A DNA stretch of 45,055 bases from Phycisphaerae bacterium (GTDB lineage Bacteria > Planctomycetota > Phycisphaerae > Phycisphaerales > SM1A02): the NCBI GenBank assembly GCA_016873275.1, contig VGXO01000021.1:1-45055 (forward strand), written 5' to 3'. Position 1 is the first letter of the stretch. Each line of letters begins with the position of its first letter. Below the pieces are notes generated by a model. That model was given only the letters and a program-made list of their open reading frames with translations. It did no database searches and was not told where the DNA came from. Made by a program: the position numbers and the translations under genes. Shown here piece after piece: positions 1 to 45,055 of the stretch.

Positions 1-2
1 AG

Positions 3-71
3 TGCCCATCCTGCAGGAAAGTGAACGAGGAGGACTCCAAATTCTGCCAAGAGTGTGGAAGGGAAATCTGA
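3..71 (+). CDS. C-terminal end of a zinc-ribbon protein (5' end outside window)
   Basis: Frame 3 is open from the window edge to TGA at 69-71 and encodes 22 residues ending in a classic zinc ribbon: C-P-S-C, fourteen residues, then C-Q-E-C-G. The phrase 'SKFCQECG' is typical of short C-terminal zinc-ribbon tails (zinc_ribbon_2 / DZR type) on bacterial membrane or regulatory proteins. The four Cys would bind one zinc. Nothing of the main domain is in the window, so function cannot be named. Codon use (AAA, CCA, CAA, TGT, GGA, GAA) is less GC-biased at third positions than in the neighbouring genes. Confidence 0.7.
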   Translation, partial: CPSCRKVNEEDSKFCQECGREI

Positions 72-87
72 GCCGAACAACAGCATG

Positions 88-117
88 CAGCGGACGCCGC
101 GATGCGCGGCGCCGCTG
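88..117 (+). terminator. Hairpin after zinc-ribbon gene
   Basis: CAGCGG-A-CGCCGCG, loop ATG, CGCGGCG-CCGCTG forms a 13-bp stem with one bulged A, starting 17 nt after the TGA at 71. There is no T-tract, so it may be a Rho-assisted or structural terminator, or a 5' leader structure for the next gene at 190. The structure is seen directly; the role is inferred. Confidence 0.45.
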
Positions 118-189
118 ATGCTGAACGGTATCCCGATAGGTCCGGCCGAGTCTCGTTCCCTCCCGGACAAACACCTAAGGAGAAAGATC

Positions 190-756
190 ATGTACGGACG
201 TTCCATCATGTTGGGGGTTGCCGGGAGTCTCTTCATCGCGTCGATCGCTTCGGCGAACTTCGACTCCTTCACGTGGTCGTTGAGCAACAACGCGCTGGCC
301 GGCTCCGGTTTGTTCACCAATCCGGGGAGTTACGCGGTCGGCGGCGCAGCGGCGGGCGGCGGCAGCGGAACGCTCACCTCGACCACCATGACGGTCGTCG
401 GCGGCAACGCCAGCGTCCGCGGCGTCACGTGGTACTCGACGACCGCGACGACCGCGGGCACGATCAGCGTCAACTGGTCGTTCTCGAACACTCCCGGCGG
501 CGATAGCTCCGGCTGGGACGCGGGCGGCTGGGTACTCAACGGCAACTTCTCGGTGCTCGCGCTCAACTCGCAGTCGCCGACGAGCGGCGTGCTGACCTTC
601 GGCGTCAACGCCGGCGACACCTTCGGCTTCGGAACGGCGACCGCCGACGGCGCCTTCGGCGCGAGCACGACCGTCTTCACCGACTTCGTTCCGGCGCCCG
701 GAGCGATCGGGCTGCTCGCCCTCGCGGGTCTCGCCGGCTCGCGGCGTCGCCGCTGA
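190..756 (+). CDS. PEP-CTERM-like secreted protein
   Basis: This 188-residue protein starts at ATG 190, which has a strong Shine-Dalgarno (AAGGAGA at about 177-183). That is why the in-frame upstream ATG at 55 was not used. Residues 1-21 form a signal peptide (MYGRSIMLGVAGSLF...ASA). The body is rich in Gly, Ser, Thr and Asn, as in secreted beta-rich surface proteins. The C-terminus has the tripartite sorting pattern of PEP-CTERM-like proteins: a PAP turn, a short hydrophobic helix (GAIGLLALAGLAG), then SRRRR. By family knowledge such tails are cut by an exosortase during export; none is encoded here. No catalytic motif is visible. A strong hairpin terminator follows at 806-844, so it is probably monocistronic. 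Confidence 0.85.
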   Translation: MYGRSIMLGVAGSLFIASIASANFDSFTWSLSNNALAGSGLFTNPGSYAVGGAAAGGGSGTLTSTTMTVVGGNASVRGVTWYSTTATTAGTISVNWSFSNTPGGDSSGWDAGGWVLNGNFSVLALNSQSPTSGVLTFGVNAGDTFGFGTATADGAFGASTTVFTDFVPAPGAIGLLALAGLAGSRRRR

Positions 757-770
757 GGCATCGTTTCCGC

Positions 771-844
771 CGGCGATCCTCGATCGCCGACTTCACGGCT
801 TCTCGACCGCGGTCCACCCCACCGGGTGGACCGCGGTGTTCTTT
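771..844 (+). terminator. Double hairpin intrinsic terminator
   Basis: A first hairpin (CGGCGATC, loop CTC, GATCGCCG; 771-789) is followed by a very strong one. The second has arms 806-819 and 824-837 (ACCGCGGTCCACCC / its exact complement, 14 bp, loop CACC) and is followed by GTTCTTT. It sits 15-50 nt after the stop of the PEP-CTERM-like gene and is the clearest Rho-independent terminator in the window. Confidence 0.8.
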
Positions 845-854
845 GGGAGCGGTG

Positions 855-929
855 ATGGGACGCGAGACCAGTCACCGACCGATGAAGGAGCGAGATGACG
901 GTGCGATGAAGGAGCGGCGGCGTCCCTGA
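855..929 (+). CDS. Possible 24-residue leader peptide
   Basis: A small frame starts at ATG 855 with a well-placed GGGAG Shine-Dalgarno (845-849, 5-nt spacing) and stops at TGA 927-929. The peptide is MGRETSHRPMKERDDGAMKERRRP. It holds two MKER units, which come from the 13-bp direct repeat CGATGAAGGAGCG at 880-892 and 904-916. A 6-bp hairpin (931-948) follows the stop immediately, and the TPR-sulfotransferase starts 63 nt downstream. The layout resembles a leader peptide ahead of a regulated gene, but no U-tract or anti-terminator is evident. It could equally be chance. Confidence 0.25.
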   Translation: MGRETSHRPMKERDDGAMKERRRP

Positions 930-930
930 T

Positions 931-948
931 CGGGCTTCCTCGAGCCCG
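931..948 (+). other. Small hairpin after the possible leader peptide
   Basis: CGGGCT (931-936), loop TCCTCG, AGCCCG (943-948) makes a 6-bp GC-rich stem starting one base after the TGA of the 24-codon frame and 45 nt before the sulfotransferase start. It could be an attenuation or translation-control structure; it has no T-tract. Confidence 0.3.
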
Positions 949-992
949 CCCGCCGGCGACCTCTTCGCCTCCGGAAGTCCGCGGACGACGCC

Positions 993-2462
993 ATGCGGCA
1001 GGACGCCACCGAGCTCGAGCAGCAGTTTCGTGCCGCGCAGGAGCGTCACTTCGCGGGCGACGTCCACGCCGCACTGTCCATCTACCGCGGGCTCCTCAGG
1101 AGGCTCCCCCGCAACGGACCGCTGCTGCACGCCCTCGGCGCGGCGGAGATGGCGATCGGCGAACTCGCCTCCGCCCACGAGCGGCTGACCGCCGCGATCC
1201 GGCTGCTGCCGAGGGATCCGGTGGTCCGCATCGACCTCGGATCGGTGCTTCGGAAGCAGGGTCGCTTCATCGAGGCACGGCAGGCGATCGAGGAGGCGCT
1301 CGCGATCGCTCCCGGAAATCCGACCGCGATCGCCCAGCTCGCCGAGACCGACCTGCTGCTCGGTCAACCCGCCGAGGCCGAGCGTCGCCTCCGCGGGTCG
1401 CTCGGATCGCTCGACGCTGCGCCGGATCATCCCGCGATCTCGCTCGCGTTCGCGCGGCTGGCGTCGCGGATCGGAGGCGAGCGCGAGGCGATCGAGCGCC
1501 TCCGGCGGACCCTCGGCTTGGACGCCATCGCCCCGATCCTCCGGTGCGAGGCGCTCTTCCGCGTGGCGGCGCTCCATGACCGGCTTGGGGAGGTCGATGC
1601 GGCGTTCGCGGCGCTCCGCGAGGCGAACGCGATGAAGCCCTGCCGCTTCGACCCGTCGGAGTTCTCCCGGCAGGTGGACCTCGCGATCACCTCATGGAGC
1701 CCGGCCCGACTCGCCGCCCTGAAGCGGATCGGAAGCGAGGGACGCCGCGCCGTCTTCATCGTGGGCATGCCCCGCAGCGGCACCACGCTCGTCGAGCAGA
1801 TCCTCGACAGCCATCCGCATGCGGCAGGTGGCGGCGAGCTTCGGGCGATCGGCGACCTCGCCGCGCGGATCGATCTCGGCGGCTCCCCTCCGCTCGTCGC
1901 CGATCCGTCCTGGATCGACGAGTCGAGCCTTCCGGGCATGACGAGGGAGTACCTCGAGCGCCTGCGGCGGATCGACTCCGCCGCCGAGGTGGTGACCGAC
2001 AAGATGCCGCTCAACGGGCTGAACCTCGGGCTCGTCTGGCGGATGCTTCCCGAGGCACGGGTGGTCGTCTGCCGCCGCAGTCCGCTCGACACCTGCCTCT
2101 CCTGCTACTTCCACCACTTCTCGGGAGCCCTCGACTTCGCCTACGACCTCGGGCACCTCGGCGCGATGCACCGGGCGCACGACCGGATGCTCGACCACTG
2201 GATCAAGGTGCTGCCCCTGCGGATCCTCGAGGTCCGCTACGAGTCGCTCGTCGCGGACCCGGAGCCCGAGATCCGGCGGCTGCTTGCGCACGTCGGTCTC
2301 GCCTTCGACGAGCGCTGCCTCCGCTTCCACGAGAGCGGACGCGTCGCCCTCACCGCGAGCCACGACCAGGTCCGCCAGCCGATCTACCGCAGCTCCGTCG
2401 ATCGCAGCGAGCGCTACCGACCGCACCTCGGCGAGCTTCGCCGGGCGCTGGGATCCGGGTGA
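993..2462 (+). CDS. TPR-repeat sulfotransferase
   Basis: This 489-residue protein has two parts. Residues about 5-215 are alpha-helical tetratricopeptide repeats (for example 'HAALSIYRGLLRRLPRNGPLL' and 'ARQAIEEALAIAPGNPTA'). The C-terminal half is a sulfotransferase domain with the 5'-phosphosulfate loop GMPRSGTT at 258-265, used for binding PAPS, followed by 'LVEQILDSHP'. Further on, 'VVTDKMPLN' and 'VVCRRSPLDTCLSCYF' match the family's 3'-phosphate-binding region. Fusions of this kind sulfate carbohydrates or proteins; the substrate here is unknown. The start at ATG 993 has only a weak GGAAG about 15 nt upstream. The stop lies in a short 9-bp direct repeat (GATCCGGGT twice, 2452-2469). It converges on the DUF1501 gene with a 33-bp gap. 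Confidence 0.92.
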   Translation: MRQDATELEQQFRAAQERHFAGDVHAALSIYRGLLRRLPRNGPLLHALGAAEMAIGELASAHERLTAAIRLLPRDPVVRIDLGSVLRKQGRFIEARQAIEEALAIAPGNPTAIAQLAETDLLLGQPAEAERRLRGSLGSLDAAPDHPAISLAFARLASRIGGEREAIERLRRTLGLDAIAPILRCEALFRVAALHDRLGEVDAAFAALREANAMKPCRFDPSEFSRQVDLAITSWSPARLAALKRIGSEGRRAVFIVGMPRSGTTLVEQILDSHPHAAGGGELRAIGDLAARIDLGGSPPLVADPSWIDESSLPGMTREYLERLRRIDSAAEVVTDKMPLNGLNLGLVWRMLPEARVVVCRRSPLDTCLSCYFHHFSGALDFAYDLGHLGAMHRAHDRMLDHWIKVLPLRILEVRYESLVADPEPEIRRLLAHVGLAFDERCLRFHESGRVALTASHDQVRQPIYRSSVDRSERYRPHLGELRRALGSG

Positions 2463-2495
2463 TCCGGGTGATCCACCTCCAGGATCGCCGCCGAA

Positions 2496-4010
2496 CTACG
2501 CAAGGAGCGCGGGCACCACTCGACCGTGCACGTCGGTCAGCCGGTAGTCGCGTCCCTGGAACTTGAAGGTCACCCGCTCGTGGTCGAGCCCGAGGAGGTG
2601 GAGGATCGTCGCCTGCAGGTCGTGGACGTGCACCGGATCCCGCACCACGCGGTAGCCGAAGTCGTCGGTCTCGCCGTGGACGATCCCCGCCTTCACGCCC
2701 CCGCCCGCCATCCAGATCGTGAAGGAGTGCGGGTGATGGTCGCGACCGAGGAACTTCGAGCCATCCCGCTCCTCGTTCATCGGCGTGCGGCCGAACTCGC
2801 CCGACCAGACGACGATGGTGTCGTCGAGGAGACCGCGCCGCTTCAGGTCGATCACGAGCGCCGCCGCCGCGCGGTCGGTCTCGAGGCACTTCCGCGGAAG
2901 CTGCGTGATGATGTCGTCGCCGGGACTCGTGCCGTGCACGTCCCAGCCGTGGTCGAAGAGCTGCACGAAGCGCACGCCTCGCTCGACGAGCCGCCGCGCG
3001 AGCAGGCAGTTGCGGGCGAAGGAGGGCGCCGCGGGATCGCAGCCGTAGAGCTCGAGCGTCTCCCTCGACTCGCCGGCGAGGTCGACCGCCTCGGGCACCG
3101 ACATCTGCATGCGGAAGGCGAGCTCGTACTGCTCGAGGCGGCTGAGCGTCTCGGGATCGCCGTGCTCCTCGTGCGCCATCCGGTTGAGCCGCGCCACCGT
3201 GTCGAGCATCCGCCGCCGACCAGCCCGATCGACGCCCGGCGGATCGTCGGCGAAGAGGACCGGCTCGCCCTCGCTGCGGCACTGCACGCCCGCGTAGGTC
3301 GTGGGCAGGAACCCGCTGCCCCAGACGCTCTTGCCCGCCGAGGGATTGCGACCCCCCGAGAGCAGCACCACGAAGCCCGGCAGGTCGCGGTTCTCGCTGC
3401 CGAGCCCGTAGATCGTCCACGCGCCCATCGAGGGTCGCCCGGGTCGCGGCGAGCCGGAGTAGAGGAAGAGCTCCGCGGGCGCATGATTGATCTGGTCGGT
3501 CTGCACCGACCGGACGATCGCGAGCTCATCCACGATGCCGCCGAGCTCGGGCAGCAGCTCCGACACCCACGCCCCCGAGCCGCCGCGTCGCGCGAAGGCG
3601 TAGGGCGAGCCGAGCATCTTCGGATGCCCCTTGATGAAGGCGAACCGCTCGCGGTCGAGGAGCTCCTGCGGGCACGGCTCGCCATCGAGCTCCTGCAGCC
3701 TCGGCTTGAAGTCCCAGAGGTCCTGCTGCGGCGGCGAGCCCGCCATGTGGAGGTAGATCACCCGCTTCGCCCGCGGCGCGAAGTGGGGCGGACGCGGCGT
3801 CAGCGGATCCCCGCCCGCGCCCCCCGTGGGCTCCCCTCGGAGTCCCCGCACGATCGACATCGCCGAGGACTCCCCCACCATCGCCGCGAGCGCCGCGAGC
3901 CCCACGCCGCTGCCCACGCGGGCGAGGAAGTGCCGCCGCGTCGCGAGCCTCGCCGCGTCGAGGCGGGCGGGATCGAGGTGCGGATCGAAGTCGGGGCGGT
4001 CGGTCGTCAT
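2496..4010 (-). CDS. DUF1501 family protein, Tat-exported
   Basis: This 504-residue member of the DUF1501 family belongs to the alkaline-phosphatase-like/sulfatase superfamily fold and is abundant in Planctomycetota. The N-terminus has a twin-arginine signal (RRHFLAR at 25-31, then a hydrophobic stretch 'GSGVGLAALAAMVG'). Typical family signatures follow: 'RVIYLHMAGSPPQQDLWDFKP', 'VWSGEFGRTPMN', 'GRDHHPHSFTIWMAGGGVK' and 'DLQATILHLLGLDHERVTFKFQGRDYRLTDV'. The function is not experimentally settled. The gene lies 59 nt downstream of the cytochrome/DUF1549/DUF1553 gene on the same strand. That pairing is characteristic of planctomycetes, and the two products are thought to act together outside the cytoplasmic membrane. 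Confidence 0.93.
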   Translation of the reverse strand: MTTDRPDFDPHLDPARLDAARLATRRHFLARVGSGVGLAALAAMVGESSAMSIVRGLRGEPTGGAGGDPLTPRPPHFAPRAKRVIYLHMAGSPPQQDLWDFKPRLQELDGEPCPQELLDRERFAFIKGHPKMLGSPYAFARRGGSGAWVSELLPELGGIVDELAIVRSVQTDQINHAPAELFLYSGSPRPGRPSMGAWTIYGLGSENRDLPGFVVLLSGGRNPSAGKSVWGSGFLPTTYAGVQCRSEGEPVLFADDPPGVDRAGRRRMLDTVARLNRMAHEEHGDPETLSRLEQYELAFRMQMSVPEAVDLAGESRETLELYGCDPAAPSFARNCLLARRLVERGVRFVQLFDHGWDVHGTSPGDDIITQLPRKCLETDRAAAALVIDLKRRGLLDDTIVVWSGEFGRTPMNEERDGSKFLGRDHHPHSFTIWMAGGGVKAGIVHGETDDFGYRVVRDPVHVHDLQATILHLLGLDHERVTFKFQGRDYRLTDVHGRVVPALLA

Positions 4011-4069
4011 CGGCGAGTCATCAGTCGGCGAGGGTCAGCGGAGGTTCACGCTCGGGTCGCGGGGAGGGT

Positions 4070-6379
4070 TCACGGCTTCACGAGGAACTCGTCGAGGTTC
4101 AGGATCGCGGACGCCGCGATGGTCCACGCCGCCGCCTCGACCGCCGGCAGACCCTCGGGCAGCGGACCGAGCGGCACGGTCGCGGTCCGCAGGGCATCCT
4201 CCTCCGGCGAGCCCTCGTACGCCATGCGACGGTCCTCGACGAGGGCGAGGACTTCCGCGGTCTCCGCCGACGAGGGACGACGACCGAGCGCGCGGAGGAA
4301 GAGCCGCTCGGCGCGCCCCGCGTCGTCGGAGGACTCCTCGATCGCCCGGCGGGCGAGCGCCTGCCCGCACTCGACGAAGACCGGATCGTTGAGCATCACC
4401 AGCGCCTGCAGCGGCGAGTTGGTCCGGCTCCGCCGCGAGGTGCAGGTCTCGCGGCTCGTCGCGTCGAACGCCATCATCGAGGGATAGGGCACCGTGCGCC
4501 GCCAGTGGGTGTAGATCGCGCGGCGGTGCCGGTCCTCGCCCTCGCTCGTCGTCCAGCCGCGGTCGCTGTAGATCACCGTCCAGACGCCTTCCGGCTGCGG
4601 CGGGAAGACCGGCGGACCATGCATGCGGTCGCTCAGGAGTCCCGCCGCCGCGAGCGCCGAGTCGCGGATCGTCTCCGCGTCGAGGCGATGCCGCGGGAAC
4701 CGCCCGAGCAGGCGGTCGCGCGGATCGACCTCGCGCATCGAGGGCGAGAGGTCCGCGGAGCGGCGGTAGGTCTCCGAGGAGACGACCTCGCGCAGGAGCC
4801 GCTTCAGGCTCCAGCCGCCCTCGCGGAGCCCGATCGCGAGCGCATCGAGCAGGCGCGGATGGCTCGGCGGCGCGCCCTGGACGCCGAGGTCCTCGAGTGT
4901 CTCGACGATCCCGGCACCGAAGAGCTCCGCCCAGACGCGGTTCGCGAGCACCCGCGCGGTCAGGGGATTGCGCGGATCGAAGAGAAAGCGGGCAAGCTCG
5001 AGGCGGTCGCCGGGATGCGCCTGATCCTCGGCGAGGATCGCCGCCGGAACGCCGGGCGAGACGACCTCGCCGCGGTCGAGGAAGGAGCCTCGGCGGAGGA
5101 TGCGGGTCTCGCGGCGCGAGTCCGCCGGCAGCGCCGCGAGGACCGGCACCTCGACGCGCATCGGCTCGGTCATCCAGTCGAGGCGGATCTCGACCGGAAG
5201 CGTCGGCTTCTCGTCGGGGGTGTCCGCGTCGGCGGTCTGGTCGAAGATCGCGAGGAGCCGGTAGTACTCCTCGTGGGTGATCGGGTCGAACTTGTGCGTG
5301 TGGCACTGGGCGCAGGCGGCGGTGAGGCCCTGGAAGACCTCCATGGTGGTGTTGACGCGATCCACGACCGCCGCGACGCGGAACTCCTCGTCGGAGGTCC
5401 CGCCCTCGTCGTTGTTCATGGTCTGGCGATGGAAGCTCGTCGCGAGGCGGGTCTCGTCGCTCGCGTCGGGAAGGAGGTCGCCCGCGAGCTGCTCGGTCGT
5501 GAAGCGGTCGAGCGGCAGGTCGCGGTCGAGCGCGCGGATCACCCAGTCGCGGTAGGGCCACGCCGTGCGCAGGTCGTCCTTCTCGTAGCCCTTGCTGTCG
5601 GCGTAGCGGGCGAGATCGAGCCACCACCTCGCCCAGCGCTCGCCGAAGCGGGGCGACGCGAGCAGGCGATCGACCGCCATGGCGTACGCGGCGTCCGATG
5701 GATCCGCGAGGAACGCCTCGACCTCCGCGACCGACGGAGGAAGCCCGATCAGGTCGAGCGAGACGCGGCGAAGCTGCGCCGCCGGATCGGCCCGCGGTCC
5801 GGCGCGGAGCAAAACGCCGGCGAGTCCAGCGGCGACCTCGGCGTCGATCACCTCGCGGAGCGGACGGCGATCATGCAAGACCGGAGCCCGCAGCGACCAG
5901 TGCTCCGCCCACGGGGCACCCGCCTGAATCCAGGCGCGGATCGCGGCGACCTCCGCCTCGTCGAGCCCATGCGGCGAGACCTCGGGCGGCGGCATGCGGA
6001 GCTCGGGATCACCCTCGAGGATGCGCCGCATCGCCTCGCTCGCGAGCGGATCGCCGGGCACGACCGCGCGGGTTCCTTCGCCGAGATCTCGCTGCTGATC
6101 CTCGGGGAGATCGAGCCGCAGACCCGCCTGACGGGTCGCCTCGTCGGGACCGTGGCACTTGAAGCAGTTCGCCGCGAGGATCGACCGCACCTCCGCGACG
6201 AGCCGCTCGTCGGCGCGGACCGCGGCGGGCGATGCCCCGGTCGACTCCCCGGTCGGCGCCCCGCTCGGCGCCTCATGCCGTCGCTCCATGGCGGCGACGA
6301 GGAGGACCACCGTCGCGACGCCCCCGACCGCCGCCACCCGCAGGCGACTCCTCGTCAAGACCCTCGTCGTCGGCGCCAT
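4070..6379 (-). CDS. Planctomycete cytochrome C / DUF1549 / DUF1553 protein
   Basis: This 769-residue protein has an N-terminal membrane anchor (residues 12-30). It is followed by a planctomycete cytochrome-type heme motif C72-FK-C75-H76 in 'ANCFKCHGPD', a DUF1549 region (about 175-385) that carries a second CxxCH (C356-AQ-C359-H360), and a C-terminal DUF1553 domain ('DPRNPLTARVLANRVWAELFG' onward, ending '...LNLDEFLVKP'). Many relatives are near 1000 residues because of an extra domain between the two DUFs; here the link is short. The chosen ATG (6379) lies 6 nt after a TACACT -10 box. No other start between it and the heme domain is better supported. Likely co-transcribed with DUF1501. Redox role inferred from heme sites; substrate unknown. 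Confidence 0.93.
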   Translation of the reverse strand: MAPTTRVLTRSRLRVAAVGGVATVVLLVAAMERRHEAPSGAPTGESTGASPAAVRADERLVAEVRSILAANCFKCHGPDEATRQAGLRLDLPEDQQRDLGEGTRAVVPGDPLASEAMRRILEGDPELRMPPPEVSPHGLDEAEVAAIRAWIQAGAPWAEHWSLRAPVLHDRRPLREVIDAEVAAGLAGVLLRAGPRADPAAQLRRVSLDLIGLPPSVAEVEAFLADPSDAAYAMAVDRLLASPRFGERWARWWLDLARYADSKGYEKDDLRTAWPYRDWVIRALDRDLPLDRFTTEQLAGDLLPDASDETRLATSFHRQTMNNDEGGTSDEEFRVAAVVDRVNTTMEVFQGLTAACAQCHTHKFDPITHEEYYRLLAIFDQTADADTPDEKPTLPVEIRLDWMTEPMRVEVPVLAALPADSRRETRILRRGSFLDRGEVVSPGVPAAILAEDQAHPGDRLELARFLFDPRNPLTARVLANRVWAELFGAGIVETLEDLGVQGAPPSHPRLLDALAIGLREGGWSLKRLLREVVSSETYRRSADLSPSMREVDPRDRLLGRFPRHRLDAETIRDSALAAAGLLSDRMHGPPVFPPQPEGVWTVIYSDRGWTTSEGEDRHRRAIYTHWRRTVPYPSMMAFDATSRETCTSRRSRTNSPLQALVMLNDPVFVECGQALARRAIEESSDDAGRAERLFLRALGRRPSSAETAEVLALVEDRRMAYEGSPEEDALRTATVPLGPLPEGLPAVEAAAWTIAASAILNLDEFLVKP

Positions 6380-6391
6380 GAGCCGAGTGTA
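6380..6391 (-). promoter_or_regulatory. Predicted leaderless -10 box for the cytochrome/DUF1549 gene
   Basis: On the minus strand TACACT (6391-6386) is followed by six bases (CGGCTC) and then ATG at 6379. A start site about 7 nt after the -10 would fall on or next to the A of ATG. No convincing -35 was seen. Confidence 0.5.
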
Positions 6392-6444
6392 CGGATGGTT
6401 TGCTCCCCGACCACTCGGAGCCAGAGGATCCTCGCCCGGAACCG

Positions 6445-8325
6445 CTACCGGCGCCGCCGCTCTTCCGGGGACGCCGCGTGGTCGAGTTCCTGCTTCACCG
6501 CGGCGATCAGGCGGTCGGCGCGAAAGGGCTTGTCGAGCAAGGTCACCTTCGAGCGATCGATGCCCTCCCGCTCGAGCATGTCGGCGGCGTAGCCAGACAT
6601 GAAGACCACGCAGACCGAGGGCGACACCCCGACGACCTTCCGAACGAGCGCCGGACCGGTCAGTCCCGGCATGACGACGTCCGTCACGACGAGGTCCGGG
6701 ACGAACTGGTCGTCGCGCACCAGCTTCCACGCCGCGTCGCCGCTCGGGGCGCTTCGGACCTCGAAGCCGCACTCCGCGAGCGCATCCGCGACCCACAGGC
6801 GGATCGAGTCGTTGTCCTCGCAGACGAGCGCCCGTCGGCCGCCTCCCTCCAGGACGATCGGAGTCGCGGGTCGGTCCGGCACCGGCTCGGCGTGGACGAG
6901 CGGAAGATAGATCCTGAACTCGGCACCCTTGCCCGGCGCGGTCGTCAGGTGGATGCGTCCGCCGCTCGCCTGCACGATCGAGTAGACGGTGGCGAGCCCG
7001 AGCCCGGTGCCCCGCGAGGGCCCCTTGGTCGTGAAGAAGGGCTCGAAGACGCGCTCCGCGACCTCGGGCGTCATGCCCTCGCCGTCGTCCGCGAAGCGGA
7101 GGCGGATCCACTGCCCGGCCGGGATCTGGTCGGCTCCAGCGAGGGCATCGCGCTGGTCGATCGGCTCGACGCGGACCGCGAAGCGCCCCCCCTTCGGCAT
7201 CGCGTCGCGGGAGTTCATGGCGAGGTTGAGGACCACCTGCTCGAACTGCACGGGGTCCATGCGCACGATGGTCGGGGCGCCGGACGCGTCGAGCTCGAGC
7301 CGCACCGTCTCTCCGAGCGCCTGGCGCAGGAGGTCCTGCATCGCCTGGAGCGAGTCGAACGGCGAGAACACCGTGGGCTGCGACTCGCGTCGCCGGCTGA
7401 AGTCGAGCAAGCGGCGGGTGACGCCCCGCGCCTGCTGCGCCGCTTGATCGATCATGTCGAGATGACGCGTGATGGTCTCGGGGCCGATGCGCTTCTCGAG
7501 CCCGCGGCGGACGAGGTCGAGACCTCCGAACATGACCATCAGCGCGTTGTTGAAGTCGTGCGCGATTCCGCCCGCCATGCGACCGAGCGCCTCCATCTTC
7601 TGCGCTTGCCGCAGCTGGATCTCGCTCGCCTCGCGCTCGATCGAGGAGCCGAGGAGCATCGCGATGATGCGGAGCGCATCGACCTCGACGGAGTCCCACG
7701 ACTTCGCCTCGTCGCAGGCGTCGAAGCCGATGAAGCCCCACCAGGTCGGTCCGGCGAAGATCGGCTCGACGAGGAGCGACTGGATGCCCTGCGCCGCGAG
7801 CAGCGGCTGCTCGCTCTCGGGAAACTCATGGACGTCCCCGTAGACCGGATTCCCGGCGCCGAGCAGCTCGGCCCAGCGTCCGAAGCCCGCCTCGCGGGCA
7901 GGAACCTCGCGAAGGTCCGGGTTGTCGATCTGCGGACTGACGCCCTCCGCGACCCACTCGAACCGCTGGGAGAAGATCGCGTTGCCGTCGCGCTCGTGAC
8001 GCGCGACCTCGAAGATGTAGACCCGGCTCGTGCCGGTCGCCTCGCCGAGGATCGCAAGGACCTCGGAGATCCGCTCCCGCCACGGCGTCACGTCGAAGAG
8101 CCGCGAGGCGGCCTGCGAGACGCCTCCGAGGATCTCGTCTCGCCGCCGGATCGCCGCCCGCATCCGCTCGCCCGTGACGTCCCGCGGGGCAAACGACAGG
8201 GCGCTCGCCCAGCGAAGCGTCCGCTCGACCACCCGGATCGTCTCGGGCTCGACCAGTTCGGAGGCGAAGGAGAACTCGCCGCGGGGAGTCGGATCTGGGA
8301 ACCTCGCCGCGTCCGAGGAGGGCAT
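6445..8325 (-). CDS. GAF-domain hybrid sensor histidine kinase with receiver domain
   Basis: This 626-residue soluble hybrid kinase has no transmembrane segment. Domains in order: an N-terminal segment; a GAF-like sensor (about 65-230, 'SRVYIFEVARHERDGNAIFSQRFEW...'); a HisKA dimerisation helix with the phospho-accepting His256 in 'GGIAHDFNN'; an HATPase with N box 'NLAMNSRDAMPKGG' (367-380) and G boxes 'DDGEGM', 'GTGLGL'; and a C-terminal receiver with acidic E503/D504, phospho-acceptor Asp549 in 'VVTDVVMPG' and Lys599 in 'LLDKPF'. All catalytic residues look intact. The GAF loop resembles those linked to light, gas or small-molecule sensing, but the ligand is unknown. Start ATG 8325 follows a TACGCT box by 7 nt. 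It stands upstream of, and may be read into, the cytochrome gene (65-nt gap). Confidence 0.93.
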   Translation of the reverse strand: MPSSDAARFPDPTPRGEFSFASELVEPETIRVVERTLRWASALSFAPRDVTGERMRAAIRRRDEILGGVSQAASRLFDVTPWRERISEVLAILGEATGTSRVYIFEVARHERDGNAIFSQRFEWVAEGVSPQIDNPDLREVPAREAGFGRWAELLGAGNPVYGDVHEFPESEQPLLAAQGIQSLLVEPIFAGPTWWGFIGFDACDEAKSWDSVEVDALRIIAMLLGSSIEREASEIQLRQAQKMEALGRMAGGIAHDFNNALMVMFGGLDLVRRGLEKRIGPETITRHLDMIDQAAQQARGVTRRLLDFSRRRESQPTVFSPFDSLQAMQDLLRQALGETVRLELDASGAPTIVRMDPVQFEQVVLNLAMNSRDAMPKGGRFAVRVEPIDQRDALAGADQIPAGQWIRLRFADDGEGMTPEVAERVFEPFFTTKGPSRGTGLGLATVYSIVQASGGRIHLTTAPGKGAEFRIYLPLVHAEPVPDRPATPIVLEGGGRRALVCEDNDSIRLWVADALAECGFEVRSAPSGDAAWKLVRDDQFVPDLVVTDVVMPGLTGPALVRKVVGVSPSVCVVFMSGYAADMLEREGIDRSKVTLLDKPFRADRLIAAVKQELDHAASPEERRRR

Positions 8326-8338
8326 GAGGGCAAGCGTA
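8326..8338 (-). promoter_or_regulatory. Predicted leaderless -10 box for the hybrid kinase
   Basis: Minus-strand TACGCT (8338-8333) is followed by seven bases and the ATG at 8325, so transcription would begin at or next to the start codon. The same TACGCT also occurs at 31219-31214 upstream of the membrane HTH gene, there with a longer leader. Confidence 0.45.
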
Positions 8339-8442
8339 GCGGGTCCGCCCCGACCCGCGAACTTCGAGGAGGATCGTGGTTGCCTGAGCGGTCGATCTGA
8401 TCCAGACTCCCTCATGACCGGAGACCGCACCGAGACCGCACC

Positions 8443-9180
8443 ATGCCGCGCCCCCTCCAAGTCCTGCTGATCGCGTCCGCGCTCGGAGGTCTCGCCCCGA
8501 GCACTCCCGCCGACGTCGTCTACGCGACCAGCGGTCCCTTCGGTGGTCCGTTCGGCGTCATCGGCTTCGACGTCTTCGCGCAGCAGTCCGTCGGCGTCCG
8601 CTTCGTGCCGACCCAGAACTACCGGCTCGACCGCATCAAGGTCTGGCTCATGGACAACTCCGGCGGCTCGCACCCCCTCGTCACGCTCGAGGTGCGGGCG
8701 GACCAGACCTCCGGCGGCATCAGCATCCCCTCGACGATCGTGCGGGAGTCATGGACCTTTCCCATCGCCGCGGTGGGATGGGTCCCGCAGCAGGAGACCG
8801 TGCAGTCGTCGGCCCGACCGATCCTCGAGGCGGGCGTGCGGACCTGGATCGTCGCGCGATCGCGATCCAGCGCCGGCATGAATCCCGTCTGGAACTGGGC
8901 GTCGCAAGGCGCCGGCTTCGTCGCCACGACGAACGGCTCGCCGGAGGCGTGGCAGCCCGGGGGGGTCGGCGCGGTCGTCTCGGTCGTCGTCGAAGGCACG
9001 CCTTGGTCGCCTCCGAGCCCCGACCTGAACGGCGACGGGGTCGTCGGCGGCGCGGACCTCACGATCCTCCTCGCCGCGTGGGGCGCGTGCCCGCCCACGG
9101 GCGACTGCGTCGCCGACCTTGTCGAGAACGGACAGGTCGATGGCGCCGACCTCGCGGCGCTCCTTGCGGCGTGGTCCTGA
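8443..9180 (+). CDS. Secreted protein with dockerin-like C-terminus
   Basis: This 245-residue exported protein has a signal peptide at residues 1-24 (MPRPLQVLLIASALGGLAPSTPA). The middle domain (about 25-185) is beta-rich and unrecognised; 'FVPTQNYRLDRIKVWLMDNSGG' suggests a jelly-roll-like carbohydrate-binding or structural fold, but I cannot name it. The C-terminus (about 190-245) is a planctomycete-type dockerin with two calcium-loop repeats: 'DLNGDGVVGGADLTILLAAWG' and 'VENGQVDGADLAALLAAWS'. The second loop is degenerate because 'DLVENGQ' lacks the DxNxDG pattern. By family knowledge such tails bind cohesin-like modules or calcium outside the cell. The gene converges with another dockerin gene 18 bp away. 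Confidence 0.88.
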   Translation: MPRPLQVLLIASALGGLAPSTPADVVYATSGPFGGPFGVIGFDVFAQQSVGVRFVPTQNYRLDRIKVWLMDNSGGSHPLVTLEVRADQTSGGISIPSTIVRESWTFPIAAVGWVPQQETVQSSARPILEAGVRTWIVARSRSSAGMNPVWNWASQGAGFVATTNGSPEAWQPGGVGAVVSVVVEGTPWSPPSPDLNGDGVVGGADLTILLAAWGACPPTGDCVADLVENGQVDGADLAALLAAWS

Positions 9181-9301
9181 GCGAGAAGGTCCCGGCGATC
9201 AGCCCCAGTTCGAGAGCAGGATCGCCAGGTCCGCGCCGTTCACCTCGCCATCGTCGTTGAGGTCCGCCGGGCAGTCGCCCTTGGGCGGGCACGCGCCCCA
9301 C
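9078..9301. repeat. Inverted repeat formed by two convergent dockerin genes
   Basis: Bases 9078-9108 and the reverse complement of 9271-9301 agree at 30 of 31 positions (one C/A difference, the Thr/Lys of AWGACPP-T/K-GDC). The arms are 162 bp apart, each inside the coding sequence of one dockerin. Weaker similarity extends through both dockerin domains. Confidence 0.85.
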
Positions 9302-10761
9302 GCCGACAGCAGGATGCTCAGGTCGGCGCCGTTGACCTCGCCGTCGTTGTTGAGGTCGCCCGGGATCGCCTCGACCCCGAGGGTGCCGTCCGAGCGGATG
9401 TTCTGACCCTGGATGTCCGCGGCGCCGGTCGCGCCGTCCTGCCAGACCGAGAGGATGGTGCCGGAGGAGATCACCTCGGCGTCGATCCTCGACTTGGTCG
9501 AGGGCGTGGAGGAGACGGTCAGGTTGCTGCCCCACGCCTGCGAGGCATCGGCGTTTCGCGCCGAGGAGAAGATCTGCTGACCGTTCGGACCACCCTGCAC
9601 CCACATCGCCGTCGCCCCCCCGGTCCGCGGCAGGCAGCGGATCGACTGGATGTCGTTCGCGCCGATCGGCACCAGCACCAGACCGCCGTCGCCCCACGCC
9701 CGCGTGCTGCCGACGAAGCGCTGCCCGTAGAGCGCCTGCTGCGACTGGCTCGAGTTGCGCTCGTTCCAGAAGCAGTAGATGTCGCCGCTCGCCGGATCGA
9801 GGATCGCGGCGGGATCGAAGCGGAGGCGTCCGGGATCCGTCGCGACCGCGATGCCGTTCGCGGGGTACTGCTGGGTGCCGTCGGCGAGGACCCGCTGCAC
9901 GAAGGACTGCTGGGTCGTCGCGTACCACGCGAAGAGCGCGCCTCCCGAGCCATCCGAGGTGAAGGGGGGGAAGTTGCCGAACTGGAGGGAGCCCCCGTTG
10001 TAGATCGTGATCGGCGACGCGCCCCAGAGCGGGTTGCCGTCGGCGTCGAGCTTCTGCGCGTAGAGATGCCGCGGCGTGCTGAAGCTCCCCTGCCTGATCA
10101 TCGAGACGACCACCTGTCCCTCGGCGCCGGGGGCGTCCGACGCCTGCAGGTCGCCGATCGCGACCGAGAGCCCACCGGGACCCTGCAGCGAGCGAGACCA
10201 GAGGACCGTTCCCTCGGGAGAGAGCTTGCGGACCTGCACCGCGTTCAGCTGGAACCACGCGACCACGATGTTGCCGTCGGAGGTCCCGACGATCTTCTCC
10301 TGCCCGACGAAGTCCGAGGTGTTGGTGAGGACGAGTCCGGTCCCCCACGCGGGCACGCCCGAGGGCGAGACGCGGTTCGCCCCGATCTGGATGCCGCCGG
10401 AGCGGGTGTCGCGATAGGCGACCAGTCCCCAGCCCTCCGTGTCCACGCCGATGCCGTAGTCCTGGGTCGAGCTGAAGGTCAGGTCGGCAAGCAGCAGCCC
10501 GTTGGATCCCCACTGCGGGACGCCCGCCGCGTCGAGCCGCTGGAGGCGGACGTCGTAGCCGCCGAGCTCGTTGTCGAACCAGCTGACGTAGCAGCCGCCG
10601 TCCGAGGTCACGGCGATCTTCGGCTGGACCTGCTCGCCCGGGCGCGAGGCGATGACGAGGTTCGCCGCGGCGGTCGAGGACCACTGGGCGAACACCGGAG
10701 TCCCGTCCAGCATCAGAAGGGCAAGCGAGGACAGGATGATCGGCGAGGTGGATCGGGTCAT
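9199..10761 (-). CDS. Secreted beta-propeller-like protein with dockerin tail
   Basis: This 520-residue protein starts at ATG 10761, supported by GGAG (10772-10769) seven bases upstream and a signal peptide (MTRSTSPIILSSLALLMLDGTPVFA). The body repeats a pattern of 'GG.YVSWFDN', 'GNIVVAWFQ', 'GALFAWYAT', 'GDIYCFWNE' and 'GGATAMWVQ', spaced about 50-60 residues, as in secreted beta-propeller proteins. The C-terminal dockerin has two well-kept calcium loops, 'DLNNDGEVNGADLSILLSAWG' and 'DLNDDGEVNGADLAILLSNWG'. It is probably cell-surface or secreted. The dockerin DNA is almost identical over 31 bp to that of the convergent neighbour. Confidence 0.9.
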   Translation of the reverse strand: MTRSTSPIILSSLALLMLDGTPVFAQWSSTAAANLVIASRPGEQVQPKIAVTSDGGCYVSWFDNELGGYDVRLQRLDAAGVPQWGSNGLLLADLTFSSTQDYGIGVDTEGWGLVAYRDTRSGGIQIGANRVSPSGVPAWGTGLVLTNTSDFVGQEKIVGTSDGNIVVAWFQLNAVQVRKLSPEGTVLWSRSLQGPGGLSVAIGDLQASDAPGAEGQVVVSMIRQGSFSTPRHLYAQKLDADGNPLWGASPITIYNGGSLQFGNFPPFTSDGSGGALFAWYATTQQSFVQRVLADGTQQYPANGIAVATDPGRLRFDPAAILDPASGDIYCFWNERNSSQSQQALYGQRFVGSTRAWGDGGLVLVPIGANDIQSIRCLPRTGGATAMWVQGGPNGQQIFSSARNADASQAWGSNLTVSSTPSTKSRIDAEVISSGTILSVWQDGATGAADIQGQNIRSDGTLGVEAIPGDLNNDGEVNGADLSILLSAWGACPPKGDCPADLNDDGEVNGADLAILLSNWG

Positions 10762-11062
10762 GGCGCGACTCCGGGCGTGGAAGGTTCGAGGCGTCCGAAC
10801 GAACATAGTCCCGCCGCCGACCCTGCCCACCTCAAATGCGGACGCAGGTTCACTTTCGTGAGGTTCGAGGGGACCCAGCGTCAACTGCTGCGGCAGGTCG
10901 GATTCAACCACCATGCCGTCCGGGAACTGGTCCGACGGCTCCCGCTGGCTCCTCCGGCGATCTCTTCCCCGCGGACCGAATCGACCTCAGCGGTCGCCGC
11001 ACGATCGCCGAAGTACCGCATGCAGGTGGTCGCCGGGGTCGCCCCCGGAGCCCCCAACCCCG
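10762..11062. other. 301-bp divergent intergenic region
   Basis: The region separates the minus-strand propeller-dockerin gene from the plus-strand SLC13 transporter. It contains the TATGTT box and GGAG site of the minus gene. On the plus side there is no clear -10; a GGAG lies about 14 nt before ATG 11063. A plus-strand open stretch beginning at GTG 10858 reads 'RFEGTQRQLLRQVGFNHHAV', which looks mildly protein-like but runs out into low-complexity sequence. It may be chance or a gene remnant. Local sequence is a little less GC-rich than the flanks. Confidence 0.5.
10802..10807 (-). promoter_or_regulatory. Candidate -10 box for the propeller-dockerin gene
   Basis: Minus-strand TATGTT (10807-10802) would start transcription near 10795 and leave a leader of about 34 nt with a GGAG ribosome site. 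This gene is therefore conventionally led, unlike the leaderless set. No clear -35 at 16-18 bp. Confidence 0.35.
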
Positions 11063-12865
11063 ATGTCGCTCGAGATCCTCATTGTCCTGGCGGTGGTGCT
11101 CGGGGTGCTCGGCACCCTGATGCTCACCCGCATCTCGGCGGACGGCGTGATGCTCGGCGCGCTCGCGGTGCTCGCCGTGGCGCCGGTGGCGACGAGCGAT
11201 GGCTGGCGCCTCGGAGTCATCTCCGCGGATGAGGCGCTCAAGGGCTTCGGGAACTCGGGTCTGCTCACCGTCGCGGCGCTCTTCGTGATCGTGACGGGAC
11301 TTCGCGAGACCGGCGCGGTCGACGTGCTGGGACGTTCGCTGCTCGGCGGACCGAGGACGGTCCGCGGGGCGATCGCGCGGATGTTCCTCCCCGTCTGCGG
11401 GCTCAGCGCGTTCCTCAACAACACGCCGCTCGTCGCGATCCTCATCCCGGCGGTGGGCGACCTCGCGAGACGCTGCGGCGTCACGCCCTCCAAGCTCCTC
11501 ATCCCGCTCAGCTTCGCGGCGATCCTTGGGGGGACAATCACCTTGATCGGCACGAGCACCAACCTGCTCGTCGTCGGGCTCATGGCGTCGCAGACGAACC
11601 TTCCGCCGCTTGGCATCTTCGACATCGCGTGGATCGGGATCCCGGTCGCGCTGGTCGGCGGGCTGTACCTCGTCGTGGTCGGACCGTGGCTTCTTCCGGA
11701 GCGACGGGGCGCCGCGGAGGCGTTCGAGGACTCGCGGCAGTTCACCGCGGAGCTTCTCGTCCCGGAGGGCAGCCCGCTGCACGGGCTCTCGATCGCGGAG
11801 GCGTCTCTTCGACAGCTGCCGCAGGTGTTCGTGGTCGAGCTCGAGCGGGCGGGCGAGATCATGCCCGCGTCGCCGGATCTCCGGCTCCGATCGGGCGATC
11901 GACTGGTGTTCGTGGGCGCCGTCGAGGCGATCCGCGACCTGCAGCAGCTCCGTGGACTCTCGCCCGTGGACGATCAGGTGTTCAAGGTCCATGCTCCGCG
12001 GCATCGCCGGCGGTTGTACGAGGCGGTGGTCGGCGCGAGCGGTCCGCTCGTCGGCCGGACCATCAAGGAGGCGAGCTTCCGCACGACCTACGACGCGGCG
12101 GTCATCGCCGTCGCGCGACAAGGGTCTCGCGTCCCCGGTCGAATCGGCGACATCAGGATGAGGGCGGGAGACACGCTGCTCGTCGAGGGCGCCAGACAGT
12201 TCGACCTCGAGCACCGCGGCGACTTCCTCCTGATCCGAGGACTCGAGGATTCCACCCCTCGCCGGCACGACAAGTCCTCGATCGCGATCTCGCTCACCGT
12301 CGGCATGGTGCTCGCGGCGGCGACCGAGGCGATGTCGATGCTGCAGGCGTCGCTCGCGGCGGGCGTCCTCATGGTGCTCACCCGCTGCTGCAGCATCCAG
12401 AGCGCCCGGGAGGGCATGAACTGGTCGCTGCTGCTGACGATCGGCGCGGCGATCGGGCTTGGACGGGCGCTCGAGGTCTCGGGCGCAGCGGAGCTGATCG
12501 GCGGCGGACTGGTCGGCGCCGCGGGAAGCAACCCCTGGCTCGTCCTCGCGGCGGTCTACCTCGCCACCATGCTGCTGACGGAGGTGGTCACGAACAACGC
12601 CGCCGCGGCGATCGTCTTCGCCTTCGCGCAGGCGACCGCCGCCGCCCTCGGCGTCAGCTTCCTGCCATTCGCGGTGGTCATCATGTTCGCGGCGTCAGCG
12701 TGCTTCTCCTCGCCGATCGGCTACCAGACGAACCTCATGGTCATGGGTCCCGGCGGCTACCGCTTCGGCGACTACCTTCGGATCGGGATCCCGCTGAACC
12801 TGCTCGTGGGGGTCGTGACGGTCCTCGTGACGCCGCTCGTCTTCCCCTTCCAACCGGCTCCCTAG
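11063..12865 (+). CDS. SLC13/DASS-type permease with two RCK_C (TrkA-C) domains
   Basis: This 600-residue inner-membrane transporter has an N-terminal half with about five or six membrane helices that carries the family hallmark 'SAFLNNTPLVA' (115-125) and 'GTSTNLLVVG' (163-172). Two cytoplasmic RCK_C/TrkA-C domains follow (about 230-296 and 315-382). The C-terminal helices carry the second signature 'EVVTNNAAAAIVFAFA' and 'SPIGYQTNLMVMGPGGY'. Members of this divergent-anion:Na+ symporter group move sulfate, dicarboxylates or similar anions; the RCK_C pair points to ligand gating. Start ATG 11063 begins directly at the first helix (MSLEILIVLAVVLG). Sulfate uptake would suit the sulfotransferase and DUF1501 neighbours, but that is speculative. 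Confidence 0.92.
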   Translation: MSLEILIVLAVVLGVLGTLMLTRISADGVMLGALAVLAVAPVATSDGWRLGVISADEALKGFGNSGLLTVAALFVIVTGLRETGAVDVLGRSLLGGPRTVRGAIARMFLPVCGLSAFLNNTPLVAILIPAVGDLARRCGVTPSKLLIPLSFAAILGGTITLIGTSTNLLVVGLMASQTNLPPLGIFDIAWIGIPVALVGGLYLVVVGPWLLPERRGAAEAFEDSRQFTAELLVPEGSPLHGLSIAEASLRQLPQVFVVELERAGEIMPASPDLRLRSGDRLVFVGAVEAIRDLQQLRGLSPVDDQVFKVHAPRHRRRLYEAVVGASGPLVGRTIKEASFRTTYDAAVIAVARQGSRVPGRIGDIRMRAGDTLLVEGARQFDLEHRGDFLLIRGLEDSTPRRHDKSSIAISLTVGMVLAAATEAMSMLQASLAAGVLMVLTRCCSIQSAREGMNWSLLLTIGAAIGLGRALEVSGAAELIGGGLVGAAGSNPWLVLAAVYLATMLLTEVVTNNAAAAIVFAFAQATAAALGVSFLPFAVVIMFAASACFSSPIGYQTNLMVMGPGGYRFGDYLRIGIPLNLLVGVVTVLVTPLVFPFQPAP

Positions 12866-13081
12866 TTCCCCGAGGCGTCGAGAACGGGGTGGATCGCGGG
12901 TCGCGGGCGGCGAGGAACCCGGGAGGATCTCCGGCGGGATGCGACCTCGAACCGCGCCTGGAGACCCGGTCGCGATCGGGAGGTCGCACTCCGGACCGCC
13001 GGAAGCGCCCTAACTCTGTTCAGTCGAAGGGACAACGATCCGATATCTCCCCCGAGTCCCCTTCCCGCCCTCGAGAACGTG

Positions 13082-13885
13082 ATGCAGACTCCCGCCGACA
13101 TTCCAGTCTTCGTGCTGTGTGGTGGTCTTGGAACGAGGCTCCGAGAGCAGACGGACGTCCGTCCCAAGCCCATGGTCGAGATCGGCGGTCGACCAATCCT
13201 GTGGCACATCATGCGGACCTATGCGAGTCATGGGTTCCGCCGCTTCGTCCTCTGCCTCGGCTACAAGGCCGAGGTCGTCAAGCGCTACTTCCTCGAGTAC
13301 TCGACCCTCAGCAGCGACTTCTCCGTGGACCTCGCTCCCGGCGGTCGCTCCGCCGCGACGATCCACCGCAGCGACCGCGTCGAGGACTGGCACGTGACCC
13401 TGGCGGACACCGGCGAGGCGACCATGACCGGCGCCCGAATCGCCCGCGCCGCCCGCCGGTATCTCGGGGACTCCGCCCACTTCGCGGTCACCTACGGCGA
13501 CGGCGTGACCGACGCGGACTTGTCCGCGGAGCTCAAGTTCCACCTCGCTCACGGCCGGACCGGCACGGTCCTCGGGATCAACCCGCCCTCGCGCTTCGGC
13601 GAGCTGGTGCTCGACGGGGACCGCGTGCGGAGCTTCGAGGAGAAGCCGGACCTCCGGAACTCGTGGGTCAACGGCGGCTACTTCCTCTTCCGCCGCGAGT
13701 TCCTCTCCTACCTCGGCGAGGACGAGTCGTGCGTGCTCGAGCGCGACCCGCTCGTCAAGCTCGCCAAGGACGGTGGTCTCGCGATCATGCGGCACTCGGG
13801 GTACTGGGCGTGCATGGACACCCAGCGCGACTACGAGCAGCTCAACCAGTCGTGGGCGTCCGGTCGGGCGCCCTGGAAGGTCTGA
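13082..13885 (+). CDS. rfbF: Glucose-1-phosphate cytidylyltransferase
   Basis: This 267-residue nucleotidyltransferase, near the usual length of 257-265, makes CDP-glucose from CTP and glucose 1-phosphate. The signature is 'GGLGTRLREQTDVRPKPMVE' at 14-33, with 'GDGVTDADL' as the metal and sugar site and 'FEEKPDLRNSWVNGGYFLF' as the sugar-binding region. ATG 13082 is preferred over the adjacent GTG at 13079. It is the first gene of a five-gene co-directional cluster for nucleotide-sugar building and transfer. CDP-glucose normally feeds a CDP-glucose 4,6-dehydratase (RfbG), which is not recognisable here. The stop codon lies inside a duplicated 12-bp sequence (13875-13886 and 13889-13900). Confidence 0.92.
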   Translation: MQTPADIPVFVLCGGLGTRLREQTDVRPKPMVEIGGRPILWHIMRTYASHGFRRFVLCLGYKAEVVKRYFLEYSTLSSDFSVDLAPGGRSAATIHRSDRVEDWHVTLADTGEATMTGARIARAARRYLGDSAHFAVTYGDGVTDADLSAELKFHLAHGRTGTVLGINPPSRFGELVLDGDRVRSFEEKPDLRNSWVNGGYFLFRREFLSYLGEDESCVLERDPLVKLAKDGGLAIMRHSGYWACMDTQRDYEQLNQSWASGRAPWKV

Positions 13886-13900
13886 ACCGGAAGGTCTGAA
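13875..13900 (+). repeat. 12-bp direct repeat across the rfbF stop codon
   Basis: GGAAGGTCTGAA occurs at 13875-13886 and again at 13889-13900 with a 14-bp period. The first copy contains the TGA of rfbF. This looks like a recent small tandem duplication. Confidence 0.7.
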
Positions 13901-13928
13901 TCGGGCTCACCGCCCGCAGGAGTCCCTC

Positions 13929-14936
13929 ATGAAGGTCTTCGTCACCGGTCATCGCGGCTACATCGGCGTGCATCTGGTCGACCTGCTCCGGGCCGCCGGG
14001 CACCAGGTCACCGGCTGCGACCTCGGTCTCTTCGACGGCTGCGAGTGGGAGACGCCGGTCAGACCTCAGCGAGAGCTGCGCAAGGACGTGCGGGACGTGA
14101 CCGAGCGCGACCTCGACGGCATCGACTGCGTCATGCACCTCGCGGCGATCTCCAACGACCCGATGGGCAACGTGAATCCGGAGATCACCCACTCGATCAA
14201 CCGCGACGGCTCGGTGCACCTCGCCCGCATGGCGAAGGCGGCGGGCGCCGGACGCTTCCTTTTCGCGGGAAGCTGCTCGGTCTACGGCGCCGGTCAGAAG
14301 CTCGACCTCGAGGAAGGCGATCCCCTCAATCCGCTCACCGCCTACGCGCAGTCGAAGATCGAGTCCGAGGCGCTGATCGGCGAGCTGGCGGACGCGGGCT
14401 TTACCCCCGCCTACCTGCGGAACGCGACCGCCTACGGGCACTCGCCGATGCTCCGCATCGACCTCGTGGTCAACAACCTGCTTGGCTCGGCGCTCGCCTA
14501 CGGCGAGATCCGCATCCAGAGCGACGGTACCCCCTGGCGTCCGTTGATCCACTGCCGCGACATCGCCCGTGCCTTCGTGGCGTTCATGAACGCCCCCAAG
14601 GACCGGATCCACAATCGCGCGATCAACGTCGGCGGCAACTCCGAGAACTACCAGGTCCGCGACGTCGCGACCCAGGTGGAGCGTCTCGTGCCGAGCGCCA
14701 AGATCTCCTTCACCGGCGAGGTCGGCAACGACCCCCGCAACTACCGGGTCAAGTTCGACCTGCTCAACCGACTGCTTCCGGACTTCAAGCTGCAGTACAC
14801 CCTCGCGAGCGGCATGGACGAGCTGCATCGCGCGATGGTGGATCACCGCTTCGGCAAGGCGGACTTCGAGGGCGAGCAGTTCGTCCGGCTGCGGACGCTC
14901 AAGAAGCGGCTCGACCGCATCGGCGTCGGCGTCTGA
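13929..14936 (+). CDS. Extended SDR: NAD-dependent nucleotide-sugar epimerase/dehydratase
   Basis: This 335-residue protein starts at ATG 13929 with AGGAG (13918-13922) as ribosome site. The N-terminal Rossmann motif is TGHRGYIG (5-12, GxxGxxG type). The substrate-side Ser is in 'AGSCSVYG', and the catalytic YxxxK is 'YAQSK'. This places it in the extended short-chain dehydrogenase/reductase family acting on nucleotide sugars, such as epimerases, 4,6-dehydratases and 4-reductases. Its position directly after rfbF suggests a CDP-linked substrate. The exact reaction cannot be read from sequence; it could stand in for the missing 4,6-dehydratase. Confidence 0.9.
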   Translation: MKVFVTGHRGYIGVHLVDLLRAAGHQVTGCDLGLFDGCEWETPVRPQRELRKDVRDVTERDLDGIDCVMHLAAISNDPMGNVNPEITHSINRDGSVHLARMAKAAGAGRFLFAGSCSVYGAGQKLDLEEGDPLNPLTAYAQSKIESEALIGELADAGFTPAYLRNATAYGHSPMLRIDLVVNNLLGSALAYGEIRIQSDGTPWRPLIHCRDIARAFVAFMNAPKDRIHNRAINVGGNSENYQVRDVATQVERLVPSAKISFTGEVGNDPRNYRVKFDLLNRLLPDFKLQYTLASGMDELHRAMVDHRFGKADFEGEQFVRLRTLKKRLDRIGVGV

Positions 14937-14956
14937 GGAGTCCCCGAGGAGCCCCC

Positions 14957-15532
14957 ATGAAGTTCAATCCCACTCCGCTCGCCGGCGCCTTCGTGATCGA
15001 CCTCGAGAAGCGCGGCGACGACCGCGGCTTCTTCGCGAGGGCGTTCTGCACCCGCGAGTTCGTCCAGGCGGGACTCATCCCTGCCTTCGTGCAGGTGAAC
15101 AACTCCTCCTCCGCGTCGCGCGGGACGCTGCGGGGCATGCACTACCAGCTCGCGCCGCACGCCGAGACCAAGGTCGTGCGGTGCATCCGCGGCTCGCTGT
15201 GGGACGTGATCCTCGACCTTCGTGCGGAGTCGCCGACCTTCGGCCGCTGGTTTGGCGCGGAGCTCTCCGCGGAGAACCGGCGGATGATGTACGTGCCGAA
15301 GGGATTCGCCCACGGGTTCGTGACGCTGACCGACGACACGGAGGCGTTCTACTTCGTCGATGAGTTCTACGCCCCGCAGCATGAGCGAGGCGTGCGGTGG
15401 AACGACCCGCGCTTCGCAATCCAGTGGCCGACGACGCCGACCACGATCTCCGACAAGGACCGCGCCCACCCCGACTTCGACCCGGCGCACCATCTCGGGC
15501 AGGGCGCGGCGATGCGCGAGGTCGGCGCGTGA
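14957..15532 (+). CDS. dTDP-4-dehydrorhamnose 3,5-epimerase family protein (RfbC-like)
   Basis: This 191-residue protein matches the usual RfbC length and fold. It keeps the catalytic histidine in 'RGTLRGMHYQ' and the aspartate in 'WNDPRFAIQWP'; an aromatic-rich 'EAFYFVDEFYAP' segment supplies the tyrosine region. All key residues appear present, so it should epimerise a 4-keto-6-deoxy nucleotide sugar. In this cluster the donor may be CDP-linked rather than dTDP-linked, because the only nucleotidyltransferase is RfbF-type. The stop TGA overlaps the GTG start of the next gene in a GTGA, implying translational coupling. Confidence 0.9.
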   Translation: MKFNPTPLAGAFVIDLEKRGDDRGFFARAFCTREFVQAGLIPAFVQVNNSSSASRGTLRGMHYQLAPHAETKVVRCIRGSLWDVILDLRAESPTFGRWFGAELSAENRRMMYVPKGFAHGFVTLTDDTEAFYFVDEFYAPQHERGVRWNDPRFAIQWPTTPTTISDKDRAHPDFDPAHHLGQGAAMREVGA

Positions 15533-16491
15533 AGATCCTCCTGACCGGCGCGACGTCGTTCACCGGAGCATGGTTCGCCAAGGCGCTGGGCGAGGCCGGG
15601 CACCAGGTCGTGATGCCGATCCGATCGGCGACGTCCGCCTACACGGGCGTCCGGGCCGCCCGCGTCCAGCAGTTGTCCCGCTGGGGTCGCCTCGTCGTCG
15701 CAGGAGAGTTCGGCTCGCCGGAGTTCATGACCTGGCTCGACTCCGAGCATGAATGGGACGTCCTCGCCCATCACGCCGCGCAGGTCGGCGACTACCGCCG
15801 TCCTGACTTCGACGTCCCCGGCGCGCTGGCCGCGAACACGCGGGAGATCGACCGGATCATGGGCGTGATGATGGATCGAGGCTGCCGCCGGATCGTGGTG
15901 ACGGGCAGCGTGTTCGAGCCTGGCGAGGGCGCCGGCTCCGACGGTCTGCCCGCCTTCAGTCCGTACGGGCTCTCCAAGGCGGTCACCTCGCAGGTCATCG
16001 CCTACTACGCCCGGCGACGTGGTCTCGAGTTCGGCAAGTTCGTGATCCCCAATCCGTTTGGTCCCTTGGAGGAGCCGCGGTTCGTCGCCTATCTGATGAA
16101 GAACTGGGCGAACGGCGCGACGCCTTCGGTGAACACGCCCGACTACGTGCGGGACAACATTCATGCGGACCTGCTTGCCGGCTGCTACCTCGCCTTCCTC
16201 GAGCGACGAGGCGCCCTCGCGAACGCGACGCGAATCTCCCCGAGTGGCTACGTCGAGAGCCAAGGTCGCTTCACCGAGCGGCTCGCCGAGGCGATGCGCC
16301 CGCGGCTTGGGCTTGCCTGCGCCGTCGCGCTCGCGACGCAGCGTGACTTCTCCGAGCCGATGATCCGACTCGGGACCGATCCGGCGAGGAGCCTCGTCCC
16401 CGAGTGGTCGGAGGACCGCGCCTGGGACCAGCTCGCGGCGCACTACCGCGAGGTGCTGGGAGTCGGCCGTCCCGTGGGGAGCAGCGCGTGA
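15529..16491 (+). CDS. Second extended SDR nucleotide-sugar reductase/epimerase
   Basis: This 320-residue protein starts at GTG 15529, overlapping the previous stop (GTGA). Residues 1-12 read MKILLTGATSFTG, a Rossmann NAD(P)-binding motif. The catalytic pair is in 'YGLSK' and the active Ser in 'VTGSVFEPG'. Compared with the first SDR it is more divergent, with a truncated substrate region and a C-terminal 'RDFSEPMIRLGTDPA'. It likely reduces the 4-keto group made by the earlier steps, in the manner of dTDP-4-dehydrorhamnose reductase, but this is inference. The next gene also starts in a GTGA overlap. Confidence 0.88.
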   Translation: MKILLTGATSFTGAWFAKALGEAGHQVVMPIRSATSAYTGVRAARVQQLSRWGRLVVAGEFGSPEFMTWLDSEHEWDVLAHHAAQVGDYRRPDFDVPGALAANTREIDRIMGVMMDRGCRRIVVTGSVFEPGEGAGSDGLPAFSPYGLSKAVTSQVIAYYARRRGLEFGKFVIPNPFGPLEEPRFVAYLMKNWANGATPSVNTPDYVRDNIHADLLAGCYLAFLERRGALANATRISPSGYVESQGRFTERLAEAMRPRLGLACAVALATQRDFSEPMIRLGTDPARSLVPEWSEDRAWDQLAAHYREVLGVGRPVGSSA

Positions 16492-17555
16492 TCGTCCCGC
16501 CGCCCCAGCCGCTTCGGCTGCTGGTGGTGATCGTGGTCTACCGCGTCGCCGACCTCACCATCGACTGCCTCCGGTCACTGATGCCGCAGGTGATGCGCCT
16601 GCCGGGCGTCGCGGTCGCCATCTGCGAGAACGGGAGCGGCGGCGACGTCGCCGAGCGGCTCCGGAGGGTCGTGATCGAGGAGGGATGGGAGGAGCGGGTC
16701 TGGCTGCGGGTCATCTCGCCGAACCGCGGATTCACCGGCGGCAACAACGCGATCCTTGATCCCGCCCTCGCCTGGTCCACCCCTCCGAAGTACTTCCTGC
16801 TGCTCAACAGCGACACGATCGTCCGCGAAGGCGCGATCGCGACGCTGATCGACGCCATGGACGCTCGACCCGACGTGGGCGCCATGGGACCCCACCTCGT
16901 CGGTCTCGACGGATCGCCGCAGGTCAGCTGCTTCCGGGATCCCTCGCCCGTGAGCGAGTTCCTCCGCGCGGCGAGCACCGGTCCCCTCGATCGGCTCCTC
17001 GGAGGATGGCGGACCTCCAGTCCGCTGCCCCACCACCGGGGTCCCTACGACTGGACCAGCTTCGCCGCGGCGATGGTCAGGTCCGACGCCCTGCGTCAGG
17101 TCGGCACCTTCGACGAGGGCTACTACCTCTACTTCGACGACCCCGATCTCGGTCGGCGCATGCGGCAGGCAGGCTGGACCATCGGTCACTGCCCCGAGGC
17201 GACCATCGTCCATCTCGAAGGCGCCGCGAACGACGTCCCTTCGAGCATCCGGGCACGACGGCGACCTCCCGGCTACCTCTACGTCTCCCGCGCCCGCTAC
17301 TTCGCGAAGCGACGCGGGATCGCGGGGCTCTGGGTCGCCAACCTTGCGTGGCATTGCGGTCGCGTCGTCTCATGGATGCGCGAGCGCCTCGAGCGTCGCC
17401 CGAGCCACGTGCCCACCGCGCAGTGGCGGGACATCTGGACCAACGCCCTCCGTCCATGGCACGCTCCCCACCTGCCGCATCCACGGCTGGATCCCGCACC
17501 GACCTGCGAGCTGCGTCCTCATCGCGAGGACGCCCGCACGACGTCGGCCGCGTGA
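16488..17555 (+). CDS. Glycosyltransferase family 2
   Basis: This 355-residue GT-A type glycosyltransferase starts at GTG 16488 in a GTGA overlap. The fold signatures are 'LLVVIVVYRVADLTIDCLRSL', 'SPNRGFTGGNNAIL', the metal-site-like 'LLNSDTIVREGAI' near residue 105, and 'DPDLGRRMRQAGW' as the catalytic base/acceptor region. Closest to the rhamnosyltransferase (WbbL-type) subgroup of GT2. It has no transmembrane segment. As last gene of the cluster, it probably transfers the modified sugar made by the four preceding enzymes onto a surface polysaccharide or glycolipid. The C-terminal 40 residues are Pro/Arg/His-rich and look poorly conserved. Confidence 0.9.
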   Translation: MIVPPPQPLRLLVVIVVYRVADLTIDCLRSLMPQVMRLPGVAVAICENGSGGDVAERLRRVVIEEGWEERVWLRVISPNRGFTGGNNAILDPALAWSTPPKYFLLLNSDTIVREGAIATLIDAMDARPDVGAMGPHLVGLDGSPQVSCFRDPSPVSEFLRAASTGPLDRLLGGWRTSSPLPHHRGPYDWTSFAAAMVRSDALRQVGTFDEGYYLYFDDPDLGRRMRQAGWTIGHCPEATIVHLEGAANDVPSSIRARRRPPGYLYVSRARYFAKRRGIAGLWVANLAWHCGRVVSWMRERLERRPSHVPTAQWRDIWTNALRPWHAPHLPHPRLDPAPTCELRPHREDARTTSAA

Positions 17556-17593
17556 ACCTTGAGCAGCGAGTGCTCTTCCTCGCCCCAACGGAA

Positions 17594-17619
17594 GACGGGA
17601 GCCGCGTGCGGCTCCCGTC
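17594..17619 (-). terminator. Hairpin terminator between glycosyltransferase and tRNA-Pro
   Basis: The left arm GACGGGAGCCGC (17594-17605) pairs with 17608-17619 (12 bp; the inner bases probably open to form the loop). On the minus strand, after tRNA-Pro, it is followed by TTCCGTT, so it most likely ends the tRNA transcript. It could also serve the plus-strand glycosyltransferase operon that ends at 17555. Confidence 0.7.
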
Positions 17620-17621
17620 CA

Positions 17622-17695
17622 TCGGGCTAGGCGGATTTGAACCGCCGACCTCTTGACCCCCAGTCAAGCGCGCTACCAAGCTGCGCTATAGCCCG
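17622..17695 (-). tRNA. tRNA-Pro(GGG)
   Basis: The 74-nt cloverleaf reads CGGGCTA acceptor, GCGC D-stem, CTTGA anticodon stem with loop CTGGGGG, GGCGG T-stem with TTCAAAT loop, and TAGCCCG plus discriminator A. The anticodon is GGG. C1-G72 and A73 are the bacterial proline identity elements. The CCA end is not encoded. Confidence 0.95.
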
Positions 17696-17701
17696 TCATG
17701 C

Positions 17702-17760
17702 ACCACGGCCGGACCTCGCGCCGTGGTCGCGTCGAGATGTCGGACCGCCGAGGCGGTCCG
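17702..17760 (-). other. Two hairpins between tRNA-Ser and tRNA-Pro
   Basis: ACCACGGC (17702-17709) pairs with GCCGTGGT (17720-17727), and CGGACCGCC (17741-17749) pairs with GGCGGTCCG (17752-17760). Neither has a T-tract. If the two tRNAs share one transcript these could be processing signals; otherwise the second may be a weak terminator for tRNA-Ser. Confidence 0.45.
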
Positions 17761-17804
17761 CCGGCCCGGAGGAACACCCAGCCCACCGCGGGCGAGGGAG
17801 ACAG

Positions 17805-17891
17805 CGGACAGGGTGGGATTCGAACCCACGGTACGGTTACCCGTACACAGCATTTCCAGTGCTGCTCCTTCAGCCGCTCGGACACCTGTCC
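17805..17891 (-). tRNA. tRNA-Ser(GGA)
   Basis: This 87-nt class II tRNA has acceptor GGACAGG/CCTGTCC, discriminator G, anticodon loop CTGGAAA (anticodon GGA), a long variable arm (TGTACGGGTAACCGTACC) and T-loop TTCGAAT. The CCA end is not encoded. Confidence 0.96.
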
Positions 17892-17912
17892 GGGACGGCG
17901 TAGTCTACCCCG
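17879..17912 (+). promoter_or_regulatory. Predicted leaderless promoter of truB
   Basis: CGGACA (17879-17884) and TAGTCT (17901-17906) are 16 bp apart; six bases then precede ATG 17913. The -35 would lie inside the 5' end of tRNA-Ser. With tRNA-Ser this forms a back-to-back promoter sharing the symmetric GTAGTCTAC. Confidence 0.5.
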
Positions 17913-17929
17913 ATGCGCGGCGGCGACAA
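17900..17929 (-). promoter_or_regulatory. Predicted promoter of tRNA-Ser
   Basis: On the minus strand TTGTCG (17929-17924, -35) is separated by 16 bp from TAGACT (17907-17902, -10), with ten bases to the tRNA 5' end. The -35 lies within the first codons of truB. The -10 overlaps the truB -10 on the other strand. Confidence 0.55.
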
Positions 17930-18647
17930 CCAGAACGAGTCGACCGCGTCGCGCCCGAGCGGCTTCGTCGTGCTCGACAAGCCAGAAGGTCCCTCCTCCA
18001 TGGCGGTCGTGGCGGCGGTCCGACGCCGCCTCCGGTCGCACGGCAAGGTCCGAGTCGGGCACGGAGGCACGCTCGATCCGCTCGCGACCGGCGTGCTCGT
18101 GGTCGGCGTCGGCGCGGCGACGCGGCTGCTCGAGCAGGTGGTGGGCGCCGCGAAGCGCTACGAGACCGGCGTCGATCTCGCCGCCTTCACCACGACCGAC
18201 GACCGCGAGGGCGAGCGGCGCGAGATCCACGCCGAACGCCCGTCGATCGAGCGGATCCGCGCGGCGCTCGACGCGATGCAGGGCGAGGTGATCCAGATTC
18301 CGCCGGCGTTCTCGGCGATCAAGATCGGCGGGCGTCGCGCGTATCGGCTCGCCCGTCAAGGCGACGCTCCGACGATGCCGCCGCGCATCGTGCGGATCGA
18401 CCGGATCGAGGTCGTCCGCTACGAGTATCCGATCGTCGAGCTCTCGATCGACTGCGGCAAGGGCACCTACATCCGAAGCATCGCCCGCGACCTCGGCGTC
18501 GCCCTCGGCACCGGCGGGCACTGCGCGTGGCTGCGCCGCACCGCGGTGGGTCCATTCGACCAGACGAGCGCGATCCCGCTCGACGCGCTGCCGGAGGCGT
18601 TGGGACCGGAACACCTCCGACCAATCACGGTCCTTGGGGCCGGGTGA
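17913..18647 (+). CDS. truB: tRNA pseudouridine synthase B
   Basis: This 244-residue TruB makes pseudouridine 55 in the T-loop of tRNAs. The fold starts 'SGFVVLDKPEGPSSM'; the catalytic Asp55 is in 'GHGGTLDPLATGVL'; 'QIPPAFSAIKIGGRRAYRLARQG' and 'CGKGTYIRSIARDLG' are further family blocks. The C-terminal PUA-like domain found in longer homologues is absent, which is common in shorter bacterial TruB. Start ATG 17913 follows a TAGTCT box by six bases. It sits next to two tRNA genes. It converges with lspA with only a 7-bp gap. Confidence 0.95.
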   Translation: MRGGDNQNESTASRPSGFVVLDKPEGPSSMAVVAAVRRRLRSHGKVRVGHGGTLDPLATGVLVVGVGAATRLLEQVVGAAKRYETGVDLAAFTTTDDREGERREIHAERPSIERIRAALDAMQGEVIQIPPAFSAIKIGGRRAYRLARQGDAPTMPPRIVRIDRIEVVRYEYPIVELSIDCGKGTYIRSIARDLGVALGTGGHCAWLRRTAVGPFDQTSAIPLDALPEALGPEHLRPITVLGAG

Positions 18648-18654
18648 GCGAGCG

Positions 18655-19323
18655 CTACGGGTCCGCGATCGCCGCGACCCGCCGCTCGGCGCGGTCCGCC
18701 CGCCACGCCTGCACAAGGAGGATCGCCATGCCCGCGAGCAGCAGCATGTCCGCGACGTTGAAGACCCACGGGAACCACTCGGCGCTGCCGCCCGGCCAGC
18801 GCCATCCGAAGGGCAGATCACGACGCGGAAACAAGTGCAGGAAGTCGCGGACCGCGCCGTACAGCACGCGGTCGTGGAGGTTGCCGACGCCGCCCGCGAG
18901 GACGAGACCGATCGCCACGTGCGACCCGGTCGCGCGGCGACCGGTCCAGAATCCGAACACCGCGAGTCCGGCGCCGATCGCGACCACGGTCAGGATGATG
19001 AACACCGTGCGCCGCTGCTGCCCGAGACCGAACACCGCGCCTTGGTTCAGCACGAGGTGGAAGTCGAGAAGGTCCGGGGGAATCGCCCTCACGCCCTCGT
19101 GCCACGGGAGCCGGTAGTGAGGATCGTCGAGCAGGGCGCCGACCGGGAGATCCACCGGTGCCTCCGCGACGTTCGCGAACGCCCAGGACTTGGTCGACAG
19201 GTCCGCCGCGAGCCCGAGGGCAAAGGTCACCAGCAGGACCAGCCACGCCCGCGGGCTCCGCCAGGCGAGGTCCCGGGGGGGCGATCCTCCGCCGCTCGGA
19301 TCCACCTTTCGAGCAACGGTCAT
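18655..19323 (-). CDS. lspA: Lipoprotein signal peptidase II
   Basis: This 222-residue integral membrane protease cleaves lipoprotein signal peptides. The catalytic aspartates are Asp151 in 'GNLHDR' and Asp192 in 'FNVAD'; the substrate loop 'NQGAVFG' (93-99) matches the family NxGxxFG. It is longer than usual (about 160-170 residues) because of an N-terminal extension and inserted loops around residues 55-85 and 165-185. ATG 19323 overlaps the TGA of the upstream DksA-like gene (TGATG), so they are translationally coupled; an adjacent GTG at 19326 was not chosen. A client lipoprotein with a lipobox is at 34733. Confidence 0.94.
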   Translation of the reverse strand: MTVARKVDPSGGGSPPRDLAWRSPRAWLVLLVTFALGLAADLSTKSWAFANVAEAPVDLPVGALLDDPHYRLPWHEGVRAIPPDLLDFHLVLNQGAVFGLGQQRRTVFIILTVVAIGAGLAVFGFWTGRRATGSHVAIGLVLAGGVGNLHDRVLYGAVRDFLHLFPRRDLPFGWRWPGGSAEWFPWVFNVADMLLLAGMAILLVQAWRADRAERRVAAIADP

Positions 19324-20378
19324 CACCGCCCCTGCGTGGACTCGACGATCCGAGCAGCCTCGATGGTGTACTTCGCCCAGGGCTTGGCGGCGAGGCGGGC
19401 CTTCGGGATCGGCTTGCCGGTCATCTGGCAGACGCCGTAGGTGCGGTTGGTGATCCGACCCAACGCCGCGTCGATCTCCGCGAGCAGCTTTCGTTCGGTC
19501 TCCGCCATGCCGAGGGTGAAGTCCTGGTCGTAGGTGTCGGTGCCGACGTCCGCCATGTGCAGCGGCATGTTCGAGAGGTTGCCGCCGCTCGATCGCAGCG
19601 CCTCCTCCTCCATCCCGCTCAGCATGCCGACGAGCTCCCGCCGCTTCTCGAGGAGGAGCTCCCGGTACTTCCCGAGCTCGTCGTCAGTCAACTTCGTGCG
19701 GATCGACCGGATCTTCTCGTCGTCCGGCGCCGCCGGCGCTGCCGCCGCGGTCGCCGCGGACTTCGACTTCTTCGGGAGGGTGAGTCCCTTCGTCGAGATC
19801 ATCCGCACCCGCCGGCCGTTGATGAAGACGTAACCCTGCGCGTTCCTCGGCTGATTGAGGCTGGCGATCGCCGCCGCCGCGACGGAACGCGGCGCCGCGC
19901 CCGACTCCTTCGCGGAGCCTGCCTTCGACTTCTTGCTCGAGCCCACCGGGGCGACCGGCTGCTTCAGAGCCGCGCCGGTCTTGCCCTTCACCTCCGCCCC
20001 GCGCTTCGCGGGGGACGCCGCCGCCGCGGGCTTCGCCGCGACCACCGGCGCCTTGACGGACTTGCCCGGAGCCTTGGTCGCCGCGCCCTTGGCGCCCGCC
20101 AGGACCGCGGACTTCCTTGCAGCGTTGCCCTTCGCCGGCACCGGCGGCTTCGCGGAGCCCTTCGCCTTGAGGAGAGGCTTCTTGCCAGACGACTTCCCCA
20201 CCGGTTCCTTCTTCGCCCGCGGCGGCGCCGACGAACCGCCCTTCGTGCTGCGTGCCGCCACCGCCTTCGTCATCGGACGCGCGACCGGGCGAGCGGACTT
20301 GCCGCCCGAGGACTTGCTCGCCGACCCGGATGGACGCTTGGCGGCGGAGGAGCGGGACGCGGACTTCGACACGTTCAC
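19323..20378 (-). CDS. DksA/TraR-family protein with long Lys/Ala/Ser-rich histone-like tail
   Basis: The GTG start at 20378 has a good ribosome site (ACGGAGAACC). Of 351 residues, the first 170 are low-complexity Lys/Ala/Ser/Pro, similar to histone H1 tails. A short conserved segment 'GYVFINGRRVRMISTKG' (182-198) follows. Next is the DksA-like helical hairpin (about 230-305) and the C-terminal zinc-finger region 'YGVCQMTGKPIPKARLAAKPW' (314-334). Only Cys317 remains of the four zinc Cys, so zinc binding is doubtful. Planctomycete DksA relatives often show this loss. DksA proteins act in the RNA polymerase secondary channel; the basic tail suggests DNA or RNA binding. Coupled to lspA. Confidence 0.88.
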   Translation of the reverse strand: MNVSKSASRSSAAKRPSGSASKSSGGKSARPVARPMTKAVAARSTKGGSSAPPRAKKEPVGKSSGKKPLLKAKGSAKPPVPAKGNAARKSAVLAGAKGAATKAPGKSVKAPVVAAKPAAAASPAKRGAEVKGKTGAALKQPVAPVGSSKKSKAGSAKESGAAPRSVAAAAIASLNQPRNAQGYVFINGRRVRMISTKGLTLPKKSKSAATAAAAPAAPDDEKIRSIRTKLTDDELGKYRELLLEKRRELVGMLSGMEEEALRSSGGNLSNMPLHMADVGTDTYDQDFTLGMAETERKLLAEIDAALGRITNRTYGVCQMTGKPIPKARLAAKPWAKYTIEAARIVESTQGR

Positions 20379-20420
20379 GGTTCTCCGTGCGGGCTGCGAG
20401 CACCGCCGAGGCGCACGATC

Positions 20421-20472
20421 GGGGACCGGGGGGGACCGGGGGGGACCGGGGCGGGACCGGGGCGGGACCGCG
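20421..20472 (-). repeat. G-rich tandem repeats upstream of the DksA-like gene
   Basis: GGGGACCGGG occurs three times in a row (20421-20450), followed by two 11-bp variants (GCGGGACCGGG-like) to about 20472. The plus strand is G-rich, with at least six runs of three or more G, and could form a G-quadruplex. In the sense of the DksA-like gene this is a C-rich leader 43-95 nt before its start. Confidence 0.85.
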
Positions 20473-20519
20473 GCGACGGCGGATTACGGAAGAAGGGACG
20501 GGGCGAGCGAGGGCGGACC

Positions 20520-21572
20520 TTAGCCGCTCGCCTCGGATGGGTCAACGATCACGCCGCTCGGACCGGCGGTGACCGGACCGCCCGTCGCGCCCTCGACCCC
20601 GCCCCTGACCATGCCGATCGTCCGGAACTTCTCGAACCGCCGTCGCACGAGGGTCTCGGGCTTCAGGCGGACGAGGTCGTTGAGCTGCTCGACGATCCAC
20701 TCCTGCAGCGCGAGCGCCGCCGCCTTCGGATCCCGGTGGGCTCCCCCGGGCGGCTCCCCGATGACGTCGTCGATCAGGGCGTTCTCGAGGTTGTCCCGCG
20801 CCGTCAGCCGCAGCGAGGCGGCGGCGAGCGAGTTGGTCTGCTCGTTCGCCTGCTTCCAGAGGATCGCCGCGCATCCCTCGGGGCTGATCACGGAGTACCA
20901 CGCGTGCTGGAGCATCGCGACCCGGTCGCCGACGCCGATCCCGAGCGCACCGCCCGATCCGCCCTCGCCGATCACCACGCAGACGATCGGCGTCCGCAGC
21001 CGGCTCATCTCCATCAGGTTGCGGGCGATCGACTCGGCCTGCCCCCGCTGCTCCGCGCCGACGCCGGGGTAGGCGCCCTTGGTGTCGATCAGCGTGACGA
21101 TCGGCAGGCGGAACTTCTCCGCGAGGCGCATCTTCGAGAGCGCCTTGCGGTAGCCCTCCGGATGGGCGCAGCCGAAGTTGCAGGCGATCTTCTCGCTGGT
21201 CGTCCGACCGCGGCGGTGCGCCACCACCAGCACCTTGTGGGAGCGGATGCGACCCAGTCCCGTCACGATCGCCCGGTCGTCGGCGAACTGCCGGTCGCCG
21301 TGCAGCTCGACGAAGTCTCGGCAGATCATCTCGATGAAGTCGGTGCTCTGCGGACGCGCCGGATGGCGGGAGACCTTGACGGTCTGCCAGGGCGTCAGCG
21401 AGGCGTAGATGCGGGCGAGCAGGCGGTCCCGCTCGGCGCGGAGATCGCGGACCTGGCGATCGACCACGGGGTCGCCGCCGGCAACCTCCAGTTCGGCGAG
21501 GCGGGACTCGATCGCGGTGATCGGCTCCTCGAAGTCGAGGACGTAGGAGCCTGCGTAGGCGGTCGCGGCCAT
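20520..21572 (-). CDS. accA: Acetyl-CoA carboxylase carboxyltransferase subunit alpha
   Basis: This 350-residue protein has an N-terminal helical domain ('YVLDFEEPITAIESRLAELE') typical of AccA. The crotonase-like core carries 'HPARPQSTDFIEMICRDFVELHGDR', 'DTKGAYPGVGAEQRGQAE' and the oxyanion-type 'GEGGSGGALGIGVGDRV'. 'SPEGCAAILWK' closes the active site region. With AccD, not in this window, it transfers carboxyl from biotin to acetyl-CoA for fatty acid synthesis. Start ATG 21572 was chosen because the family begins here. A TACACT box lies 8 nt upstream. Divergent from proC. Confidence 0.96.
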   Translation of the reverse strand: MAATAYAGSYVLDFEEPITAIESRLAELEVAGGDPVVDRQVRDLRAERDRLLARIYASLTPWQTVKVSRHPARPQSTDFIEMICRDFVELHGDRQFADDRAIVTGLGRIRSHKVLVVAHRRGRTTSEKIACNFGCAHPEGYRKALSKMRLAEKFRLPIVTLIDTKGAYPGVGAEQRGQAESIARNLMEMSRLRTPIVCVVIGEGGSGGALGIGVGDRVAMLQHAWYSVISPEGCAAILWKQANEQTNSLAAASLRLTARDNLENALIDDVIGEPPGGAHRDPKAAALALQEWIVEQLNDLVRLKPETLVRRRFEKFRTIGMVRGGVEGATGGPVTAGPSGVIVDPSEASG

Positions 21573-21586
21573 CGGGCGGCAGTGTA
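21573..21586 (-). promoter_or_regulatory. Predicted near-leaderless -10 box for accA
   Basis: Minus-strand TACACT (21586-21581) is followed by eight bases and ATG 21572, so the predicted start site lies within one or two bases of the start codon. Shares the 67-bp divergent gap with the proC promoter. Confidence 0.45.
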
Positions 21587-21604
21587 GTCCCGCCGCCCGC
21601 TCGA

Positions 21605-21639
21605 TTGACAGCCCCGCGCGCGGCGCCGATCCTCCCGCC
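21605..21639 (+). promoter_or_regulatory. Predicted leaderless promoter of proC
   Basis: A perfect TTGACA (-35, 21605-21610) is followed after exactly 17 bp by GATCCT (21628-21633) and six bases before ATG 21640. The -10 is weak but the -35 and spacing are ideal. Transcription would start at the ATG. Confidence 0.6.
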
Positions 21640-22467
21640 ATGCACCACGATCCGCTGACGGTCGCGATCTTCGGGTACGGCAACCTCGGGAGCGCGATCG
21701 TGGAGGGCGCCGTCCGCCGCCGACTGCTGCATCCCCGCGAGGTGGTGGTCGTCGAGCCGGATCCGGGCGCCCGCGGACGCGCCGAGCGGCTCGGATGCCG
21801 GATCGCCCGCGACGCCTCCGACTGGAGCGCCGCTCCGCGCGCGGTCGTCTCGGTGAAGCCCCAGGCGTGGGGCGACGTCGCGGCGTCGCTCGCGGGTCAT
21901 CCTGGCGATCGCCTGCTGATCTCGGTGATGGCGGGTCTTCCCATCGTCCGCATCCGAGCCGACGCCGGTCGCACGACCCGCGTCGCCCGCGCGATGCCGA
22001 ATGTTCCGGCTCGCCTCGGGCTCGCCATCACCGCCATCGCCTCGGACGCCGGCGTCTCCCCGGAGGACGCCGCCTACGTGCGGCGGCTCTTCGAGGGAAT
22101 CGGCGAGGTGGTCGAGATCCCCGAGCGTCACTTCCACGCGGTGACCGCGCTCAGCGGCTCGGGACCTGCCTACATCTTCCGCCTCGCCGAGTGCCTCGAG
22201 GAGACTGCGCGGTCGCTCGGTCTTCCCCCGGCGGTCGCGCGGGCGCTCGTCTCCCGCACGATCCGCGGCGCGGGCGCGATGCTCGTCGAGGATGGCGCGG
22301 AGCCGGAGCGGCTGCGGGACGCGGTGACGAGCCGCGGCGGCACCACCGCGGCGGCGCTCGAGCAGTTCGAGCGGTGGGGACTTGGTCCCGCGGTCTCCGA
22401 CGCGGTCGCCGCCGCGGCGCAGCGGAGCCGCGAGCTCGCCGGCGAGACCCCTCTGTCCACGACCTGA
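21640..22467 (+). CDS. proC: Pyrroline-5-carboxylate reductase
   Basis: This 275-residue enzyme carries out the last step of proline synthesis, reducing pyrroline-5-carboxylate with NAD(P)H. The Rossmann motif is 'FGYGNLGSAI' (11-20). 'SVKPQ', 'RAMPNVPARLGLAITAI', the ProC signature 'VTALSGSGPAYIF' near residue 170 and 'DAVTSRGGTTAAAL' follow in the family order. The length matches typical ProC. ATG 21640 lies directly at the predicted transcription start. It converges with the ABC permease gene, 13-bp gap, no terminator. Confidence 0.95.
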   Translation: MHHDPLTVAIFGYGNLGSAIVEGAVRRRLLHPREVVVVEPDPGARGRAERLGCRIARDASDWSAAPRAVVSVKPQAWGDVAASLAGHPGDRLLISVMAGLPIVRIRADAGRTTRVARAMPNVPARLGLAITAIASDAGVSPEDAAYVRRLFEGIGEVVEIPERHFHAVTALSGSGPAYIFRLAECLEETARSLGLPPAVARALVSRTIRGAGAMLVEDGAEPERLRDAVTSRGGTTAAALEQFERWGLGPAVSDAVAAAAQRSRELAGETPLSTT

Positions 22468-22480
22468 GGCATCGCGCCGA

Positions 22481-23677
22481 TCAGAAGTCGCGGCGCGCGA
22501 AGATCCAGGCGGCGAGCGCGAGGATCACCGCCTCGAACGCGAGGCTCGTGCCGACGATGAAGAGCGCCGAGGTCGAGCGGAGATCCGACTCGACGCGTCG
22601 AGTCGCCTCACGATCGACGTCACGCCGCTCCGCGCGGCGCCTCTCGCGGTCGGAGTCAGGCGACGGCTCCGCCGCCTCGTCGCCCTCCGCCGCGGGCGGC
22701 TCGGCGGGCTTCGGGTCCTCCCGGTAGTCGCCGAGCATCAGCTCGGTGAAGGTGTACCGGGCATCCGGCGCGAGCCAGCGATCGAGGAGACCGATGGTCT
22801 CCTGGTTCTTGGGGAGCACCGCCATCAAGGTCTCGAAGGGACCATGCCAGCGGCGGATCGTGTCGAGCCGCTGGGCATCCTCGGCGAGGCGGGTCCGGTT
22901 CGCCTCGAGTTCGGTGGCGACCCGCTCCTTCGCCCGCTGGTCGCTCGGGCGCTCCGACGCGGCGAGGCGCTCGAGGCGGGTCTCCTGCTCGACGACGCGC
23001 TTCTCGAGCGCCTCCATCCGCACCTGCTGCTCGCGGGTGATGCCGCCCAGCGCCGCCTCGCCGGACTGCACCGCGAACAGGAGGAACCAGAAGACCGCGG
23101 TGAAGAGGAGCGCCGCGAGCCCGCTGCGGGTGAGGAGACCCATCAGCACGTTGAAGGCATACAAGTACGAGAAGAAGATCGTCACCAGCGGGACCGCCGC
23201 GAAGATCGACCAGAGCCACTCGTCGAGCCGCACGCCCACGCAGATGAAGACGCCGGTGCAGAAGACCAGCACCTGCAGCAGCACGAAGAGCAGGCTGCCG
23301 AGGTACTTGACGAGGAAGACCCGCACGCGGGAGATCGGCTTCGACAGCACGAGCTCGATCGAGCCGGCGCTCATGAAGTCGGGGAAGACCGAGCTCGTCG
23401 AGACGAGCGCGAGGATCGTCGCCGCCCACGTCAGCCAGACGGTCACCACGATGTTCGAGAAGAGACCGAGGTAGAGCGCCCGCGACCAGGGACTTCCCTT
23501 CGTGAAGAACGGGTCCTCGAGCTCCCAGGCGCCGAAGAAGAGGCTCAGGCCATTCTCGCCGAAGCCGATCGAGGCGTAGGCAAGCATCACCACGACGGAG
23601 ATGCCGAGCGAGATCCAGAAGAGCTTCCGGCTCCGCAGGAGCCGCAGCGAGTCGAGGAGGATCGCGCCGGTCTGCAT
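22481..23677 (-). CDS. ABC-2 type transporter permease with coiled-coil insertion
   Basis: This 398-residue membrane protein has about six helices: near 18-36, 72-92, 123-150, 155-182, 186-204 and a last one at 370-393 ('ALFIVGTSLAFEAVILALAAWIFARRDF'). Between helices five and six sits a 165-residue soluble insert: a heptad-rich coiled coil (214-275, 'ALEKRVVEQETRLERLAASE'), then a Pro/Glu-rich acidic stretch (322-345) and a basic stretch. The ATG overlaps the stop of the ATPase gene (TGATG at 23677), so the pair forms one exporter. The substrate is unknown. The large insert is unusual for ABC-2 permeases of this size and may reach a partner outside the membrane. Confidence 0.9.
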   Translation of the reverse strand: MQTGAILLDSLRLLRSRKLFWISLGISVVVMLAYASIGFGENGLSLFFGAWELEDPFFTKGSPWSRALYLGLFSNIVVTVWLTWAATILALVSTSSVFPDFMSAGSIELVLSKPISRVRVFLVKYLGSLLFVLLQVLVFCTGVFICVGVRLDEWLWSIFAAVPLVTIFFSYLYAFNVLMGLLTRSGLAALLFTAVFWFLLFAVQSGEAALGGITREQQVRMEALEKRVVEQETRLERLAASERPSDQRAKERVATELEANRTRLAEDAQRLDTIRRWHGPFETLMAVLPKNQETIGLLDRWLAPDARYTFTELMLGDYREDPKPAEPPAAEGDEAAEPSPDSDRERRRAERRDVDREATRRVESDLRSTSALFIVGTSLAFEAVILALAAWIFARRDF

Positions 23678-24657
23678 CAGCGTCCACTCCCGCGTCCGGA
23701 GAGGACGCCGCCGGGGCGTCCGCCGCCCGCGTCCGAGACGGTCCGCACGAAGAGCTCCTCCAGGCTCGCGCGGCTCGCCCGCAGCGAGGTGATCACCCGT
23801 CCCGCCGCCCGCGCCGCGTCGACGATCGGCTGCACCTCCGCGGCGTCGCGCCGCGGGATCCGCAGGTGCCATCCCTCCGCTCCCGCCGCGCACGTGCCGC
23901 CCATCGACTCGACGAGCGAGGTCAGCCCGCCGGGCAGCGGCTGCCCGCTGCCGGCGATCTCGACGTCATGCCGCTCGTCGCCGGCAAGCTCCGAGATCGG
24001 TCCCTGCGCGACGACCTGCCCTTGGTTCAGGATCGCGATGCGACCGCACATCGCCTCGACCTCGCTCAGGAGGTGGCTGTTGAGGAGGACGCTTCGCGTG
24101 GATGCCGCCTGCAGCAGCGCGTCGCGGATCTCCTTGCGGCCGATCGGATCAACGCCGTCGGTGGGCTCGTCGAGGACGAGGAGCTCCGGGTCGCTCACGA
24201 GAGAGACCGCGAGCCCCACCCGCTGCCGCATCCCCTTCGAGTAGGTCCGGACCGGTCGGTCCGCCCAGTCGCGCATTCCGACGAGCTCGAGGAGCTCGCC
24301 GCCGCGCCGCCGGCGATCGATCCGCGGAACCTTGGCGAGCGCCCCGAAGTAGTCGAGCGCCTGTCGAGCGGTGAGGTAGTCGGGAAAGCGGAGGTTCTCC
24401 GGGAGATACCCGACCTTCGCGAGGGTCTCGCGGTCCCCGAGCGGAGCGCCGAGCACCGTGCCCCCTCCTCCGGTCCGGCGCACGAGGGTCAGCAGGATCT
24501 TGACCAAGGTGCTCTTGCCCGCGCCATTGGGACCGAGCAGCCCGAAGATCTCTCCCCGCTCGACGCGGATCGAGGCGCCGCGGAGCGCCTCCACGCCGCG
24601 GTAGCGCTTCCGGAGGTCGATGAGGTCCACCGCGGCGTCGGGGCCCGACGAGGTCAT
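23677..24657 (-). CDS. ABC transporter ATP-binding protein
   Basis: This 326-residue ATPase has Walker A 'GPNGAGKST', signature 'YSKGMRQRV' (a variant of LSGGQ as in CcmA/NatA-type exporters), Walker B 'LLVLDEP' and switch His in 'LLNSHLLSEVE'. About 80 C-terminal residues after the nucleotide domain form the extra region seen in ABC-2 exporter ATPases. It pairs with the adjacent permease (one-base overlap). ATG 24657 lies six bases after a TACCAT box. Confidence 0.94.
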   Translation of the reverse strand: MTSSGPDAAVDLIDLRKRYRGVEALRGASIRVERGEIFGLLGPNGAGKSTLVKILLTLVRRTGGGGTVLGAPLGDRETLAKVGYLPENLRFPDYLTARQALDYFGALAKVPRIDRRRRGGELLELVGMRDWADRPVRTYSKGMRQRVGLAVSLVSDPELLVLDEPTDGVDPIGRKEIRDALLQAASTRSVLLNSHLLSEVEAMCGRIAILNQGQVVAQGPISELAGDERHDVEIAGSGQPLPGGLTSLVESMGGTCAAGAEGWHLRIPRRDAAEVQPIVDAARAAGRVITSLRASRASLEELFVRTVSDAGGGRPGGVLSGRGSGR

Positions 24658-24669
24658 GCGTGGATGGTA
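24658..24669 (-). promoter_or_regulatory. Predicted leaderless -10 box for the ABC exporter operon
   Basis: Minus-strand TACCAT (24669-24664), six bases, then ATG 24657. Within the 62-bp divergent gap to the DUF1573 gene, whose own -10 is 38 bp away. Confidence 0.5.
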
Positions 24670-24707
24670 CGGAGGAGACCCAGCGCCGTTGCAGCGCGGG
24701 CGCCGAC

Positions 24708-24719
24708 TACACTCCGCTG
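24708..24719 (+). promoter_or_regulatory. Predicted leaderless -10 box for the DUF1573 operon
   Basis: TACACT (24708-24713) is followed by six bases (CCGCTG) and ATG 24720. This is the same hexamer and spacing as for the cytochrome/DUF1549 gene on the opposite strand at 6379. Confidence 0.5.
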
Positions 24720-25823
24720 ATGCCCGCCCTTCATGCCTCCGTCGGGGTCATCCTCGCGTGCTGCCTGTCGCTGCCCGCGGGGTCCGCGACGATCCAGCAA
24801 GGTCCTCCGCCTCCGCCCGGCATCGCGCCCACCGAGCCAGGTCGAGGGAGGTTTCCGTCGCCGACGCCGGAGGCGCCGATCCGCCTCGAGCCGAGCCGAT
24901 TCGACCTCGGAGTCGTGGCGCCGGGATCGGTGCATCGCCGCACCTTCCGCATCGTCAACGATGGTCCGATGCAGCTCCGCGTGCGGGCGGCGAGCCCGAG
25001 CTGCCGCTGCACGACCGTGACCGACGTGGTCGGCAAGACGATCCCCGCGCAGGGCTCGCTCGAGCTCGAGGCGCAGTTCGACGCCCCGAAGACCCCGGGC
25101 GTCAAGGACGCCACGGTGAACATCGTGCTCGATGGCGCGCCGCGTCCCCTCGTCGCGACGATCTCCGGCGACGTCACCCTGCCGATCCGCGTCGAGCCGC
25201 CGTTCGTCGACGCCCTCGCCGGGAAGGTCGGCGGCACCGTCCGCCTCACCTCGATCGACGGTCGCCCCTTCACGATCCTCTCCGCGGGAGGACGCCCGCC
25301 GGTCTTCGCCGATCCGGCGCCGTCGGGACCTGCCGCGGCGCAGTCGATCAACTGGACGACCGCCGGACTCGCCTGCGAGAAGATGCCGCTGTGGTGGATC
25401 GTCGTCACCGATCACCCCGACTGCCCGATCGTGCCGCTCCGGATCCGCCATGAGTGCACCGGCACCAAGGCGGACATGGCGCGGTACGACCGCTTCTGGA
25501 TCCTCTCCGACCAGCTCGTGAGCCTCGGGACGATCCGCGCCGGCGAGGCGACCTCCTTCGAGGTGCAGCTCGACCACTACAACCCGAAGGGTCGAGGTCG
25601 CATCGAGCGCCCGAACTTCCGCGACGTGCGTGCCGCCACGATCGCCTCGCCGGACCTCGAGCTCGCGATCACCGGCACCCGACCCGTGGGAACGGACTCG
25701 GTGGTGATCTCGATGACGGTCACCCCGAAGCCGGGCACCTCCGGGGCGATCGAGACCTTCCTCCGCGTCGAGACCGCGACGGGGGCGGGCGAGGTCCCCT
25801 TCGTCGCGGTGGTCGCTCCGTGA
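24720..25823 (+). CDS. Secreted DUF1573 domain protein
   Basis: This 367-residue exported protein has a signal peptide (residues 1-23, MPALHASVGVILACCLSLPAGSA). A Pro-rich linker leads to a DUF1573 Ig-like domain: 'RFDLGVVAPGSVHRRTFRIVNDG' and 'RAASPSCRCTTV', the latter with the paired Cys typical of the family. The remaining two-thirds repeats beta-sandwich-like segments ('PLWWIVVTDHPDCPIVPLRI', 'DLELAITGTRPVGTDSVVISMTV'). The function is unknown; DUF1573 domains are thought to be periplasmic scaffolds. ATG 24720 fits both signal peptide and promoter. First gene of an operon with a phosphoesterase (GTGA overlap) and tsaB. Confidence 0.9.
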   Translation: MPALHASVGVILACCLSLPAGSATIQQGPPPPPGIAPTEPGRGRFPSPTPEAPIRLEPSRFDLGVVAPGSVHRRTFRIVNDGPMQLRVRAASPSCRCTTVTDVVGKTIPAQGSLELEAQFDAPKTPGVKDATVNIVLDGAPRPLVATISGDVTLPIRVEPPFVDALAGKVGGTVRLTSIDGRPFTILSAGGRPPVFADPAPSGPAAAQSINWTTAGLACEKMPLWWIVVTDHPDCPIVPLRIRHECTGTKADMARYDRFWILSDQLVSLGTIRAGEATSFEVQLDHYNPKGRGRIERPNFRDVRAATIASPDLELAITGTRPVGTDSVVISMTVTPKPGTSGAIETFLRVETATGAGEVPFVAVVAP

Positions 25824-26734
25824 GCGAGGCGCTCAAGGACGCCGGGGCGACCTGCGATCTCCTCGACCGCGCCTCCGCGGCGATGCGCTCGGATCCGCGC
25901 CGCCGCGGCGCGACCGTGCACCTGCCCGCCCAGGGTCGCCTCGTGGTCACCGGCGACCTGCATGACAATCCGATCAACCTCCAGAAGATCCTCGCCCTTG
26001 CCCGTCCCGAGCGCGGCGCCGACCGCCACGTGATCCTGCAGGAGCTGATCCACGGCGACCGGCTCGTCAACGGCGTCGACCTGAGCCACCGCATGGTGGG
26101 GCGGATCGCAGAGCTCGTGGTGCGCCATCCCGGACAGGTCCATCCGCTCCTCGCGAACCACGAGCTCTCGCAGATGCGGGGCGACGCGGTGAGCAAGGGC
26201 GCCGGCGACAACGTGGCGCTCTTCGACGACGGGCTCGACTGGGCGTTCGGCGACCGTGCGGACGACGTCGCCGACGCGATCGGGCGCTTCGTGCGGTCGA
26301 TGCCGCTGGCGCTCCGCACCGAGTCCGGCATCCTCTGCAGCCACTCGATCCCCTCGCCGCTCGCGATGCCGCGATTCGATCCGGCGGTCCTCGACCGCGA
26401 CTTGAAGGACGCCGACTACGCCCCGCCGTGGGGCGCGGCGTACCTCATGACCTGGGGTCGCGGGCATGATCCCAAGCAGGTCGCGGCGCTCTCCGAGGCG
26501 TGGGGCGTCTCGCTGATCTGCGTCGGTCACGGGCACGCGGAGACCGGCGCCGAGGCGGTCTGCCCAGGACTCCTCATGCTCAACAGCGACCACGCCCGCG
26601 GCGCGGCGTGGGTGGTGGATCTCTCCTTGCCACCTCCCTCCGCGGAGGACGCCGCCATGGAGGCGGTGCCGCTTGCGGCGATCCCGCTGCCGAGCGAGGA
26701 GGCGCCGCGGAAGGACGCCGAGCGTGCCGGCTGA
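25820..26734 (+). CDS. Calcineurin-like metallophosphoesterase
   Basis: This 304-residue protein starts at GTG 25820 in a GTGA overlap with DUF1573. Metal-binding motifs are GDLHDN (45-50), 'ANHE' (112-115, in place of GNHE) and 'GHGHAETG' near 235. An intact pair of His/Asp sets suggests an active dinuclear phosphoesterase in the cytoplasm. In the usual first motif the sequence is GDxHG; here DLHDN, as in several planctomycete members. Substrate unknown. The C-terminal 40 residues are Glu/Ala/Pro-rich and likely disordered. Confidence 0.9.
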   Translation: MSEALKDAGATCDLLDRASAAMRSDPRRRGATVHLPAQGRLVVTGDLHDNPINLQKILALARPERGADRHVILQELIHGDRLVNGVDLSHRMVGRIAELVVRHPGQVHPLLANHELSQMRGDAVSKGAGDNVALFDDGLDWAFGDRADDVADAIGRFVRSMPLALRTESGILCSHSIPSPLAMPRFDPAVLDRDLKDADYAPPWGAAYLMTWGRGHDPKQVAALSEAWGVSLICVGHGHAETGAEAVCPGLLMLNSDHARGAAWVVDLSLPPPSAEDAAMEAVPLAAIPLPSEEAPRKDAERAG

Positions 26735-27467
26735 TCCGATGGCTCGGGTGGGCTCGCTCGCGATCGAGTTGTCCTCGCGCCGCGGCGGGGTCGCGCTCCG
26801 CGGACGGGACGGCGCGATCCGAGTCTCGGAGTTCGAGCATGGCGACCGCCGCCGCGAGCCGCTCGTGCCCGCGATCGACGAGCTCGTGCGGGGCGCGGAC
26901 CTCCGCCCCCGCGACCTCTCGGTCGTGATCGTCTCGATCGGTCCCGGCGGCTTCACGGGGCTCCGCATCGCGGTCGCGACGGCGAAGGGACTCGCGGAGG
27001 CGCTCTCGATTCCAGTCGTCGAGGTGCCCTCGACCCTCGTCGCCGCCGAGTGTCGGCGCCGCCAATCCGACCTCCGCCGGGTGATGGTGGTCGCCGCGTC
27101 GAAGCGGGACTCCGCCTGGCTCCACGCCGTCGAGGTCGCGCCCACCGCCGTCGGCTGGCGCGACCTTCGACCCGCCGCGACGTGGCGGAGCGCCGATCTC
27201 GCGGCGCAGGGCGCCGCATGGCGGGCGACCGCCCCCGAGGCGCTCGTCGCCGACGAGCATCAGTCGATCGAGGTCCTCGCCGAGCTCGCGGGGCTCGGCA
27301 TGCCCGCGCCCGAGCCGCCATGCCTCGATGCCGGCGTCCTTCTCGAACTCGGCGAGCGGCGGCTCGCCGCGGGCGAGGCGACCGACCCGCTCCATCTCGC
27401 CGCGTGCTATCCGCGCGAGCCCGAGGCGGTCTCCATCTGGAACGCGCGGCATCCCGAGGACCGGTAA
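26724..27467 (+). CDS. tsaB: tRNA threonylcarbamoyladenosine synthesis protein TsaB
   Basis: This 247-residue ASKHA-fold protein partners TsaD in t6A37 tRNA modification. The family signature is 'SIGPGGFTGLRIAVATAKGLA' (GPGSFTGLR type). GTG 26724 has a ribosome site AAGGA (26711-26715, 8-nt spacing) and overlaps the previous gene by 11 bp; ATG 26739, two bases short of SD support, is the alternative start and would give 242 residues. N-terminal 'GSLAIELSSRRGG' matches the family's LAIDTS strand. TsaB lacks its own catalytic metal site, so it acts as scaffold. Last gene of the DUF1573 operon. Confidence 0.9.
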   Translation: MPADPMARVGSLAIELSSRRGGVALRGRDGAIRVSEFEHGDRRREPLVPAIDELVRGADLRPRDLSVVIVSIGPGGFTGLRIAVATAKGLAEALSIPVVEVPSTLVAAECRRRQSDLRRVMVVAASKRDSAWLHAVEVAPTAVGWRDLRPAATWRSADLAAQGAAWRATAPEALVADEHQSIEVLAELAGLGMPAPEPPCLDAGVLLELGERRLAAGEATDPLHLAACYPREPEAVSIWNARHPEDR

Positions 27468-27515
27468 CGCGATCCTCCCGTGCCGAGGCTCGCGCCCCGC
27501 GGCGCGCGGCCGCCA

Positions 27516-27540
27516 CGCGGAGTGCCCCCGCGGAGTGCCC
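27516..27540 (+). repeat. 12-bp tandem duplication upstream of the HTH-receiver gene
   Basis: CGCGGAGTGCCC occurs at 27516-27527 and 27529-27540 (13-bp period) in the 223-bp gap after tsaB. It may be a paired operator or a chance duplication. The rest of the gap (27468-27690) is C-rich with no clear promoter or hairpin of note. Confidence 0.5.
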
Positions 27541-27690
27541 GATCTCGCCGTTCCGCCCCACCCGCCCCGACCGCCCGGAACGCACCCTCGTCAACTTCGA
27601 CGCCGTCCCCGAAGTCACCCCATCTTCCGGTCGATCCCTTCCCCACCCGCGGCGTGCGCGGGCATTCCGCGGGACGGAGTCGACGGAACC

Positions 27691-28281
27691 ATGGACGAGA
27701 CGCCCCCGATCGAGGACCTGCGGGAGAAGACGATCTTCACCACCGGCGAGGCCGCCGTGCTCTGCAAGGTCTCGCAGCAGACGATCATCCGCTGCTTCGA
27801 CAGCGGACGCCTGTCGGGCTTTCGGGTTCCCGGATCCCGCTTCCGCCGCATCCCCCGCGCGGAGCTCGTGCGGTTCATGCGCGAGAACGAGATCCCGCTC
27901 GATGCCCTCGGTCTCGGTCGCCGGACGCTGCTCGTGGTCGACGACGACGCGCATCTGCTCGACCGCCTTGGCGAGACCTTCGCGGACGACGCGGGCTGGC
28001 GGCTCGTTCCGGCGACGACGGCGCTGGAGGCGGGCCTCGAGCTGGCGTCGCTCGCGCCGGACGTGCTGCTGCTCGACGTGGGGCTCCCGGACCTCGATGC
28101 CGCCGACGCCTGCGGGAGGATCCGTCGCCGCCCGAAGCTCGCCGACATGCGGATCGTGGTGACCGGAGGCGCCGCCGACGAGGAGCGGTTGCTCGCCGCG
28201 CGAAGGCAGGGTGCCGAGGTGCTCCGCAAGCCCTTCGAGATCGAGTCGCTTCGCGTCATCCTGCGGGGAGCGTCGCGGTGA
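27691..28281 (+). CDS. Excisionase-like HTH fused to response-regulator receiver
   Basis: This 196-residue regulator has an N-terminal MerR/excisionase-type winged helix (residues 13-65, 'IFTTGEAAVLCKVSQQTIIRCFDSGRLSGFRVPGSRFRRIPRAEL') and a C-terminal receiver (78-193). The receiver keeps the acidic cluster Asp84-86, phospho-acceptor Asp129 in 'LLLDVGLPD', Thr158 and Lys180 in 'RKPF', so it should be phosphorylatable. The domain order (HTH first) is the reverse of classical response regulators. This arrangement is known in planctomycetes but rare elsewhere. The partner kinase is not adjacent; the GAF hybrid kinase at 6445-8325 is a candidate. ATG 27691 has GGAGTCGACGGAACC upstream. Confidence 0.9.
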   Translation: MDETPPIEDLREKTIFTTGEAAVLCKVSQQTIIRCFDSGRLSGFRVPGSRFRRIPRAELVRFMRENEIPLDALGLGRRTLLVVDDDAHLLDRLGETFADDAGWRLVPATTALEAGLELASLAPDVLLLDVGLPDLDAADACGRIRRRPKLADMRIVVTGGAADEERLLAARRQGAEVLRKPFEIESLRVILRGASR

Positions 28282-28421
28282 GCCCGCGTCCGGCGCCCTC
28301 GCCCCGCGGCACTGGCGCGACCCGCGCAGACCGAACGATGTGGCTCGAACCTCGGGGTCCACGCGTCAAGCGCTCAATCGAGGTCCTCCTTGATCCGATG
28401 CCGGTGGCGGAGGAGGAGCCC

Positions 28422-29543
28422 ATGAACGCCGACATCCGAACTGAGGGAGCCAGCACGACGCCGCATCGCCCCGCCACGCGGAGCGCCCTGCTCGTCACTG
28501 GCCGTCCGACCCTGTCCGCCAACGCCCGCCGCCGCCTCTCGTCGATGGGCATCCCCTGCGAGACCCGCAGCGACGCCCGCCGCGCCGCGGCGACGCTCCG
28601 CGAGGGCTCCTACGACCTGCTGATCATCGACGACTCGTTCCCGCCGAGCGTCTGCGAGGGCCTCATCGAGGCGCTCCGCGAGCGCGATCCCTCGGCGACG
28701 GCGGTCTGGCTCGCCGAGTCTGCGTCCGTCGCCGAGACCGTCGCGGCGATGCGGATCGGCTTCGACGACATCCTCTCCCTGCCGCTCCGCGAGGAGGAGC
28801 TCGCGCTCCGCCTCGACGCGGCGAGCCGCCGACAGGAGACGATCCGCCGCTCGCAGCGCCGGCTCGCCCGCTGGCGCCTCGTCTGCCGGCAGCTCAACGC
28901 GGCACGCCACGAGGCGGATCGAGCCGCGAGCGAGGCGCGCGGCGACCTCGACCAGGCGCGGGCCGAGACCGTCCGGCAGGTGGAGGACGCGGTGCTCTCG
29001 AGCGAGTTCCGCACGCTGCTGCGGCAGGAGCTCGAGGTCGAGAGCCTGCTCCGCACCGCGATGGAGTACCTGCTGACCAAGACCGGTCCCACCAACGCCG
29101 CGGTGTTCCTCAACAACGGCGGCAGCAAGTGGGGTCTCGGCGCCTACGTCAACTACCGCATTCCCCGCGCCTCGATCTCGGTGGTCCTCGACCGCATCGC
29201 GGAGCAGGTCTGTCCGCAGGTCGCGGGACAGACCGGCATCCTCCGCTTCACCGACGTCGCGGAGTTCGTCGAGTCGGTCGGACCCGAGGGCGAGCCGCTG
29301 AAGGACCAGGAGGTCGTGAGCTTCGGATGCCATCACGAGGGCGAGTGCCTCGCGGTGGTGGTCCTCTTCCGCGACCGCCGCGAGGCGTTCCGCGAGGGCG
29401 CCGCCGCCACGCTCGACCTGATGCGGAGCATCCTCGCCGCGCAGATGGCGTCGATCGTCCGCATCCATCACCGCTCGAAGCCGCAGTGGCCCGACGAGGC
29501 AACCGACGCCCACGAGGAGGGCGGATGGGACGCCGCCGCCTGA
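28422..29543 (+). CDS. Degenerate receiver, coiled coil and GAF-like domain protein
   Basis: This 373-residue protein starts at ATG 28422, with AGGAGG about 6-11 nt upstream. Residues 20-132 look like a receiver: phospho-acceptor-like Asp70 in 'YDLLIIDD' is kept, but the acidic pair of strand 1 is replaced ('ALLVTGRP') and the conserved Lys near 120 is Leu ('LSLPLREEE'). A coiled coil (about 130-205) links to a C-terminal GAF-like domain (205-345, 'LLRTAMEYLLTKTGPTNAAVFLNNGG...'). No output enzyme is present. It follows the HTH-receiver gene after 140 bp on the same strand, so the two likely act in one pathway. Function inferred only. Confidence 0.82.
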   Translation: MNADIRTEGASTTPHRPATRSALLVTGRPTLSANARRRLSSMGIPCETRSDARRAAATLREGSYDLLIIDDSFPPSVCEGLIEALRERDPSATAVWLAESASVAETVAAMRIGFDDILSLPLREEELALRLDAASRRQETIRRSQRRLARWRLVCRQLNAARHEADRAASEARGDLDQARAETVRQVEDAVLSSEFRTLLRQELEVESLLRTAMEYLLTKTGPTNAAVFLNNGGSKWGLGAYVNYRIPRASISVVLDRIAEQVCPQVAGQTGILRFTDVAEFVESVGPEGEPLKDQEVVSFGCHHEGECLAVVVLFRDRREAFREGAAATLDLMRSILAAQMASIVRIHHRSKPQWPDEATDAHEEGGWDAAA

Positions 29544-29556
29544 GCGGTCCCCTTGC

Positions 29557-30213
29557 CTAGCGAGGTCGCGCGAGGATGGTGACGCCGCCCACGACGCGGT
29601 CGCCCTCCCGCACCGCCGGCTCATGGTCGTCGGGTCGGCCGATGATCAGCTCGGTGGTCGAGCCGAACTTGATCATGCCAAAGCGCTGACCGCGCTCGAG
29701 GCGGTCCCCCACCGCGAGCGGGCAGACGATCCGCCGGGCGATCGCCCCGGAGACCTGCCGCACCGCGATCGGTCGACCGTCGTCGAGCCGAAGGCGGACC
29801 AGGTTCGACTCGTTCACCCGCGCCGACTCCTCGGTCCGCGCGTCGAGATACTTGCCCGGCGCGTGGTGAAGCGCGGTGACGGTGCACCCCGCGGGCGCAC
29901 GGTTCACGTGGACGTCGAGGACGCTCAGGAAGATGCGGATCACGAGCGCCGGTCCGCCCTCGGCGCCCGGATGAGAAGGATCGACGAAGACCGCCGTGAC
30001 CTTCCCGTCCGCTGGACTGACCATCGCCCTCGGATCGGGATCCGCGGGGCGCCGAAAGGGCGGATCACGGAAGAACCACGCGACGGCGAGGAAGAGGACC
30101 GCCGCGACCCCCACCAGCCACCACAGCCCCACGAGCCCAGCGGGAACCGCGATCGCCGCGGCGATGACCGCCGCGAGCATCCACTCCCGAAGCCCGTATC
30201 GGGTCAGCGGCAC
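29557..30213 (-). CDS. psd: Phosphatidylserine decarboxylase proenzyme
   Basis: This 218-residue protein starts at GTG 30213, with GGAG eight bases upstream. Two N-terminal membrane helices (12-50) anchor it. The core carries 'SPADGKVTAV', 'IRIFLSVLDVHVNRAPAGCTV' and 'HHAPGKYLDAR'. The self-cleavage site is FGST in 'GMIKFGSTTEL' near residue 183, whose Ser becomes the pyruvoyl group. It is of the short archaeal/bacterial type and makes phosphatidylethanolamine. It is downstream of the membrane HTH gene (103-nt gap) and converges with the receiver-GAF gene (13-bp gap). Confidence 0.94.
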   Translation of the reverse strand: MPLTRYGLREWMLAAVIAAAIAVPAGLVGLWWLVGVAAVLFLAVAWFFRDPPFRRPADPDPRAMVSPADGKVTAVFVDPSHPGAEGGPALVIRIFLSVLDVHVNRAPAGCTVTALHHAPGKYLDARTEESARVNESNLVRLRLDDGRPIAVRQVSGAIARRIVCPLAVGDRLERGQRFGMIKFGSTTELIIGRPDDHEPAVREGDRVVGGVTILARPR

Positions 30214-30316
30214 GTTCGACGCTCCGGAAGCCGCGCGGACCGGGAGGCGGCAGGCGCCGCGATCGGTCCCCGGCGGAGTTCGCCCAGCGACCGCCCAGCG
30301 GCATCAGGGCGGCTCA

Positions 30317-31120
30317 TCACTCCGACGCGCGACCGATGAAGAAGCCCGCCGCGCCGCACACGAGGGTGATCCCGACGAGACCCCCCGCCCACGCGAGCAT
30401 GTTGCCCGCGAAGGAGGTGGCGATGCCCGCGGAGCCGCCCGTGGCGACCGCGAACGCCGCCAACGCAAGGAAGACCGCCGCGATGAGGACGCCGACCATC
30501 AGACCGGCCGCGAGCCCCGACCATCCCGGCTCGACCTGCTCGACGCTCGCCGCGGCGAGCATCGGGACGAAGGGCTCCGGAGCACGACCACCGATCGAGG
30601 CGGGCGCGGCGATGTCGCCCTCGACCGGCTCGAAGAGACCGCTGCTTCCCGCCGGAAGCTCGACGTTCTCCTCGCTCGAGTAGACCTCCTCGAGGAGCTC
30701 CGCGCCGAGCGAGGTCTCCTCGCTCTCGCGGGTGAGGTCCATGAGGGCGCTGGTGTCGCCCTTGGTCGGGGGCATGCGCGAGGCGTTGCTGCCAGAGTCG
30801 GCGAGACCGATCCCGGTGCCGCTCGCGTTGGAGTCGACCACGGTCATCCCGGTCCCGCTGAGGTCGAGCGGCTCGGAGGCGCTCGCGGGCTGGGTCTTGG
30901 TCATCGCCGCGAAGCTCTCGCCGCTGTCGTCGAGGGCGAGCGGGATGCTCGGCTCGCTCTCGTCGCCCGCGAGGAGGTCGATCTGATCGACCTTGAACAT
31001 GACCTTGTCGCGGTCACGGAACTCCTGGATCTGCCCCCGCTTCGCCATCTCGAGGACCTGCTCGACGGACTTGCCGAGCTTCTCGGCGACTTCCTCGGCG
31101 GTGTAGAACATCTTCGCCAT
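30317..31120 (-). CDS. Membrane-anchored protein with excisionase-like HTH
   Basis: This 267-residue protein has a MerR/excisionase-type HTH at residues 1-50 ('MFYTAEEVAEKLGKSVEQVLEMAKRGQIQEFRDRDKVMFKVDQI'), a long acidic Ser/Glu/Asp-rich linker (52-195) and two C-terminal transmembrane helices (about 203-230 and 240-262, 'GLAAGLMVGVLIAAVFLALAAF...'). The DNA-binding domain would face the cytoplasm, tethered to the membrane. The role is unknown; a membrane-linked regulator or chromosome tether is possible. ATG 31120 has GGAG eight bases upstream and its start codon overlaps the start of mutY (CATG). Confidence 0.85.
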   Translation of the reverse strand: MAKMFYTAEEVAEKLGKSVEQVLEMAKRGQIQEFRDRDKVMFKVDQIDLLAGDESEPSIPLALDDSGESFAAMTKTQPASASEPLDLSGTGMTVVDSNASGTGIGLADSGSNASRMPPTKGDTSALMDLTRESEETSLGAELLEEVYSSEENVELPAGSSGLFEPVEGDIAAPASIGGRAPEPFVPMLAAASVEQVEPGWSGLAAGLMVGVLIAAVFLALAAFAVATGGSAGIATSFAGNMLAWAGGLVGITLVCGAAGFFIGRASE

Positions 31121-32393
31121 GCGCGGATCTCCAGGAGCTTCCTTCGCCACTGCCCCGACGGGCCGGAGGGTCCGTCGAGCATCGACCGGCGGATCCCGCG
31201 GCGAGGAAGCAAGGAGCGTAGCGGTCGCCGCCGATCCCCGCAACGATTCCCAGGGCGCCGCGACCGACCGCGAGGTCGCGCGGTCGATCGAGCGATGGTT
31301 CGCCTCCGCCGCCCGCGACCTTCCCTGGCGCCGCCGGCGCACCCCCTACCGGGTCCTCGTCAGCGAGGTCATGCTGCAGCAGACCCAGGTCTCCCGGATC
31401 GCCGAGCGGTTTCCTCGATTCCTCCGGCGGTTTCCCTCGCTGAAGTCGCTCGCCTCGGCCTCCCTCGACGAGGTCCTCGCCGAGTGGGAAGGACTTGGCT
31501 ACTACCGCCGGGCGAAGCTGCTGCACCAGACCGCCCGCGCGGTCGTCGCGGAGCACCGCGGTCGGATGCCGGAGGATCCCGAGGACCTCCGGCGCCTTCC
31601 GGGCATCGGGCGCTACACCGCCGGCGCCATCGCGTCGCTCGCGTTCGGTCGCCGAACCTCCCTCGTCGACGGCAACGTCGCCCGGGTGATCCTGCGGCTC
31701 GGCGGGATCGAGCACGCGATCGACTCGCCGCAGGCGTCGCGTCACTGCTGGTCCTTCGCCGACCGGCTGGTCGAGGTCGCCGAGGATCCCGCCCGCCTCA
31801 ACGAGGGCTTGATGGAGCTCGGCGCGACGGTCTGCACGCCGACGAGTCCGGCGTGCAATCGATGTCCGCTCCGAACCGGCTGCGTCGCCCGAGCCGAGGA
31901 GCGCCAGGACCTCCTCCCGCGACCGAAGACCCGCGCCGCCCGGCGGGTCGTGGTGCACCACGCGGTCCTTCTCCGCGACGCCCGCGGACGGGTGTGGCTC
32001 GAGCAGCGGGCGGAGAAGGGACTCTGGGCGGGCATGTGGCAGTGCCCGACGATCGAGGGCGGCGGACCGCTCGACGAGGTCACGGTCGCGACGCGCCTCG
32101 GGCTCGCGGGCACGCCGCTCTGGATCGCCGAGGAGTTCGTGCATCAGACCACCCACCGAGCGGTCCGATTCCGCGTGATGACGGCGGGCGTCGTCGAGTC
32201 CATGCCGCGAAGATCGGGTCGCTGGTTCACCGCCACGGCGACCCGCGGTCTTGCGATGGGCGTGCCGCAGCGGCGGACGCTCGCGATCGGCGGCGTCGTC
32301 AGCCCGTTCCCTGCCGCGAGAGCAGCGGGGACGTCGCGTGCGGCGGCGCGGGGTACTCGATCCGCGCGTGCCGGCTCGCGACGAGGCTCTTGA
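31119..32393 (+). CDS. mutY: A/G-specific adenine DNA glycosylase
   Basis: This 424-residue base-excision repair enzyme removes A mispaired with 8-oxoG. The catalytic Glu83 is in 'SEVMLQQTQ'; helix-hairpin-helix 'LPGIGRYTAGAI' (160-171); Asp184 in 'VDGNVARV'; iron-sulfur Cys at 239, 246, 249 and 255 (C-x6-C-x2-C-x5-C); a NUDIX-like 8-oxoG recognition domain ends the protein. ATG 31119 is the only canonical start in frame before the glycosylase domain, leaving a 50-residue low-complexity N-terminal extension. This start overlaps the start of the divergent HTH gene (CATG). The 3' end overlaps the 7TM-HD gene by 95 bp. Confidence 0.93.
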   Translation: MRGSPGASFATAPTGRRVRRASTGGSRGEEARSVAVAADPRNDSQGAATDREVARSIERWFASAARDLPWRRRRTPYRVLVSEVMLQQTQVSRIAERFPRFLRRFPSLKSLASASLDEVLAEWEGLGYYRRAKLLHQTARAVVAEHRGRMPEDPEDLRRLPGIGRYTAGAIASLAFGRRTSLVDGNVARVILRLGGIEHAIDSPQASRHCWSFADRLVEVAEDPARLNEGLMELGATVCTPTSPACNRCPLRTGCVARAEERQDLLPRPKTRAARRVVVHHAVLLRDARGRVWLEQRAEKGLWAGMWQCPTIEGGGPLDEVTVATRLGLAGTPLWIAEEFVHQTTHRAVRFRVMTAGVVESMPRRSGRWFTATATRGLAMGVPQRRTLAIGGVVSPFPAARAAGTSRAAARGTRSARAGSRRGS

Positions 32394-34626
32394 TGATCGA
32401 GTCCTCGACCACGCGGAGCTCCCGGAAGGTCATCGCGCAGTCGTCGAACTGACCATCCTCGAGGCGCCGCGTCGCGATCTCGCGGACCACCGCCTCGATC
32501 CGCGCCGCCGATGGATCGTGCAGCGACCGGACGGTGCTCTCGGAGGCATCGCAGAGCATGAGGATCGCCGCCTCGCGGGTGCGCGGCTTCGGTCCGGGAT
32601 AGCGGAAGTCGTGCTCCTGCACGCTCGAGGGCTCCTCGCCGAGGGAGGACGCCCGCTCCTTCGCCTGCCGGTAGAAGTACTCGACGAGGGTGGTCCCGTG
32701 ATGGCTCTCGATGAAGTGCTGGAGCGCCCGCGGCAGACGGTGCTCGCGGGCGAGCGCGAGACCGTCCTTCACGTGCCCGAGGATCACCAGCACGCTCATC
32801 GCGGGGCTGAGCCGATCGTGGCGATTGGGACCGCCCTGCTGGTTCTCGATGAAGTACTCGGGCTTGTGGATCTTCCCGACGTCGTGGTAGAGCGCGCCGA
32901 CGTAGGCAAGGAGCCCGTTCGCGCCGATCGCGTCCGCCGCCGCCTCCGCCATCGAGGCGACCTGCAGCGAGTGGCTCGCGGTGCCCGGCGCCCGCTCCTG
33001 CAGCAGGCGGAGCAGCGGCTGCCGCGGATCCCGCAGCTCGCCGAGGGTGAGTCCCGTCGAGACGCCGAAGAGGCGCTCGACGCCCGGCAGCACGCCGAGG
33101 ATGAAGACCGCCGCGAGCATCGCCGCCGTCGCGGAGACCGCCATCTCGGTCAGCACCTGCAGCCATCCCGCGGCCGAGCGCGGCGACTCGCTGAGCCCGA
33201 GCAGGAGCAGGAGCACCGCGCCCGCGAGCGCGGCGTAGGCGCCCGCCCGGAACACCGCGGCGCGATCCCGCACGTCGGCGAGTCCCGCGACGGCGACCAT
33301 CGCGGTGAGGTAGATCGCCACCGGGAACCCGATCGACCGCTCGGTCGAGAGGGCGATCGTCGCGACGAGGAGCGCGCCGGCGACGGCGCCGAGCCGACGG
33401 TCGTAGCAGAGCGTGATGGTCAGCCCGCCGACCGTCGCCGCGAAGGTCGCGCCGAAGGCGCCTCCCCACGGCAGCTCGACGGCGCCGAGCACGCCGATGG
33501 CGGCGGCGCCGAAGGTCACCGCGAGGAGCCCGACGACCCGCCAGTGGTTCCGCAGCAGCGACGGATAGAAGCCGAGCAGGTACGCCACCACGAGCGACGC
33601 GATCGCCGCCACCAGTCCGCCCGATCCGACGACGCGGAGGATCCGCGAGGAGAGCGTCTCCTGCGCGTCGGCGGCGCGGATCGACTCGGCGAGCCGCGCA
33701 AACGCCTCCGGGGTGACCACGTCGCCCCGGGCGACGATCACCTGGTTCCGCGGATGCCTGACGCGGACCTCCGCGACGCCCATCGCGGCAAGCTCCGCGG
33801 CGGTCGCGGTGAGGTCCGCATCGAAGAGGACCGTCGGCGGCGGATCGCGCAGGATCGGCGCGATCACCGAGGGCACGAGGGACGCGGGGAATCCGGCGCG
33901 GTCGGCGAGGCGGGAGAGGGACCGATCAAGCACCGCCGAGCCGATGCCCGACAGGTCGATCGCGCTCCGAAGCGGCACTGGCTGAGTGGAGCCCGCGTCC
34001 GGAGGAGGCACCACCTCGCGCCGCGCGGTGGTGGCGAACAGCTGGTACTCGCCGGCGGCGAGCATCGGATCATCCGCCCAGAGCGACCGCAGCAGCGCGT
34101 CGGTCTTCGCCCGCCACTCCGCGGACGCGCCCTGCGCATCCGCGAAGGACTGCAGCCGTGCCAGCACCTCATCGGTCAGGGCAAAGTCCTCGCGGAACTC
34201 TGGATCGATCTCCCCGAGGCTCGACTTCTGCTGCACCGCGACGGGAAGACCGAGGACCGCCGCCCGCAGGCGATCCATCGCCGGAGCGTTGACCCGGTAG
34301 ATGCGGGGCGCCGCCTTGCGGCTCTCCGCCCGCGCCCCCTCGGTCGCCGCGAGGTCGATGACCTCGTAGTCGATCGGATTGAGGTGATCCTCGAGCGCCA
34401 CCCGGCCGATCTGCACCGGCGGACGGCTTCCTGCCCACCCGTCGAGCAGCACCCCGATCACGCCGGCGAGCAGCACGAACCAGGCGGCGTTGAGGACCTC
34501 CCGCCGGCGCAGGAACGCCAGCAGATCTCCTCCGCGGCGGGGCGCGAGCCGGCGGAGGCCCTCGCGGCGGCTCCGGATCGGCTCGCTCGGCGTTCGATCA
34601 GGCGAAGGGGTCGGCGTCGAGGACAT
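32299..34626 (-). CDS. 7TM-HD (PgpH/YqfF-type) phosphohydrolase
   Basis: This 775-residue membrane protein has an N-terminal helix (about 45-62) and a large extracytoplasmic 7TMR-HDED domain (about 70-345). Seven membrane helices follow (about 345-545), then a cytoplasmic HD domain with the metal motif 'LYHDVGKIHKPEYF' near residue 580 and 'ESHHGTTLVEYFYRQAK'. In Firmicutes this architecture (PgpH) hydrolyses c-di-AMP; assignment here is by architecture. The length is near the usual 700-780. Its -10-like TAGACT at 34680-34675 leaves a leader of about 42 nt. The 3' end overlaps mutY. Confidence 0.93.
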   Translation of the reverse strand: MSSTPTPSPDRTPSEPIRSRREGLRRLAPRRGGDLLAFLRRREVLNAAWFVLLAGVIGVLLDGWAGSRPPVQIGRVALEDHLNPIDYEVIDLAATEGARAESRKAAPRIYRVNAPAMDRLRAAVLGLPVAVQQKSSLGEIDPEFREDFALTDEVLARLQSFADAQGASAEWRAKTDALLRSLWADDPMLAAGEYQLFATTARREVVPPPDAGSTQPVPLRSAIDLSGIGSAVLDRSLSRLADRAGFPASLVPSVIAPILRDPPPTVLFDADLTATAAELAAMGVAEVRVRHPRNQVIVARGDVVTPEAFARLAESIRAADAQETLSSRILRVVGSGGLVAAIASLVVAYLLGFYPSLLRNHWRVVGLLAVTFGAAAIGVLGAVELPWGGAFGATFAATVGGLTITLCYDRRLGAVAGALLVATIALSTERSIGFPVAIYLTAMVAVAGLADVRDRAAVFRAGAYAALAGAVLLLLLGLSESPRSAAGWLQVLTEMAVSATAAMLAAVFILGVLPGVERLFGVSTGLTLGELRDPRQPLLRLLQERAPGTASHSLQVASMAEAAADAIGANGLLAYVGALYHDVGKIHKPEYFIENQQGGPNRHDRLSPAMSVLVILGHVKDGLALAREHRLPRALQHFIESHHGTTLVEYFYRQAKERASSLGEEPSSVQEHDFRYPGPKPRTREAAILMLCDASESTVRSLHDPSAARIEAVVREIATRRLEDGQFDDCAMTFRELRVVEDSIIKSLVASRHARIEYPAPPHATSPLLSRQGTG

Positions 34627-34674
34627 GGGTCGATCACGCGCTCCGCAGGTCTCGGCGAGGTCCGGAGAGGGCGG

Positions 34675-34680
34675 AGTCTA
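34675..34680 (-). promoter_or_regulatory. Candidate -10 box for the 7TM-HD gene
   Basis: Minus-strand TAGACT (34680-34675) lies 48 bases before ATG 34626, giving a conventional leader. It is 40 bp from the leaderless box of the divergent lipoprotein gene. Confidence 0.35.
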
Positions 34681-34720
34681 GGGGGCGTTCCCCGGCTCCC
34701 GACTCCTCGCGACCGGGAGG

Positions 34721-34732
34721 TATGCTCGCCGC
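34721..34732 (+). promoter_or_regulatory. Predicted leaderless -10 box for the lipoprotein gene
   Basis: TATGCT (34721-34726) is followed by six bases (CGCCGC) and the GTG start at 34733. This is the closest match to TATAAT in the leaderless set and the only one with a GTG start. Confidence 0.5.
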
Positions 34733-35335
34733 GTGCGAGGACCCTCGACCTGGCTCCTGTCCGCCTCGGCGATCCTCATCGCCGCCTGTTCGCCGCCCGA
34801 GCCGACCACGGCGCTCAACCGCCTCGACGACGCCTCGGGCTCCGCGGAGGCGAAGTGGGCGACGGTGGTGCTGGACGCCCGTCAGCGCCAGCAGGTGCTC
34901 GAGGTCTTCCAGTCGCTTCCCGAAGGCGAGGTCGGACCGGGGCCGCGATCGGAGCCCCAGGGTCGCTGGACCGACCTCCCCGACGCGGTCGGCGACGCGT
35001 GCGAGGACGTCGAGACCGCGGTCGTCGAGACGCGGTTCCTGCCCAAGGGCGCTTCGCTCGAGGACGCCGAGTCGATCGAGTTCGAGATCATCACCGCCGG
35101 CAACGAGCCGGGACTCGTGACCATCACCCGAGGAACGCCGCCGAAGCTCTACGAGGCGAAGGCGAGGATCGGCCTGCTCCTGCCGCAGACCCGCAAGCAG
35201 GAGATGCTCCTCGAGGCGATCGCCCGCGAGGTCCACGAGTGGGGACTGAAGCCGCAGCTCGAGCCCTGGCCGACGCCGAGCGAGCCTGGCGCGGCGGCGC
35301 CTACCGCGCCGGCGCCAGACCGACCGTCCCCATGA
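34733..35335 (+). CDS. Predicted lipoprotein of unknown function
   Basis: This 200-residue protein starts at GTG 34733. Residues 1-18 are a lipoprotein signal ending in the lipobox LIAAC with acylated Cys19; processing would need LspA (18655-19323). The mature domain (about 30-180) has no motif I recognise; 'WATVVLDARQRQQVLEVFQSLPEGE' and 'ARIGLLLPQTRKQEMLLEAIAREV' are the best-ordered parts. A Pro/Ala tail (185-200) runs into a 35-bp convergent overlap with gatA. Confidence 0.8.
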   Translation: MRGPSTWLLSASAILIAACSPPEPTTALNRLDDASGSAEAKWATVVLDARQRQQVLEVFQSLPEGEVGPGPRSEPQGRWTDLPDAVGDACEDVETAVVETRFLPKGASLEDAESIEFEIITAGNEPGLVTITRGTPPKLYEAKARIGLLLPQTRKQEMLLEAIAREVHEWGLKPQLEPWPTPSEPGAAAPTAPAPDRPSP

Positions 35336-36779
35336 CCTGCTCGAGCATGCGCGACGCCCGCAGCAGCAGCCCCTCGGCGAACGCGGGCGCCTGAAGCTGC
35401 ACCGCGAGCGGCAGCGCCGCCCCGTCGACGGCGGTGGTGCCCGCGGGGATCGAGATGCCGCAGATCCCCGCGATGTCCGCGTTCACCGTGTAGACGTCGC
35501 AGAGGTACATCGAGAGCGGATCCTGCTGCGCCCCGATCGGGAACGCCGGCGTCGGCGCGGTCGGACCGAGCAGCACGTCGCACCGCTCGAACGCGCGGTC
35601 GAACTCCTCCGCGATCAGGCGTCGCACCTGCAGCGCGCGGCGGTAGTAGGCGTCGTAGTAGCCCGAGCTCAGCACGTACGTGCCGATCATGATCCGGCGC
35701 TTCACCTCGTCCCCGAACCCCTCGCCTCGGCTGCGGGCGTAGAGCTCGGCGAGGTCCTCGCCGGCGACCGGCGCCGCGCGATGCCCGTAGCGGATGCCGT
35801 CGAAGCGGGCGAGGTTGCTCGACGCCTCCGCCGGCGCGATGACGTAGTAGGTCGAGATGCCGACCTCGGTCAGGGGAAGGTCCACCGCGACGATCGTCGC
35901 GCCCGCCGCCTCGAGCGCCTCCGCGGCACGGCGGACCGCGGCGTTGACCGCCGGATCGTTCGCCTCGGAGAGGTACTCGCGGGGAAGCCCGACGCGGAGT
36001 CCCTCGACCGGCTCCTCGAGCGATCCGCCGAGCCGCTCGACCGGCATCCGCGCGGAGGTCGCGTCGCGTCGATCCTCGCCGGCGATCACCTCGAGGACGA
36101 GGGAGGCGTCCCGCACGCTGCGGGCGATCGGTCCCACCTGATCGAGGCTCGAGCCGAACGCGACCAGTCCCCAGCGGCTCACGCGACCGTAGCTTGGCTT
36201 GAGTCCCACGCAGCCGCAGAACGCGGCGGGCTGGCGGATGGATCCTCCGGTGTCGGAGCCAAGCGCGACGTGGCAGAGCCCGGCGGCGACCGCCGCCGCG
36301 GATCCCGCGGAGGAGCCGCCGGGCACGCGGCGCGGATCCCAGGGATTCCGGATGACGCCCCAGGCGCAGTGCTCGCCGGAGGAGCCCATCGCGAACTCGT
36401 CGAGGTTCGTCTTTCCGATCACGATCGCGTCCGCCGCGACGAGGCGCTCCACGCAGGTCGCCTCGTAGGGCGAGCGCCAGTGCTCGAGCATCCGCGAGCT
36501 GCAGGTCGTCCGACCGAGGCGCGTCGCGAGGTTGTCCTTGACCGCCACGCAGGCGCCCGCGAGCGGACCGACCTTCTCGCCCGAGCGGACGCGGCGGTCG
36601 ATCTCGCGACCGGCGGCGAGCGCCTCCGCGGCGAAGACCTCGTGGTAGCAGCGGAGCGTCCGATCGAGGCGCTCGATGCGGTCGAGGACCAGGCGCACGC
36701 CCTCCTCGGCCGAGCGCCTCCCCGAGGAGACCGCCGCGACGTGCTCATGCAGCTCGAGGAGGTCCGCGTCAGTCGCCAT
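35301..36779 (-). CDS. gatA: Glutamyl-tRNA(Gln)/aspartyl-tRNA(Asn) amidotransferase subunit A
   Basis: This 492-residue amidase supplies ammonia from Gln for mischarged tRNA. The Ser-cisSer-Lys triad is intact: Lys81 in 'AVKDN', Ser156 in 'PGGSSAGSAAAVAAG', Ser180 in 'GSDTGGSIRQPAAFCG'. Full family length. The start overlaps gatC by 11 bp (36769-36779), giving a gatC-gatA operon; gatB is not in the window. The 3' end overlaps the lipoprotein gene by 35 bp on the other strand. Confidence 0.96.
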   Translation of the reverse strand: MATDADLLELHEHVAAVSSGRRSAEEGVRLVLDRIERLDRTLRCYHEVFAAEALAAGREIDRRVRSGEKVGPLAGACVAVKDNLATRLGRTTCSSRMLEHWRSPYEATCVERLVAADAIVIGKTNLDEFAMGSSGEHCAWGVIRNPWDPRRVPGGSSAGSAAAVAAGLCHVALGSDTGGSIRQPAAFCGCVGLKPSYGRVSRWGLVAFGSSLDQVGPIARSVRDASLVLEVIAGEDRRDATSARMPVERLGGSLEEPVEGLRVGLPREYLSEANDPAVNAAVRRAAEALEAAGATIVAVDLPLTEVGISTYYVIAPAEASSNLARFDGIRYGHRAAPVAGEDLAELYARSRGEGFGDEVKRRIMIGTYVLSSGYYDAYYRRALQVRRLIAEEFDRAFERCDVLLGPTAPTPAFPIGAQQDPLSMYLCDVYTVNADIAGICGISIPAGTTAVDGAALPLAVQLQAPAFAEGLLLRASRMLEQVMGTVGLAPAR

Positions 36780-37107
36780 CGGTCAGCACCTTCGGCACCG
36801 CGATGAAGGTGCCCTCGCGGACCGGCGCACGCGCGAGGATCGCCTCCACGTCGAGCGTCTCGCCCGGCTCGTCGGAGTCGAGGCGGTTGCCGCCCCGCGC
36901 CGAGGCGGCGAGAGGCTGGTTCATCGGCTCGACCCCGGTGCAGTCGACGCCACGCAGCCGGTCGATGTGCGAGAGCACCGCCGCGAGGTCGTTCCGCATG
37001 CGATCGACCTGCTCCGGATGAAGCCGCAGGCGGGCAAGCCTCGCGACCTTCAGGACGTCGCCGCGGGAGAGAGGTTCCGCGCTCGGTGAATCCGTTCCGC
37101 CGCTCAT
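36769..37107 (-). CDS. gatC: Amidotransferase subunit C
   Basis: This 112-residue small subunit stabilises GatA-GatB. Typical GatC sequence: 'VLKVARLARLRLHPEQVDRMRNDLAAVLSHIDRLRGVDCTGVEP' followed by the C-terminal belt ending in 'EGTFIAVPKVL'. ATG 37107 lies six bases after TACCGT (minus strand), another predicted leaderless start. First gene of the gatCA operon. Confidence 0.94.
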   Translation of the reverse strand: MSGGTDSPSAEPLSRGDVLKVARLARLRLHPEQVDRMRNDLAAVLSHIDRLRGVDCTGVEPMNQPLAASARGGNRLDSDEPGETLDVEAILARAPVREGTFIAVPKVLTDGD

Positions 37108-37119
37108 GGCCGCACGGTA
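37108..37119 (-). promoter_or_regulatory. Predicted leaderless -10 box for gatCA
   Basis: Minus-strand TACCGT (37119-37114), six bases (GCGGCC), then ATG 37107. No good -35 at 16-18 bp. Confidence 0.45.
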
Positions 37120-37244
37120 GCACGCCGCGCGACCGCCGCCCGAGCCATGCGTGGGGCTACCATCTCCGCCCTGCCCCGCCGGACGCATCGCGGCCGCGTT
37201 CGCACCGCATCAATCGCGCCGCCTTCCTGACCGAAGCCTTCTTC

Positions 37245-38606
37245 ATGCCCTCCCGTCCCGGCGCCGTCGCGAGCCTCCTCTTCCGCACCTCGGTCGGCGT
37301 CGCGTCGCTCGTGGTCGCCATCGCCGCGGCGAGCTGGCTCGCGGCGACCCGCGAGCTGCCGACCCCCCGCCCCGCCGAGGAGGCGCGACCTCGCCTCGTC
37401 GTGCTGGAGGCGTCGCCGGTCGAGGTCCAGCGGACCTTCCGCGGCTTCGGGACCGCCGACTCCGAGATCACCGCCGACGTGCCCGCCGAGGTGATCGGGG
37501 TGATCGACTCGATCCCCGACGAGGTCCGGACCGGTCGCGCGGTGACGGCGGGTCAGGAGCTGATGACGATCGATCCCGAGGACTTCCGGCGTCAGGCGGA
37601 GATCGCCGCGCAGATGCTCGCCGAGCTCGACGCGCAGAGCGCCCGGCTCGACGTCGAGGAGACCGCGATCAACGCCCGGGCCGCCCTCGCGGCGAGCGAG
37701 GTCGAGATCGCCCGCGCGGAACTCGCGAGGACCGAGGAGGCGATCCGACAGGGCGGCGCCATCGAGCGCGAGGCGGAGCGGGCGCGGCAGGCGCTGATCG
37801 CCGCCGAGCGGTCGATGGTCCAGTCGATGGAGTCGCGGGATCAGGTCCTGCCCCGGCGCCGCAGCCTCGCCGCGCAGCTCGAGATGCAGCGGGCATCGAA
37901 GCGCCTCGCCGAGCAGAACCTCGCCCGGGCGGTGATCACGAGCCCGATCGCCGGCCTCCTCGCCTCGGTCGACGTCGAGGTCGGCGAGAGCGTCGCCCCC
38001 GGAAGGCGGGTGGCGCGGGTCGTCAACCTCTCCCGCATCGAGGTGCCGCTCAAGCTTCCCTCCTCCGCCCGCGCGTTCATCCGCGTCGGCGATGGCGTCC
38101 GCCTCGAGCGCGACGCCGACCGCCCGCAGGAGTGGGACGCGGTCATCGCCCGCATCTCGCCGGTCGATGACCCCGGCAGCCGGACCTTTACCGCCTTCGC
38201 GGAGCTCTCGCAGCCGCCGGAGGTTCCCGACGCGCTGGTGCCCGGGACCTTCGTCCTCGGCACCGTCCGCTGCGGCGAGCCCTCGCGGCGGATCGCCGTG
38301 CCGCGCCGCTCGGTGCGGGATGGTCGGATCCTCGTCGTCGAGCCGGACTCGGCCGGCGTCCCCACGATCCGGGCAAGGACGGTCGAGGTCGCGTGGACCT
38401 TCGAGCGGGCGGTGCCGGAGTCCGGCGTGCCCGACACGCAGTGGGTGGTCCTCGCCGAGGATCCCGCCCCCGAGTCGCTGATCCTCCTCGACGCGACGCG
38501 GGCGATCACGCCCGGGACCGCGGTGCGACCGGTCGTCGCCGGACGCGAGGCGCCGACCGCCATCGCCGGTCCCACCTCGCCAAGCCACGGAAGCGGGATC
38601 CCGTGA
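37245..38606 (+). CDS. RND efflux periplasmic adaptor (membrane fusion protein)
   Basis: This 453-residue protein has an N-terminal membrane anchor (residues 10-31, 'LLFRTSVGVASLVVAIAAASWLAA'). The hairpin of an HlyD/AcrA-type adaptor follows: 'GVIDSIPDEVRTGRAVTAGQELMTID' half-lipoyl, a coiled coil (about 112-215), the second half-lipoyl 'ARAVITSPIAGLLASVDVEVGESV', then beta-barrel and membrane-proximal domains. ATG 37245 fits the anchor; the upstream leader has no Shine-Dalgarno, while TACCAT at 37158-37163 may be the -10. The stop overlaps the pump start (GTGA). Confidence 0.9.
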   Translation: MPSRPGAVASLLFRTSVGVASLVVAIAAASWLAATRELPTPRPAEEARPRLVVLEASPVEVQRTFRGFGTADSEITADVPAEVIGVIDSIPDEVRTGRAVTAGQELMTIDPEDFRRQAEIAAQMLAELDAQSARLDVEETAINARAALAASEVEIARAELARTEEAIRQGGAIEREAERARQALIAAERSMVQSMESRDQVLPRRRSLAAQLEMQRASKRLAEQNLARAVITSPIAGLLASVDVEVGESVAPGRRVARVVNLSRIEVPLKLPSSARAFIRVGDGVRLERDADRPQEWDAVIARISPVDDPGSRTFTAFAELSQPPEVPDALVPGTFVLGTVRCGEPSRRIAVPRRSVRDGRILVVEPDSAGVPTIRARTVEVAWTFERAVPESGVPDTQWVVLAEDPAPESLILLDATRAITPGTAVRPVVAGREAPTAIAGPTSPSHGSGIP

Positions 38607-41600
38607 GCCTCCCCGGCTTCGGCGTCCGCAATCCGGTCCCGGCGAACCTGCTCGCCGCGGCGCTCGTCATCGGCGGCACCTACGCCGCCTTGAACATGCG
38701 GCGGGAGTTCTTCCCCGAGACCTCCCCCGACTCGCTCCGCATCCTCGTCGCCTACCCCGGCTCGACCCCGGTCGAGATCGAGGAGTCGATGGTCCGCAAG
38801 GTCGAGGACGCCGTCGCGGACCTCGAGGGCGTCAAGCAGCTCACCTCGAACATCGCCGAGGGCGTGGCGACGGTGCTCGTCGAGTTCGAGGACGGCACCA
38901 ACCTCGTGAAGGCGCTCCGCGATGCGGAGCAGGCGGTCGAGTCGCTCCGCGACCTGCCTCCGGACGCCGAGCGGATCCGGGTCATCGAGTTCGAGCCGAA
39001 CCTGCCGGTGATCATGCTCACCCTGCACGGCGATGGCTCCGAGCGGGAGATGAAGCGGACGATCCGCGCGATCGCCGACGACCTCCGCAGCCTCCCGGGC
39101 ATGGGCTCGGTGCTCCTCTCGGGGATCCGCGAGCGGGAGATCCGCATCGACGTCGATCCGGCGGCGTCGCTCCGCTACGGCCTCGGGCTGCCCGCGGTCT
39201 CCGACGCCATCGGCGCCTGGATGCGGGAGGTGCCGAGCGGCTCGATCCGCTCGAGCGGCGGGACGATCAACGTCCGCACCCTCGGCGTCGCCGAGGAGGC
39301 GGAGCGGATCCGCGCGATCGTGGTCCGCACCGGTCCCGATGGCGAGAGCATCCGCGTCGGCGACCTCGCGGTGGTCGAAGAGGGCTTCGCCGACGTCCCG
39401 CTCGTGCGCCGCTTCAACGGCTCTCCCGCGGTGAGCCTCACCGTCTTCAAGACCGCCGACGAGGACGCGGTGAAGATCGCCGAGATGGTGCGGGCCTACG
39501 CCCGCGGCGCCCAGGGACTTCCCTTCGAGGGCTCCGCGGTCGACCGCCTGATGGGCTCGCATCGGCTGGAGGCGTGGCGGCTCGGCGCGGCGCGACCGGA
39601 GGCGCTCCCGGGCGAGCTCCACCTCCATTCCGACCTCGCCCGCTTCATCGAGGGACGGCTGGAGCTCCTCTCGACCAACGCGCTGCAGGGCGCGGGGCTC
39701 GTCTTCCTCGTGCTCCTGCTCATGCTCAACCTGCGGGTCGCCTTCTGGGTGATGGTGGGGCTGGTGACGGCGCTCTCCGGCACGCTCTTCCTGATGATGC
39801 TGCTCGGCGTCACCCTGAACCTGCTGACGATGTTCGGGCTCCTCATCGTGCTCGGCATGCTGACCGACGACGCGATCGTGGTCGCGGAGAACATCATCAC
39901 CCGCCACGAGGGCGGGGAATCGGCGAAGGACTCCGCGATCCGCGGCGCCGAGGCGGTCGGCTGGCCCGTGGTCGCGACCGTCACCACCACGATCGTGGCG
40001 TTCCTGCCGCTCCTCTTCATCCAAGGGCGCATCGGTGCCCTGATGGGCGCGCTGCCGTGGGTCGTGACGTGCGCCCTCCTCGTCAGCATCATCGAGGCGA
40101 TGGTGGTGATGCCTGCCCACATGCGTCACGCCATCGATGGCATGGACCGCGGCGGACGCGGAATCATCCCGCTCGCCGACCGCTTCGGACGCTGGCGGGA
40201 CCGAAGGATCATCGCCCCCGCCATCGAGACGTACGGTCGGCTCATCGGGTGGTGCCTCGACCGCCGCTACCTCGTCACCACCCTGACGATGGCGGCGCTG
40301 ATCTTCTCGCTCGGGATGATCGCCGGCGGTCGGGTGCCCTTCACCTTCCTCGCCGCGGACGACGCGGAGACGGTGGTGGTCGACGTCCGGATGCCGATCG
40401 GCACGAGCCTCGAGGAGACGATCGCCGAGGCCCGCCGCCTCGAGGCGGCGGCGCTCGCCCAGCCGGAGGTTCGATCGGTGAGCGTCATCGCCGGCGAGCG
40501 GGCGAACACCGACACCGGCACCTCCGACGCGGCGAGCACCAACGTCGGGCAGCTCTTCATCGAGATGGTGCCGGTCGAGGAGCGCGATCGATCGAGCGGT
40601 CAGGTGACCGACGCGATCCGCGCCGCCGCCGGACCGATGGACCGTGCCGACCTCGTCGCCTTCCGGGAGATCACCGGCGGTCCCGGCGGCGCGGACATCA
40701 CCGTCGAGGTCACCGGCGACGACGAGGTCGCGAGCGCCTCCGCGGTCGCGGCGATCAAGGCGGCGCTCGCGGTGCTGCCGGGCGTCTACGGGATCTCGGA
40801 CGACGACTTCGGGGCGCAGTCCGAGGTGCAGATCGAGCTGAAGCCGGGCGCCGCGGCGCTCGGTCTGAGCGTCGCGGACGTCGCCCGGCAGATCCGCGCG
40901 TCGCTCTACGGTCTCGAGGCGCACGTCTTCGCCGCGGACCGCGAGGACATCGACGTCCGGGTTCGCCTCGACGAGGCGAGCCGAAGGCGCATCGGGAGCA
41001 TCGAGGAGATGTGGATCGCGACGCGCTCCGGGGCGATGGTGCCGCTCTCCGAGGTCGCGTCCCTCCGCGAGGGCAGCGGCTACTCGGCGATCCGCCGCAT
41101 CGACCGGCGCCGCAGCGTCACCGTCACCGCCGACGTCGACGAGGCGACGAACCCGGAGGCGATCAGCGAGGTGCTCGATCCCCGCCTCGCGGAGATCGCC
41201 GCGGAGCATCCCTCGCTCGTGATCGACACCGGCGGTCGCCAGCGGAACGTGCGGGAGGCGTTCGAGACGCTGCCGATCGCCGCGACCGCCGCCGCGATCA
41301 TGATCTACGTGATCCTCGCGTGGCTCTTCGGAAGCTACTTCCAGCCGCTCGCGGTGATGCTCGCGATCCCCTTCGGCGTGATCGGCATCGTGTGGGGGCA
41401 CTGGCTGATGGGCTTCGACATGACCTTCCTGAGCCTCATCGGCTTCGTCGCGCTCGCGGGCGTCGTGGTGAACAACTCGCTCGTCCTCGTCGACTTCACG
41501 AACGGTAATCGCCGCCGGGGCATGTCGCTCCGCGAGGCGCTCGTCGTCGCGGGTCGCCAGCGGCTCCGGCCGATCGTGCTCACGAGCCTGACCACGGTGC

Positions 41601-41827
41601 TCGGTCTCGCGCCGCTGATGCTCGAGCAGTCCTTCCAGGCACGGTTCCTGATCCCCATGGCGATCAGCATCTCCTTCGGGCTCGTGAGCGCGACGGTGCT
41701 GACGCTCGTCGTGCTGCCTGCGGTCCTGATGATCGTGGAGGACGTCCTCGGACTCCTCGCGTGGGCGTGGACGGGCGAGCGACCGACCCGCGAGGCGACT
41801 GCGCCGGAGGTCGAGCCCGCGACCTGA
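38603..41827 (+). CDS. RND superfamily efflux pump permease
   Basis: This 1074-residue inner-membrane transporter of the AcrB/HAE-RND type starts at GTG 38603 (GTGA overlap with the adaptor). The first helix is 'PANLLAAALVIGGTYAALNM' and the porter domain begins 'REFFPETSPDSLRILVAYPGSTPVEIEE'. The proton-relay helix has 'LGMLTDDAIVVAENII' near residue 420. The second half repeats the fold with 'FMTFLSLIGFVALAGVVVNNSLVLVDFTN'-like sequence near 945-970. Full length for the family. No outer-membrane channel gene is adjacent. Substrate unknown. Confidence 0.94.
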   Translation: MSLPGFGVRNPVPANLLAAALVIGGTYAALNMRREFFPETSPDSLRILVAYPGSTPVEIEESMVRKVEDAVADLEGVKQLTSNIAEGVATVLVEFEDGTNLVKALRDAEQAVESLRDLPPDAERIRVIEFEPNLPVIMLTLHGDGSEREMKRTIRAIADDLRSLPGMGSVLLSGIREREIRIDVDPAASLRYGLGLPAVSDAIGAWMREVPSGSIRSSGGTINVRTLGVAEEAERIRAIVVRTGPDGESIRVGDLAVVEEGFADVPLVRRFNGSPAVSLTVFKTADEDAVKIAEMVRAYARGAQGLPFEGSAVDRLMGSHRLEAWRLGAARPEALPGELHLHSDLARFIEGRLELLSTNALQGAGLVFLVLLLMLNLRVAFWVMVGLVTALSGTLFLMMLLGVTLNLLTMFGLLIVLGMLTDDAIVVAENIITRHEGGESAKDSAIRGAEAVGWPVVATVTTTIVAFLPLLFIQGRIGALMGALPWVVTCALLVSIIEAMVVMPAHMRHAIDGMDRGGRGIIPLADRFGRWRDRRIIAPAIETYGRLIGWCLDRRYLVTTLTMAALIFSLGMIAGGRVPFTFLAADDAETVVVDVRMPIGTSLEETIAEARRLEAAALAQPEVRSVSVIAGERANTDTGTSDAASTNVGQLFIEMVPVEERDRSSGQVTDAIRAAAGPMDRADLVAFREITGGPGGADITVEVTGDDEVASASAVAAIKAALAVLPGVYGISDDDFGAQSEVQIELKPGAAALGLSVADVARQIRASLYGLEAHVFAADREDIDVRVRLDEASRRRIGSIEEMWIATRSGAMVPLSEVASLREGSGYSAIRRIDRRRSVTVTADVDEATNPEAISEVLDPRLAEIAAEHPSLVIDTGGRQRNVREAFETLPIAATAAAIMIYVILAWLFGSYFQPLAVMLAIPFGVIGIVWGHWLMGFDMTFLSLIGFVALAGVVVNNSLVLVDFTNGNRRRGMSLREALVVAGRQRLRPIVLTSLTTVLGLAPLMLEQSFQARFLIPMAISISFGLVSATVLTLVVLPAVLMIVEDVLGLLAWAWTGERPTREATAPEVEPAT

Positions 41828-41839
41828 ACGGAGGTCGCC

Positions 41840-42442
41840 TCAGCGACGGGCAAGCCGCTCGCAGTCGCGATGCCGAGGGCAGGAGAGAAGGTGGTCGTTC
41901 ACAATTCCCACCGCCTGCATGAAGGCGTAGGCGATCACCGGACCGCAGAACTTGAAGCCCGCGGCTCGGAGGGACTTCGCGAGGAGTCGGCTCTCGGCGC
42001 TCTCCGCGGGAACGTCGCCCGGTCGGCGACGGCTCGCGAGGCGGGTGCGATGACCGACGCAGGACCAGACGAGGTCGCGGAAGGATCCCTCGCCCTGCTC
42101 CATCACCCGCTGCCACGCGCGGGCGTTCGAGATCGCGCCGTCGATCTTCGCGCGGCTTCGGATGATCCCGGCGTCCGCGAGGAGCCTCGTCCGGTCGCGC
42201 TCGCCGAAGCCGGCGATGCGATCCGGATCGAAGCCGGCGAACGCCCGGCGGAACGCCTCGCGTCGCCGCAGGATCGTGATCCACGAGAGCCCCGCCTCGA
42301 ACCCGTCGAGGACGAGCTTCTCGAAGAGCGCCCGATCATCGACGACCGGCACCCCCCACTCCTCGTCGTGGTAGGCGACGTAGACCGGGTCCGTGCCGCA
42401 CCACCAGCAGCGACCGGCGACCGGTGCCGCGGCGCGGCTCAC
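41840..42442 (-). CDS. tag: DNA-3-methyladenine glycosylase I
   Basis: This 200-residue Tag-family enzyme starts at GTG 42442 overlapping the HIT stop (GTGA). The family start 'RCWWCGTDPVYVAYHDEEWGVPV' carries Cys12 and His25 of the zinc site; later 'NDHLLSCPRH' supplies the C-terminal His/Cys. 'LFEKLVLDGFEAGLSWITILRRREAFRRAFAGFD' is the alkyl-base pocket region. It removes 3-methyladenine from alkylated DNA. The second Cys (CxxC) in the first motif is an extra compared with E. coli Tag. Converges with the RND gene (12-bp gap). Confidence 0.94.
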   Translation of the reverse strand: MSRAAAPVAGRCWWCGTDPVYVAYHDEEWGVPVVDDRALFEKLVLDGFEAGLSWITILRRREAFRRAFAGFDPDRIAGFGERDRTRLLADAGIIRSRAKIDGAISNARAWQRVMEQGEGSFRDLVWSCVGHRTRLASRRRPGDVPAESAESRLLAKSLRAAGFKFCGPVIAYAFMQAVGIVNDHLLSCPRHRDCERLARR

Positions 42443-42900
42443 CCGCCGCTCCCGTTGGATCGGGTCGCGGGAAGCCGACGAGCGATCTCCTCGAACGCCG
42501 CCGCGCAGCGTGCGGGGTCGGCGGGCGAGCGCGTCCCCGCGGCGACCGCGCGGTAGTGATCGGCGACCGACCAGCCCCGGGTCTCCTCCTCGCGCTCGTG
42601 GCGCGGCACGAGGTGGACATGGACGTGGCGGGCGGCTTCCGCGAAGGAGAGCAGGTAGACCCGCGCGCAGCCGGTCGCCTCCCGCACCGCGGCGGAGACC
42701 TCGACGAGGAGGCGTCCCAACTCCTCCGACTCCTCCCCGGTCAGCTCGTCGAGGGTCGCCGCGTGCCTCGCGAGGTCGAGGATCGCCCAGCCGGCGACGG
42801 GCGATGGATCGGGATGACGCCGGAGACGCCACCGCCTTCCGAGCGGCATGGATGCCGCGGCGGTCATGGTGCAGATGGGGCAGGTCGCATCCGTGGTCAT
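42439..42900 (-). CDS. HIT family hydrolase
   Basis: This 153-residue histidine-triad protein has the catalytic motif HVHVHLVPR near residue 92, matching HxHxH. An N-terminal 'CPICTM' Cys pair resembles the zinc-binding CxxC of many HIT proteins. It probably hydrolyses a nucleotidyl phosphoramidate or dinucleotide; substrate unknown. ATG 42900 has GAGG five bases upstream, a conventional leader. Forms an operon with tag. Confidence 0.92.
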   Translation of the reverse strand: MTTDATCPICTMTAAASMPLGRRWRLRRHPDPSPVAGWAILDLARHAATLDELTGEESEELGRLLVEVSAAVREATGCARVYLLSFAEAARHVHVHLVPRHEREEETRGWSVADHYRAVAAGTRSPADPARCAAAFEEIARRLPATRSNGSGG

Positions 42901-42969
42901 CGGTCCTCGACCCGAGACGATACGCGGCGCCGACGGGGACCTCGGGGTCGAGCCGATCTCGTCGCGAGG

Positions 42970-42981
42970 TATTCTGCCGGC
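42970..42981 (+). promoter_or_regulatory. Predicted leaderless -10 box for the DUF1080 gene
   Basis: TATTCT (42970-42975), six bases (GCCGGC), ATG 42982. Part of the recurring -10/start geometry. Confidence 0.5.
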
Positions 42982-43707
42982 ATGACCATCTCACTCCTCC
43001 TCGCGGTCTCGATCGCCTCCACGCTCCAGTCGAAGCCGAACGTCACCGACGCGCCTCCCCGCATCGCGAACACCCGCGGCGTGCCGTCCGCGACGGACGT
43101 CAGGTTCGGCGAGAAGGTCATGCTCTTCGACGGCAAGTCCCTCGACGGATGGACGCCCTTCCTGCCGGGCGGCGAGGATCCCGCCGGCACGTGGAGCGTC
43201 AAGGATGGCGTCCTCGTCTGCACCGGCTCGCCGGTCGGCTACATCCGCACCGAGAAGACCTACGACAACTTCGAGCTCCGCCTCGAGTGGCGGTTCGATC
43301 CGGAGAAGGGCGCGGGCAACAGCGGCGTCCTGATCCGCGTGCAGCCGCCGGACCAGGTCTGGCCCACCTCGATCGAGGCGCAGCTTCACTCCGAGAACGC
43401 CGGCGACATCTGGAACATCGGCGACTATCCGATGCTCACCGCGCCCGCCCGCACCGAGGGTCGCCGAACCACCAAGGAGCACGCAAGCTCGGAGAAGCCG
43501 CTCGGGGAGTGGAACCAGTACCGGATCGTGATGAACGGCGGCGAGCTGAAGCTCTTCGTGAACAGCGTCCTCCAGAACACCGCGACCAACTGCCAGGTCC
43601 AGCCGGGCTGGATCGCCCTGCAGTCGGAGGGTGCCCACATCGAGTTCCGCAAGATCGAGCTCCGTCCGATCCTCAGCCAGGCGCCGAGTCCGACCGCGGC
43701 GGAGTGA
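42982..43707 (+). CDS. DUF1080 / 3-keto-disaccharide hydrolase-like secreted protein
   Basis: This 241-residue exported protein has a short signal peptide (MTISLLLAVSIASTLQS). The DUF1080 (LamG-like jelly roll) domain spans about 42-232: 'VMLFDGKSLDGWTPF', 'WSVKDGVLVCTGSPVGYIRTEKTYDNFELRLEWRF', 'AGNSGVLIRV', 'WNQYRIVMNGGELKLFVN' and 'QPGWIALQSEGAHIEFRKIELRPI'. All usual blocks are present. Such proteins are abundant in planctomycetes, bind or cleave sugars outside the cell, and often accompany polysaccharide genes. The 3' end overlaps the next minus-strand gene by 35 bp. Confidence 0.92.
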   Translation: MTISLLLAVSIASTLQSKPNVTDAPPRIANTRGVPSATDVRFGEKVMLFDGKSLDGWTPFLPGGEDPAGTWSVKDGVLVCTGSPVGYIRTEKTYDNFELRLEWRFDPEKGAGNSGVLIRVQPPDQVWPTSIEAQLHSENAGDIWNIGDYPMLTAPARTEGRRTTKEHASSEKPLGEWNQYRIVMNGGELKLFVNSVLQNTATNCQVQPGWIALQSEGAHIEFRKIELRPILSQAPSPTAAE

Positions 43708-44827
43708 TCGCCGGTCGCGCGGCGCGGATCGAGGGATCCTGCGCCTCGTCGGCGAGGGGAATCGGTGCATCGTCGCTCGATTGCGTTCGCGGCGCGTCCG
43801 GCGGTCGATCGGCGATCGCCTCCCGAAGCTCGGCGTCGCGCTCGGCGCGGAGCCGCTTCCACGAACGCGACCACCCGAGCGATCGCGTGACCCCGAGGAG
43901 CGCGCCCGGCAGGAGGATCAGCATCGCGAGGAGGCACGCGCCGACTCCAAAGAGCGGTCCCACGAGGAAGGGCGGAGAGACCGCCGCCGCGAGCAGCGAG
44001 AGGAGCAGGAACCCCGGCACTCCCGCGACCGCCCAGAGGTAATGCTCCGCCCAGCGCGCCGAGTCATCGTCCTCGAGCCACTCCGCCCACCGCCGCAGAT
44101 GGACGGCGAGCGCCAGAAGTCCCGCCAGCCCGGCGAGCGACATGCCTCGAGCGGTCCACTCCGACGCCTCGTAGAGCGCCGCGGGCAGCTTGAGCAGCGT
44201 GGGCTGGGCGAGGAGCACCGAGATCGGCCACGCGAGCTGCAGCCATCGCGCGGCGACCCGCACCCGGGAGCGGCGTCCGAGCCCTCGCTTCTCGGCGTCG
44301 GGATCCTCGATCGGCGCCGCGAACAAGATCACGCCGGTCGCCCACAGGACCTCGATCGCGAGCGACAGGGCGACGGGCGGCATCCAGAACCGAAACAGCA
44401 CCGCCGCGCGGACGACGAGCGAGAGCACCGCCGCGACGCTCGCGATCCGCGCCGTGACGGTCAGTCGAGCGATGACGGCGTCCGGCAGCTCGACCGCTCG
44501 TCGCGGCGCGACTCGTCCCGTGCGACGCGAGCGGGCAGGCGGCGGAGCCCCGCACTCGGGGCATCGCCGAGAGGGCGGCAGACCCTTGCGTGAGTAGCCG
44601 CAGCCGGGGCACGACGGAGCCTCGCCCGCGGACGGAGATCCTGCCCGCGATGCCGCATGGGTCGGCGGCGTGGTCGGTGATGGTCGCCCGCGGTCGGTCG
44701 CCGAGCCGCGCGGTTGCGTGATCGACCCATCCAGCGGCGGCGCCATCCCGCATTCAGGGCAGGGTCGACCCGGCGGCAGCCCGCGCCGCGGATGCCCGCA
44801 CCGAGCACATCGAGAGGAGTCCGCCAT
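43673..44827 (-). CDS. Membrane protein with two N-terminal zinc ribbons
   Basis: This 384-residue protein carries two copies of a zinc ribbon: 'CARCGHPRRGLPPGRPCPEC' (7-26) and 'CPGCGYSRKGLPPSRRCPEC' (73-92), both with a GLP turn and CPECG ending. Pro/Ser/Arg-rich linkers separate them. About five or six transmembrane helices follow (130-320). The C-terminal 60 residues are charged and disordered. The function is unknown; GLP-type zinc ribbons on membrane proteins are widespread in Phycisphaerae. The gene starts seven bases after the restored end of the upstream partner (see 44870-45055). Confidence 0.85.
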   Translation of the reverse strand: MADSSRCARCGHPRRGLPPGRPCPECGMAPPLDGSITQPRGSATDRGRPSPTTPPTHAASRAGSPSAGEAPSCPGCGYSRKGLPPSRRCPECGAPPPARSRRTGRVAPRRAVELPDAVIARLTVTARIASVAAVLSLVVRAAVLFRFWMPPVALSLAIEVLWATGVILFAAPIEDPDAEKRGLGRRSRVRVAARWLQLAWPISVLLAQPTLLKLPAALYEASEWTARGMSLAGLAGLLALAVHLRRWAEWLEDDDSARWAEHYLWAVAGVPGFLLLSLLAAAVSPPFLVGPLFGVGACLLAMLILLPGALLGVTRSLGWSRSWKRLRAERDAELREAIADRPPDAPRTQSSDDAPIPLADEAQDPSIRAARPAITPPRSDSAPG

Positions 44828-44869
44828 CGCGACGTCAGGCTCCGGGGTCCCACCGCGGTCCCGCGCGGC

Positions 44870-45055
44870 TCAGCGCCTCGATGTCCTCGATGTCCTCGAT
44901 GTCCTCGACGTCCTCGATGTCCTCGAAGACGTGGGCAGCGTGAAGGTGCCTGCCCGCTCGATGATGGTGCCGCACGCCCGGCAGGTGCGGATCCGCGCGG
45001 GTCCTCCCCAGAACTTCTCCATGATCACCTTGAGGTCCTCGTCGATCTTCCGGAG
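44870..45055 (-). CDS. C-terminal end of an unidentified gene, probably frameshifted (5' end outside window)
   Basis: Read from the window edge, the minus frame encodes 61 residues: 'KIDEDLKVIMEKFWGGPARI', 'CRACGTIIERAGTFTLP', then (TSR)5-R and TGA at 44872-44870. Codon third positions are nearly all G/C up to 'TFTLP', but not through the TSR part (TCT, ACA). Adding one C in the GGG run at 44933-44935 would shift to 'HVFEDIEDVEDIEDIE...ALSRAGPRWDPGA' with G/C third positions throughout and a stop at 44835, seven bases before the next gene. So either a sequencing indel or a true frameshift is likely. The CRAC part resembles half a zinc site. Confidence 0.6.
   Translation of the reverse strand, partial: LRKIDEDLKVIMEKFWGGPARIRTCRACGTIIERAGTFTLPTSSRTSRTSRTSRTSRTSRR
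44881..44925. repeat. 9-bp tandem repeat, five copies
   Basis: ATGTCCTCG is repeated five times (44881-44925; the fourth copy has ACGTCCTCG). On the minus strand it codes for repeating Thr-Ser-Arg in the frame as given, or repeating Glu-Asp-Ile/Val if a nearby one-base deletion is corrected. Confidence 0.95.

Follow-up and report, generated by a model that had tools for sequence, protein, structure and literature searches.

What purpose is served by a TAnnnT-like hexamer that recurs at a nearly constant distance from start codons in the DNA of a Phycisphaerae bacterium? In the stretch of 45,055 nt analyzed here (the window), an earlier note had pointed to ten such hexamers upstream of named genes and proposed that their geometry is that of leaderless transcripts. 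Direct reading of the sequence located all ten hexamers, with the claimed spacers of 6 nt in eight genes, 7 nt in the hybrid kinase gene and 8 nt in accA. Nine of them fit TAnnnT; that of proC, GATCCT, does not, and the TTGACA claimed 17 bp before it is present. The features are as follows.

6386..6391, minus strand: putative -10 box TACACT, 6 nt from ATG 6379 of a cytochrome c/DUF1549/DUF1553 gene (sequence, family match)
8333..8338, minus strand: putative -10 box TACGCT, 7 nt from ATG 8325 of a GAF-HisKA-HATPase-receiver hybrid kinase gene (sequence, family match)
17804..17891, minus strand: tRNA-Ser (GGA), divergent to truB
17901..17906, plus strand: putative -10 box TAGTCT, 6 nt from ATG 17913 of truB (sequence, family match)
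21581..21586, minus strand: putative -10 box TACACT, 8 nt from ATG 21572 of accA (sequence, family match)
21605..21610, plus strand: putative -35 box TTGACA of proC, 17 bp upstream of GATCCT (sequence)
21628..21633, plus strand: -10-like box GATCCT, 6 nt from ATG 21640 of proC (sequence, family match)
24664..24669, minus strand: putative -10 box TACCAT, 6 nt from ATG 24657 of an ABC transporter ATPase gene (sequence, family match)
24708..24713, plus strand: putative -10 box TACACT, 6 nt from ATG 24720 of a DUF1573 gene (sequence, family match)
34721..34726, plus strand: putative -10 box TATGCT, 6 nt from GTG 34733 of a putative lipoprotein gene, named by eye (sequence)
37114..37119, minus strand: putative -10 box TACCGT, 6 nt from ATG 37107 of gatC (sequence, family match)
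42970..42975, plus strand: putative -10 box TATTCT, 6 nt from ATG 42982 of a DUF1080/3-keto-disaccharide hydrolase gene (sequence, family match)

Pfam matches agreed with the gene names in nine of ten cases, the DUF1080 gene product matching PF06439 (3-keto-disaccharide hydrolase); the lipoprotein had no match in Pfam. The six genes cited as having Shine-Dalgarno (SD) sites instead (190, 13929, 20378, 28422, 30213 and 31120) indeed carry GGAG or AGGAG, and TAnnnT is absent from positions -15 to -12 upstream of them.

The occurrence of the hexamer was determined in a gene-based sample of 845 kb (26% of the genome), in which start codons were called without regard to upstream sequence. Genes with a score below 40, cut by the end of a stretch, located at a stretch end without a neighbor or preceded by fewer than 80 nt were left out of the counts. 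Inner genes were defined by distance alone, as those overlapping a same-strand neighbor or less than 30 nt behind it, and same-strand genes 30 to 59 nt behind a neighbor were counted neither as inner nor as first-of-unit. TAnnnT started 12 to 15 nt before the start codon in 55 of 382 first-of-unit genes (14%, hereafter boxed genes), against 5.9 expected. In the 800 kb outside the window (361 first-of-unit genes), it started 7, 6, 21 and 16 times at positions -15, -14, -13 and -12, 50 times in total, versus 0 to 5 times at each of the remaining positions from -60 to 0. Positions -12 and -13 accounted for 42 of the 382 genes, whereas, when the 40 nt preceding each start were dinucleotide-shuffled 200 times, the mean number of such genes was 0.99 and the highest was 4. 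A pattern count over the whole genome found TAnnnT-N6-ATG 152 times, against 5 times with a spacer of 3 nt and 26 times with a spacer of 12 nt. Lack of enrichment at a fixed distance was what the earlier note had said would speak against its proposal; strong enrichment was found both relative to shuffles, in 26% of the genome, and relative to other spacers, genome-wide.

The box was also present in 10 of 162 inner genes, which are defined by distance alone; the difference from the 55 of 382 first-of-unit genes is modest, and the box is not a mark of first genes exclusively. The automatic caller detected 5 boxed genes among 21 first-of-unit genes in the window. This rate is an underestimate, because the caller placed three of the ten starts elsewhere (those of the cytochrome gene, accA and the DUF1573 gene), gatC scored 35, below the cutoff of 40, and proC has no TAnnnT. 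A three-component motif fit assigned 33% of this genome's genes to the box and 54% to SD sites. When the fit was shifted 40 nt upstream, or applied to Cupriavidus, G118 and G011, other or meaningless motifs filled the box component. The 33% share is an uncalibrated upper figure, and we prefer the strict 14%. A two-component fit was discarded, as it merged boxes and SD sites.

The boxed genes differ from the others in their ribosome binding sites. An SD 4-mer was found in 5 of 55 boxed versus 145 of 327 unboxed first-of-unit genes (Fisher P = 1.6e-7), so that the absence of an SD site in boxed genes is a strong tendency. Unboxed SD genes have the hexamer farther upstream: 47 of 145 contain TAnnnT at -64 to -27, versus 1 of 55 boxed genes (P = 5.5e-7). 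Only a single TAnnnT occurs at -26 to -17 in the SD genes, a scarcity that would be expected if a leader needs length to house an SD site.

The hexamer is not confined to protein-coding genes. Upstream of tRNA genes (37 ARAGORN predictions, 18 from this genome and 19 from four relatives, one of unclear type), TAnnnT started 16 times at -21 to -14 versus 6 times in the remainder of the -60 to -6 region, and a -35 element is legible by eye before several of them. Boxed genes had no advantage over unboxed ones in their best match to TTGACA, and no clear -35 element emerged; we therefore did not file the boxed genes as classical two-part sigma-70 promoters. The arrangement TTG, 17 bp, TANNNT, 6 nt, ATG, with that single spacing, has two matches genome-wide, indicating that classical two-part promoters of that geometry are rare. 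The genome encodes a protein, L280, with a Sigma70_r1_2 match and a 24-residue stretch that we take, by E. coli RpoD, to be the usual -10 recognition region of RpoD; a second protein also matches Sigma70_r1_2. The end of the 16S reads GGATCACCTCCTTT.

Conservation of the box was determined for truB, accA and proC, leaving out duplicates and loci without a start in reach; a box was accepted upstream of any in-frame start within reach of the expected one. Matches to truB and accA were found in 39 and 40, respectively, of 41 family genomes, and 30 family loci were retained for each gene, including that of the window. The box was present in 20 of the 30 truB loci, 18 times at exactly -12, versus at most 2 matches at other distances by the same counting. 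It was present in 13 of the 30 accA loci, other distances giving at most 3 matches. No box was in reach in 10 truB and 17 accA family loci, and in a few of the boxed truB loci it occurs only before a start well off the expected one. When accA was surveyed more broadly, 30 of 107 orthologues were boxed, with 10, 9, 7 and 4 occurrences at distances 12 to 15, but distance 32 also gave 9. The proC orthologues seldom have TAnnnT (4 of 23). Across Planctomycetota, the pattern count revealed an excess at N6 in 51 of 119 genomes. In 200-kb gene-based samples of two order-level relatives, G042 and G056, there was no enrichment (2 of 68 and 3 of 86 genes); the N6 excess is present in the pattern count of G042. 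With the same pipeline, the actinobacterium Nonomuraea gerenzanensis, our positive control, had 15 boxed genes among 95 first-of-unit genes versus 2.0 expected, all at -14 to -12, and the negative control, Cupriavidus, had 2 of 99 versus 2.8 expected.

The truB box lies in a region shared with the divergent tRNA-Ser gene: extended by the following A, TAGTCT presents TAGACT on the opposite strand, 10 nt upstream of the tRNA. The box of this one gene might accordingly be conserved as the promoter of the tRNA rather than of truB. A divergent tRNA-Ser lies within 60 nt of a possible truB start in 20 of the 30 family loci, and the symmetric 7-mer TAnnnTA is found at -12 in 16 of the 30, as that explanation would have it. 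What stays constant, however, is the spacing from the truB start codon, 18 of 30 loci having a distance of exactly 12, whereas the tRNA-to-truB distance ranges from 21 to 34 nt in the 16 loci with the symmetric 7-mer. We thus consider a role for the tRNA only to be unlikely; the two genes probably share one symmetric -10 element.

For the hexamers as a whole, chance or selection by the reader in AT-poor sequence has a negligible probability. The ten hexamers were chosen by eye and that of proC falls outside TAnnnT, but the sample outside the window, the shuffles, the other spacers genome-wide and the Cupriavidus control refute this explanation. The hexamer might also be a translation signal, i.e., an A/T-containing non-SD ribosome or S1 site within an ordinary leader. 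In favor of this, six S1 domains occur in one protein encoded by the genome (C2:84509-86002), the box is found at some inner genes, and leaderless and S1 signals were not separable in the analysis of Nakagawa 2017 (PMC5397173), as presented in its text. A translation signal is nevertheless very improbable, since the same hexamer precedes tRNA genes, SD genes keep it at -64 to -27, its distance to the start codon varies as little as that of a -10 box to a start site, and box and SD site strongly tend to exclude one another. SD exclusion, upstream relocation, the tRNA genes, the controls and the orthologues all favor a -10 box over a ribosome signal. Finally, the promoters could be real and the start codons mis-called, the true starts being downstream, after short leaders. 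Automatic calling did shift three of the ten window starts, yet on this view 55 genes would by coincidence have an in-frame start codon at the fixed distance of 6 to 9 nt, and the exact distance is kept in 18 of the 20 boxed truB loci despite N-termini of varying length. The boxed starts of the DUF1573 and lipoprotein genes are, by eye, immediately 5′ of apparent signal peptides. Mis-called starts are therefore a most doubtful explanation.

The claim of a leaderless geometry is supported at the sequence level by the enrichment, the SD exclusion, the upstream hexamer in SD genes, the tRNA promoters, part of the orthologues and the controls. We consider it highly likely that the hexamers are -10 elements placed such that the mRNA would begin at the start codon, and many genes of this GC-rich planctomycete very probably have messages starting at their first codon. 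The hexamer would be read as a -10 element by an RpoD-type RNA polymerase, with transcription predicted to begin at the start codon's first base, give or take 1 to 2 nt. Such an mRNA would have neither leader nor SD site, and the ribosome would thus need to recognize the 5′-terminal AUG or GUG directly. This mode would coexist in the genome with ordinary leadered SD mRNAs. On a larger scale, we tentatively propose, as possible rather than probable, that leaderless transcription is a major and old mode across GC-rich Planctomycetota. It might serve up to about one-third of the transcription units here, with a lineage-specific -10 form, CnnTAnnnTC (often with G 20 nt before and no -35), and orthologues switching freely between leaderless and SD forms.

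Genes of this kind are known from other bacteria. The TA-led leaderless genes of Zheng 2011 (PMC3160421) have a TANNNT core about 12 nt before the start and occur beside SD genes, all of which is shared by the genes described here. As in the GC-rich genomes of that work, the middle bases of the hexamer carry little information. In Deinococcus-Thermus, according to the main text of Zhong 2025 (PMC12340547), a TANNNT motif adjoining the start codon is active without a -35 element, whose presence raises expression; the motif was tested by mutation and reporters and is reported across the bacterial domain. Ours likewise adjoins the start codon. In Deinococcota, ORFs with the motif average about 30%, a different base from our strict 14% of first-of-unit genes. 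Actinobacteria also use leaderless mRNA (Zheng 2011, PMC3160421; Zhong 2025, PMC12340547). The box rate of N. gerenzanensis, counted from its sequence, was similar to that found here, in a different phylum. The string "Planctomyc" is absent from the main texts of Zheng 2011 (PMC3160421), which has a separate genome list on a website, and of Zhong 2025 (PMC12340547), whose per-phylum figure S7 and tables may include Planctomycetota.

The earlier note was not aware of a description for this group. This is partly overtaken by Nakagawa 2017 (PMC5397173), whose text lists Planctomycetes, represented by one species, among the phyla with a bias ascribed to leaderless mRNA and/or S1. That planctomycete resembles ours in phylum, low SD use and upstream A/T bias. 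Nakagawa 2017 gives base frequencies for one planctomycete, whereas the hexamer count, its position and the orthologue test come from the present analysis. Thus, as far as these texts go, the leaderless kind of gene is already known (Zheng 2011, PMC3160421; Zhong 2025, PMC12340547), and what appears new is sequence support for it in a planctomycete group in which it was previously only hinted at.

This Phycisphaerae family, and probably much of the GC-rich Planctomycetota, would be added to the lineages in which leaderless mRNA is widespread, a point relevant to whether the leaderless mode is ancestral in bacteria. The box could serve to correct the start codons of boxed genes, as a caller blind to it moved three of the ten starts in the window. 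Planctomycete gene finders and expression vectors that presume an SD leader would overlook such starts.

The box pattern, a TAnnnT-like -10 hexamer shortly before the start codon, is real and genome-wide. We sampled 800 kb of the same genome outside the window, taken in stretches, from the 3.23-Mb draft assembly of 136 contigs, in which the window is contig C21. Genes were called solely from coding potential and the type of start codon, the upstream sequence never being used. They were treated as first-of-unit when divergent from their neighbor or, if following a gene on the same strand, when separated from it by 60 nt or more, a criterion of orientation and spacing and not of known transcription units. 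Outside the window, 361 genes qualified, and before these TAnnnT began 7, 6, 21, and 16 times at positions -15, -14, -13, and -12, respectively, and 0 to 5 times at each remaining position from -60 to 0. With the window included, 55 of 382 first-of-unit genes were boxed, i.e., had TAnnnT beginning at -15 to -12, when 5.9 were expected from the other positions. The fixed-distance search against shuffled upstream regions called for by the earlier note revealed enrichment: 42 of the 382 genes had TAnnnT at -12 or -13, versus 0.99 on average and at most 4 in 200 dinucleotide shuffles. On both strands of the whole genome, TANNNT followed by six nucleotides and ATG (N6) occurred 152 times, and the spacer controls of three (N3) and twelve (N12) nucleotides 5 and 26 times. 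Boxed genes start with ATG (43) or GTG (12) and never with TTG; the corresponding numbers for unboxed genes are 249, 68, and 10 (TTG).

We also found boxes before 10 of the 162 inner genes of this genome sample, which lie less than 30 nt behind a same-strand gene or overlap it. This suggests internal leaderless promoters inside operons.

In the window, whose G+C content is 71%, all ten hexamers previously claimed to precede named genes were read in the sequence, at the announced spacing from the start (6 nt for eight genes, 7 and 8 nt for one each). Their description as TAnnnT-like holds for nine; the exception is proC, with GATCCT, for which the reported TTGACA is present 17 bp upstream. Pfam agrees with nine of the ten gene names, the lipoprotein having no match. 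The six genes cited for their Shine-Dalgarno sites do carry GGAG or AGGAG and lack the box. Two pairs of these ten genes are arranged back to back, accA/proC (window 21572-21640) and ABC ATPase/DUF1573 (window 24657-24720), with predicted leaderless starts 68 and 63 bp apart, respectively, so that both promoters of each pair lie in a shared stretch.

Around the box, C is found three bases ahead and immediately 3′ in 43 of 55 boxed genes each (background C, 38%), and G twenty bases ahead in 34 of 55 (background G, 33%); these columns were chosen post hoc from 48, in the 55 boxed genes of this genome only. No TTGACA signal was detected in the boxed genes of this genome.

The box and Shine-Dalgarno 4-mers are largely mutually exclusive, the latter occurring in 5 of 55 boxed versus 145 of 327 unboxed genes; 182 of the 382 genes have neither. 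In Shine-Dalgarno genes, the hexamer is displaced upstream by the length of the leader. TAnnnT is present at -64 to -27 in 47 of the 145 unboxed Shine-Dalgarno genes versus 1 of 55 boxed genes, and between -26 and -17 in one case among the former. Before 37 predicted tRNA genes (18 of this genome and 19 of four relatives), the hexamer starts 16 times at -21 to -14 and 6 times at all remaining positions from -60 to -6. Two proteins of the genome harbor a Sigma70_r1_2 domain, and one of them has an RpoD -10 recognition region of ordinary appearance. The 16S rRNA ends with GGATCACCTCCTTT; together with the RpoD-like region, this indicates that leaderless and Shine-Dalgarno modes can coexist. Judging from sequence, leaderless transcription is by a wide margin the best reading.

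The same pipeline yielded 15 boxed genes of 95 in the actinobacterium Nonomuraea gerenzanensis (2.0 expected) and 2 of 99 in Cupriavidus metallidurans (2.8 expected). The ratio of the N6 pattern to its reversed form was 152:35 in our genome. For the Cupriavidus megaplasmid and the Sinorhizobium replicon pSymB, it was 159:228 and 139:129, respectively, the reversed pattern being the sole control for these two replicons.

We examined truB and accA in 30 distinct family loci each, including that of the window. A box counted if it preceded any reachable in-frame start, the search extending as far as 25 codons ahead of the expected one. The box was found at -15 to -12 in 20 of 30 loci for truB, 18 of them exactly at -12, and in 13 of 30 for accA; other distances, counted alike, gave at most 2 and 3 matches, respectively. 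In a wider set, 30 of 107 accA orthologues were boxed, with a less exclusive distance peak. By eye, some unboxed accA orthologues (e.g., loci L121 and L144) display a Shine-Dalgarno-like stretch with TAnnnT farther upstream, and so a given gene may lack a leader in one genus but have one in another.

Between truB and the divergent tRNA-Ser gene (window 17891-17913), the symmetric 7-mer TAGTCTA can be read as a -10 box in either direction, with two start sites an estimated 18 bp apart. Of the 30 family loci, 16 have TAnnnTA at -12 of truB alongside a divergent tRNA-Ser gene. The arrangement resembles the pseudo-symmetrical bidirectional promoters mentioned in PMC12825309.

TAnnnT was present in 4 of 23 proC orthologues, most having none. 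The relevant feature is as follows.

Window 21605-21640: putative proC promoter stretch, with TTGAC 35 nt before the possible start and a GA...CT hexamer beginning at -12

In 5 of 76 proC orthologues (the window's own and loci L121, L125, L137, and L180), GAnnCT (or GACGCT, GATCCT) at -12 of a possible start is accompanied by TTGAC at a distance of exactly 35 nt from that start; any other single distance gave at most 2 cases. The proC promoter therefore looks like a leaderless one carried by its -35 element, perhaps a second form.

Gene-based samples of the same family contained 12 boxed genes of 100 (G011; 1.8 expected) and 6 of 81 (G021; 1.4 expected), and those of the same order showed no clear excess, with 2 of 68 (G042; 1.2 expected) and 3 of 86 (G056; 3.4 expected). 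Elsewhere in the phylum, 7 of 74 genes were boxed in G118 (69% G+C; 0.9 expected) and 3 of 16 in G173 (67%; 0.35 expected), with no excess in G101 (44%; 3 of 75, 5.7 expected). After Bonferroni correction, 51 of 119 Planctomycetota genomes, ours included, had an N6 count above that of the higher spacer control (N3 or N12), and in 32 the count was at least twice that control. By hand count of family labels, the 51 genomes span 23 of 63 sampled families. The N6 ratio drops with higher background count (Spearman -0.83), which is a proxy for A+T content, so this ratio cannot judge AT-rich genomes.

Named genomes were scanned with the window AccA, which was 80% identical to its counterpart in the Planctomycetota isolate DEBay_Sum29DG08_11. 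The remaining listed loci, mostly from metagenome-assembled Phycisphaerae, Phycisphaerales, or Phycisphaeraceae, reached no more than 68% identity. These identities fit the earlier placement of the source genome.

Excerpts of the literature present TANNNT about 12 nt ahead of bacterial starts as a mark of leaderless genes (Zheng 2011, PMC3160421) and its function as demonstrated in Deinococcus (Zhong 2025, PMC12340547). The StartLink excerpt (PMC9581028) gives 21.6% as the share of bacterial species for which GeneMarkS-2 predicted leaderless transcription; neither this excerpt nor that of PMC4535381 names planctomycetes. Part of PMC10783764 assigns Phycisphaerae to one of its anti-Shine-Dalgarno categories. 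For leaderless genes in Planctomycetota, Nakagawa 2017 was the only relevant title or abstract opening among the open-licence matches listed. The predicted leaderless mode described here belongs to a type already known, in a lineage that has received little study.
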